From the NCBI GenBank assembly GCA_964019415.1, contig OZ025873.1, forward strand, positions 1,343,487-1,407,486: DNA of 64,000 nucleotides. Reading direction: 5' to 3'. This DNA comes from Ianthella basta. Lineage: Eukaryota; Porifera; Demospongiae; Verongiida; Ianthellidae. Every line of letters begins with the position of its first letter. Positions within the stretch are counted from its first letter, which is position 1. Under the pieces are notes generated by a model. The model worked only from the letters and a program-made list of their open reading frames with translations, was not told the origin of the DNA and did no database searches. Below, piece by piece: positions 1 through 64,000 of this stretch. A program made the translations under genes and the position numbers.

Positions 1-3000
1 GGCAAGTTGAGGCAAGATATAGCAAGATGAGGCAAGATGAGGCAAGATGAGGCACGAAATAGCAAGATGAGGCAAGATAAAGCAAGAAATAGCAAGATGA
101 GGCAAGATGAGGCAAGATATTGCAATATGAGGCAAGAAATAGCAAGATGAGGCAAAATGAGTCAAGATATTGCAAGATGAGGCAGGAAACAGAAAGATGA
201 GGCAAGACGAGGCTAGATATAGCAAGATTAAGCAAGATGAGGGAAGATGAGGCAAGATATAGCATGATGAAGCAAGATGAGGCAAGATGAGGCAAGATAT
301 AGCAAGATGAAGCAAGATATAGCAAGATGAAGCAAGATATAGCAAGATGAGGCAAGATATAGCAAGATGAGGCAAGATATTGAAAGATGAGGCAAGAAGT
401 AGCAAGATGAGGCAAGATTAGGTAAGATGAGGCAAGATATAGCAAGATTAAGCAAGATGAGGCTAGATGAGGCAAGAAATAGAAAGATGAGGCAAGATGA
501 GGCAAGATATTGCAAGATGAGGTAAGATATAGCAAGAAGAAGCAAGATGAGGCAAGATATAGCAAGATTAAGCAAGATGACACCAGATGAGGCAAGAAAT
601 AGCAAGATGAGGCAAGATGAGGCAAGATATTGCAAGATAAGGCAAGACATAGCAAGAAGAAGTAAGATGAGGCAAGATATTGCAAGATGAGGCAAGAAAT
701 AGCAAGATAAGGCAAGATGAGGCAAGATATAGCAAGACGAAGCAAGATGAGGCAAGAAATAGCAAGATGAGGCAAGATGAGGCAAGATATTGAAAGATGA
801 GGCAAGAAATAGCAAGATATTTCAAGATGAGGCAAGATATAGCAAGATGAGGCAAGATATTGCAAGATGCGGCAAGAAATAGCGAGATGAGGCAAGATGA
901 GGCAAGATATTGCAAGATGAGGCAAGATATAGCAAGAAGAAGCAAGATGAGGCAAGATGAGGCAAGATATTGCAAGATGAGGCAAGATATAGCAAGAAGA
1001 AGCAAGATGAGGCAAGATGAGGCAAAATATTGCAAGATGAGGCAAGATATAGCAAGAAGAAGCAAGATGAGGCAAGATGAGGCAAGATATTGCAAGATGA
1101 GGCAAGAAATAGCAAGATGAGGCAAGATGAGGCAAGATATTGCTAGATGAGGCAATTTATAGCAAGAAGAAGCAAGATGAGGCAAGAAATAGCAAGATGA
1201 GGCAACATGAGGCAAGAAATAGCAAGATGAGGCAAGATAAGGCAAGATATTGCAAGATGAGGTAAGCAATAGCAAGATGAGGCAAGATGAGGCAAGATAT
1301 TGCAAGATGAGGCAAGAAATAGCAAGATATTGCAAGATGAGGCAAGATATAGCAAGATGAGGCTAGATATTACAAGATGAGGCAAGAAATAGCAAGATGA
1401 GGTAAGATGAGGCAAGATATTGCAAAATGAGGGAAGATATAGCAAGAAGAAGCAAGATGAGGCAAGATGAGGCAAAATATTGCAAGATGAGACAAGATAT
1501 AGCAAGAAGCAACATGAGGCAAGAAATAGCAAGATGAGGCAAGATGAGGCAAGATATTGCAAGATGAGGCAAGATATAGCAAGAAGAAGCAAGATGAGGC
1601 AAGACATTGCAAGATAAGGAAGACATAGCAAGAAGAAGCAAGATGAGGCAAGATATTCCAAGATGAGGCAAGAAATAGCAAGATGAGGCAAGATGAGACA
1701 AGATATTGCAAGATGAGGCATGATATAGCAAGAAGAAGCAAGATGAGGCAAGATAGAGCAAAAAGAAGCAAGATGAGGCAAGAAATAGCAAGATGAGGCA
1801 AGATAAGGCAAGATATTGCAAGATGAGGCAAGATATAGCAAGAAGCAAGATGAGGCAAGAAATAGCAAGATGAGGTAAGATGAGGCAAGATATTGCAAGA
1901 TGAGGCAAGAAATAGCAAGATGAGGCAAGATGAGGCAAGAAATAGCAAGAATAGGTAAAATGAGTCAATATATTGCAAGATGAGGCAGGAAATAGAAAGA
2001 TGAGGCAAGATGAGGCAAGATATAGCAAGATTAAGCAAGATGAGGGAAGATGAGGCAAGATATAGCATGATGAAGCAAGATGAGGCAATATGAGGCAAGA
2101 ATAGCAAGATGAGGCAAGATATAGCAAGATGAGGCAAGATATTGAAAGATGAGGCAAGAAATAGCAAGATGAGGCAAAATGAGGCAAGATATTGCTAGAT
2201 GAGGCAATATATAGCAAGAAGAAGAAGAATGAGGCAAGAAATAGCAAGATGAGGCAAGATGAGGCAAGAAATAGCAAGATGAGGCAAGATGAGGCAAGAT
2301 ATTGCAAGATGAGGCGAGAAATAGCAAGATGAGGCAAGATGAGGCAAGATATTGCAAAATGAGGCAAGAAATAGCAAGATGAGGCAAGATATTGCAAGAT
2401 GAGGCAAGAAATAGCAAGATGCTGTAAGATGAGGCAAGATACTGCAAAATGAGGCAAGATATAGCAAGAGGAAGCAAGATGAGGCAAGATGAGGCAAGAT
2501 ATTGCAAGAAGAGGCAAGATATAGCAAGAAGCAAGATGAGGCAAGAAATAGCAAGATGAGGCAAGATGAGGCAAGATATTGCAAGATGAGGCAAGAAATA
2601 GCAAGATGAGGCAAGATGAGGCAAGATATTGCAAAATGAGGCAAGAAATAGCAAGATGAGGCAAGATATTGCAAGATGAGGCAAGAAACAGCAAGATGAG
2701 GTAAGATGAGTAAAGATATTTCAAGATGAGGCAAGAAATAGCGAGATATTGCAAGATGAGGCAAGATATAGCAAGATGAGGCAAGATATTGCAAGATGAG
2801 GCAAGAAATAGCAAGATGAAGCAAGATGAGGCAAGATATTGCAAAATGAGGCAAGATATAGCAAGAAGAAGCAAGATGAGGCAAGATGAGGCAAGATGAG
2901 GCAAGATATTGCAAGATGAGGCAAGATATTGCAAAATGAGGCAAGATATAGCAAGAAGAAGCAAGATGAGGCAAGATGAGGCAAGATAGTGCGAGATGAG

Positions 3001-6000
3001 GCAAGATATAGCAAAATCAGGCAAGATGAGGGAAGATGAGGCAAGATATAGCATGATGAAGCAAGATGAGGCAAGAAATAGCAAGATGAGGCAAGATATA
3101 GCAAGATGAGGTAAGATATTGAAAGATGAGACAAGATATAGTAAGAAGCAAGATGAGGCAAGATGAGGCAAGACATTGCTAGAATATATAGCAAGAAGAA
3201 GCAAGATGAGGCAAGAAATAGCAAGATGAGGCAAGATGAGGCAAGAAATAGATAGATGAGGCAAGATGAGGCAAGATATTGCAAGATGAGGCAAGAAATA
3301 GCAAGATGAGGCAAGATGAGGCAAGATATTGCAAAATGAGGCAAGAAATAGCAAGATGAGGCAAGATGAGGCAAGATATTGCAAGATGAGGCAAGAAATA
3401 GCAAGATATCGCAAGATGAGGCAAGAAATAGCAAGATATTGCAAGATGAGGCAAGATATAGGAAGTTGAGGCAAGATATTGCAAGATTAGGCAAGAAATA
3501 GATAGATGAGGTAAGATGAGGCAAGATATTGCAAGATGAGGCAAGATATTGCAAGATAAGGAAGACACAGCAAGAAGAAGCAAGATGAGGCAAGATATTG
3601 CAAGATGAGGCTAGAAACAGCAAGATATGGCAAGATGAAGCAAGATATTGCAAGATGAGGCAAGATATAGCAAGAAGAAGCAAGATGAGGCAAGATATAG
3701 CAAGAAGAAGCAAGATGAGGCAAGAAATAGAAAGATATTGCAAGATGAGGCAAGATATAGCAAGAAGCAAGATGAGGCAAGAAATAGCAAAATGAGGCAA
3801 GATGAGGCAAGATATTGCAAGATGAGGCAAGATATAGCAAGTAGAAGCAAGATGAGGCAAGAAATAGCAAGATGAGGCAAGGTGAGGCAAGATATTGCAA
3901 GATGAGGCAAGAAATAGCAAGATATTGCAAGATGAGGCAAGAAATAGCAAGATGAGGCCAGATGAGGCCAAGATATTGCAAGATGAGGCGAGAAATAGCA
4001 AGATGAGGTAAAATGAGTAAAGATATTGCAAGATGCGGCAAGAAATAGCAAGATGAGGCAAAATGAGTCAAGATATTGCAAGATGAGGCAGGAAATAGAA
4101 AGATGAGGCAAGATGAGGCAAGAAATAGCAAGATGAGGCAAGATGAGGCAAGATCTTGCAATATGAGGCAAGATATAGTAAGAAGAAGTAAGATGAGGCA
4201 AGATGAGGCAAGATATTGCAAGATGACGCAAGATATAGGAAGAAGCAAGATGAGGAAGAGATAGCAAGATGAGGCAAGATGAGGCAAGATATTGCAAGAT
4301 GAGGCAAGATATAGCAAGAAGAAGCAAGATGAGGCAAGAAATAGCAAGATGAGGCAAGATGAGGCAAGAAAAAGCAAGATGAGGCAAGATGAGGCAAGAT
4401 ATTGCAAGATGAGGCAAGAAATAGAAAGATGAGGCAAGATGAGGCAAGATATAGCAAAATTAAGCAAGATGAGGGAAGATGAGGCAAGATATAGCATGAT
4501 GAAGCAAGATGAGGCAAGATGAGGCAAGAAATAGCAAGATGAGGCAAGATATAGCAAGATGAGGCAAGATGTTGAAAGATGAGGCAAGAAATAGCAAGAT
4601 GAGGCAAGATGAGGCAAGATTAGGTAAGATGAGGCAAGTTATAGCAAGATTAAGCAAGATGAGGCTAGATGAGGCAAGAAATAGCAAGATGAGGCAAGAT
4701 GAGGCAAGATATTGCTAGATGAGGCAAGATGAGGCAAGATATTGCTAGATGAGGCAATATATAGCAAGAAGAAGCAAGATGAGGCAAGAAATAGCAAGAT
4801 GAGGCAAGATGAGGCAAGAAATAGCAAGATGAGGCAAGATGAGGCAAGACATTGAAAGATGAGGCAAGAAATAGCAAGATGAGGCAAGATGAGGCAAGAT
4901 ATTGCGAGATGAGGCAAGATATAGCAAGAAGAAGCAAGATGAGGCAAGAAATAGCAAGATGAGGAAAGAAATAGCGAGATATTGCAAGATGAGGCAAGAT
5001 ATAGCAAAATGAGGCAAGATATTGCAAGATGAGGCAAGAAATAGCAAGATGAAGCAAGATGAGGCAAGATATTGCAAAATGAGGCAAGATATAGCAAGAA
5101 GAAGCAAGATGAGGCAAGATGAGGCAAGATATTGCAAGAAGCAAGATGAAAAAGAAATAGCAAGATGAGGCAAGAAATAGCAAGATGAGGCAAGATGAGG
5201 CAAGATATTGCAAGATAAGGAAGACATAGCAAGAAGAAGCAAGATGAGGCAAGATAATGCAAGATGAGGCAAGAAATAGCAAGATATTGCTAGATTAGGC
5301 ACAATATAGCAAGATGAGGCTAGATATTGCAAGATGAGGCAAGAAATAGCAAGATGAGGCAAGATGAGGCAAGATATTGCAAGATGAGGCAAGATATAGC
5401 AAGATGAGGCAAGATATTACAAGATTAGGCAAGAAATAGCAAGATGAGGTAAGATGAGGTAAGATATTGCAAGATGAGGCAAGAAAAAGCAAGATACTGC
5501 AAGATGAGGCAAGATATAGCAAGATGAGGCAAGATATTGCAAGATTAGGCAAGAAATAGCAAGATGAGGTAAGATGAGGCAAGATATTGCAAAATGAGGC
5601 AAGATATAGCAAGAAGAAGCAAGTCGATGCAAAATGAGGCAAGATATTGCAAGATGAGGCAAGATATAGCAAGAAGCAATATGAGGCAGGAAATAGCAAG
5701 ATGAGGCAAGATGAGGCAAGATATAGCAAGAAGAAGCAAGATGAGGATAGAAATAGCAAGATGAGGTAAGATGAGGCAAGATATAGCAAGAAGAAGCAAG
5801 ATGAGGATAGAAATAGCAAGATGAGGTAAGATGAGGCAAGATATTGCAAGATAAGGAAGACATAGCAAGAAGAAGCAAGATGAGGCAAGATATTGCAAGA
5901 TGAAGCAAGAAATAGCAAGATATTGCTAGATGAGGCACGATATAGCAAGATGAGGCTAGATATTGCAAGATGAGGCAAGAAATAGCAAGATGAGGCAAGA

Positions 6001-7185
6001 TGAGGCAAGATATTGCCAGATGAGGCGAGATATAGTAAGATGAGGCAAGATATAGCAAGAGCAAGCAAGATGAGGCAAGATATAGCAAGATTAAGTAAGA
6101 TGAGACTAGATGAGGCAAGAAATAGCAAGATGAGGCAAGATATAGCAAGAAACAAGATGAGGTAAGAAATAGCAAGATGAGGAAAGCTGAGGCAAGATAT
6201 TGCTAGATGAGGCAATGTATAGCAAGAAGAAGCAAGATGAGGTAAGAAATAGCAAGATGAGGCAAGATGAGGCAAAAAATAGCAAGATGAGGCAAGATGA
6301 GGTAAGATATAGCAAGATGAGGCAAGAAATAGCAAGATGAGGCAAGATGAGGCAAGATATTGTGAGATGAGGCAAGATATAGCAAGAAGAAGCAAGATGA
6401 GGCAAGAAATAGCAAGATGAGGCAAGATATTGCAAGATATTGCAAAATGAGGCTAGATATAGCAAGAAGAAACAAGATGAGGCAAGATGAGGCAAGATAC
6501 TGCAAGATGAGGCAAGATATAGCAAGAAGCAAGATGAAGCAAGAAATAGCAAGATGAGGCAAGATGAGGCAAGATATTGCCAGATGAGGAAAGATATAGC
6601 AAGATGAGGCAAGATATTTCAAGATTAGGCAAGAAATAGCAAGATGAGGTAAGATGAGGCGAGACATTGCAAGATGAGGCAAGAAAAAGCAAGATACTGC
6701 AAGATGAGGGAAGAAATAGCAAGATGAGGCAAGATGTGGCAAGAAATTGCAAGATGAGGCAAGTCTTAGATATAGCAAGATGAGGCAAGATATTGCAAGA
6801 TGAGGCAAGAAACAGCAAGATGAGGCAAGATGAGGCAAGATATTGCGAGATGAGGCAAGATATAGCAAGAAGAAGCAAGATGAGGCAAGAAATAGCAAGA
6901 TGAGGCAAGATATAGCAAGATGAGGCAAGAAATAGCAAGATGAGGTAAGATGAGGCAAGATATTGCAAAATGAGGCAAGATATAGCAAGAAGAAGCAAGA
7001 TGAGGTAAGATGAGGCAAGATATTGCAAGATGAGGCAAGATATAGCAAGAAGCAACATGAGGCAAGAAATAGCAAGATGAGGCAAGATGAGGCAAGATAT
7101 TGCAAGATGAGGCAAGATATAGCAAGAAGAAGCAAGATGAGGCAAGAAATAGCAAGATGAGGCAAGATGAGGCAAGATATTGCAA

Positions 7186-10158
7186 GATAAGGAAGACATA
7201 GCAAGAAGAAGCAAGATGAGGCAAGATATTGCAAGATGAGGCAAGAAATAGCAAGATATTGCTAGATGAGGCACGATATAGCAAGATGAGGTTAGATATT
7301 GCAAGATGAGGCAAGAAATAGCAAGATGAGGCAAGATGAGGCAAGATATTGCAAGATGAGGCAAGAAATAGCAAGATACTGCAAGATGAGGCAAGATATA
7401 GCAAGATGAGGCAAGATATTGCAAGATGAGGCAAGAAATAGCAAGATGAGGTAAGATGAGGCAAGATATTGCAAAATGAGGCAAGATATAGCAAGAAGAA
7501 GCATGATGAGGCAAGATGAGGCAAGATATTGCAAGATGAGGCAAGATATAGCAAGAAGCAACATGAGGCAAGAAATAGCAAGATGAGGCAAGATGAGGCA
7601 AGATATTGCAAGATAAAAAAGACATAGCAAGAAGAAGCAAGATGAGGCAAGAAATAGCAAGATGAGGCAAGAAATAGCAAGATACTGCAAGATGAGGCAA
7701 GATATAGCAAGATGAGTCTAGATATTGCAAGATGAGGCAAGAAATAGCAAGATGAGCCAAGATGAGGCAAGATATTGCAAAATGAGGCAAGAAATAGCAA
7801 GATGAGGCAAGATATTGCAAGATGAGGCAAGAAATAGCAAGATGAGGCAAGATAAGGCAAGATATTGCAAGATAAGGAAGACATAGCAAGAAGAAGCAAG
7901 ATGAGGCAAGATATTGCAAGATGAGGCAAGAAATAGCAAGATATTGCTAGATGAGGCACGATATAGCAAGATGAGGCTAGATATTGCAAGATGAGGCAAG
8001 AAATAGCAAGATGAGGCAAGATGAGGCAAGATATTGCAAGATGAGGCAAGATATAGCAAGATGAGGCAAGATATTTCAAGATTAGGTAAGAAATAGCAAG
8101 ATGAGGTAAGATGAGGCAAGATATTGCAAGATGAGGCAAGAAATAGCAAGATACTGCAAGATGAGGCAAGATATAGCAAGATGAGGCAAGATATTGCAAG
8201 ATTAGGCAAGAAATAGCAAGATGAGGTAAGATGAGGCAAGATATTGCAAGATGAGGCAAGATATAGCAAGAAGCAACATGAGGCAAGAAATAGCAAGATG
8301 AGGCAAGATGAGGCAAGATATTGCAAGATAAAAAAGACATAGCAAGAAGAAGCAAGATGAGGCAAGATATTGCAAGATGAGGCAAGAAATAGCAAGATAC
8401 TGCAAGATGAGGCAAGATATAGCAAGATGAGGCTAGATATTGCAAGATGAGGCAAGAAATAGCAAGATGAGCCAAGATGAGGCAAGATATTGCAAAATGA
8501 GGCAAGAAATAGCAAGATGAGGCAAGATATTGCAAGATGAGGCAAGAAATAGCAAGATGAGGCAAGATAAGGCAAGATATTGCAAGATAAGGAAGACATA
8601 GCAAGAAGAAGCAAGATGAGGCAAGATATTGCAAGATGAGGCAAGAAATAGCAAGATATTGCTAGATGAGGCACGATATAGCAAGATGAGGCTAGATATT
8701 GCAAGATGAGGCAAGAAATAGCAAGATGAGGCAAGATGAGGCAAGATATTGCAAGATGAGGCAAGATATAGCAAGATGAGGCAAGATATTTCAAGATTAG
8801 GTAAGAAATAGCAAGATGAGGTAAGATGAGGCAAGATATTGCAAGATGAGGCAAGAAATAGCAAGATACTGCAAGATGAGGCAAGATATAGCAAGATGAG
8901 GCAAGATATTGCAAGATTAGGCAAGAAATAGCAAGATGAGGTAAGATGAGGCAAGATATTGCAAGATGAGGCAAGATATAGCAAGAAGCAACATGAGGCA
9001 AGAAATAGCAAGATGAGGCAAGATGAGGCAAGATATTGCAAGATAAGGAAGACATAGCAAGAAGAAGCAAGATGAGGCAAGATATTGCAAGATGAGGCAA
9101 GAAATAGCAAGATACTGCAAGATGAGGCAAGATATAGCAAGATGAGGCTAGATATTGCAAGATGAGGCAAGAAATAGCAAGATGAGCCAAGATGAGGCAA
9201 GATATTGCAAAATGAGGCAAGAAATAGCAAGATGAGGCAAGATATTGCAAGATGAGGCAAGAAATAGCAAGATGAGGCAAGATAAGGCAAGATATTGCAA
9301 GATAAGGAAGACATAGCAAGAAGAAGCAAGATGAGGCAAGATATTCCAAGATGAGGCAAGAAATAGCAAGATATTGCTAGATGAGGCACGATATAGCAAG
9401 ATGAGGCTAGATATTGCAAGATGAGGCAAGAAATAGCAAGATGAGGCAAGATGAGGCAAGATATTGCAAGATGAGGCAAGATATAGCAAGATGAGGCAAG
9501 ATATTTCAAGATTAGGTAAGAAATAGCAAGATGAGGTAAGATGAGGCAAGATATTGCAAGATGAGGCAAGAAATAGCAAGATACTGCAAGATGAGGCAAG
9601 ATATAGCAAGATGAGGCAAGATATTGCAAGATTAGGCAAGAAATAGCAAGATGAGGTAAGATGAGGCAAGATATTGCAAAATGAGGCAAGAAATAGCAAG
9701 ATGAGGCAAGATAAGGCAAGATATTGCAAGATAAGGAAGCCATAGCAAGAAGAAGCAAGATGAGGCAAGATATTGCAAGATGAGGCAAGAAATAGCAAGA
9801 TATTGCTAGATGAGGCACGATATAGCAAGATGAGGCTAGATATTGCAAGATGAGGCAAGAAATAGCAAGATGAGGCAAGATGAGGCAAGATATTGCAAGA
9901 TGAGGCAAGATATAGCAAGATGAGGCAAGATATTTCAAGATTAGGTAAGAAATAGCAAGATGAGGTAAGATGAGGTAAGATATTGCAAGATGAGGCAAGA
10001 AATAGCAAGATACTGCAAGATGAGGCAAGATATAGCAAGATGAGGCAAGATATTGCAAGATTAGGCAAGATATAGCAAGATGAGGCAAGATGAGGCAAGA
10101 TATTGCAAAATGAGGCAAGAAATAGCAAGATGAGGCAAGATAAGGCAAGATATTGCAA
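7186..10158. repeat. Higher-order repeat block: 685, 715, 715, 429 and 429-bp units
   Basis: Starts of the marker GATAAGGAAGACATAGC (one copy reads GAAGCC) at 7186, 7871, 8586, 9301 and 9730, with the next at 10159, define five consecutive units of 685, 715, 715, 429 and 429 bp. The 715-bp units share rare private variants at equal spacing, such as GATAAAAAAGACAT at 7612 and 8327 (GATAAGGAAGACAT at 9042), and GAGCCAAGATG about 95 bp after each of these. The 429-bp units look like 715-bp units lacking one internal segment of about 286 bp. This is a classic higher-order tandem built on 10-bp monomers. Similarity was judged by eye, not by alignment. Confidence 0.85.
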
Positions 10159-10489
10159 GATAAGGAAGACATAGCAAGAAGAAGCAAGATGAGGCAAGAT
10201 ATTGCAAGATGAGGCAAGAAATAGCAAGATATTGCTAGATGAGGCACGATATAGCAAGATGAGGCTAGATATTGCAAGATGAGGCAAGAAATAGCAAGAT
10301 GAGGCAAGATGAGGCAAGATATTGCCAGATGAGGCAAGATATAGCAAGATGAGGCAAGATATTTCAAGATTAGGTAAGAAATAGCAAGATGAGGTAAGAT
10401 GAGGCAAGATATTGCAAGATGAGGCAAGAAATAGCAAGATACTGCAAGATGAGGCAAGATATAGCAAGATGAGGCAAGATATTGCAAGA

Positions 10490-13400
10490 TTAGGCAAGAA
10501 ATAGCAAGATGAGGCAAGATGAGGCAAGATATTGCAAAATGAGGCAAGATATAGCAAGAAGAAGCAAGATGAGGCAAGATGAGGCAAGATATTGCAAGAT
10601 GAGGCAAGATATAGCAAGAAGCAACATGAGGCAAGAAATAGCAAGATTAGGCAAGATGAGGCAAGATATTGCAAGATAAAGAAGACATAGCAAGAAGAAG
10701 CAAGATGAGGCACGATATAGCAAGATGAGGCTAGATATTGCAAGATGAGGCAAGAAATAGCAAGATGAGGCAAGATGAGGCAAGATATTGCAAGATGAGG
10801 CAAGATATAGCAAGATGAGGCAAGATATTGCAAGATGAGGCAAGATATAGCAAGAAGCAACATGAGGTAAGAAATAGCAAGATGAGACAAGATGAGGCAA
10901 GATATTGCAAGATAAGGAAGACATAGCAAGAAGAAGCAAGATGAGGCAAAGATATTGCAAGATTAGGCAAGAAATAGCAAGATATTGCTAGATGAGGCAC
11001 GATATAGCAAGATGAGGCTAGATATTGCAAGATGAGGCAAGAAATAGCAAGATGAGGCAAGATGAGACAGATATTGCAAGATGAGGCAAGATATAGCAAG
11101 ATGAGGCAAGATATTTCAAGATTAGGCAAGAAATAGCAAGATGACGTAAGATGAGGCAAGCTATTGCAAGATGAGGCAAGAAATAGCAAGATACTGCAAG
11201 ATGAGGCAAGATATAGCAAGATGAGGCAAGATATTGCAAGATTAGGCAAGAAATAGCAAGATGAGGTAAGATGAGGCAAGATATTGCAAAATGAGGCAAG
11301 ATATAGCAAGAAGAAGCAAGATGAGGCAAGATGAGGCAAGATATTGGAAGATGAGGCAAGATATGGCAAGATGAGGCAAGATATTTCAAGATTAGGCAAG
11401 AAATAGCAAGATGAGGTAAGATGAGGCAAGATATTGCAAGATGAGGCAAGAAATAGCAAGATACTGCAAGATGAGGCAAGATATAGCAAGATGAGGCAAG
11501 ATATTGCAAGATGAGACAAGATGAGGCAAGATATTGCAAGATAAGGAAGACATAGCAAGAAGAAGCAAGATGAGGCAAGATATTGCAAGATTAGGCAAGA
11601 AATAGCAAGATATTGCAAGATGAGGCAAGAAATAGCAAGATGAGGCAAGATGAGGCAAGATATTGCAAGATGAGGCAAGATATAGCAAGATGAGGCAAGA
11701 TATTTCAAGATTAGGTAAGAAATAGCAAGATGAGGTAAGATGAGGCAAGATATTGCAAGATGAGGCAAGAAATAGCAAGATACTGCAAGATGAGGCAAGA
11801 TATAGGAAGATGAGGCAAGATATTGCAAGATTAGGCAAGAAATAACAAGATGAGGTAAGATGAGGCAAGATATTGCAAGATGAGGCAAGATATAGCAAGA
11901 AGAAGCAAGATGAGGCAAAATGAGGCAAGATATTGCAAGATGAGGCAAGATATAGCAAGATGAGGCAAGATATTTCAAGATTAGGCAAGAAATAGCAAGA
12001 TGAGGTAAGATGAGGCAAGATATTGCAAGATGAGGCGAGAAATAGCAAGATACTGCAAGATGAGGCAAGATATAGCAAGATGAGGCAAGATATTGAAAGA
12101 TTAGGCAAGAAATAGCAAGATGAGGTAAGATGAGGCTAGATATTGCAAAATGAGGCAAGATATAGCAAGAAGAAGCAAGATGAGGCAAGAAGAGGCAAGA
12201 TATAGCAAGATGAGGCAAGATATAGCAAGATGAGGCAAGATATAGCAAGAAGAAGCAAGATGAGGCAAGATGAGGCAAGATATTGCAAGATGAGGCAAGA
12301 TATAGCAAGAAGCAACATGAGGCAAGAAATAGCAAGATGAGGCAAGATGAAACAAAATATTGCAAGATAAGGAAGACATAGCAAGAAGAAGCAAGATGAG
12401 GCAAGATATTGCAAGATGAGGCAAGAAATAGCAAGATATTGCTAGATGAGGCACGATATAGCAAGATGAGGCTAGATATTGCAAGATGAGGCAAGAAATA
12501 GCAAGATGAGGCAAGATGAGGCAAGATATTGCAAGATGAGGCAAGATATAGCAAGATGAGGCTAGATATTGCAAGATGAGGCAAGAAATAGCAAGATGAG
12601 GTAAGATGAGGCAAGATATTGCAAGATGAGGCAAGAAGTAGCAAGATATTGCAAGATGAGGCAAGATATAGCAAGATGAGGCAAGATATTTCAAGATTAG
12701 GCAAGAAATAGCAAGATGAGGTAAGATGAGGCAAGATATTGCAAAATGAGGCAAGATATAGCAAGAAGAAGCAAGATGAGGCAAGATGAGGCAAGATATT
12801 GCAAGATGAGGCAAGATATAGCAAGAAGCAACATGAGGCAAGATATTGTAAGATGAGTCAAGAAATAGCAAGATACTGCAAGATGAGGCAAGATATAGCA
12901 AGATGAGGCTAGATATTGCAAGATGAGGCAAGAAATAGCAAGATGAGGCAAGATGAGGCAAGATATAGCAAGAAGAAGCAAGATGAGGCAAGATGAGGCA
13001 AGATATTGCAAGATGAGGCAAGATATAGCAAGAAGCAAGATGAGGCAAGAAATAGGAAGATGAGGCAAGATGAGGCAAGATATTGCAAGATGAGGCAAAA
13101 TATAGCAAGAAGAAGCAAGATGAGGCAAGAAATAGCAAGATGAGGCAAGATGAGGCAAGAAATAGCAAGATGGGGCAAGATGAGGCAAGATATTGCAAGA
13201 TGAGGCAAGAAATAGCAAGATGAGGCAAAATGAGTCAGGATATTGCAAGATGAGGCAAGAAACAGCAAGATATTGTAAGATGAGGCAAGATATAGCAAGA
13301 TGAAGCAAGATATTACAAGATGAGGCAAGAAATAGTAAGATGAGGCAAGATGAGGCAAGATATAGCAAGATGAGGCAAGAAATAGCAAGATGAGGTAAGA

Positions 13401-15659
13401 TGAGGCAAGATATTGCAAAATGAGGCAAGATATAGCAAGAAGAAGCAAGATGAGGCAAGATGAGGCAAGATATTGCAAGATGAGGCAAGATATAGCAAGT
13501 TGCAAGATTAGGCAAGAAATAGCAAGATGAGGCAAGATGAGGCAAGATATTGCAAAATGAGGCAAGATATAGCAAGAAGAAGCAAGATGAGGCAAGATGA
13601 GGCAAGATATTGCAAGATGAGGCAAGATATAGCAAGAAGCAACATGAGGCAAGAAATAGCAAGATTAGGCAAGATGAGGCAAGATATTGCAAGATAAAGA
13701 AGACATAGCAAGAAGAAGCAAGATGAGGCACGATATAGCAAGATGAGGCTAGATATTGCAAGATGAGGCAAGAAATAGCAAGATGAGGCAAGATGAGGCA
13801 AGATATTGCAAGATGAGGCAAGATATAGCAAGATGAGGCAAGATATTGCAAGATGAGGCAAGATATAGCAAGAAGCAACATGAGGTAAGAAATAGCAAGA
13901 TGAGACAAGATGAGGCAAGATATTGCAAGATAAGGAAGACATAGCAAGAAGAAGCAAGATGAGGCAAGATATTGCAAGATTAGGCAAGAAATAGCAAGAT
14001 ATTGCTAGATGAGGCACGATATAGCAAGATGAGGCTAGATATTGCAAGATGAGGCAAGAAATAGCAAGATGAGGCAAGATGAGACAAGATATTGCAAGAT
14101 GAGGCAAGATATAGCAAGATGAGGCAAGATATTTCAAGATTAGGCAAGAAATAGCAAGATGACGTAAGATGAGGCAAGCTATTGCAAGATGAGGCAAGAA
14201 ATAGCAAGATACTGCAAGATGAGGCAAGATATAGCAAGATGAGGCAAGATATTGCAAGATTAGGCAAGAAATAGCAAGATGAGGTAAGATGAGGCTAGAT
14301 ATTGCAAAATGAGGCAAGATATAGCAAGAAGAAGCAAGATGAGGCAAGAAGAGGCAAGATATAGCAAGATGAGGCAAGATATAGCAAGATGAGGCAAGAT
14401 ATAGCAAGAAGAAGCAAGATGAGGCAAGATGAGGCAAGATATTGCAAGATGAGGCAAGATATAGCAAGAAGCAACATGAGGCAAGAAATAGCAAGATGAG
14501 GCAAGATGAAACAAAATATTGCAAGATAAGGAAGACATAGCAAGAAGAAGCAAGATGAGGCAAGATATTGCAAGATGAGGCAAGAAATAGCAAGATATTG
14601 CTAGATGAGGCACGATATAGCAAGATGAGGCTAGATATTGCAAGATGAGGCAAGAAATAGCAAGATGAGGCAAGATGAGGCAAGATATTGCAAGATGAGG
14701 CAAGATATAGCAAGATGAGGCTAGATATTGCAAGATGAGGCAAGAAATAGCAAGATGAGGTAAGATGAGGCAAGATATTGCAAGATGAGGCAAGAAGTAG
14801 CAAGATATTGCAAGATGAGGCAAGATATAGCAAGATGAGGCAAGATATTTCAAGATTAGGCAAGAAATAGCAAGATGAGGTAAGATGAGGCAAGATATTG
14901 CAAAATGAGGCAAGATATAGCAAGAAGAAGCAAGATGAGGCAAGATGAGGCAAGATATTGCAAGATGAGGCAAGATATAGCAAGAAGCAACATGAGGCAA
15001 GATATTGTAAGATGAGTCAAGAAATAGCAAGATACTGCAAGATGAGGCAAGATATAGCAAGATGAGGCTAGATATTGCAAGATGAGGCAAGAAATAGCAA
15101 GATGAGGCAAGATGAGGCAAGATATAGCAAGAAGAAGCAAGATGAGGCAAGATGAGGCAAGATATTGCAAGATGAGGCAAGATATAGCAAGAAGCAAGAT
15201 GAGGCAAGAAATAGGAAGATGAGGCAAGATGAGGCAAGATATTGCAAGATGAGGCAAAATATAGCAAGAAGAAGCAAGATGAGGCAAGAAATAGCAAGAT
15301 GAGGCAAGATGAGGCAAGAAATAGCAAGATGGGGCAAGATGAGGCAAGATATTGCAAGATGAGGCAAGAAATAGCAAGATGAGGCAAAATGAGTCAGGAT
15401 ATTGCAAGATGAGGCAAGAAACAGCAAGATATTGTAAGATGAGGCAAGATATAGCAAGATGAAGCAGGATATTACAAGATGAGGCAAGAAATAGTAAGAT
15501 GAGGCAAGATGAGGCAAGATATTGCAAGATGAGGCAAGAAATAGCAAGATGAGGTAAGATGAGGCAAGATATTGCAAAATGAGGCAAGATATAGCAAGAA
15601 GAAGCAAGATGAGGCAAGATGAGGCAAGATATTGCAAGATGAGGCAAGATATAGCAAGA
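10490..15659. repeat. Mosaic of duplicated satellite blocks (offsets 2159 and 3018 bp)
   Basis: Two overlapping duplications are visible. Block 12101-13497 is almost identical to 14260-15656 (offset 2159): every rare variant I compared recurs, for example the TGGGGC unit and the TGAGTCAGG unit. Block about 10490-11290 recurs at about 13508-14280 (offset 3018), shown by GATAAAGAAGACAT at 10675 and 13693 and by the rare pair GACGTAAG...AAGCTATTGC at 11143 and 14161. The two patterns meet near 13500, where AGCAAG is joined to TTGCAAG out of the 10-bp phase, as expected at a recombination junction. The inferred mechanism is repeated unequal exchange. Confidence 0.75.
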
Positions 15660-18600
15660 AGCAACATGAGGCAAGAAATAGCAAGATGAGGCAAGATGAG
15701 GCAAGATATTGCAAGATGAGGCAAGATATAGCAAGAAGAAGCAAGATGAGGCAAGAAATAGCAAGATGAGGCAAGATGAGGCAAGATATTGCAAGATAAG
15801 GAAGACATAGCAAGAAGAAGCAAGATGAGGCAAGATATTGCAAGATGAGGCAAGAAATAGCAAGATACTGCAAGATGAGGCAAGATATAGCAAGATGAGG
15901 CTAGATATTGCAAGATGAGGCAAGAAATAGCAAGATGAGGCAAGATGAGGCAAGATATTGCAAGATGAGGCAAGATATAGCAAGAAGCAACATGAAGCAA
16001 GAAATAGCAAGATGAGGCAAGATGAGGCAAGATATTGCAAGATAAGGAAGACATAGCAAGAAGAAGCAAGATGAGGCATGATATTGCAAGATGAGGCAAG
16101 AAATAGCAAGATATTGCTAGATGAGGCACGATATAGCAAGATGAGGCTAGATATTGCAAGATGAGGCAAGAAATAGCAAGATGAGGCAAGATGAGGCAAG
16201 ATATTGCAAGATGAGGCAAGATAGAGCAAGATGAGGCAAGATACTGCAAGATTAGGCAAGAAATTGCAAGATGAGGTAAGATGAGGCAAGATATTGCAAG
16301 ATGAGGCAAGAAATAGCAAGATACTGCAAGATGAGGCAAGATATAGCAAGATGAGGCAAGATATTGCAAGATGAGGCAAGAAATCGCAAGATCAGGTAAG
16401 ATGAGGCAAGATATTGCAAAATGAGGCAAGATATAGCAAGAAGAAGCAAGATGAGGCAAGATGAGGCAAGATATTGCAAGATGAGGCAAGATATAGCAAG
16501 AAGCAACATGAGGAAGAAATAGCAAGATGAGGAAAGATGAGGCAAGATATTGCAAGATGAGGCAAGATATAGCAAGAAGAAGCAAGATGAGGCTAGAAAT
16601 AGCAAGATGAGGTAAAATGAGGCAAGATATTGCAAGATAAGGAAGACATAGCAAGAAGAAGCAAGATGAGGCAAGATATTGCAAGATGAGGCAAGAAATA
16701 GCAAGATACTGCAGGATGAGGCAAGATATAGCAAGATGAGGCTAGATATTGCAAGATGAGGCAAGAAATAGCAAGATGAGGCAAGATGAGGCAAAATATT
16801 GCAAGATGAGGCAAGATATAGCAAGAAGAAGCAAGATGAGGCAAGATGAGGCAAGAAATAGCAAGATGAGGTAAGATATAGCAAGAAGCAAGATGAGGCA
16901 AGATATTGCAAGATGAGTCAAGAAATAGCAAGATACTGCAAGATGAGGCAAGATATAGCAAGATGAGGCTAGATATTGCAAGATTAGGCAAGAAATAGCA
17001 AGATGAGGCAAGATGAGGCAAGATATAGCAAGAAGAAGCAAGATGAGGCAAGATGAGGCAAGATATTGCAAGATGAGGCAAGATATAGCAAGAAGCAAGA
17101 TGAGGCAAGAAATAGCAAGATGAGGCAAGATGAGGCAAGATATTGCAAGATGAGGCAAAATATAGCAAGAAGAAGCAAGATGAGGCAAGAAATAGCAAGA
17201 TGAGGCAAGATGAGGCAAGAAATAGCAAGATGGGGCAAGATGAGGCAAGATATTGCAAGATGAGGCAAGAAATAGCAAGATGAGGCAAAGTGAGTCAGGA
17301 TATTGCAAGATGAGGCAAGAAACAGCAAGATATTGTAAGATGAGGCAAGATATAGCAAGATGAAGCAGGATATTACAAGATGAGGCAAGAAATAGTAAGA
17401 TGAGGCAAGATGAGGCAAGATATTGCAAGATGAGGCAAGAAATAGCAAGATGAGGTAAGATGAGGCAAGATATTGCAAAATGAGGCAAGATATAGCAAGA
17501 AGAAGCAAGATGAGACAAGATGAGGCAAGATATTGCAAGATGAGGCAAGATATAGCAAGAAGCAACATGAGGCAAGAAATAGCAAGATGAGGCAAGATGA
17601 GGCAAGATATTGCAAGATGAGGCAAGATATAGCAAAAAGAAGCAAGATGAGGCAAGAAATAGCAAGATGAGGCAAGATGAGGCAAGATATTGCAAGATAA
17701 GGAAGACATAGCAAGAAGAAGCAAGATGAGGCAAGATATTGCAAGATGAGGCAAGAAATAGCAAGATATTGCTAGATGAGGACCGATATAGCAAGATGAG
17801 GCTAGATATTGCAAGATGAGGCAAGAAATAGCAAGATGAGGCAAGATGAGGCAAGATGAGGCAAGATGAGGCAAGATATTGCAAGATGAGGCAAGATATA
17901 GCAAGATGAGGCAAGATATTTCAAGATTAGGCAAGAAATAGCAAGATGAGGTAAGATGAGGCAAGATATTGCAAAATGAGGCAAGATATAGCAAGAAGAA
18001 GCATGATGAGGCAAGATGAGGCAAGATATTGCAAGATGAGGCAAGATATAGCAAGAAGCAACATGAGGCAAGAAATAGTAAGATGAGGCAAGATGAGGCA
18101 AGATATTGCAAGATAAGGAAGACATAGCAAGAAGAAGCAAGATGAGGCAAGATATTGCAAGATGAGGCAAGAAATAGCAAGAAATTGCTAGATGAGGCAC
18201 GATATAGCAAGATGAGGCTAGATATTGCAAGATGAGGCAAGAAATAGCAAGATGAGGCAAGATGAGGCAAGATATTGCAAGATGAGGCAAGATATAGTAA
18301 GATGAGGCAAGATATTTCAAGATTAGGCAAGAAATAGCAAGATGAGGTAAGAAATAGCAAGATACTGCAAGATGAGGCAAGAAATAGCAAGAAATTGCTA
18401 GATGAGGCACGATATAGCAAGATGAGGCTAGATATTGCAAGATGAGGCAAGAAATAGCAAGATGAGGCAAGATGAGGCAAGATATTGCAAGATGAGGCAA
18501 GATATAGTAAGATGAGGCAAGATATTTCAAGATGAGGCAAGAAATAGCAAGATGAGGTAAGATGAGGCTAGATATAGCAAGAAGAAGCAAGATGAGGCAA

Positions 18601-20691
18601 GATGAGGCAAGATATTGCAAGATGAGGCAAGATATGGCAAGAAGCAAGATGAGGCAAGAAATAGCAAGATGAGGCAAGATGAGGCAAGATATTGCAAGTT
18701 GAGGCAAAATATAGCAAGAAGAAGCAAGATGAGGCAAGAAATAGCAAGATGAGGCAAGATATTGCAAGATAAGGAAGACATAGCAAGAAGAAGCAAGATG
18801 AGGCAAGATATTGCAAGATGAGGCAAGAAATAGCAAGATACTGCAAGATGAGGCAAGATATAGCAAGATGAGGCTAGATATTGCAAGATGAGGCAAGAAA
18901 TAGCAAGATGAGGCAAGATGAGGCAAGATATTGCAAGATGAGGCAAGATATAGCAAGAAGAAGCAAGATGAGGCAAGATGAGGCAAGATATTGCAAGATG
19001 AGGATAGATATAGCAAGAAGCAAGATGAGGCAAGAAATAGCAAGATGAGGCAAGATGAGGCAAGATATTGCAAGATGAGGCAAAATATAGTTGGAAGAAG
19101 CAAGATGAGGCAAGAAATAGCAAGATGAGGCAAGATGAGGCAAGATATTGCAAGATAAGGAAGACATAGCAAGATGAGGCAAGATATTGCAAGATGAGGC
19201 AAGAAATAGCAAGATGAGGCAAGATGAGGAAGAAATAGCAAAATGGGGCAAAATGAGGCAAGATATTGCTAGATGAGGCACGATATAGCAAGATGAGGCT
19301 AGATATTGCAAGATGAGGGAAGAAATAGCAAGATGAGGCAAGATGAGGAAGAAATAGCAAGATGGGGCAAAATGAGGCAAGATATTGCAAGATGAGGCAA
19401 GAAACAGCAAGATGAGGCAAAATGAGTCAAGATAATGCAAGGTGAGGCAAGAAACAGCAAGATATTGTAAGTTGAGGCAAGATATAGCAAGATGAAGCAA
19501 GATATTACAAGATGAGGCAAGAAATAGTAAGATGAGGCAAGATGAGGCAAGATATTGCAAGATGAGGCAAGAATAACAAGAAGAAGCAAGATGAGGCAAG
19601 ATGAGGCAAGATAATGCAAGACAAAGAAAGATGAGGCGAGATATAGCAAGATGAAGCAAGATGAGGCAAGATGAGGCAAGATATAGCAAGATTAAGCAAG
19701 ATCAGGCAAGATGAGGCAAGAAATAGCAAGATGAGGCAAGATGAGGCAAGATATTGCAAGATTAGGCAAGATATAGGAAGAAGAAGCAAGAAGAGGCTAG
19801 ATATTGGAAGATGAGGCAAGAAATAGCAAGATGAGGCAAGATGAGGCAAGATGAGGCAATATGAGGCAAGAAATAGCAAGATGAGGCAAGATGATCGAGG
19901 CAAGAAATAGCAATATGTGGCAAGATGAGGGAAGAAATAGCAAGATGAGGCAAGATGAGGCAAGATATTGCAAGATGAAGCAAGAAATAGCAAGATGAGG
20001 CTAGATATATCAAGAAGTAAGATGAGGCAAGATATTGGAAGATGAGGTAAGAAATAGAAAGGTACTGCAAGATGAGGCAAGATATAGCAAGATGAGGCAA
20101 GATATTGCAAGATTAGGCAAGAAATAGCAAGATGAGGTAAGATGAGGCAAGATATTGCAAAAGGAGGCAAGATATAGCAAGAAGCAACATGAGGTAAGAA
20201 ATAGCAAGATGAGGCAAGATGAGGCAAGATATTGCAAGATGAGGCAAGATATAGCAAGAAGAAGCAAGATGAGGCAAGAAATAGCAAGATGAGGTAAGAT
20301 GAGGCAAGATATTGCAAGATAAGGAAGACATAGCAAGAAGAAGCAAGATGAAGCAAGATATTGCAAGATGAGGCAAGAAATAGCAAGAAGAAGCAAGATG
20401 AGGCAAGATATAGCAAGATGAGGCTAGATATTGCAAGATGAGGCAAGAAATAGCAAGATGAGGCAAGATGAGGCAAGATATTGCAAGATGAGGCAAGATA
20501 TAGCAAGAAGAAGCAAGATGAGGCAAGATGAGGCAAGATATTGCAAGATGAGGCAAGATATAGCAAGAAGCAAGATGAGGCAAGAAATAGCAAGATGAGG
20601 CAAGATGAGGCAAGATATTGCAAGATGAGGCATAATATAGCAAGAAGAAGCAAGATGAGGCAAGAAATAGCAAGATGAGGCAAGATGAGGC

Positions 20692-23309
20692 AAGAAATAG
20701 CAAGATGGGGCAAGATGAGGCAAGATATTGCAAGATGAGGCAAGAAATAGCAAGATGAGGCAAAATGAGTCAAGATATTGCAAGATGAGGCAAGAAACAG
20801 CAAGATATTGTAAGTTGAGGCAAGATATAGCAAGATGAAGCAAGATATTACAAGATGAGGCAAGAAATAGTAAGATGAGGCAAGATGAGGCAAGATATTG
20901 CAAGATGAGGCAAGAAATAGCAAGATGAGGTAAGATGAGGCAAGATATTGCAAAATGAGGCAAGATATAGCAAGAAGAAGCAAGATGAGGCAAGATGAGG
21001 CAAGATATTGCAAGATGAGGCAAGATATAGCAAGAAGAAGCAAGATGAGGCAAGATATAGCAAGATGAGGCAAGATGAGGCAAGATATTGCAAGATAAGG
21101 AAGACATAGCAAGAAGAAGCAAGATGAGGCAAGATATTGCAAGATGAGGCAAGAAAGAGCAAGATATTGCTAGATGAGGCACGATATAGCAAGATGAGGC
21201 TAGATACTGCAAGATGAGGCAAGAAATAGCAAGATGAGGCAAGATGAGGCAAGATATTGCCAGATGAGGCAAGATATAGCAAGATGAGGCAAGATATTTC
21301 AAGATTAGGCAAGAAATAGCAAGATGAGGTAAGATGAGGCAAGATATTGCAAAATGAGGCAAGATATAGCAAGAAGAAGCATGATGAGGCAACATGAGGC
21401 AAGAAATAGCAAGATGAGGCAAGATGAGGCAAGATATTGCAAGATAAGGAAGACATAGCAAGAAGAAGCAAGATGAGGCAAGATATTGCAAGATGAGTCA
21501 AGAAATAGCAAGATATTGCTAGATGAGGTACGATATAGCAAGATGAGGCTAGATATTGCAAGATGAGGCAAGAAATAGCAAGATGAGGCAAGATGAGGCA
21601 AGATATAGCAAGATGAGGCAAGATATTTCAAGATTAGGCAAGAAATAGCAAGATGAGGTAAGATGAGGCAAGGTATTGCAAGATGAGGCAAGAAATAGCA
21701 AGATACTGCAAGATGAGGCAAGATATAGCAAGATGAGGCAAGATATTTCAAGATTAGGCAAGAAATAGCAAGATGAGGTAAGATGAGGCAAGATATTGCA
21801 AAATGAGGCAAGATATAGCAAGAAGAAGCAAGATGAGGCAAGATGAGGCAAGATATTGCAAGATGATGCAAGATATAGCAAGATATTGCAAGATGAGGCA
21901 AGATATAGCAAGAAGCAACATGAGGCAAGAAATAGCAAGATGAGGCAAGATGAGGCAAGATATTGCAAGATGAGGCAAGATATAGCAAGAAGAAGCAAGA
22001 TGAGGCAAGAAATAGCAAGATGAGGCAAGATGAGGCAAGATATTGCAAGATAAGGAAGACATAGCAAGAAGAAGCAAGATGAGGCAAGATATTGCAAGAT
22101 GAGGCAAGAAATAGCAAGATACTGCAAGATGAGGCAAGATATAGCAAGATGAGGCTAGATATTGCAAGATGAGGCAAGATATAGCAAGATGAGGCAAGAT
22201 GAGGCAAGATATTGCAAGATGAGGCAAGATATAGCAAGAAGAAGCAAGATGAGGCAAGATGAGGCAAGATATTGCAAGATGAGGCAAGATATAGCAAGAA
22301 GCAAGATGAGGCAAGAAATAGCAAGATGAGGCAAGATGAGGCAAGATATTGCAAGATGAGGTAAAATATAGCAAGAAGAAGCAAGATGAGGCAAGAAATA
22401 GCAAGATGAGGCAAGATGAGGCAAGAAATAGCAAGATGGGGCAAGATGAGGCAAGATATTGCAAGATGAGGCAAGAAACAGCAAGATGAGGCAAAATGAG
22501 TCAAGATAATGCAAGATGTGGCAAGAAACAGCAAGATATTGTAAGTTGAGGCAAGATATAGCAAGATGAAGCAAGATATTACAAGATGAGGCAAGAAATA
22601 GTAAGATGAGGCAAGATGAGGCAAGATATTGCAAGATGAGGCAAGAATAACAAGAAGAAGCAAGATGAGGCAAGATGAGGCAAGATAATGCAAGACAAAG
22701 AAAGATGAGGCAAGATATAGCAAGATGAAGCAAGATGAGGCAAGATGAGGCAAGATATAGCAAGATTAAGCAAGATGAGGCAAGATGAGGCAAGAAATAG
22801 CAAGATGAGGCAAGATGAGGCAAGATATTGCAAGATGAGGCAAGATATAGGAAGAAGAAGCAAGAAGAGGCTAGATATTGGAAGATGAGGCAAGAAATAG
22901 CAAGATGAGGCAATATGAGGCAAGAAATAGCAAGATGAGGCAAGATGATCGAGGCAAGAAATAGCAATATGTGGCAAGATGAGGGAAGAAATAGCAAGAT
23001 GAGGCAAGATGAGGCAAGATATTGCAAGATGAAGCAAGAAATAGCAAGATGAGGCTAGATATATCAAGAAGTAAGATGAGGCAAGATATTGGAAGATGAG
23101 GTAAGAAATAGAAAGGTACTGCAAGATGAGGCAAGATATAGCAAGATGAGGCAAGATATTGCAAGATTAGGCAAGAAATAGCAAGATGAGGTAAGATGAG
23201 GCAAGATATTGCAAAATGAGGCAAGATATAGCAAGAAGAAGCAAGATGAGGCAAGATGAGGCAAGATATTGCAAGATGAGGCAAGATATAGCAAGAAGCA
23301 ACATGAGGC
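20692..23309. repeat. 2618-bp tandem duplication, copy 1
   Basis: This block is followed directly by a second copy that starts at about 23310. Matching positions include AAATGAGTC at 20763 and 23381, and the insertion-site ATGAG at 22905 and 25523. Two open stretches of 258 and 483 codons recur at exactly +2618 with only single substitutions that I could see (for example near 21713/24331 and 21868/24486). Copy 1 contains the rare ATGATCGAGG marker at 22945 and a cluster of GACAAAGAAAGATG units. Edges are estimated to about 20 bp from where similarity stops. Confidence 0.85.
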
Positions 23310-25522
23310 AAGAAATAGCAAGATGGGGCAAGATGAGGCAAGATATTGCAAGATGAGGCAAGAAATAGCAAGATGAGGCAAAATGAGTCAAGATATTGCA
23401 AGATGAGGCAAGAAACAGCAAGATATTGTAAGATGAGGCAAGATATAGCAAGATGAAGCAAGATATTACAAGATGAGGCAAGAAATAGTAAGATGAGGCA
23501 AGATGAGGCAAGATATTGCAAGATTAGGCAAGAAATAGCAAGATGAGGTAAGATGAGGCAAGATATTGCAAAATGAGGCAAGATATAGCAAGAAGAAGCA
23601 AGATGAGGCAAGATGAGGCAAGATATTGCAAGATGAGGCAAGATATAGCAAGAAGAAGCAAGATGAGGCAAGATATAGCAAGATGAGGCAAGATGAGGCA
23701 AGATATTGCAAGATAAGGAAGACATAGCAAGAAGAAGCAAGATGAGGCAAGATATTGCAAGATGAGGCAAGAAAGAGCAAGATATTGCTAGATGAGGCAC
23801 GATATAGCAAGATGAGGCTAGATACTGCAAGATGAGGCAAGAAATAGCAAGATGAGGCAAGATGAGGCAAGATATTGCCAGATGAGGCAAGATATAGCAA
23901 GATGAGGCAAGATATTTCAAGATTAGGCAAGAAATAGCAAGATGAGGTAAGATGAGGCAAGATATTGCAAAATGAGGCAAGATATAGCAAGAAGAAGCAT
24001 GATGAGGCAACATGAGGCAAGAAATAGCAAGATGAGGCAAGATGAGGCAAGATATTGCAAGATAAGGAAGACATAGCAAGAAGAAGCAAGATGAGGCAAG
24101 ATATTGCAAGATGAGTCAAGAAATAGCAAGATATTGCTAGATGAGGTACGATATAGCAAGATGAGGCTAGATATTGCAAGATGAGGCAAGAAATAGCAAG
24201 ATGAGGCAAGATGAGGCAAGATATAGCAAGATGAGGCAAGATATTTCAAGATTAGGCAAGAAATAGCAAGATGAGGTAAGATGAGGCAAGGTATTGCAAG
24301 ATGAGGCAAGAAATAGCAAGATACTTCAAGATGAGGCAAGATATAGCAAGATGAGGCAAGATATTTCAAGATTAGGCAAGAAATAGCAAGATGAGGTAAG
24401 ATGAGGCAAGATATTGCAAAATGAGGCAAGATATAGCAAGAAGAAGCAAGATGAGGCAAGATGAGGCAAGATATTGCAAGATGAGGCAAGATATAGCAAG
24501 ATATTGCAAGATGAGGCAAGATATAGCAAGAAGCAACATGAGGCAAGAAATAGCAAGATGAGGCAAGATGAGGCAAGATATTGCAAGATGAGGCAAGATA
24601 TAGCAAGAAGAAGCAAGATGAGGCAAGAAATAGCAAGATGAGGCAAGATGAGGCAAGATATTGCAAGATAAGGAAGACATAGCAAGAAGAAGCAAGATGA
24701 GGCAAGATATTGCAAGATGAGGCAAGAAATAGCAAGATACTGCAAGATGAGGCAAGATATAGCAAGATGAGGCTAGATATTGCAAGATGAGGCAAGATAT
24801 AGCAAGATGAGGCAAGATGAGGCAAGATATTGCAAGATGAGGCAAAATATAGCAAGAAGAAGCAAGATGAGGCTAGATGAGGCAAGATATTGCAAGATGA
24901 GGCAAGATATAGCAAGAAGCAAGATGAGGCAAGAAATAGCAAGATGAGGCAAGATGAGGCAAGATATTGCAAGATGAGGTAAAATATAGCAAGAAGAAGC
25001 AAGATGAGGCAAGAAATAGCAAGATGAGGCAAGATGAGGCAAGAAATAGCAAGATGGGGCAAGATGAGGCAAGATATTGCAAGATGAGGCAAGAAACAGC
25101 AAGATGAGGCAAAATGAGTCAAGATAATGCAAGATGTGGCAAGAAACAGCAAGATATTGTAAGTTGAGGCAAGATATAGCAAGATGAAGCAAGATATTAC
25201 AAGATGAGGCAAGAAATAGTAAGATGAGGCAAGACGAGGCAAGATATTGCAAGATGAGGCAAGAATAACAAGAAGAAGCAAGATGAGGCAAGATGAGGCA
25301 AGATAATGCAAGACAAAGAAAGATGAGGCAAGATATAGCAAGATGAAGCAAGATGAGGCAAGATGAGGCAAGATATAGCAAGATTAAGCAAGATGAGGCA
25401 AGATGAGGCAAGAAATAGCAAGATGAGGCAAGATGAGGCAAGATATTGCAAGATGAGGCAAGATATAGGAAGAAGAAGCAAGAAGAGGCTAGATATTGGA
25501 AGATGAGGCAAGAAATAGCAAG

Positions 25523-25527
25523 ATGAG
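25523..25527. repeat. Target-site duplication, left copy (ATGAG)
   Basis: ATGAG directly precedes TGTG at the left end of the LTR element and is repeated directly after CACA at 30605-30609. Five bases fits integrase-mediated insertion of Ty3/gypsy elements. ATGAG also belongs to the satellite monomer, but the paralogous empty site at 22905 confirms a single ATGAG before insertion. Confidence 0.85.
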
Positions 25528-25861
25528 TGTGATAAAGCGTTCGAATGTTATACGGGAGACTCCGCCGTACGGAGAGACGTTCGAACACTGGACAGGACTG
25601 GAACAATAATTAGGCACACACTGCGGCCAACAACAAGAGATACAACTCACTGACAAACTCTATATCCTTCAACAACCACCAAATCAAAAGTACAGCTGCA
25701 CCAAAAACATCCCATGCATAATCAATAATACAGGTCAGCATAATCAATAACTAACGGATACAATACACGTACACAAACCACAACATACCCAGCTAATCAC
25801 ACAACAACAGGTAAGACAATATTATGATCAAGCTTCATTGTACAATCATGTGTCCATCACA
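25528..25861 (-). repeat. 3' LTR (relative to gag-pol)
   Basis: It starts TGTGATAAAG and ends CCATCACA on the + strand, 334 bp, and matches 30271-30604 at every base I compared. It contains an internal direct repeat GCATAATCAATA at 25716-25727 and 25738-25749, and a short inverted pair CTCCG...CGGAG around a CCGTA loop near 25560-25574. The last codons and the stop of gag-pol lie in it (25846-25861). No canonical AATAAA was recognised on the sense (minus) strand. Confidence 0.95.
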
Positions 25862-28800
25862 CCCCTCCCCCCTTCTCCTGAGGCAAACTTGTTTGTCTCT
25901 AGCCTGGAGAGGGCGTCGGCATTACCGTTCTTGCCACCAGCACGGTGCTGGACAACGAAGTCATACGGTTGAAGGGCTAGACTCCAGCGAGTCAATCGCG
26001 AGTTATTCTCCTTCAATCGGTCAAGCCACTCAAGAGCTCGGTGATCAGTCTGGATAGTGAACTGTCTACCTAACAAGTAAACACGGAATGCATGGGTGGC
26101 CAGCTTGATAGCTAAGCACTCCTTTTCAATTGTTGAGTATCGCTGTTCTCTGGGTAGCAGCTTTCTGCTAAAATAAGCAACTGGATGATCATCTCCGTTC
26201 TCGTCTTCTTGGCTCAGAACAGCTCCTACCCCAAAATCAGAGGCATCAGTTTGCAGTATGAATGGTTTCTGAAAATCAGGACTTCTCAGAACAGGTGATG
26301 AAGACAGCAAAAACTTCAGCCGTTGGAACGCCCGATCACATTCCATGGTCCACGTCACACGATTCGGGGCTGACTTTCTTGTCAGGTCTGTCAAGGCCAC
26401 AGCTACAGAAGCATAGTTAGGGATGAACTTTCGATAATAACCAGTGAGACCGAGAAACGCTCGTATCTGCTTTTTGGTCTTGGGAACAGCAAAGCACTGA
26501 ACAGCGTCCACTTTGCTTAGTTCCGGTCGTACCATCCCATTGCCTACAACATGGCCTAGATAACCACATTCTCTCATTCCAAACTGACATTTGGTTGGTT
26601 TGGCTGTCAGCCCGGCTGCACGAAGGCGCACCAAGATGGACTTAATGTGCTGCAGATGTTTCTCCCATGTGTTGCTATGGATGATCAGATCATCCAAGTA
26701 AGCTGCTGCAAAAGCATCACATCCATCTACCAGTCTGTCCATCATGCGTTGGAAAGTCGCTGGAGCACCCTGTAAACCAAAAGGCATTACCTTGAACTGA
26801 TAGAGTCCAAACGGTGTTGTGAAGGCTGTCTTGTGGCGGTCGGCTTCCGCAACTGGCACCTGCCAGTAGCCACGTGTCAGGTCCAATGTGGTGATAAACT
26901 TAGACCCTCCCAGCCTGTCTATCAGTTCATCTATCCTTGGCATAGGATAGGCATCTGATTGGGAAACCCCATTTAGCCTCCTGTAGTCTACACACAACCT
27001 GAGGGATCCATCCTTCTTTGGTACAAGAACAATTGGCGCAGCCCAATCACTGTTGGAGGGCTCAATTATTCCATCTGCCAACATTTCTTGCAGCTCTTCC
27101 TGGACCCTCTCGCGATAGGCCTGTGGCAATCTGTACGGAGGTAACCGCACTGGGTTGGCTGCTGCTGTCTCGATTCGGTGCTCAACCAACTCAGTCTTAC
27201 CAGGGCGGTCCTTCAGCACATCTGCAAACTCTTCAAACAACGCTTGTAGTTGTTCATGCTGAGCTTTGTCCAGTTCCTTGCCCATAGTCGGTTGGCCATG
27301 TGGACATTCATTCCACACTGGAATGTCATCATCCTGACCTTCTCTGGATACCTCTTCCGTCCAGCAGTTGTCGAATACCTTAGGTATATGGAACTCCCGT
27401 AACATGTTGATATGGAAGATTCTCTTTCTCTTCCTACGGTCATGCATATCAACCATGTAGTTCACTTTGCCAACCTTCTGCAGCACCTGATATGGCCCCT
27501 GCCATTGTGCGAGCAGTTTGTTCGTAGACGTTGGCAGCAACACAAGTACCTGGTCTCCTGGGTGAAGCTCTCGATCACGTGCAGTCTGGTCGTACCATCT
27601 TTTTTGCTTGTCCTGTGCTCTGGACAAGTTCTGCTGCACAAGTTCAGACATACTTCTCAGCCTTTCTCTGGTCAGGAGAATATGGGATACAACACTTTCG
27701 TTACTCTGCTGACTGGCTTCCCATGATTCTCTTAGCACATCCAGGGGACCTCGTACATTCCGGCCATATAACAGCTCAAAAGGGGAAAACCCTGTTGACG
27801 TCTGGGGTACCTCTCTGTATGCAAACAGGACATATGGGAGTAACTTATCCCAGTCCTTTCCATCGCTGGTTGCAGTTTTGCGGAGCATTGTCTTGAGTGT
27901 TTGGTTAAAGCGCTCCACGAGGCCATCCGTCTGGGGATGATACGGGCTTGTGCGAATAGGATGGACATGCAAGAGTCGATACAGCTCAGTCAGCAGCTGT
28001 GATGTGAAATTACTCCCTTGGTCGGTCAGAATCTCTTGCGGCACTCCGACCCTCGAGAAAACCTTAATCAACTCTTCTGCAACATGTTCGGCATCAATGC
28101 TGCGCAATGCAATCGCCTCCGGGTAGCGGGTTGCATAGTCGCAAATCACCAACACATAGCGGTTCCCAGACCTGCTCCGTGGAAGTGGCCCCACAATATC
28201 CATTGCAATCTTCTGGAACGGTTCGGTAATAATGGGTAATGGAACAAGAGGTGCCTTCTGCACACCCCGCTTAGTGGACTTCTGGCATTGCTCACAACCT
28301 CGGCAGAACTCAGCAACATCTTTAAACAGAGTAGGCCAGTAGAACCTCCTCAGGATCCTCTGGCTGGTCTTAGTTCTGCCCATGTGCCCAGCAAGTGGAA
28401 TTTCATGTGCTATCTCCAGCACTGCCTTCCTGCACCTCTTCGGTAGAACCAATTGCTCTACTCCCATTTCTTCATCACAACCTGGTGGCACCCACCTCCT
28501 GTATATCAGCCCATCTCGTTTGAAAAAGCCAATACCAGCTGTGCAGGGATGTCCCTCGGCAGCCTGGCGCACAGCTGCTAAAGTGTCGTCATCTCTCTGT
28601 AGCTCCATCAGTTGAGTGGCTGATAGCTCAAGCTCATGTTTGGGAACGTGTGCAGATGCAAACTCCCTACGAATCACTCGTTTCTGCCTCCTTGTCAGCG
28701 GAGCCCTCTCTCGTGATCGCCCCGGCACAAAGAGATCATCGGCAAACTCACTCCCAATAGGCTCTACTTGCTCCTCCACTGGGTTTGGCTGCACCCCCGA

Positions 28801-30216
28801 TGCCAGCTCCTTGTACTGTCTTGCTACCTCCTCTTCGTGCTGCTGTTGGGCTCGTGCACGGGTTACAACAACCATGGCATTTTCTGCCAGTCGTTCTGGT
28901 GGTTCTCCACCCAGCAACTGATAGAACTCTGGAACATCTGTTCCCAGTAGCACTGCTACAGGTAGCGACTCTGACACGGCAGCCTCAACATGGATGGATA
29001 GGCCATCCACCTCCAGCTCGACCTCTGCGAGTGGATACAGAACGGTGTCACCATGGGCACACCTGACAGTCACGGCATCACCCTCCAGGATCTTACACTG
29101 AGGCACCAGGTCCTGTCTCACCATGGTCCTCGAGCATCCTGTGTCGAGAAGGACCTTCTCAACTGATTGTCCTTCTACCCGACCGCTTCTGTATACTTCT
29201 GACTTGGGCCTTACACCAAGTCCTCGGCCATGTGCCCTCTTCTCAACTCCACAGTACAATACTGCAGCAGGGCACCTCGTTGCAATGTGGCCCTTCTGAT
29301 GGCAGTTGTAACACTCCACTTCCTTACCTTGTCTCTGGGAAGGGCTGGTAACTGCTGGCTTGCCACCATTCTTGTCCCCCTTAGGACAATCTCGAGCTAG
29401 GTGTCCAACGACATGGCACGTGTGACATCGCCTCCGATCAATAGGCTCCTGCCCCCGGCTGGCTCCACGGTTTGGCGTTGTCCTGGTCCCCCCCTTCCGT
29501 GCTTGCACATAATCTTCAGCAAGCTGACCTGCCTCTGCCGTCGTCTTTGGCTTGCGCTCACGGACCCACACCCTGACCTCTTCGGACACTGTGTTAAGCA
29601 GCTGCTCCGTAGCAATCATTTCTAGCACATCCTGCTTTGTCTTACACTCTTTGGTCCATTTCTGAGTCAGTTCCATGGTGCGCGTTGCCAACTCACGGTA
29701 AGTTTCTTCTCCCTTCTTCGCTGACGCTCGCAGGCGCTGGCGGTACGCTTCCTCATTGATGTCGTAACGTCTCAAAATGGCGTCCTTAACCGCATCATAG
29801 TCGCCCGACCGCTCAGCTTCCATCGCTGCAAAGGCCCTCTGTGCTTTACCTGTGAGTTGCGGAGCTAACATGTATGACCAGCGACTCTTATCCACTCCAT
29901 AGGCAGTCATCGTCCGCTCAAAGACGGTGATGTACGCTTCAATGTCGTCCTGTTCCGTGAGCTTCGTCAGCTTCGGCAAGGCCGCCACGTCAGCTTTAGG
30001 CTCCGGCACCGGTCGCCGCGACTCCTCAACCAGACGGCGCATCAGCTCCATTTGCTCCTCGTGCCTGCGCCGGTCCTCTGCGTGCTCCCGCTCCAGCCGC
30101 TGTCTGTCTTCCACTAAGACTTTCAACATCTCCGACAACCCGACTGACGCCGACTGCTCTCCCGAGTCTCCCTCAGCCATACTCACACGGTAAGACTTAC
30201 CAGAACGTGTGCACAT
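25846..30216 (-). CDS. Gag-Pol polyprotein, Gmr1-like (gag-PR-IN-RT-RNaseH)
   Basis: One 1456-residue frame encodes the whole replication machinery. Gag has an acidic/basic coiled coil at about 25-68, a capsid-like core at about 110-240, and two CCHC zinc knuckles (C264-C277 and C302-C315). The aspartic protease has DTG at 358-360 (DTGC) and LLGTD at 423-427. Integrase follows, with zinc ligands H604, H611, C641 and C644, catalytic D673, D732 and E768 (D-58-D-35-E), and a GPY/F module at about 904-924. Only then comes reverse transcriptase, with D1112 and YLDD at 1173-1176, and RNase H with D1324, E1366, D1391 and D1434. Placing IN before RT is the Gmr1 signature. I chose the first ATG after the primer-binding site (30216); the next ATG at 30180 has a better context (A at -3, G at +4) and would give 1444 residues. 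The frame also stays open upstream into the 5' LTR. It reads through the polypurine tract and stops in the 3' LTR. Gag and Pol share one frame, so no recoding signal is needed. Confidence 0.95.
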   Translation of the reverse strand: MCTRSGKSYRVSMAEGDSGEQSASVGLSEMLKVLVEDRQRLEREHAEDRRRHEEQMELMRRLVEESRRPVPEPKADVAALPKLTKLTEQDDIEAYITVFERTMTAYGVDKSRWSYMLAPQLTGKAQRAFAAMEAERSGDYDAVKDAILRRYDINEEAYRQRLRASAKKGEETYRELATRTMELTQKWTKECKTKQDVLEMIATEQLLNTVSEEVRVWVRERKPKTTAEAGQLAEDYVQARKGGTRTTPNRGASRGQEPIDRRRCHTCHVVGHLARDCPKGDKNGGKPAVTSPSQRQGKEVECYNCHQKGHIATRCPAAVLYCGVEKRAHGRGLGVRPKSEVYRSGRVEGQSVEKVLLDTGCSRTMVRQDLVPQCKILEGDAVTVRCAHGDTVLYPLAEVELEVDGLSIHVEAAVSESLPVAVLLGTDVPEFYQLLGGEPPERLAENAMVVVTRARAQQQHEEEVARQYKELASGVQPNPVEEQVEPIGSEFADDLFVPGRSRERAPLTRRQKRVIRREFASAHVPKHELELSATQLMELQRDDDTLAAVRQAAEGHPCTAGIGFFKRDGLIYRRWVPPGCDEEMGVEQLVLPKRCRKAVLEIAHEIPLAGHMGRTKTSQRILRRFYWPTLFKDVAEFCRGCEQCQKSTKRGVQKAPLVPLPIITEPFQKIAMDIVGPLPRSRSGNRYVLVICDYATRYPEAIALRSIDAEHVAEELIKVFSRVGVPQEILTDQGSNFTSQLLTELYRLLHVHPIRTSPYHPQTDGLVERFNQTLKTMLRKTATSDGKDWDKLLPYVLFAYREVPQTSTGFSPFELLYGRNVRGPLDVLRESWEASQQSNESVVSHILLTRERLRSMSELVQQNLSRAQDKQKRWYDQTARDRELHPGDQVLVLLPTSTNKLLAQWQGPYQVLQKVGKVNYMVDMHDRRKRKRIFHINMLREFHIPKVFDNCWTEEVSREGQDDDIPVWNECPHGQPTMGKELDKAQHEQLQALFEEFADVLKDRPGKTELVEHRIETAAANPVRLPPYRLPQAYRERVQEELQEMLADGIIEPSNSDWAAPIVLVPKKDGSLRLCVDYRRLNGVSQSDAYPMPRIDELIDRLGGSKFITTLDLTRGYWQVPVAEADRHKTAFTTPFGLYQFKVMPFGLQGAPATFQRMMDRLVDGCDAFAAAYLDDLIIHSNTWEKHLQHIKSILVRLRAAGLTAKPTKCQFGMRECGYLGHVVGNGMVRPELSKVDAVQCFAVPKTKKQIRAFLGLTGYYRKFIPNYASVAVALTDLTRKSAPNRVTWTMECDRAFQRLKFLLSSSPVLRSPDFQKPFILQTDASDFGVGAVLSQEDENGDDHPVAYFSRKLLPREQRYSTIEKECLAIKLATHAFRVYLLGRQFTIQTDHRALEWLDRLKENNSRLTRWSLALQPYDFVVQHRAGGKNGNADALSRLETNKFASGEGGRGVMDT
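25862..25879 (-). promoter_or_regulatory. Polypurine tract
   Basis: On the minus strand, AGGAGAAGGGGGGAGGGG directly abuts the TGTG start of the 3' LTR. That is the expected place for the RNase-H-resistant primer of plus-strand DNA synthesis. The tract is also translated, near the end of gag-pol, as a Gly-rich stretch. Confidence 0.9.
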
Positions 30217-30250
30217 GTGAGTCCCGACAAATACTGCTGTCCGCCGGTCG

Positions 30251-30268
30251 ATCCCTCTTCTGACACCA
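30251..30268 (-). promoter_or_regulatory. Primer-binding site, probably tRNA-Leu
   Basis: The minus strand reads TGGTGTCAGAAGAGGGAT two bases downstream of the 5' LTR end. TGG pairs with the tRNA CCA tail. The next nine bases fit the 3' end of an animal tRNA-Leu as I remember it, with a mismatch at base 13. The PBS position is solid; the tRNA identity rests on memory and is less certain. Confidence 0.8.
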
Positions 30269-30270
30269 AA

Positions 30271-30604
30271 TGTGATAAAGCGTTCGAATGTTATACGGGA
30301 GACTCCGCCGTACGGAGAGACGTTCGAACACTGGACAGGACTGGAACAATAATTAGGCACACACTGCGGCCAACAACAAGAGATACAACTCACTGACAAA
30401 CTCTATATCCTTCAACAACCACCAAATCAAAAGTACAGCTGCACCAAAAACATCCCATGCATAATCAATAATACAGGTCAGCATAATCAATAACTAACGG
30501 ATACAATACACGTACACAAACCACAACATACCCAGCTAATCACACAACAACAGGTAAGACAATATTATGATCAAGCTTCATTGTACAATCATGTGTCCAT
30601 CACA
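30271..30604 (-). repeat. 5' LTR (relative to gag-pol)
   Basis: This is the 334-bp partner of 25528-25861, indistinguishable from it by eye, and should hold the promoter. In the sense direction it begins TGTGATGGACACATG. No unambiguous TATA box was seen. The gag-pol frame is open back to a potential ATG at 30399 inside the LTR, but that ATG lies upstream of the primer-binding site and is unlikely to be the Gag start. Confidence 0.95.
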
Positions 30605-30609
30605 ATGAG
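30605..30609. repeat. Target-site duplication, right copy (ATGAG)
   Basis: ATGAG follows the terminal CACA of the element and matches 25523-25527. Satellite sequence then continues as in the empty paralogous site after 22909. Confidence 0.85.
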
Positions 30610-31903
30610 GCAATATGAGGCAAGAAATAGCAAGATGAGGCAAGATGATCGAGGCAAGAAATAGCAATATGTGGCAAGATGAGGGAAGAAATAGCAAGAT
30701 GAGGCAAGATGAGGCAAGATATTGCAAGATGAAGCAAGAAATAACAAGATGAGGCTAGATATATCAAGAAGTAAGATGAGGCAAGATATTGGAAGATGAG
30801 GTAAGAAATAGAAAGGTACTGCAAGATGAGGCAAGATATAGCAAGATGAGGCAAGATATTGCAAGATTAGGCAAGAAATAGCAAGATGAGGTAAGATGAG
30901 GCAAGATATTGCAAAATGAGGCAAGATATAGCAAGAAGAAGCAAGATGAGGCAAGATGAGGCAAGATATTGCAAGATGAGGCAAGATATAGCAAGAAGCA
31001 ACATGAAGCAAGAAATAGCAAGATGAGGCAAGATGAGGCAAGATATTGCAAGATGAGGCAAGATATAGCAAGAAGAAGCAAGATGAGGCAAGAAATAGCA
31101 AGATGAGGTAAGATGAGGCAAGATATTGCAAGATAAGGAAGACATAGCAAGAAGAAGCAAGATGAGGCAAGATATTGCAAGATGAGGCAAGAAATAACAA
31201 GATACTGCAAGATGAGGCAAGATATAGCAAGATGAGGCTAGATATTGCAAGATGAGGCAAGAAATAGCAAGATGAGGCAAGATGAGGCAAGATATTGCAA
31301 GATGAGGCAAAATATAGCAAGAAGAAGCAAGATGAGGCAAGAAATAGCAAGATGAGGCAAGATGAGGCAAGAAATAGCAAGATGGGGCAAGATGAGGCAA
31401 GATATTGCAAGATGAGGCAAGAAATAGCAAGATGAGGCAAAATGAGTCAAGATATTGCAAGATGAGGCAAGAAACAGCAAGATATGGTAAGATGAGGCAT
31501 GATATAGCAAGATGAAGCAAGATATTACAAGTTGAGGCAAGAAATAGTAAGATGAGGCAAGATGAGGCAAGATTTTGCAAGATTAGGCAAGAAATAGCAA
31601 GATGAGGTAATATGAGGCAAGATATTGCAAAATGAGGCAAGATATAGTAAGAAGAAGCAAGATGAGGCAAGATGAGGCAAGATATTGCAAGATGAGGCAA
31701 GTTGTAGCAAGAAGCAACATGAGGCAAGAAATAGCAAGATGAGGCAAGATGAGGCAAGATATTGCAAGATGAGGCAAGATATAGCAAGAAGAAGCAAGAT
31801 GAGGCAAGATGAGGCAAGATATTGCAAGATAAGGAAGACATAGCAAGAAGAAGCAAGATGAGGCAAGATATTGCAAGATGAGATAAGAAATAGCAAGACA
31901 TTG
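30605..31903. repeat. 10-bp minisatellite, block between LTR element and 185-bp insert
   Basis: This is the same GCAAGATGAG-family array as the left block. It continues copy 2 of the 2618-bp duplication to about 31020 and includes the rare ATGATCGAGG marker at 30645. Beyond that are ordinary mixed monomers up to the left target duplication of the next insert. No gene is seen. Confidence 0.97.
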
Positions 31904-32088
31904 TATATATATATGATATTGTATTTTATCTCGCATGTTCTGTTTTGTACTCTTGTGCAACTGAAGAAGGCCCTTTTGGGGCCGAAACGTTTTGCCTTTT
32001 GGTATAAAAAAAAGTGTACCACGTGTTTAACGCTCAAGTAATCCCCCTTTATCAATGTCCAGACGTGGTAATGAATCTCTATTCTATC
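31904..32088 (+). mobile_element. 185-bp retrozyme-like or Penelope-derived insert
   Basis: This non-satellite sequence interrupts the array. The left flank AGCAAGACATTG (31892-31903) and right flank AGCAAGATATTG (32089-32100) form a roughly 12-bp target duplication with one mismatch. Paralogous copies elsewhere (near 24120) show the uninterrupted site. The insert starts with a TATATATATATGATATTG tract, contains a hammerhead-like fold in the middle, then TATAAAAAAAAG and a unique 3' part. It has no coding capacity. Size and ribozyme fit metazoan retrozymes or a truncated Penelope-like element terminal region. The class is an inference. Confidence 0.65.
31938..31991 (+). ncRNA. Candidate hammerhead-like ribozyme (type I, short stem III)
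   Basis: The conserved elements occur in order. A possible cleavage triplet GTT lies at 31942-31944, followed by a short stem I (TTG 31945-31947 with CAA 31958-31960). Then come the core CTGAAGA at 31961-31967, a five-pair GC stem II (GGCCC with GGGCC) and GAAAC at 31984-31988. Stem III would be only two or three pairs (GT with AC), as in the small hammerheads of Penelope-like elements. An A-C mismatch closes stem II, so it may be a variant or weakened ribozyme. Self-cleavage is not shown by sequence. Confidence 0.5.
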
Positions 32089-35000
32089 AGCAAGATATTG
32101 CTAGATGAGGCACGATATAGAAAGATGAGGCTAGATATTGCAAGATGAGGCAAGAAATAGCAAGATGAGGCAAGATGAGGCAAGATATTGCAAGATGAGG
32201 CAAGATACAGCAAGATGAGGCAAGATATTTCAAGATTAGGCAAGAAATAGCAAGATGAGGTAAGATGAGGCAAGATATTGCAAGATGAGGCAAGAAATAG
32301 CAAGATACTGCAAGATGAGGCAAGATATAGCAAGATGAGGCAAGATATTTCAAGATTAGGCAAGAAATAGCAAGATGAGGTAAGATGAGGCAAGATATAG
32401 CAAAATGAGGCAAGATATAGCAAGAAGAAGCAAGACGAGGCAAGATGAGGCAAGATATTGCAAGATGAGGCAAGATATAGCAAGAAGCAACATGAGGCAA
32501 GAAATAGCAAGATGAGGCAAGATGAGGCAAGATATTGCAAGATGAGGCAAGATATAGCAAGAAGAAGCAAGATGAGGCAAGAAATAGCAAGATGAGGCAA
32601 GATGAGGCAAGATATTGCAAGATAAGGAAGACATAGCAAGAAGAAGCAAGATGAGGCAAGATATTGCAAGATGAGGCAAGAAATAGCAAGATACTGCAAG
32701 ATGAGGCATGATATAGCAAGATGAGGCTAGATATTGCAAGATGAGGCAAGAAATAGCAAGATGAAGCAAGATGAGGCAAGATATTGCAAGATGAGGCAAG
32801 ATATAGCAAGAAGAAGCAAGATGAGGCAAGATGAGGCAAGATATTGCAAGATGAGGCAAGATATAGCAAGAAGCAAGATGAGGCAACAAATAGCAAGATG
32901 AGGCAAGATGAGGCAAGATGAGGCAAGAAATAGCAAGAAGAAGCAAGATGAGGCAAGATATTGCAAGATGAGGCAAGAAATAGCAAGATGAGGCAAAATG
33001 AGTCAAGATATTGCAAGATGAGGCAAGAAACAGCAAGATATTGTAAGATGAGGCAAGAAATAGCAAGATGAAGCAAGATATTACAAGATGAGGCAAGGAA
33101 TAGTAAGATGAGGCAAGATGAGGCAAGATATTGCAAGATGAGGCAAGAAATAGCAAGATGAGGTAAGATGAGGCAAGATATTGCAAAATGAGGCAAGATA
33201 TAGCAAGAAGAAGCAAGATGAGGCAAGATGAGGCTAGATATTGCAAGATGAGGCAAGATATAGCAAGAAGCAACATGAGGCAAGAAATAGCAAGATGAGG
33301 CAAGATGAGGCAAGATATTGCAAGATGAGGCAAGATATAGCAAGAAGAAGCAAGATGAGGCAAGATATAGCAAGATGAGGTAGGATGAGGCAAGATATTG
33401 CAAGATAAGGAAGACATAGCAAGAAGAAGCAAGATGAGGCAAGATATTGCAAGATGAGGCAAGAAAGAGCAAGATATTGCTAGATGAGGCACGATATAGC
33501 AAGATGAGGCTAGATATTGCAAGATGAGGCAAGAAATAGCAAGATGAGGCAAGATGAGGCAAGATATTGCAAGATGAGGCAAGATATAGTAAGATGAGGC
33601 AAGATATTTCAAGATTAGGCAAGAATTAGCAAGATGAGGCAAGATGAGGCAAGATATTGCAAAATGAGGCAAGATATAGCAAGAAGAAGCATGATGAGGC
33701 AAGATGAGGCAAGATATTGCAAGATGAGGCAAGATATAGCAAGAAGCAACATGAGGCAAGAAATAGCAAGATGAGGCAAGATGAGGCAAGATATTGCAAG
33801 ATGAGGCAAGATATAGCAAGAAGAAGCAAGATGAGGCAAGATAGAGCAAGATGAGGCAAGATACTGCAAGATGAGGCAAGAAATAGCAAGATGAGGTAAG
33901 ATGAGGCAAGATATTGCAAGATGAGGCAAGAAATAGCAAGATATTGCAAGATGAGGCAAGATATAGCAAGATGAGGCAAGATATTGCAAGATTAGGCAAG
34001 AAATAGCAAGATGAGGCAAGATGAGGCAAGATTATGCAAAATGAGGCAAGATATAGCAAGAAGAAGCAAGATGAGGCAAGATGAGGCAAGTTATTGCAAG
34101 ATGAGGCAAGATATAGCAAGAAGCAACATGAGGCAAGAAATAGCAAGATGAGGCAAGATGAGGCAAGATATTGCAAGATGAGGCAAGATATAGCAAGAAG
34201 AAGTAAGATGAGGCAAGAAATAGCAAGATGAGGCAAGATGAGGCAAGATATTGCAAGATAAGGAAGACATAGCAAGAAGAAGCAAGATGAGGCAAGATAT
34301 TGCAAGATGAGGCAAGATATAGCAAGAAGCAACATGAGGCAAGAAATAGCAACATGAGGCAAGATGAGGCAAGATATTGCAAGATGAGGCAAGATATAGC
34401 AAGAAGAAGCAAGATGAGGCAAGAAATAGCAAGATGAGGTAAGATGAGGCAAGATATTGCAAGATAAGGAAGACATAGCAAGAAGAAGAGAGATGAGGCA
34501 AGATATTGCAAGACGAGGCAAGAAATAGCAAGATACTGAAAGATGAGGCAAGATATAGCAAGATGAGGCTAGATATTGCAAGATGAGGCAAGAAATAGCA
34601 AGATGAGGCAAGATGAGGCAAGATATTGCAAGATGAGGCAAGATATAGCAAGAAGAAGCAAGATGAGGCAAGATGAAGCAAGATATTGCAAGATGAGGCA
34701 AGATATAGCAAGAAGCAAGATGAGGCAAGAAATAGCAAGATGAGGCAAGATGAGGCAAGATATTGCAAGATGAGGCAAAATATAGCAAGAAGAAGCAAGA
34801 TGAGGCAAGAAATAGCAAGATGAGGCAAGATGAGGCAAGAAATAGCAAGATGAGGCAAGATGAGGCAAGATATTGCAAGATGAGGCAAGAAATAGCAAGA
34901 TGAGGCAAAATGAGTCAAGATATTGCAAGATGAGGCAAGAAACAGCAAGATATTGTACGATGAGGCAAGATATAGCAAGATGAAGCAAGATATTACAAGA

Positions 35001-37061
35001 TGAGGCAAGAAATAGTAAGATGAGGCAAGATGAGGCAAGATATTGCAAGATGAGGCAAGAAATAGCAAGATGAGGTAAGATGAGGCAAGATATTGCAAAA
35101 TGAGGCAAGATATAGCAAGAAGAAGCAAGATGAGGCAAGATGAGGCAAGATATTGCAAGATGAGGCAAAATATAGCAAGAAGCAAGATGAGGCAAGAAAT
35201 AGCAAGATGAGGCAAGATGAGGCAAGATATATCAAGATGAGGCAAGATATAGCAAGAAGAAGCAAGATGAGGCAAGAAATAGCAAGATGAGGCAAGATGA
35301 GGCAAGATATTGCAAGATAAGGAAGACATAGCAAGAAGAAGCAAGATGAGGCAAGATATTGCAAGATGAGGCAAGAAATAGCAAGATATTGCTAGATGAG
35401 GCACGATATAGCAAGATGAGGCTAGATATTGCAAGATGAGGCAAGAAATAGCAAGATGAGGCAAGATTAGGCAAGATATAGCAAGATGAGGCAAGATATT
35501 TCAAGATTAGGCAAGAAATAGCAAGATGAGGTAAGATGAGGCAAGATATTGCAAAATGAGGCAAGATATACCAAGAAGAAGCATGATGAGGCAAGATGAG
35601 GCAAGATATTGCAAGATGAGGCAAGATATAGCAAGAAGCAACATGAGGCAAGAAATAGTAAGATGAGGCAAGATGAGGCAAGATATTGCAAGATGAGGCA
35701 AGATATAGCAAGATGAGGCAAGATATTTCAAGATTAGGCAAGAAATAGCAAGATGAGGTAAGATGAGGCAAGATATTGCAAGATGAGGCAAGAAATAGCA
35801 AGATATTGCAAGATGAGGCAAGATATAGCAAGATGAGGCAAGATATTGCAAGATTAGGCAAGAAATAGCAAGATGAGGTAAGATGAGGCAAGATATTGCA
35901 AAATGAGGCAAGATAAAGCAAGAAGAAGCAAGATGAGGCAAGATGAGGCAAGATATTGCAAGATGAGGCAAGATATAGCAAGAAGCAACATGAGGCAAGA
36001 AATAGCAAGATGAGGCAAGATGAGGCAAGATATTGCAAGATGAGGCAAGATATAGCAAGAAGAAGCAAGAAACAGCAAGATATTGTAAGTTGAGGCAAGA
36101 TATAGCAAGATATTACAAGATGAGGCAAGAAATAGTAAGATGAGGCAAGATGAGGCAAGATATTGCAAGATGAGGCAAGAATAACAAGAAGAAGCAAGAT
36201 GAGGCAAGATGAGGCAAGATATTGCAAGACAAAGAAAGATGAGGCAAGATATAGCAAGATGAAGCAAGATGAGGCAAGATGAGGCAAGATATAGCAAGAT
36301 TAAGCAAGATGAGGCAAGATGAGGCAAGAAATAGCAAGATGAGGCAAGATGAGGCAAGATATTGCAAGATGAGGCAAGATATAGGAAGAAGCAAGAAGAG
36401 GCTAGATATTGGAAGATGAGGCAAGAAATAGCAAGATGAGGCAAGATGGGGCAAGATGAGGCAATATGAGGCAAAAAATAGCAAGATGAGGCAAGATGAT
36501 CGAGGCAAGAAATAGCAATATGTGGCAAGATGAGGGAAGAAATAGCAAGATGAGGCAAGATGAGGCAAGATATTGCTAGATGAACCAAGAAATAGCAAGA
36601 TGAAGCTAGATATATCAAGAAGTAAGATGAGGCAAGATATTGGAAGATGAGGTAAGAAATAGCAAGGTACTGCAAGATGAGGCAAGATATAGCAAGATGA
36701 GGCAAGATATTGCAAGATTAGGCAAGAAATAGCAAGATGAGGTAAGATGAGGCAAGATATTGCAAAATGAGGCAAGATATAGCAAGAAGAAACAAGATGA
36801 GGCAAGATGAGGCAAGATATTGCAAGATGAGGCAAGAAATAGCAAGAAGCAAGATGAGGCAAGAAATAGCAAGATGAGGCAAGATGAGGCAAGATATTGC
36901 AAGATGAGGCAAGATATAGCAAGAAGAAGCAAGATGAGGCAAGAAATAGCAAGATGAGGTAAGATGAGGCAAGATATTGCAAGATAAGGAAGACATAGCA
37001 AGAAGAAGCAAGATGAGGCTAGATATTGCAAGATGAGGCAAGAAATAGCAAGATACTGCAA

Positions 37062-39888
37062 GATGAGGCAAGATATAGCAAGATGAGGCTAGATATTGCA
37101 AGATGAGGCAAGAAATAGCAAGATGAGGCAAGATGAGGCAAGATATTGCAAGATGAGGCAAGATATAGCAAGAAGAAGCAAGATGAGGCAAGATGAGGCA
37201 AGATATTGCAAGATGAGGCAAGATATAGCAAGAAGCAAGATGTGGCAAGAAATAGCAAGATGAGGCAAGATGAGGCAAGATATTGCAAGATGAGGCAAAA
37301 TATAGCAAGAAGAAGCAAGATGAGGCAAGAAATAGCAAGATGAGGCAAGATGAGGCAAGAAATAGCAAGATGGGGCAAGATGAGGCAAGATATTGCAAGA
37401 TGAGGCAAGAAATAGCAAGATGAGGCAAAATGAGTCAAGATATTGCAAGATGAGGCAAGAAACAGCAAGATATTGTAAGATGAGGCAAGATATAGCAAGA
37501 TGAAGCAAGATATTACAAGATGAGGCAAGAAATAGTAAGATGAGGCAAGATGAGGCAAGATATTGCAAGATTAGGCAAGAAATAGCAAGATGAGGTAAGA
37601 TGAGGCAAGATATTGCAAAATGAGGCAAGATATAGCAAGAAGAAGCAAGATGAGGCAAGATATTGCAAGATGAGGCAAGATATAGCAAGAAGCAACATGA
37701 GGCAAGAAATAGCAAGATGAGGCAAGATGAGGCAAGATATATCAAGATGAGGCAAGATATAGCAAGAAGAAGCAAGATGAGGCAAGAAATAGCAAGATGA
37801 GGCAAGATGAGGCAAGATATTGCAAGATAAGGTAGACATAGCAAGAAGAAGCAAGATGTGGCAAGATATTGCAAGATGAGGCAAAAAATAGCAAGATACT
37901 GCAAGATGAGGCAAGATATAGCAAGATGAGGCTAGATATTGCAAGATGAGGCAAGAAATAGCAAGATGAGGCAAGATGAGGCAAGATATTGCAAGATGAG
38001 GCAAGATGTAGCAAGAAGAAGCAAGATGAGGCAAGTTGAGGCAAGATATTGCAAGATGAGGCAAGATATAGCAAGAAGCAAGATGAGGCAAGAAATAGTA
38101 AGATGAGGCAAGATGAGGCAAGATATTGCAAGATGAGGCAAAATATAGCAAGAAGAAGCAAGATGAGGCAAGATGAGGCAAGATATTGCAAGATGAGGCA
38201 AGATATAGCAAGAAGCAAGATGTGGCAAGAAATAGCAAGATGAGGCAAGATGAGGCAAGAAATAGCAAGATGAGGCAAGATGAGGCAAGATATTGCAAGA
38301 TGAGGCAAGATGTAGCAAGAAGAAGCAAGATGAGGCAAGTTGAGGCAAGATATTGCAAGATAAGGCAAGATATAGCAAGAAGCAAGATGAGGCAAGAAAT
38401 AGTAAGATGAGGCAAGATGAGGCAAGATATTGCAAGATGAGGCAAAATATAGCAAGAAGAAGCAACATGAGGCAAGAAATAGCAAGATGAGGCAAGATGA
38501 GGCAAGATATTGCAAGATGAGGCAAGATATAGCAAAAAGAAGCAAGATGAGGCAAGAAATAGCAAGATGAGGCAAGATGAGGCAAGATATTGCAAGATAA
38601 GGAAGACATAGCAAGAAGAAGCAAGATGAGGCAAGATATTGCAAGATGAGGCAAGAAATAGCAAGATATTGCTAGATGAGGACCGATATAGCAAGATGAG
38701 GCTAGATACTGCAAGATGAGGCAAGAAATAGCAAGATGAGGCAAGATGAGGCAAGATGAGGCAAGATGAGGCAAGATATTGCAAGATGAGGCAAGATATA
38801 GCAAGATGAGGCTAGATATTGCAAGATGAGGCAAGAAATAGCAAGATGAGGCAAGATGAGGCAAGATATTGCAAGATGAGGCAAGATATAGCAAGAAGAA
38901 GCAAGATGAGGCAAGATGAGGCAAGATATTGCAAGATGAGGCAAGATATAGCAAGAAGCAAGATGTGGCAAGAAATAGCAAGATGAGGCAAGATGAGGCA
39001 AGATATTGCAAGATGAGGCAAAATATAGCAAGAAGAAGCAAGATGAGGCAAGAAATAGCAAGATGAGGCAAGATGAGGCAAGAAATAGCAAGATGGGGCA
39101 AGATGAGGCAAGATATTGCAAGATGAGGCAAGAAATAGCAAGATGAGGCAAAATGAGTCAAGATATTGCAAGATGAGGCAAGAAACAGCAAGATATTGTA
39201 AGATGAGGCAAGATATAGCAAGATGAAGCAAGATATTACAAGATGAGGCAAGAAATAGTAAGATGAGGCAAGATGAGGCAAGATATTGCAAGATTAGGCA
39301 AGAAATAGCAAGATGAGGTAAGATGAGGCAAGATATTGCAAAATGAGGCAAGATATAGCAAGAAGAAGCAAGATGAGGCAAGATATTGCAAGATGAGGCA
39401 AGATATAGCAAGAAGCAACATGAGGCAAGAAATAGCAAGATGAGGCAAGATGAGGCAAGATATATCAAGATGAGGCAAGATATAGCAAGAAGAAGCAAGA
39501 TGAGGCAAGAAATAGCAAGATGAGGCAAGATGAGGCAAGATATTGCAAGATAAGGTAGACATAGCAAGAAGAAGCAAGATGTGGCAAGATATTGCAAGAT
39601 GAGGCAAAAAATAGCAAGATACTGCAAGATGAGGCAAGATATAGCAAGATGAGGCTAGATATTGCAAGATGAGGCAAGAAATAGCAAGATGAGGCAAGAT
39701 GAGGCAAGATATTGCAAGATGAGGCAAGATGTAGCAAGAAGAAGCAAGATGAGGCAAGTTGAGGCAAGATATTGCAAGATGAGGCAAGATATAGCAAGAA
39801 GCAAGATGAGGCAAGAAATAGTAAGATGAGGCAAGATGAGGCAAGATATTGCAAGATGAGGCAAAATATAGCAAGAAGAAGCAAGATG
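37062..39888. repeat. 1.1-kb satellite duplication, offset 1723 bp
   Basis: Block 37062-38165 recurs at 38785-39888. The two share a 272-codon open stretch at exactly +1723 and the private variant GATAAGGTAGACAT at 37826 and 39549. The copies are separated by about 620 bp of other satellite, so this is a dispersed rather than strictly tandem duplication. It indicates ongoing exchange inside the array. Confidence 0.75.
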
Positions 39889-40020
39889 AGGCAAGAAATA
39901 GCAAGATTAGGCAAGATGAGGCAAGAAATAGCAAGATGGGGCAAGATGAGGCAAGATATTGCAAGATGAGGCAAGAAACAGCAAGATGAGGCAAAATGAG
40001 TCAAGATAATGCAAGATGAG

Positions 40021-40270
40021 GCAAGAAACAGCAAGATATTGTAAGATGAGGCAAGATATAGCAAGATGAAGCAAGATATTACAAGATGAGGCAAGAAATA
40101 GTAAGATGGGGCAAGATGAGGCAAGATATTGCAAGATGAGGCAAGAAATAGCAAGATGAGGCAAAATGAGTCAAGATATTGCAAGATGAGGCAAGAAACA
40201 GCAAGATATTGTAAGATGAGGCAAGATATAGCAAGATGAAGCAAGATATTACAAGATGAGGCAAGAAATA
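40021..40270. repeat. 170-bp local tandem
   Basis: The motif GCAAGAAACAGCAAGATATT at 40021 recurs at 40191, and the following monomer order is repeated through the TTACAAGATG unit. It is a small tandem inside the array, read directly from the sequence. Confidence 0.65.
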
Positions 40271-43200
40271 GTAAGATGAGGCAAGATGAAGCAAGATATT
40301 GCAAGATTAGGCAAGAAATAGCAAGATGAGGTAAGATGAGGCAAGATATTGCAAAATGAGGCGAGATATAGCAAGAAGAAGCAAGATGAGGCAAGATGAG
40401 GCTAGATATTGCAAGATGAGGCAAGATATAGCAAGAAGCAAGATGAGGCAAAAAATAGCAAGATGAGGCAAGATGAGGCAAGATATTGCAAGATGAGGCA
40501 AGATATAGCAAGAAGCAACATGAGGCAAGAAATAGCAAGATGAGGCAAGATGAAGCAAGATATTGCAAGATAAGGAAGACATAGCAAGAAGAAGCAAGAT
40601 GAGGCAAGATATTGCAAGATGAGGCAAGAAATAGCAAGATGAGGTAAGATGAGGCAAGATATTGCAAGATGAGGCTAGATATTGCAAGATGAGGCAAGAA
40701 ATAGCAAGATGAGGCAAGATGAGGCAAGATATTGCAAGATAAGGAAGACATAGCAAGAAGAAGCAAGATGAGGCATGATATTGCAAGATGAGGCAAGAAA
40801 TAGCAAGATATTGCTAGATGAGGCACGATATAGCAAGATGAGGCTAGATATTGCAAGATGAGGCAAGAAATAGCAAGATGAGGCAAGATGAGGCAAGATA
40901 TTGCAAGATGAGGCAAGATATAGCAAGATGAGGCAAGATATTTCAAAATTAGGCAAGAAATAGCAAGATGAGGTAAGATGAGGCAAGATATTGCAAGATG
41001 AGGCAAGAAATAGCAGGATACTGCAAGATGAGGCAAGATATAGCAAGATGAGGCAAGATATTGCAAGATTAGGCAAGAAATAGCAAGATGAGGTAAGATA
41101 GGCAAGATATTGCAAAATGAGGCAAGATATAGCAAGAAGAAGCAAGATGAGGCAAGATGAGGCTAGATATTGCAAGATGAGGCAAGATATAGCAAGAAGC
41201 AACATGAGGCAAGAAATAGCAAGATGAGGCAAGGAATAGCAAGATGAGGCAAGATATTGCAAGATGAGGCAAGATATAGCAAGAAGAAGCAAGATGAGGC
41301 AAGAAATAGCAAGATGAGGCAAGATGAGGCAAGATATTGCAAGATAAGGAAGACATAGCAAGAAGAAGCAAGATGAGGCAAGATATTGCAAGATGAGGCA
41401 AGAATTAGCAAGATACTGCAAGATTAGGCAAGATATAGCAAGATGAGTCTAGATATTGCAAGATGAGGCAAGAAATAGCAAGATGAGGCAAGATGAGGCA
41501 AGATATTGCAAGATGAGGCAAGATATAGCAAGAAGAAGCAAGATGAGGCAAGATGAGGCAAGATATTGCAAGATGAGGCAAGATATACCAAGATGAGGCA
41601 AGATATTTCAAGATTAGGCAAGATATAGCAAGATGAGGTAAGATGAGGCAAGATATTGCAAGATGAGGCAAGAAATAGCAAGATACTGCAAGATGAGGCA
41701 AGATATAGCAAGATGAGGCAAGATATTGCAAGATTAGGCAAGAAATAGCAAGATGAGGTAAGATGAGGCAAGATATTGCAAAATGAGGCAAGATATAGCA
41801 AGAAGAAACAAGATGAGGCAAGATGAGGCAAGATATTGCAAGATGAGGCAAGATATAGCAAGAAGCAAGATGAGGCAAGAAATAGCAAGATGAGGCAAGA
41901 TGAGGCAAGATATTGCAAGATGAGGCAAGATATAGCAAGAAGAAGCAAGATGAGGCAAGAAATAGCAAGATGAGGCAAGATGAGGCAAGATATTGCAAGA
42001 TAAGGAAGACATAGCAAGAAGAAGCAAGATGAGGCAAGATGTTGCAAGATGAGGCAAGAAATAGCAAGATACTGCAAGATGAGGCAAGATATAGCAAGAT
42101 GATGCTAGATATTGCAAGATGAGGCAAGAAATAGCAAGATGAGGCAAGATGAGGCAAGATATTGCAAGATGAGGCAAGATATAGCAAGAAGAAGCAAGAT
42201 GAGGCAAGATGAGGCAAGATATTGCAAGATGAGGCAAGATATAGCAAGAAGCAAGATGAGGCAAGAAATAGCAAGATGAGGCAAGATGAGGCAAGATATT
42301 GCAAGATGAGGCAAAATATAGCAAGAAGAAGCAAGATGAGGCAAGAAATAGCAAGATGAGGCAAGATGAGGCAAGAAAAAGCAAGATGGGGCAAGATGAG
42401 GCAAGATATTGCAAGATGAGGCAAGAAACAGCAAGATTAGGCAAAATGAGTCAAGATAATGCAAGATGAGGCAAGAAACAGCAAGATATTGTAAGATGAG
42501 GCAAGATATAGCAAGATGAAGCAAGATATTACAAGATGAGGCAAGAAATAGTAAGATGAGGCAAGATGAGGCAAGATATTGCAAGATGAGGCAAGAATAA
42601 CAAGAAGAAGCAAGATGAGGCAAGATGAGGCAAGATATTGCAAGACAAAGAAAGATGAGGCGAGATATAGCAAGATGAAGCAAGATGAGGCAAGATGAGG
42701 CAAGATATAGCAAGATTAAGCAAGATGAGGCAAGATGAGGCAAGAAATAGCAAGATAAGGCAAGATGAGGCAAGATATTGCAAGATGAGGCAAGATATAG
42801 GAAGAAGAAGCAAGAAGAGGCTAGATATTGGAAGATGAGGCAAGAAATAGCAAGATGAGGCAAGATGAGGCAAGATGAGGCAATATGAGGCAAGAAATAG
42901 CAAGATGAGGCGAGATGATCGAGGCAAGAAATAGCAATATGTGGCAAGATGAGGGAAGAAATAGCAAGATGAGGCAAGATGAGGCAAGATATTGCAAGAT
43001 GAAGCAAGAAATAGCAAGATGAGGCTAGATATATCAAGAAGTAAGATGAGGCAAGATATTGGAAGATGAGGTAAGAAATAGCAAGATGAGGCGAGATGAG
43101 GCAAGATATAGCAAGATTAAGCAAGATGAGGCTAGATGAGGCAAGAAATAGCAAAATGAGGCAAGATGAGGCAAGACATTGCGAGAAGAGGCAAGATATA

Positions 43201-46200
43201 GCAAGAACAAGCAAGATGAGGCAAGATATAGCAAGATTAAGCAAGATGAGGCAAGATGAGGCAAGAAATAGCAAGATGAGGCAAGATGAGGCAAGATATT
43301 GCAAGATGAGGCAAGATATAGCAAGAAGAAGCAAGATGAGGCTAGATATTGCAAGATGAGGCAAGAAATAGCAAGATGAGGCAAGATGAGGCAAGAAATT
43401 GCAAGATGAGGCAATATGAGGCAAGAAATAGCAAGATGAGGCAAGAAATAGCAAAATGAGGCAAGATGAGGGAAGAAATAGCAAGATGAGGCAAGATGAG
43501 GCAAGATATTGCAAGATGAGGCAAGAAATAGCAAGATGAGGCAAGATATAGCAAGAAGAATCAAGATGAGGCAAGATATTGCAAGATGAGGCAAGAAATA
43601 GCAAGATCAGGCAAGATGAGGCAAGATATTGCAAGATGAGGCAAGATATAGCAAGAAGAAGAAAGATGAGGAAAGATATAGCAAGATTAAGCAAGATGAG
43701 GCAAGATGAGGCAAGAAATAGCAAGATGAGGCAAGATATTGCAAGATGAGGCAAGATATAGCAAGAAGAAGCAAAATGAGGCAAGATATAACAAGAAGAA
43801 GCAAGATGAGGCAAGAAATAGCAAGAAGAAGCAAGATGAGGCAAGATGAGGCAAGATATTGCAAGACAAAGAAAGATGAGGCGAGATATAGCAAGATGAA
43901 GCAAGATGAGGCAAGATGAGGCAGGATATAGCAAGATTAAGCAAGATGAGGCAAGATGAGGCAAGAAAAAGCCAGACGAGGCAAGATGAGGCAAGATATA
44001 GGAAGAAGAAGCAAGATGAAGCTAGATATTGGAAGATGAGGCAAGAAATAGCAAGATGAGGCAAGATGAAGTAAGAAATAGCAATATGAGGCAAGATGAG
44101 GGAAGAATAGCAAGATGAGGCAAGATGAGGCAAGATATTGCAAGATGAGGCAAGAAATAGCAAGATGAGGCTAGATATATCAAGAAGAAGCAAGATGAGG
44201 CAAGATATTAAAAGATGAGGTAAGGAATAGCAAGAAGAGGAAGATGAGGCAAGATATAGCAAGTTTAAGCAAGATGAGGCAAGATGAGGCAAGATATTGC
44301 AAGAAGAGGCAAGATATAGCAAGAACAAGCAAGATGAGGCAAGATATAGCAAGATTAAGCAAGATGAGGCAAGATGAGGCAAGAAATAGCAAGATGAGGC
44401 AAGATGAGGCAAGATATTGCAAGATGAGGCAAGATATAGCAAGACGAAGCAAGATGAGGCTAGATATTGCAAGATGAGGCAAGAAAGAACAAGATGAGGC
44501 AAGATGAGGCAAGATATTGCAAGATGAGGCAATATGAGGCAAGAAATAGCAAGATCAGGCAAGAAATAGCAAAATGAGGCAAGATGAGGGAAGAAATAGC
44601 AAGATGAAGCAAGATGAGGCAAGATTTTGCAAGATGAGGCAAGATATAGCAAGATGAGGCAAGATATAGCAAGAAGAAGCAAGATGAGGCAAGAAATAGC
44701 AAGATGAGGCAAGATGAGGCAAGATATTGCAAGATGAGGCAATATGAGGCAAGAAATAGCAAGATGAGGCAAGAAATAGCAAAATGAGGCAGGATGAGGG
44801 AAGAAATAGCAAGATGAGGCAAGATGAGGCAAGATATTGCAAGATGAGGCAATATGAGGCAAGAAATAGCAAAATGAGGCAAGATGAGGCAAGTAATAGC
44901 AAAATGAGGCAAGATGAGGCAAGATATTGCAAGATGAGGCAATATGAGGCAAGAAATAGCAAGATGAGGCAAGATGAGGCGAGAAATAGCAAAATGAGGC
45001 AAGATGAGGGAAGAAATAGCAAGATGAGGCAAGATGAGGCAAGATATTGCAAGATGAGGTAAGAAATAGCAAGAAGAAAGATGAGGCAAGATATAGCAAG
45101 AAGAAGCAAGATGAGGCAAGATATTGCAAGATGAGGCAAAAAATAGCAAGATCAGGCAAGATGAGGCAAGATATTGCACGATGAGGTAAGATATAGCAAG
45201 AAGAAGCAAGATTAGGCAAGATATAGCAAGATTAAGCAAGATGAGGCAAGATGAGGGAAGAAATAGCAAGATGAGGCAAGATGAGACAAGATATTGCAAG
45301 ATGAGGCAAGATATAGCAAGAAGAAGCAAGATGAGGGTAGATATTGTAATATGAGGCAAGTAATAGCAAAATGAGGCAAAATGAGGCAAGATGAGGGAAG
45401 AAATAGCAAGATGAGGCAAGATGAGGCAAGATATTGCAAGATGAGGTAAGAAATGGCAAGAAGAAAGATGAGGCAAGATATAGCAAGAAGAAGCAAGATG
45501 AGGCGAGAAATAGCAAGATGAGGCAATATGAGGCAAGATATTGCAAGTTGAGACAAGATATAGCAAGAAGAAGCAAGATGAGGCAAGATATAGCAAGATG
45601 AGGCAAGATGAGGCAAGATATTGCAAGATGAGGCAAGAAATAGCAAGATATAGCAAGATGAGGCAAGATAATTATAGCAAGATGAGGCAAGATACTGCAA
45701 GATGAGGCAAGATATAGCAAGAGGAAGCAAGATGAGGCAAGAAATAGCTAGATGAGGCAAGATGAGGCAAGATATTGCTAGATGAGGCAAGATATAGCAA
45801 GAAGAAGCAAGATGAGGCAAGAAATAGCAAGATGAGGCAAGATGAGGCAAGAAATAGCAAGATGAGGCAAGATGAGCCAAGATATTGCAAGATGAGGCAA
45901 GAAATAGCAAGATATTGCAAGATGAGGCAAGATTAAGCAAGATGAGGCAAGATATTGTAAGATGAGGCAAGAAATAGCAAGATGAGGCAAAATGAGGCAA
46001 GATATTGCATGAAGAGGCAAGATATAGCAAGATGAGGCAAAATGAGTCAAGATATTGCAAGATGAGGCAAGATATAGCAAGATGAGACAAGATGAGGCAA
46101 GATATGGCAAGATTAAGCAAGATGAGGCAAGATGAGGCAAGATATAGCAAGATGAAGCAAGATGAGGCAATATGAGGCAAGAAATAGCAAGATGAGGCAA

Positions 46201-47312
46201 GAAATAGCAAGATGAGGCAAGATGAGACAAGATTAGGTAAGATGAGGCAAGATATAGCAAGATTAAGCAAGATGAGGCTAGATGAGGTAAGACATAGCAA
46301 GATGAGGCCAGATGAGGCAAGATATAGCAAGAGGAAGCAAGGTGAGGCAAGATGAGTCAAGATATTGCAAGATGAGGCAAGATATAGCAAGCAGCAAGAT
46401 GAGGCAAGAAATAGCTAGATGAGGCAAGATGAGGCAAGATATTGCAAGATGAGGCAAGATGAGACAAGATTAGGTAAGATGAGGCAAGATATAGCAAGAT
46501 TAAGCAAGATGAGGCTAGATGAGGTAAGACATAGCAAGATGAGGCCAAATGAGGCAAGATATAGCAAGAGGAAGCAAGATGAGGCAAGATGAGGCAAGAT
46601 ATTGCAAGATGAGGCAAGATATAGCAAGCAGCAAGATGAGGCAAGAAATAGCTAGATGAGGCAAGATGAGGCAAGATATTGCAAGATGAGGCAAGATATA
46701 GCAAGAGGAAGCAAGATGAGGCAAGATGAGGCAAGATATTGCAAGATGAGGCAAGATATAGCAAGCAGCAAGATGAGGCAAGAAATAGCTAGATGAGGCA
46801 AGATGAGGCAAGATATTGCAAGATGAGGCAAGATATAGCAAGAAGAAGCAAGATGAGGCAAGAAATAGCAAGATGAGGCAAGATGAGGCAAGAAATAGCA
46901 AGATGAGGCAAGATGAGCCAAGATATTGCAAGATGAGGCAAGAAATAGCAAGATGAGGCAAAATGAGGCAAGATATTGCATGAAGAGGCAAGATATAGCA
47001 AGATGAGGCAAAATGAGTCAAGATATTGCAAGATGAGGCAAGAAATAGCAAGATGAGGCAAGATGAGGCAAGATATGGCAAGATTAAGCAAGATGAGGCA
47101 AGATGAGGCAAGATACAGCAAGAAGAAGCAAGATGAGGCAATATGAGGCAAGAAATAGCAAGATGAGGCAAGATGAGGCAAGATTAGGTAAGATGAGACA
47201 AGATATAGCAAGATTAAACAAGATGAGGCTAGATGAGGCAAGACATAGCAAGTTGAGGCAAGATGAGGCAAGATATTGCAAGATGAGGCAAGATATAGCA
47301 AGAAGAAGCAAG

Positions 47313-47318
47313 ATGAGG
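47313..47318. repeat. Possible LINE target-site duplication, left copy (ATGAGG)
   Basis: ATGAGG abuts the 3' end of the LINE here and its 5' end at 50688-50693. Because ATGAGG is part of the satellite monomer, a chance match cannot be excluded. Confidence 0.4.
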
Positions 47319-47339
47319 ATAGGATAGGAAATCTTTATT
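47319..47339 (-). terminator. LINE 3' terminus: AATAAA plus TCCTA tail
   Basis: The minus strand reads AATAAA (47334-47339), then GATT and about two and a half copies of a TCCTA-like unit before the satellite resumes. AATAAA is the polyadenylation signal. The short terminal repeat is the kind of end that target-primed CR1/L2-like elements use for reverse-transcription priming. Confidence 0.7.
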
Positions 47340-47524
47340 AGTCTGGGGAACCAATAGCCAGAGGCTACTACAAAGGCATCCAGAAAGAACAACACAAATT
47401 ACAAAGGAGTAAGACAGAAGAAGAAAAGAGAATAATGATTAAATGAATTTTAATGAATGAAGATAATAGAGATGTCAGCAGAGTACACATGCAGCGTCAG
47501 TGGTTCATGTAAATATGTGAATAG

Positions 47525-48265
47525 TTAATTTGTGGTGTTAATGAAATCCTGGCATAGTCTGGTAAATAAATAATAGTCTTTGGTGTTACGAATATGTGCT
47601 GGCAGCGTCCGCCAAAGTGATGCACCGGCAAAGCTGTAGGCTTTCTGACCAAACGAAGTCTTGACTGGAGGGAGATTAAGTTGACAAGTAGAAGAGGATC
47701 GAGTTGTGTAGTGGGAGGAAGCAGAAGAGAAGAGCCGTGATAGATAAGGCGGAGAGTGGGAAGATAAGCACCTGAACATGCACTGGGCCATATGAAGTTT
47801 TCTTCTCGAGGAGAGAGTCGTCAAGCCAAGTTCTCGAAGAGCAGTAGCAGAAGAAGAGGCACGACACCTACGAAGAACTATCTTGCAGCCAAAGTTCAGC
47901 AGAGTTTCCAGCCAGTGAGAGTCCTTTTGTGTGCATCCAGCCCAAACAACATCACAATAATCAAAATGTGGAAGAATGTAAGATTTGAGATAAAGTAGTA
48001 GAAGAGATTGGGGGAGAAACCAAGAAAGTCTTCTAAGGAGATTGAGACAACGGGAGACCTTCCCACTGACCATGTCAACATGATCGCTCCAAGTGAGAGT
48101 ATCGTTGATTAGAACGCCTAGGTACTTGAACACCTGCACCTGTTCTACAGCCGTGCCGTCTACTTCTAGATTCAGGTCAGCATCGAGTTTCTTCTTAGGT
48201 GAGTGCAGAAGCATGCACTTGGTTTTGGAGGTATTTAGTTTGAGTCCATTCTTTGCAATCCACAA
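47525..48265 (-). CDS. LINE ORF2 C-terminal part, out of frame with the RT part
   Basis: The frame of 246 residues begins WIAKNGLKLN, the region directly after the RT active-site domain in CR1/L2-type proteins. It contains the KYLGV motif typical of the RT thumb and an LWRTLP motif near the end, also usual for this group, and stops with TAA at 47525-47527. It has no start codon of its own: it continues the upstream endonuclease/RT frame, from which it is separated by the single-base change at 48276-48280. It belongs to the preceding gene and is not an independent gene. Confidence 0.85.
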   Translation of the reverse strand: MWIAKNGLKLNTSKTKCMLLHSPKKKLDADLNLEVDGTAVEQVQVFKYLGVLINDTLTWSDHVDMVSGKVSRCLNLLRRLSWFLPQSLLLLYLKSYILPHFDYCDVVWAGCTQKDSHWLETLLNFGCKIVLRRCRASSSATALRELGLTTLSSRRKLHMAQCMFRCLSSHSPPYLSRLFSSASSHYTTRSSSTCQLNLPPVKTSFGQKAYSFAGASLWRTLPAHIRNTKDYYLFTRLCQDFINTTN

Positions 48266-48270
48266 GTTGG

Positions 48271-50457
48271 CTAAGTTTTTAGGCAGATGTGGAGGGAAGA
48301 GTTAAGAGAAGGAATACTGTTACTGATGATGTAAATAGCTGTGTCATCAGCGAAGAGAACAGTAGAGTCTGGAGGTAAGACTGAGGGCAGGTCATTGATA
48401 AAGGTGGAGAAGAGAGAAGGGCCAAGCACAGAGCCTTGGGGAACACCAGAAGTTGGAAAACCAAGGGAAGAAGAAGAATCACCTACACGAGTGACCTGGG
48501 AGCGATCTGACAAGTATGATTTAAACCAAGCAGTGGCGGAGGGAGAAAGACCGATTTGGGAGAGCTTAGCTAAGAGAAGATCATGATTGACAGTGTCAAA
48601 AGCCTTCGAAATGTCCAGAAACACAACACCGACATACTGTTTCCTGTCTAGGGCCTTGTACCAGTCATCCAGACAGTGGAGAAGAAGTGTTTGTGTGGAG
48701 TGCATGGGTCGAAATCCAGATTGGTAGGGGAAGAGAAGGTCATTAGAGTGAAGATGAGATGAGAGCTGTTGTTGGACACATTTTTCCAGAAGTTTACTGC
48801 AAACCGGAAGCAGGGAGATGGGCCGGTAGTTGGAGGGAGAGACACGGTCACCACCTTTGTGTAGTGGCTTCACCCAAGCACATTTCCAAGGTGTAGGGAA
48901 AATGGAGGAAGTGATGGAAGAGTTAAGGATGGAGCACAGAGGAAAGCAGACAACAGATCTGCCAGCAATGAGTGCTGCAGCAGGGATGCCATCTAAACCT
49001 GCTGAACACTTAGGCCTTAAAGAAGCAAGAGCATTTTCACACCAAGAAGGAGTGGTGGGAACTAGAGACAGAGTAGATTCAGTAGAAGGTACAGAAGAGG
49101 GAGGAGAAAGAGAAGCATTTGAGCCAGAGGAAGATACAGATACGAAGTGGTTGTTCAGCGTGTCAGCAACCACAGATAGGCTACTGTTGAAGGAAGACCA
49201 GTTGTCCACAGGCGGAGATGAGACACCAGCAGCCTTGAGAGCTTTCCAAAGCTTGGATGGATGAGCATTGTTGCTGATGAGATGGTGAAAGTACTCTCTC
49301 TTGGCCTTGCGCTGTAGAGATGTGACACGGTTTCGCTGTGCCTTAAATGCCTCCCATGATACAGTCAGCCTGTTTCTTCGAAATACTCTGTATAGTGCAT
49401 TGCGTCGGTCCATTTCATCTCTGATGGCTTTGGTGATCCATGGAGCAGGGTTCTTCTTCACTCGGACAGTTCTTAACGGTGCATGTGAGTCAAGTACTTC
49501 TAAAAACAGTGTGTTAAAGATGCTGACTTTGTCATCAGGGCAGTCAAAGATGTCAATGATGGACCAGGGCGCTGTTGACAGATCTGCTTCAAAGGTAGAT
49601 TTGGAGAAGTTTTTGAAGGACCGGCGAGTAACCATGGATGGAGGGGGCTTTGAAACACCACATTCAATGTCAAGCAAGATTGGAAGATGATCAGAGATTG
49701 GAGAGCTCAGGACTACAGACTTGGCAATGGGGATGTCAGAGGAAGTAAGGAAGAGGTCAAGAATGGATTGGGACTTGGCAGAGAAACGAGTAGGGAGATT
49801 GATGGTCTGGGTCAGAGAATGGGAATGGATAAAGGTTTGAAAAGCTTTAGAGTGTGGTTTGGTCAAATCACTCATGTCAATGTTGAAGTCACCACAAGCA
49901 ATAACATTCTTTTTGGAAGTCATCATTGATTCGATGTTAGTAAACAGGTTTTGGACGGATTGAGAAGGCAAGCTGGGCGGACGATAGAAGCAGCCAAAAG
50001 CAAGCGGAGAGGAGAAGGGCTTAGTATCAATAGAAAGCCACAAGTACTCAATACCAGATGAAGAAGCACCACAAGAAAGTACGGAACAGGACAGATAGTC
50101 AGCACAGTACACGGCAACACCACCACCACAACGAGAACGATCACAACGAAACAAAGAATAACCAGGCAGGCGAAGCTCACAATCAACAACAGAAGAGTCC
50201 AGCCAGGTTTCGGAGAGAGCCAGGACTTCAGGATGGATAGAGGACACTAGGTAGGCAACGTCGTCAAAGTGGCGAACGAGGCTGCGCGTATTCAGGTGGA
50301 CAAATCGTAGCGTCTTCTCACCTTTCTGTATAGCGTACGGCTTTTGGGGTTCAGTAGTAGTAGTGGCAGCAGCATAGGGTCCTGGGTTCTGTTCCACGTC
50401 TCCACTTCTGAGAAGTAGCTTGTTGTTCCTTTGGCTGAGCCTCTGGAGAATCCTCAC
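48271..50457 (-). CDS. LINE ORF2: 2A motif, APE endonuclease and reverse transcriptase (frameshifted copy)
   Basis: 728 residues are counted from a GTG codon at 50457; the frame is open up to a TGA at 50602-50604 with no ATG between, so the true start is unclear. Residues 19-27 are a 2A-like ribosome-skipping motif. The APE-type endonuclease covers about 50-260, with N56, E83, Y158, D190 and N192 (GDFN) and D256-H257 (SDH), all apparently intact. RT spans about 480-720, with D615 (LDISKAFD), the GVPQGSVLGP motif at 671-680 and FADD at 702-705. These proteins nick target DNA and copy LINE RNA onto it. The frame stops at 48271, six codons after the IPSLNS segment, because an A-run is one base short; the rest of the protein continues in the next frame. 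This copy is probably inactive unless the shift is a sequencing error. Confidence 0.93.
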   Translation of the reverse strand: MRILQRLSQRNNKLLLRSGDVEQNPGPYAAATTTTEPQKPYAIQKGEKTLRFVHLNTRSLVRHFDDVAYLVSSIHPEVLALSETWLDSSVVDCELRLPGYSLFRCDRSRCGGGVAVYCADYLSCSVLSCGASSSGIEYLWLSIDTKPFSSPLAFGCFYRPPSLPSQSVQNLFTNIESMMTSKKNVIACGDFNIDMSDLTKPHSKAFQTFIHSHSLTQTINLPTRFSAKSQSILDLFLTSSDIPIAKSVVLSSPISDHLPILLDIECGVSKPPPSMVTRRSFKNFSKSTFEADLSTAPWSIIDIFDCPDDKVSIFNTLFLEVLDSHAPLRTVRVKKNPAPWITKAIRDEMDRRNALYRVFRRNRLTVSWEAFKAQRNRVTSLQRKAKREYFHHLISNNAHPSKLWKALKAAGVSSPPVDNWSSFNSSLSVVADTLNNHFVSVSSSGSNASLSPPSSVPSTESTLSLVPTTPSWCENALASLRPKCSAGLDGIPAAALIAGRSVVCFPLCSILNSSITSSIFPTPWKCAWVKPLHKGGDRVSPSNYRPISLLPVCSKLLEKCVQQQLSSHLHSNDLLFPYQSGFRPMHSTQTLLLHCLDDWYKALDRKQYVGVVFLDISKAFDTVNHDLLLAKLSQIGLSPSATAWFKSYLSDRSQVTRVGDSSSSLGFPTSGVPQGSVLGPSLFSTFINDLPSVLPPDSTVLFADDTAIYIISNSIPSLNSSLHICLKT
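48276..48280 (-). other. Single-base frameshift in an A homopolymer
   Basis: Five A residues (minus strand) occur where six would keep the endonuclease/RT frame continuous with the C-terminal frame. The present frame reads into TAG at 48271-48273. Homopolymer length change by mutation or sequencing error is the simplest cause. Confidence 0.8.
50377..50403 (-). other. 2A-like ribosome-skipping motif (GDVEQNPGP)
   Basis: The encoded peptide GDVEQNPGP fits the 2A consensus D-V/I-E-x-N-P-G-P, preceded by the usual Leu-rich stretch (KLLLRS). In known 2A peptides the ribosome skips the Gly-Pro bond, releasing the upstream peptide and continuing with Pro. Here that would separate a short N-terminal peptide from the endonuclease/RT protein. 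2A sequences are known at N-termini of some animal APE-type LINEs, including sea urchin elements. Function in this copy is inferred. Confidence 0.88.
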
Positions 50458-50601
50458 GGCCTCAGTGGCTCGCTTCCTCGAACGCGCCAGGTATGAATAA
50501 ACCCCGACGGAGGGATACCTCGGCAGCAGGCAGGTTGTGAAGCTCTCGGTGGGTTTAAAACTGTCCTCGTAGCTATGCCAATGACTTTCTCCACAAAAGA
50601 T

Positions 50602-50670
50602 TCAAGACTTCTCCACAAACACTGCAAACCAAAACGACGCTATCAACACCGCTAGCACGCGAGCGGCCAT
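50602..50670 (-). other. LINE leader: 22-codon ATG frame ending in TGA, in frame with ORF2
   Basis: An ATG at 50668-50670 in a strong context (A at -3, G at +4) opens a short hydrophobic peptide starting MAARVLAVLIA that resembles a signal sequence and ends at TGA 50602-50604. The same frame then continues open into the 2A motif and endonuclease. It is either an upstream ORF or the true N-terminus interrupted by a nonsense mutation. Only the reading frames are seen; the function is open. Confidence 0.4.
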
Positions 50671-50687
50671 CTTCTTCGTACTCATAC

Positions 50688-53600
50688 ATGAGGCAAGATA
50701 TAGCAAGATTAAGCAAGATTAGGCAAGATGAGGCAAGAAATAGCAAGATGAGGCAAGATGAGGCAAGATATAGCAAGAAGAAGCAAGATGAGGCAAGATG
50801 AGGCAAGATATTGCAAGGCAAAGAAAGATGAGGCGAGATGTAGCAAGATGAAGCAAGATGAGGCAAGATGAGGCAAGATGAGGTAAGATGAGGAAAGATA
50901 TAGCAAGTTGAAGCAAAATGAAGCAAGGTGAGGCAAGATGTGGAAAGATATAGCAAGATGAAGCAAGATGAGGCAAGATGAGGTAAGATATAAAAAGATG
51001 AAGCAAGATGAAGCAAGATGAAGCAAGATTTAGTAAGATATAGCAAGATGAAGCAAGATGAGTCAAGATGAGGCAAGATGAGGCAAGATATTGCAAGATG
51101 AGGCAATATGAGGCAAGATATTGCAAGATGAGGCAAGAAGTAGCAAGATGAGGCAAGATGAGGCAAGATATTGCAAGATGACGCAAGATGAGGCAAGATG
51201 AGGCAAGATGAGGGAAGATGAAACAAGATGAGGTAAGATGAGGAAAGATATAGCAAGTTGAAGCAAGATGAAGCAAGATGAGTCAAGATGAGGAAAGATA
51301 TAGCAAGATGAGGCAAGATGAAGCAAGATATTGCAAGATGAGGCAAGATGAGGCAAGATATTGCAAAATAAGGCAAGATGAGGCAAGATACTGCAAGATG
51401 AGGAAAGAACTAGCAAGATGAGGCAAAATGAGGCAAGATATAGCAAGAAGAAGCAAGATGAGGCAAAATGAGGCAAGAAATAGCAAGATGAGGCAAGATG
51501 AGGTAAGATATTGCAAGATGAGGCAAGAAATAGCAAGATGAGGCAAGATGAGGCAAGATATAGCAAGATCAAGCAAGATGAGGCTAGATGAGGCAAGATA
51601 TAGCAAGATTAAGCAAGATTAGGCAAGATGAGGCAAGAAATAGCAAGATGAGGCAAGATGAGGCAACATATTGCAATTGCAAGATGAGGTAAGCTATAGC
51701 AAGAAGAAGCAAGATGAGGCAAGATATAACAAGATTAAGCAAGATGAGGCAAGATGAGGCAAGAAATAGCAAGATGAGGCAAAATAAGGCAAGAAAAAGC
51801 AAAATGAGGCAAGATGAGGCAAGATAATGCAAGATGAGGCAAGAAATAGCAAGATGAGGCAAGATATAGCAAGAAGAAGCAAGATGAGGCAAGAAATAGC
51901 AAGAAGCAAGATGAGGCAAGAAATAGCAAGATGAGGCAAGATATAGCAAGAAGAAGCAAGATGAGGCAAGAAATAGCAAGATGAGGCAAGAAAGAGCAAG
52001 ATGAGGAAAGATGAGGCAAGATATTGCAAGATGAGGCAAGAAATAGCAAGATGAGGTAAAATGAGTCAAGATATTGAAAGATGAGGCAAGATATAGCAAG
52101 TTGAGGCAAGATATTGCAAGATGAGGCAATAAATAGCAAGATGAGGCAAGATGAGGCAAGATATTGCAAGATGAGGCAAGATATAGCAAGATGAGGCAAA
52201 ATGAGTCAAGATATTGCAAGATGAGGCCAGAAATAGCAAGATGAGGTAAAATGAGTCAAGAAATTGCAAGATGAGGCAAGAAATAGCAAGATATTGCAAG
52301 ATGAGGCAAGATATAGCAAGAAGAATCAAGATGAGTCAAGAAATAGCAAGATGAGGCAAGATGAGGCAAGAAATAGCAAGATGAGGCAAGATGAGGCAAG
52401 ATATTGCAAGATGAGGCCAGAAATAGCAAGGTGAGGTAAAATGAGTCAAGAAATTGCACGATGAGGCAAGAAATAGCAAGATATTGCAAGATGAGGCAAT
52501 ATATAGCAAGATGAGTCAAGATATTGCAAGATGTGTCAAGAAATAGCAAGAAGAAGCAAGATGAGGAAAGAAATAGCAAAATGAGGCAAGATGAGGCAAG
52601 ATATTGCAAGATGAGGCAAGATATAGCAAGTAGAAGCAACATGAGGCAAGATATTGCAAGATGAAGCAAGATATAGCAAGAAGCACGATGAGGCAAGAAA
52701 TAGCAAGATGAGGCAAGATGAGGCAAGATATTGCAAGATGAGGCAAGAAATAGCAAGATGAGGCAAGATGAGGCAAGATATAGCAAGAAGAATCAAGATG
52801 AGGCAAGAAATAGCAAGATGAGGCAAGATGAGGCCAAGAAAATTAATAGCAAGATGAGGCAAGAGAGGCAAGAAATAGCAAGATGAGGCAAGATGAGGCA
52901 AGATGAGGCAAGATGAGGCAAGAAATAGCAAGATGAGGCAAAATGAGTCAAGATATTGCAAGATGAGGCAAGATATAGCAAGAAGAAGCAAGATTAGGCA
53001 AGATATTGCAAGATGAGGCAAGATATAGCAAGAAGAAGCAAGATGAGGCAAGATGAGGCAAGATATTGCGAGATGAGGCAAGAAATAGCAAGATATTGCA
53101 AGATGAGGCAAGATACTGCAAGATATAGCAAGATGAGGCAAGTTATTGCAAGAAGGGACAAGAAATAGCAAGATGAGGCAAAATGAGGCAATATATTGTA
53201 GGATGAGGCAGGATATAGCAAGAAGAAGCAAGATGAGGTAAGATGAGGCAAGATATTGCAAGATGAGGCAAGATATAGCAAGAAGCAAGATGAGGCAAGA
53301 AATAGCAAGATGAGGCAAGATGAGGCAAGATATTGCAAGATGAGGCAAGATATAGCAAGAAGAAGCAAGATGAGGCGAGAAACAGCAAGATGAGGCAAGA
53401 TGAGGCAAGAAATAGCAAGATGAGGCAAGATGAGGCAAGATCTTGAGAGATGAGACAAGAAATAGCAAGATGAGGCAAAATGAGTCAAGATATTGCAAGA
53501 TGAGGCAAGAAATAGCAAGATGAGGCAAGATGAGGCAAGATATAGCAAGATTAAGCAAGATGAGGCAAGATGAGGCAAGATATAGCAAGCTGAAGCAAGA

Positions 53601-56600
53601 TGAGGCAAGATGAGGCAAGAAATAGCAAGATGAGGCAAGATATAGCAAGATAAGGCAAGATGAGGCAAGATTAGGTAAGATAAGGCAAGATGAGGCAAGA
53701 TATTGCAAGATGAAGAAAGATGAGGCAAGATATTGCAAGATGAAGCAAGATGAGGCAAGATATAGCAAGATGAAGCAAGATGAGGCAAGATGAGGCTAGA
53801 TATAGCAAGATGAAGCAAGATGAGGCAAGATGAGGCAAAATATTGCAAGATGAGGCACGAAATAGCAAGATGAGGCAAGATGAGGCAAGATATAGCAAGA
53901 TGAAGCAAGATGAGGCAAGATGAGGCAAGATATAGCAAGATGAAGCAAGATGAGGCAAGATGAGGCAAGAAATAGCAAGATGAGGCAAGATGAGGCAAAA
54001 TATTGCAAGATGAGGCACGAAATAGCAAGATGAGGCAGGATTAGGTTAGATGAGGTAAGATATTGCAAGATGACGCAAGATATAGCAAGATGAGGCAAGA
54101 AATAGCAAGATCTGGCAAGCTGAGGCAAGATATTGCAAAATGAGACAAGAAATAGTAAGATGAGGCAAGATGAGGTAAGATATTGCAAGATGAGACAAGA
54201 TGAGGCAAGATATAGCAAGATGAGGCAAGAAATAGCAAGATGAGGCAAGATGAGGCAAGATATTGCTAGATGAGACAAGAAATAGCAAGATGAGGCAAAA
54301 TGAGTCAAGATATTGCAAGTTGAGGCAAGAAATAGCAAGATGAGGCAAGATGAGGCAAGATATAGCAAGATTAAGCAAGATTAGGCAAGATGAGGCAAGA
54401 TATAGCAAGATGAAGCAAGACGAGGCAAGATGAGGCAAGAAATAGCAAAATGAGGCAAGATGAGGCAAAATATTGCAAGATGAGGCAAGAAATAGCAAGA
54501 TGAGGCAGGATTAGGTTAGATGAGGTAAGATATTGCAAGATGACGCAAGATATAGCAAGATGAGGCAAAAAATAGCAAGATGAGGCAAGATGAGGCAAGA
54601 TATTGCAAGATGAGAGAAGAAATAGCAAGATGAGGCAAAATGAGTCAAGATATTGCAAGATGAGGCAAGAAATAGCAAGATGAGGCAAGATGAGGCAAGA
54701 TATAGCAAGATTAAGCAAGATCAGGCAAGATGAGGCAAGATATAGCAAGATTAAGCAAGATGAGGCAAGATGAGGCAAGAAATAGCAACATTAGGCAAGA
54801 TGAGGCAAAATATTGCAAGATGAGGCAAGAAATAGCAAGATGAGGCAAGATGAGGTTAGATGAGGTAAGATATTGCAAGATGAGGTAAGATATAGCAAGA
54901 TGAGGCAAGATGAGGCAAGATAAAGCAAGATGAGGCAAGATATTGCAAGATTAGACAAGAAATAGCAAGATGAGGCTAGATATTGCAAGATAAGGCAAGA
55001 AATAGCAAGATGAGGCAAGATGAGGCAAGATATTGCAAGATGAAACAAGAAATAGCAAGATGAGGCAAGATGAGGCAAGATGAGGCAAGATATAGCAAGA
55101 TTAAGCAAGATGAGGCAAGATGAGGCAAGATATAGCAAGCTGAAGCAAGATGAGGCAAGATGAGGCAAGAAATAGCAAGATGAGGCAAGATATAACAAGA
55201 TGAGGCAAGATGAGGCAAGATTAGGTAAGATATTGCAAGATGAGGCAAGATGAGGCAAGATATTGCAAGATGAAGAAAGATGAGGCAAGATATGGCAAGA
55301 TGAAGCAAGATGAGGCAAGATATAGAGAGATGAAGCAAGATGAGGCAAGATGAGGCTAGATATAGCAAGATGAAGCAAGATGAGGCAAGATGAGGCAAGA
55401 TATAGCAAGATGAGGCAAGATGAGGCAAAAAATAGCAAGATGAGGCAAGATGAGGTAAGATATAGCAAGATGAAGCAAGATGAAGCAAGATGAGGCAAGA
55501 AATAGCAAGTTGAGGCAAGATGAGGCAAGAAATAGCAAGATGAGGCAAGATGAGGCAAAATATTGCAAGATGAGGCACGAAATAGCAAGATGAGGCAGGA
55601 TGAGGTTAGATGAGGTAAGATATTGCAAGATGACGCAAGATATAGCAAGATGAGGCAAGAAATAGCAAGATGTGGCAAGATGAGGCAAGATATTGCAAAA
55701 TGAGACAAGAAATAGCAAGATGAGGCAAGATGAGGCAAGATGAGGTAAGATATTGCAAGATGAGGCAAGATGAGGCAAGATATAGCAAGATGAGGCAAGA
55801 AATAGCAAGATGAAGCAAGATGAGGCAAGATATTGCTAGATGAGACAAGAAATAGCAAGATGAGGCAAAATGAGTCAAGATATTGCAAGTTGAGGCAAGA
55901 AATAGCAAGATGAGGCAAGATAAGGCAAGATATAGCAAGATTAGGCAAGATGAGGCAAGATATAGCAAGATGAAGCAAGACGAGGCAAGATGAGGCAAGA
56001 AATAGCAAGATGAGGCAAGATGAGGCCAAATATTGCAAAATGAGGCAAGAAATAGCAAGATGAGGCAGGATGAGGTTAGATAAGGTAAGATATTGCAAGA
56101 TGACGCAAGATATGGCAAGATGAGGCAAGAAATAGCAAGATGAGGCAAGATGAGGCAAGATACTGCAAGATGGGACAAGAAATAGCAAGATGAGGCAAAA
56201 TGAGTCAAGATATTGCAAGATGAGGCAAGAAATGGCAAGATGAGGCAAGATGAGGCAAGACATAGCAAGATTAAGCAAGATGAGGCAAGATGAGGCAAGA
56301 TATAGCAAAATTAAGCAAGATGAGACAAGATGAGGCAAGAAATAGCAAGATTAGGCAAGATGAGGCAAAATATTGCAAGATGAGGCAAGAAATAGCAAGA
56401 TGAGGCAAGATGAGGTTAGATGAGGTAAGATATTGCAAGATGACGCAAGATATGGCAAGATGAGGCAAGAAATAGCAAGATGAGGCAAGATGAGGCAAGA
56501 TATTGCAGGATGGGACAAGAAATAGCAAGATGAGGCAAAATGAGTCAAGATATTGCAAGATGAGGCAAGAAATAGCAAGATGAGGCAAGATGAGGCAAGA

Positions 56601-59600
56601 TATAGCAAGATTAAGCAAGATGAGGCAAGATGAGGCAAGATATAGCAAAATTAAGCAAGATGAGACAAGATGAGGCAAGAAATAGCAAGATTAGGCAAGA
56701 TGAGGCAAAATATTGCAAGATGAGGCAAGAAATAGCAAGATGAGGCAAGATGAGGTTAGATGAGGTAAGATATTGCAAGATGAGGCAAGATATAGCAAGA
56801 TGAGGCAAGATGAGGCAAGATATTGCAAGATGAGGCAAGATATTGCAAGATGAGACAAGAAATAGCAAGATGAGGCAAGATGAGGCAAGATATTGCAAGA
56901 TGAGGCAAGAAATAGCAAGATGAGGCAAGATGAGGCAAGATATTGCAAGATGAAACAAGAAATAGCAAGATGAGGCAAGATGAGGCTAGATATAGCAAGA
57001 TGAGGCAAGATGAGGCAAGATATAGCAAGATGAGGCAAGATGAGGTAAGATAGAGCAAGATGAGGCAAGATGAGGCAAGATATAGCAAGATGAGGCAAGA
57101 TATAGCAAGATGAGGCAAGATGAGGCAAGATATAGCAAGATGATGAAATATGAGGAGAGATATAGCAAGATGAGGCAAGATATGGCAAGATATAGCGAGA
57201 TGTAGCATGATGAAGCAAGATGAGGCAAGATATAGCAAAATGAGGCAAGATGAGGCAAGATATAGCAATATGAAGCAAAATGAGGCAAGATGAGGCAAGA
57301 TATAGCAAGATGACGCAAGATGAGGCAAGATGAGGAAAGATATAGCAAGATGAAGCAAGATGAGGGAAGATGAGGCAATAAATAGCAAGATGAGGCAAGA
57401 TGAGGCAAAATATTGCAAGATGAGGCAAGAAATAGCAAGACGAGGCAAGATGAGGTTAGATGAGGCAAGATATTGCAAGATGAGGCAAGAAATAGCAAGA
57501 TGAGGCAAGATGAGGCAAGAAATAGCAAGATGAGGCAAGATGAGGCAAGATATTGCAAGATGAGACAAGGTATAGCAAGAAAAAGCAAGATGAGGCAAGA
57601 TATAGCAAGATGAAGCAAGATGAGGCAAGATATTGCAAGATGAGGCAAGAAATAGCAAGATGAGGCAAGATATTGCAAGATGAGGCAAGAAATAGCAAGA
57701 TGAGGCAAGATGAGGCAAGATGAGGTAAGATATAGCAAGATGAGGCAAGATGAGGCAAGATATAGCAAGATGAGGCAAGATATTGCAAGATGAGACAAGA
57801 AATAGCAAGATGAGGCAAGATGAGGCAAGATCTTGCAAGATGAGGTAAGAAATAGCAAGTTGAGGCAAGATGAGGCAAGATATTGCAAGATGAGGCAAGA
57901 AATAGCAAGATGAGGCAAGATGAGGCAAGATATAGCAAGATTAATCAAGATAAGGCAGGATTAGGCACGATGAGGCAAAATATTGCAAGATGAGGCAAGA
58001 AATAGCAAGATGAGGCAAGATGAGGCAAAATATTGCAAGATGAGACAAGAAATAGCAAGATGAGGCAAGATGAGGTTAGATGAGGTAAGATATTGCAAGA
58101 TGAGGCAAGATATAGCAAGATGAGGCAAGATGAGGCAAGATATAGCAAGATGAGGCAAGATATTGAACGATGAGGCAAGAAATAGCAAGATGAGGCAAGA
58201 TGAGGCAAGATATAGCAAGATTAAGCACGATGAGGCAAGATGAGGCAAGATGAGGCAAAATATTGCAAGATGAGGGAAGAAATAGCAAGATGAGGCAAGA
58301 TGAGGTTAGATGAGGTAAGATTTTGCAAGATGAGGCAAGAAATAGCAAGATGAGGCAAGATATTGCAAGATGAGGCAAGAAATAGCAAGATGAGGCAAGA
58401 TGAGGCAAGATGAGGTAAGATACTGCAAGATGAGGCAAGAAATAGCAAGATGAGGCAAGATGAGGCAAGATATAGCAAGATGAGGCAAGATGAGGCAAGA
58501 TATAGCAAGATGAGGCAAGATATTGCAAGATGAGACAAGAAATAGCAAGATGAGGCAAGATGAGGCAAGATCTTGCAAGATGAGGTAAGAAATAGCAAGT
58601 TGAGGCAAGATGAGGCAAGATATTGCAAGATGAGGCAAGAAATAGCAAGATGAGGCAAGATGAGGCAAGATATAGCAAGATTAATCAAGATAAGGCAGGA
58701 TGAGGCACGATGAGGCAAAATATTGCAAGATGAGGCAAGAAATAGCAAGATGAGGCAAGATGAGGCAAAATATTGCAAGATGAGACAAGAAATAGCAAGA
58801 TGAGGCAAGATGAGGTTAGATGAGGTAAGATATTGCAAGATGAGGCAAGATATAGCAAGATGAGGCAAGATGAGGCAAGATATAGCAAGATGAGGCAAGA
58901 TATTGAACGATGAGGCAAGAAATAGCAAGATGAGGCAAGATGAGGCAAGATATAGCAAGATTAAGCACGATGAGGCAAGATGAGGCAAGATGAGGCAAAA
59001 TATTGCAAGATGAGGGAAGAAATAGCAAGATGAGGCAAGATGAGGTTAGATGAGGTAAGATTTTGCAAGATGAGGCAAGATATAGCAAGATTAGGTAAGA
59101 TGAGGCAAGATATTGCAAAATGAAGAAAGATGAGGTAAGATATTGCAAGATGAGGCAAAAAATAGCAAGATGAAGCAAGATGAGGCAAGATATAACAAGA
59201 TGAAGCAAGTTGATGCAAGATATTGCAAGATGAAGCAAGATGAGGCAAAATATTGCAAGATGAGTCAAGAAACAGCAAGATGAAGCAGGATGAGACAAAA
59301 TATTGCAAGATGACACAAGAAATAGCAAGATGCATGAGGCAAGATGAGGTATAAGATATAGCAAGATGAAGCAAGGTGAGACAAGATGAGGCAAGATCTA
59401 GCAAGATGAGGCATGATGAGGCAAGATATTGCAAGATGAGGCAAGATATAGCAAGATGAAGCAAGATGAGGCAAGATATAGCAAGATGATGAAATATGAG
59501 GAGAGATATAGCAAGATGAGGCAAGATATGGCAAGATATAGCGAGATGTAGCAAGATGAAGCAAGATGAGGCAAGATATAGCAAAATGAAGCAAGATGAG

Positions 59601-60630
59601 GCAAGATATAGCAATATGAAGCAAAATGAGGCAAGATGAGGCAAGATATAGCAAGATGACGCAAGATGAGGCAAGATGAGGAAAGATATAGCAAGATGAA
59701 GCAAGATGAGGGAAGATGAGGCAATAAATAGCAAGATGAGGCAAGATGAGGCAAAATATTGCAAGATGAGGCAAGAAATAGCAAGACGAGGCAAGATGAG
59801 GTTAGATGAGGCAAGATATTGCAAGATGAGGCAAGAAATAGCAAGATGAGGCAAGATGAGGCAAGAAATAGCAAGATGAGGCAAGATGAGGCAAAATATT
59901 GCAAGATGAGGCAAGAAATAGCAAGATGAGGCAAGATGAGGCAAGATATTGCAAGATGAGACAAGGTGTAGCAAGAAGAAGCAAGATGAGGCAAGATATA
60001 GCAAGATGAAGCAAGATGAGGCAAGATATTGCAAGATGAGGCAAGAAATACCAAGATGAGGCAAGAAGAGGCAAGATGAGGTACGATGAGGCAAGATGAG
60101 GCAAGATATAGCAAAATGGAGAAAGATGAGGCAAGAAATAGCAAGATGAAGCAAGATGAGGCAAGATATAGCAAGATGAGGCAAGATGAGGTAAGATATT
60201 GCAAGAAGAGGCAAGATATAGCAAGAAGAAGCAAGATGAGGCAAGATGAGGCAAGATATTGCAAGATGAGGCAAGAAATAGCAAGATGAGGCAAGATGAG
60301 GCAAGATATTGCAAGATAAGGCAAGAAATAGCAAGATGAGGCAAGATGAGGCAAAATATTGCAAGATGAGGCAAGAAATAGCAAGATGAGGCAAGATGAG
60401 GCAAGATATTGCAAGATGAAACAAGGTATAGCAAGAAGAAGCAAGATGAGGCAAGATATAGCAGGATGAAGCAAGATGAGGCAAGATATTGCAAGATGAG
60501 GCAAGAAATACCAAGATGAGGCAAGAAGAGGCAAGATGAGGTACGATGAGGCAAGATGAGGCAAGATATAGCAAGATGAAGAAAGATGAGGCAAGAAATA
60601 GCAAGATGAAGCAAGATGAGGCAAGATATA
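50688..60630. repeat. 10-bp minisatellite, right block
   Basis: The GCAAGATGAG-family array resumes directly at the LINE 5' end with ATGAGG. Monomers TGAG, TATT, TATA, AATA and GATGAAGC dominate, and the GATAAGGAAGACATAGC marker of the left half was not seen. Units recur at 480 bp (GATTAGGTTAG near 54030 and 54510) and 340 bp (near 56301 and 56641), and a block at 57121-57440 recurs at +2346. No gene or RNA gene was recognised. Confidence 0.97.
57731..59080. repeat. 740-bp higher-order period
   Basis: Segment 57731-58340 matches 58471-59080 at offset 740. Shared rare variants include TATTGAACGA at 58161 and 58901, and AATCAAGATAAGGCAGG near 57943 and 58683. The copies look nearly identical by eye, pointing to a recent tandem exchange. 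Confidence 0.8.
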
Positions 60631-63600
60631 GCAAGATGAGGCAAGATGAAATAAGATGAGGCAAGATGAGGTAAGATGAGGCATGACGAGGCAAGATGAG
60701 GCAAGATGAGACAAGATGAGGCAAGATGAGACAAGATGATGCATGATGAGGCAAGACGAGACAAGACGAGACAAGATGAGGCTAGATGAGACAAGATGAA
60801 TCAAGACGAGAATAGATGAAGCAAGATGAGGTAAGATGAAGCAAGATAAGGGAAGATGACGCAACATGAGGCAAGATGAGGCAAGATGAGGTAAGATGAG
60901 GCAAGATGAGACAAGATGAGGCAAGATGAGATAAGGTGAAGAAGGACGGGACAAAATGAGGCAAGATGAGGCAAGATGAGGCAAGACGAAGCAAGACAAG
61001 ACAAGATGAGGCAAGATGAGGCAAGATGAAGCAAGATGAGGTAAGATGAGGCAAGATGAGACAAGATGAGGCAAGATGAGATAAAATGAAGAAGGACGGG
61101 ACAAAATGAGGCAAGATGAGGCAAGATGAGGCAAGATGAAGCAAGACGAGACAAGATGAGGCAAGATGAGGCAAGATGAAGCAAGACAAGACAAGATGAG
61201 GCAAGATGAGGCAAGATGAGGCAAGATGAAGCAAGACGAGACAAGATGAGGCAAGATGAGGCAAGATGAAGCAAGACAAGACAAGATGAGGCAAGATGAG
61301 GCAAGATGAAGCAAGATGAGGTAAGATGAGGCAAGATGATACAAGATGAGGCAAGATGAGATAAGGTGAAGAAGGACGGGACAAAATGAGGCAAGATGAG
61401 GCAAGATAAGGCAAGACGAGACAAGATGAGGCAAGATGAGGCAAGATGAAGCAAGACGAGACAAGATGAGGCAAGATGAGGCAAGATTAAGCAAGATGAG
61501 GCAAGATGAGACAAGATGAAGCAAGATGAGACGAGATGAAGTAAAACGAGACGAGATGAGGCAAGATTAGGTAAGATGAGAGAAGATGAAGAAAGACGAG
61601 ATAAGATGAGGCAAGATGAGGAAAGATTTGGCAAGATAAGGCAAGATGATGAAAGATTTGGCAAGATGAGACAAGATTTGGCAAGATGAGACAAGATGAA
61701 GCAAGATGAGACAAGATGAAGCAAGACGAGACAAGATGAGGCAAGATGAAGCAAGACAAGACAAGATGAGGCAAGATGAGGCAAGATGAAGCAAGATGAG
61801 GTAAGATGAGGCAAGATGAGACAAGATGAGGCAAGATGAGATAAGGTGAAGAAGGACGGGACAAAATGAGGCAAGATGAGGCAAGATGAGGCAAGATGAA
61901 GCAAGACGAGACAAGATGAGGCAAGATGAGGCAAGATGAAGCAAGACGAGACAAAATAAGGCAAGATGAGGCAAGATTAAGCAAGATGAGGCAAGATGAG
62001 ACAAGGTGAAGCAAGATGAGACGAGATGAAGTAAAACGAGACGAGATGAGGCAAGATTACGTAAGATGAGAGAAGATGAAGCAAGACGAGATAAGATGAG
62101 GCAAGATGAGGAAAGATTTGGCAAGATAAGGCAAGATGATGAAAGATTTGGCAAGATGAGACAAGATTTTGCAAGATGGGACAAGATGAAGCAAGATGAG
62201 ACAAGATGAAGCAAGACGAGACAAGATGAGGCAAGATGAGACAAGACGAGACAAGATGAGGCAAGATGAGACCAGATGAAGCAAGACGAGACAAAATGAG
62301 GCAAGACAAGACAAGACGAGGCAAGATAAGACAAGACGAGACGAGATGAGGCAAGATGAGGAAAGACGAGACAAGATGAGGCAAGATGAGACAAGATGAG
62401 GCAAGATGAGGAAAGATGAGGCAAGATGAGACAAGATGAGACAAGATGAGACAAGATGAGGCAAGATGAGGCAAGATGAGACAAGATGATGCAAGACGAG
62501 ACAAGACGAAGAGAGATGAGGCAAGATGAAGCAAGATGAGACAAGATGAAGCAAGATGAGACAAGATGAAGTAAAACAAGACGAGATGAGGCAAGATTAG
62601 GTAAGATGAGAGAAGATGAAGCAAGACGAGATAAGATGAGGCAAGATGAGGAAAGATGAGGCAAGATAAGGCAAGATGATGAAAGATTTGGCAAGATGAG
62701 ACAAGATTTGGCAAGATGAGACAAGATGAAGCAAGATGAGACAAGATGAAGCAAGACGAGACAAGATGAGGCAAGATGAGACAAGACGAGACAAGATGAG
62801 GCAAGATGAGACCAGATGAAGCAAGATGAGACAAAATGAGGCAAGACAAGACAAGACGAGGCAAGATAAGACAAGACGAGACGAGATGAGGCAAGATGAG
62901 GAAAGACGAGACAAGATGAGGCAAGATGAGACAAGATGAGGCAAGATGAGGAAAGATGAGGCAAGATGAGACAAGATGAGACAAGATGAGACAAGATGAG
63001 GCAAGATGAGGCAAGATGAGACAAGATGATGCAAGACGAGACAAGATGAAGAGAGATGAGGCAAGATGAAGCAAGATGAGACAAGATGAAGCAAGATGAG
63101 ACAAGATGAAGTAAAACAAGACGAGATGAAGCAAGATTAGGTAAGATGAGAGAAGATGAAGCAAGACGAGATAAGATGAGGCAAGATGAGGAAAGATTTG
63201 GCAAGATAAGGCAAGATGATGAAAGATTTGGCAAGATGAGACAAGATTTGGCAAGATGAGACAAGATGAAGCAAGATGAGACAAGATGAAGCAAGACGAG
63301 ACAAGATGAGGCAAGATGAGACAAGACGAGACAAGATGAGGCAAGATGAGACCAGATGAAGCAAGATGAGACAAAATGAGGCAAGACAAGACAAGACGAG
63401 GCAAGATAAGACAAGACGAGACGAGATGAGGCAAGATGAGGAAAGACGAGACAAGATGAGGCAAGATGAGACAAGATGAGGCAAGATGAGGCAAGATGAG
63501 ACAAGATGAGACAAGATGAGGCAAGATGAGACAAGATGAGACATGATTTGGCAAGATAAGGTAAGAAGAGGAAAGATTTGGCAAGATGAGACAAGATTTG

Positions 63601-64000
63601 GCAAGATGAGACAAGATTAAGCAAGATGAGGCAAGATGAGACAAGATGCGGCAAGATGAGACAAGATGAAGTGAGACGAGTCAAGATGAGGCAAGATGAG
63701 GCTAGATGAGGAAAGATTTGGCAAAATGAGACAAGATTTGGCAAGATGAGAATAGATGAGGAAAGACGAGGAAAGATGAGGCAAGATGAGACAAGATGAG
63801 GCAAGATGAGGAAAGATGAGGCAAGATGAGACAAGATGAGACAAGATGAGGCAAGATGAGACAAGATGAGACAAGATTTGGCAAGATAAGGTAAGAAGAG
63901 GAAAGATTTGGCAAGATGAGACAAGATTTGGCAAGATGAGACAAGATGAAGCAAATTGAGACAAGATGAAGTAAGACGAGACAAGATGAGGCAAGATGAG
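60631..64000. repeat. 10-bp minisatellite, divergent right-end domain (GACGAG/GATTTG type)
   Basis: From about 60630 the TATT, TATA and AATA monomers vanish and are replaced by GCAAGATGAG, ACAAGATGAG, GCAAGATGAA, GCAAGACGAG, GCAAGACAAG and, from about 61620, GCAAGATTTG. The 10-bp period is kept with few phase shifts. CpG-containing GACGAG units occur next to GATGAG and GACAAG forms. The array runs off the window end. No gene is seen. Confidence 0.95.
62041..63490. repeat. 540-bp higher-order repeat, about 2.7 copies
   Basis: Units start at 62041, 62581 and 63121 with the same monomer order (ACGAGATGAG, GCAAGATTAG, GTAAGATGAG, AGAAGATGAA). The first of these reads GATTAC in place of GATTAG. 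The third copy loses register near 63490. A related shorter unit starts at 61551 (490 bp before 62041). 540 bp is 54 monomers, so the higher-order unit keeps the 10-bp phase. Confidence 0.88.

What the first reader, a model, noticed from the sequence alone, without database searches (positions are those of the whole stretch)
1..64000. A roughly 55-kb 10-bp minisatellite fills 86% of the window
Apart from three retroelement-type inserts, every stretch read is GCAAGATGAG or a close variant in the same orientation, with no inversion seen. So long an array of so short a period with a purine-rich strand is unusual, and I do not recognise it as a named satellite.
Basis: seen in the sequence. Interest (0 to 1): 0.75.

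Follow-up and report, generated by a model that had tools for sequence, protein, structure and literature searches.

The report
Layered 104-kb sponge satellite array
The window is the middle of a 104-kb block of a 10-letter repeat on a sponge chromosome, built like an onion with one repeat type at both ends and another in the core, a pattern known from primate centromeres; no function is shown.

Summary
In detail: 55,349 of 64,000 bases (86.5%) are one-orientation 10-bp satellite; GCAAGATGAG occurs 1,966 times, its reverse complement never. The array exceeds the window: C6:1,310,022-1,414,496, 104,474 bp with inserts, in a 209-Mb genome whose mitochondrial COX1 points to a demosponge. Its two outer edges, more than 90 kb apart, share 7-31% of 30-mers per block pair and a 213-bp exact run, but about 0% with the core. 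The outer type matches loci on C2, C3 and C4, the core type loci on C1, C2, C5 and C7 (loci picked by type-specific patterns). Of 14 placed core-type hit clusters seen, 11 lie within 250 kb of a contig end; a companion 21-bp satellite lies near ends with a preferred polarity. Best reading: a dispersed satellite family that grows in waves, newer variants amplifying inside an older array by unequal exchange and transfer between chromosomes. No coding, RNA or centromere function is shown. A new family of a known kind with unusually legible architecture.

The parts
1..25527 (+). 10-bp satellite: left shoulder, then core type from about 5515 on; units GCAAGATGAG, GCAAGATATT, GCAAGAAATA, GCAAGATATA, GCAAGAAGAA
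25528..30604 (-). LTR retrotransposon in the core; 334-bp LTRs 25528-25861 and 30271-30604 identical; ATGAG on both flanks (weak as a target-site duplication, since ATGAG is part of the satellite unit); Pfam domain order SCAN-CCHC-protease-integrase-RT-RNaseH
30605..31898 (+). 10-bp satellite, core type
31899..32089 (.). ~190-bp non-satellite insert, unclassified
32090..43515 (+). 10-bp satellite, core type
43516..47318 (+). 10-bp satellite, right shoulder
47319..50687 (-). non-LTR retroelement (endonuclease and reverse transcriptase; coding region spread over two frames), with a 2A-like DVEQNPGP stretch
50688..56914 (+). 10-bp satellite, right shoulder
56915..61014 (+). 10-bp satellite, middle layer; left counterpart C6:1314500-1317500 lies outside the window
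61015..64000 (+). 10-bp satellite, outer layer (ACAAGATGAG and GCAAGACGAG units), continuing to C6:1414496; left counterpart C6:1310022-1314500

Best explanation
A 10-bp satellite array of a demosponge, belonging to a dispersed family with CAAGAT-type units. Shown from sequence: one orientation in the window, long block duplications, two outer edges of one type around a core of another, and relatives of both types on other chromosomes. Inferred: an older outer-type array was entered from within by newer variants, which spread between chromosomes by ectopic exchange and then amplified locally by unequal exchange or replication-based block duplication, pushing the older halves outward. It has no demonstrated gene or RNA product; the likeliest role is structural or heterochromatic, or none.
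For: Limits and single orientation. In 36 blocks of 2.5 kb, outer-left (0-1) against outer-right (32-35) 7-31% shared 30-mers and a 213-bp exact run; outer-left against core blocks 14-26 0%, and 39 bp at most against the four central blocks; block 2 against blocks 31-32 34-38%. Long alignments: outer-left to outer-right about 82%, either outer layer to core about 73%. Exact blocks >=1,000 bp recur at distances 1723 and 2159, >=800 bp also at 2618, >=600 bp also at 715. Outer-type loci on C2, C3, C4 share 7-20% of their 30-mers with C6's outer layers and 0-2% with its core; loci on C1, C2, C5, C7 share 11-27% with the core and 0% with the outer layers; the middle layers are, besides each other (36-37%), most like C5's array (34-37%). 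Toy simulations: end-end similarity exceeded end-core in 29 of 36 runs with interior-focused growth and in 10 of 36 with uniform exchange. Minus-strand open frames (737, 852, 810 codons) lie within unit-shuffled controls (shares of shuffles at least as long 0.525, 0.26, 0.15).
Against: The mirror pattern was looked for in two other arrays, C5 (left edge is a 200-N gap) and C7, seven 1.2-kb blocks each, and was not clear in either. Outside the outer layers the contrast is small in alignments: middle-left to middle-right 79-81% against 77-79% to the core; shoulder to shoulder 81-82% against 80-82% to the core. Over all block pairs mirrored depth correlates a little better than distance (-0.48, centre fitted, against -0.42), but over cross-centre pairs plain distance does better (-0.63 against -0.47); the permutation result (0 of 2,000) does not exclude other orderings. 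Simulations reproduce the direction, not the strength (>5-fold in 1 of 36 focal runs, 0 of 36 uniform); other settings gave end-end above end-core in 1 of 10 uniform and 3 of 10 right-end runs and 0 of 5 uniform and 2 of 5 centre runs. The loci compared were fetched with outer-type or core-type patterns, so the two-type split is partly selected. Transfer between chromosomes is inferred from shared k-mers only.
Confidence: 0.65

Rival explanations
1. An ordinary satellite array whose ends merely decayed: homogenisation works in the interior while the edges drift.
For: Edges are less like the core, and similarity falls with distance; edge effects are expected from unequal exchange (recalled).
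Against: Independent decay does not make two edges share a 213-bp exact run and about 82% alignments with each other while both are about 73% to the core; edge-type arrays also occur on C2, C3 and C4.
Confidence: 0.15
2. The array is the centromere of chromosome C6, layered as primate alpha-satellite centromeres are.
For: Symmetric layers around a homogeneous young core are described for human centromeric regions (PMC9549924, passages); this is the longest array that I measured (C1's runs into the contig end), and C6 has one interior core-type array.
Against: Core-type hit clusters are not one per contig: C2, C6 and C20 have two, and none was seen on C3, C4 or C9; 11 of the 14 placed clusters seen lie within 250 kb of a contig end (listings of 9 and 29 stop at 100 places). 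An LTR element with identical LTRs sits in the core, whereas L1 inserts are very rare in live human arrays (PMC9549924, passage). No CENP-A or Hi-C data.
Confidence: 0.13
3. A former chromosome end trapped inside C6 by fusion or inversion.
For: The order 10-bp(+) then 21-bp(+) is also seen toward the left ends of C2 and C23, and core-type clusters are mostly near contig ends.
Against: No tandem TTAGGG at the array edges: TTAGGGTTAGGG 0 hits and CCCTAACCCTAA 1 hit, 70 kb off, in the 224 kb read, some of it N. Both flanks carry the same 34-bp repeat and (CA)n, which suggests growth inside one locus. C20's left end has the opposite order.
Confidence: 0.12
4. An assembly artefact.
For: Short-period arrays are easily mis-assembled; C5's array borders a 200-N gap and C1's runs to the contig end.
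Against: No N inside the C6 array, and different inserts break it at several points.
Confidence: 0.06

Closest known systems
Primate alpha-satellite arrays with symmetric layers (PMC9549924, passages read)
   Same: Homogeneous core between layers of other subfamilies; [quoted passage not shown]
   Different: Unit 10 bp instead of 171 bp (171 recalled), 104 kb instead of megabases, most other core-type clusters near contig ends, no centromere evidence.
Drosophila 10-bp satellites, e.g. Prodsat AATAACATAG (PMC8122249, passages)
   Same: 10-bp unit.
   Different: Unrelated sequence; here many unit variants and layering.
Subtelomeric satellites in general (PMC8122249, passages)
   Same: Most core-type clusters seen, and the 21-bp companion, lie near contig ends.
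   Different: This array is interior, 1.31 Mb from the contig end, and outer-type arrays are widely dispersed.

Membership tests
Satellite DNA | Long head-to-tail arrays of one unit | tested here: met
Satellite DNA | Same family on several chromosomes | tested here: met
Subtelomeric satellite | Arrays confined to chromosome ends | tested here: inconclusive
   Within 250 kb of a contig end: 21-bp companion 25 of 29 clusters, outer-type 53-mer 5 of 25; core type 11 of 14 clusters seen; this array is interior. Only 2 of 19 large-contig starts looked at begin with telomere repeats, so contig ends are not always chromosome ends
Layered satellite array | Mirror layers around a homogeneous core | tested here: met
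   This array only; carried by the outer layers, weaker for the middle ones
Centromeric satellite | CENP-A or kinetochore association | not testable with these tools
   no chromatin data
Centromeric satellite | One major array per chromosome | tested here: not met
   By exact core-type patterns; listings stop at 100 places
Named satellite in Dfam/Repbase | Consensus match | not testable with these tools
   no such library on hand

The most novel reading that the evidence does not exclude
The C6 array is, or recently was, the centromere of its chromosome: a layered centromere built on a 10-bp unit in an early-branching animal, showing that nested waves of satellite turnover are not a primate or 171-bp peculiarity.
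Probability: 0.15. Interest if true: 0.75.

Novelty: new member of a known kind. Interest (0 to 1): 0.42.

Why it matters
Layered satellite growth is discussed mainly for centromeres (PMC9549924, passages). A 104-kb array that can be read base by base, with its layers comparable to arrays on other chromosomes, lets one test whether layering needs a kinetochore at all. It also gives a look at satellite organisation in a sponge; my paper searches listed no study of sponge satellite DNA (8 of 8 papers listed, 10 of 239 listed).

Tried and rejected
Coding function of the minus-strand open frames: lengths within shuffles. RNA families: none at the gathering cut-off in the window; one sub-threshold snR50 match (18.7 against 45 bits) around the small insert. 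The 30-mer in prokaryote or viral collections: 0 matches in viral contigs and 0 in genome contigs. Telomere-fusion scar at the array edge: not found. Naming the species: no paper held the assembly length and none of the 6 listed held the mitochondrial length. Two freshwater sponges with 23 chromosomes were listed (listing only) with other sizes; here C1-C23 are large and C24 is 29 kb. I stop at Demospongiae. Polarity of 10-bp clusters: core-type 7 of 11 within 250 kb, p 0.27; outer-type 5 of 5 within 250 kb but 15 of 25 overall, p 0.21.

Rows dropped or limited: 3 of 85 21-bp hits (C38), 4 of 81 53-mer hits (C60) and overlapping near-duplicates were left out; the 62/86-mer rows were representative positions typed (one search lists the first 100 of 183 hits), without C42 and C60; lengths of C13, C14 and C19 were bounded by the size order. 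Several core-type clusters rest on a single exact hit. One search used 3 of 8 C1 loci, and of L034-L041 only L034, L035, L036, L038 and L040.

Full report
Observation. The window is a satellite array. TRF reports it over the whole length; after removing three inserts 55,349 of 64,000 bases remain, about 81-84% identical to GCAAGATGAG by a score-based estimate. GCAAGATGAG occurs 1,966 times, its reverse complement 0 times, 20 mononucleotide shuffles give 0-2.

Extent. The window is G000:C6:1343487-1407486 in a genome of 209,087,449 bp and 96 contigs. I read 160 kb around it. The array runs from C6:1,310,022 to 1,414,496, 104,474 bp with inserts, with no N inside. To the left lie (CA)n and about five copies of a 34-bp repeat; to the right a 21-bp repeat (C6:1,414,501-1,416,252), then about two copies of the 34-bp repeat and (CA)n. 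One inverted satellite piece of about 220 bp lies in the right outer layer, beyond the window.

Organism. COX1 on the 21,233-bp contig C96 reads with nine TGA codons as tryptophan; the best of 120 listed protein clusters, 93% identical, is labelled Demospongiae. Of 19 large-contig starts looked at, C2 and C3 begin with (CCCTAA)n. The species is not identified.

Fine structure. Unit variants (ATATT, AAATA, ATATA, AAGAA) alternate with GCAAGATGAG, giving periods of 20, 30 and 50. Exact blocks of >=1,000 bp recur at distances of 1723 and 2159, >=800 bp also at 2618, >=600 bp also at 715, the mark of recent block duplication. The LTR element in the core has identical LTRs (0 of 334 differences), so the array existed before a recent insertion.

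Layers. In 36 blocks of 2.5 kb (91,278 satellite bases kept of 104,474), the first two blocks share 25% of 30-mers with each other, 7-31% with the last four blocks and 0-3% with all others; block 2 shares 34-38% with blocks 31-32; blocks 14-26 are the most mutually similar stretch (25-86%), though blocks 6-11 (25-59%) and 3-4 (71%) form lesser groups of their own. The longest exact run from outer-left to outer-right is 213 bp, to the four central blocks 39 bp. Long alignments give about 82% between the outer layers and about 73% from either to the core, but only 79-81% against 77-79% for the middle layers and no contrast for the shoulders. Mirrored depth correlates with similarity at -0.48 over all pairs (centre fitted; distance -0.42) and -0.47 over cross-centre pairs (distance -0.63); 0 of 2,000 shuffles of the right-hand block order were as mirror-like. 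The symmetry is therefore carried chiefly by the outer layers.

Relatives of the layers. The outer-type loci of C2, C3 and C4 share 7-20% of their 30-mers with C6's outer layers and 0-2% with its core; loci of C1, C2, C5 and C7 share 11-27% with the core and 0% with the outer layers; C6's middle layers share 36-37% with each other and 34-37% with C5's array, while C5's array itself overlaps most with the much larger left shoulder (25%), then the middle layers (19-20%). These loci were fetched by type-specific patterns, so the split is partly selected. The picture resembles the published proposal for alpha satellite, where new variants jump between centromeres and amplify inside old ones (PMC9549924, passages).

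Genome-wide position. Of 14 placed core-type hit clusters visible lie within 250 kb of a contig end; C2:12.84 Mb, C5:3.03 Mb and this array do not. The 21-bp companion: 25 of 29 clusters within 250 kb of an end (about 5% of the sequence of the 20 contigs with known length), 22 of 25 oriented alike from the end inward, binomial p 8e-5 with clusters taken as independent. Outer-type clusters are dispersed, 5 of 25 within 250 kb; neither 10-bp type shows significant polarity overall. A 35-bp satellite with CAAGAT-type sub-units lies on C7 beside a core-type array.

Mechanism. The simulations are toy models: with a homogenised founder array and later growth, end-end similarity exceeded end-core in 29 of 36 interior-focused and 10 of 36 uniform runs; the settings did not separate the models well. 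I take interior amplification of newer variants as most likely, at 0.65. The C5 and C7 arrays show no clear mirror layers.

Function. No evidence of coding or of a known RNA. Centromere function is possible, but core-type clusters are not one per contig. Verdict: a real satellite, unnamed as far as I could search, ordinary in kind, with an unusually legible layered build.

Noticed in passing
25528-30604: LTR element with integrase before reverse transcriptase and a SCAN-type domain in Gag, the order I recall for Gmr1-like Ty3/gypsy elements; identical LTRs.
   Followed up: partly
47319-50687: Non-LTR element with a 2A-like LLLRSGDVEQNPGP stretch ahead of its endonuclease-RT domains; coding region spread over two frames.
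   Followed up: no
31899-32089: ~190-bp insert with CTGAAGAAGG...CCGAAACG, resembling the hammerhead-type core that I recall from Penelope-like elements; no Rfam match.
   Followed up: partly
L017:7015-8766 (C6:1414501-1416252): 21-bp satellite, near contig ends genome-wide with a preferred polarity; some of its units share ACAAGATG with the 10-bp satellite.
   Followed up: partly
L065:1-7000 (C7:186001-193000): 35-bp satellite with CAAGAT-type sub-units next to a core-type array; similar sequence begins contigs C9, C16 and C17.
   Followed up: no
C3:2.99-3.005 Mb, C5:1.95 and 3.21 Mb: The 34-bp repeat that flanks the window's array forms interior arrays elsewhere: 4,202 matches with up to 2 mismatches, of which only the best 100 or so are listed.
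   Followed up: no
L017, about 475-680 (about C6:1407951-1408170): Single ~220-bp inverted satellite piece in the right outer layer.
   Followed up: no
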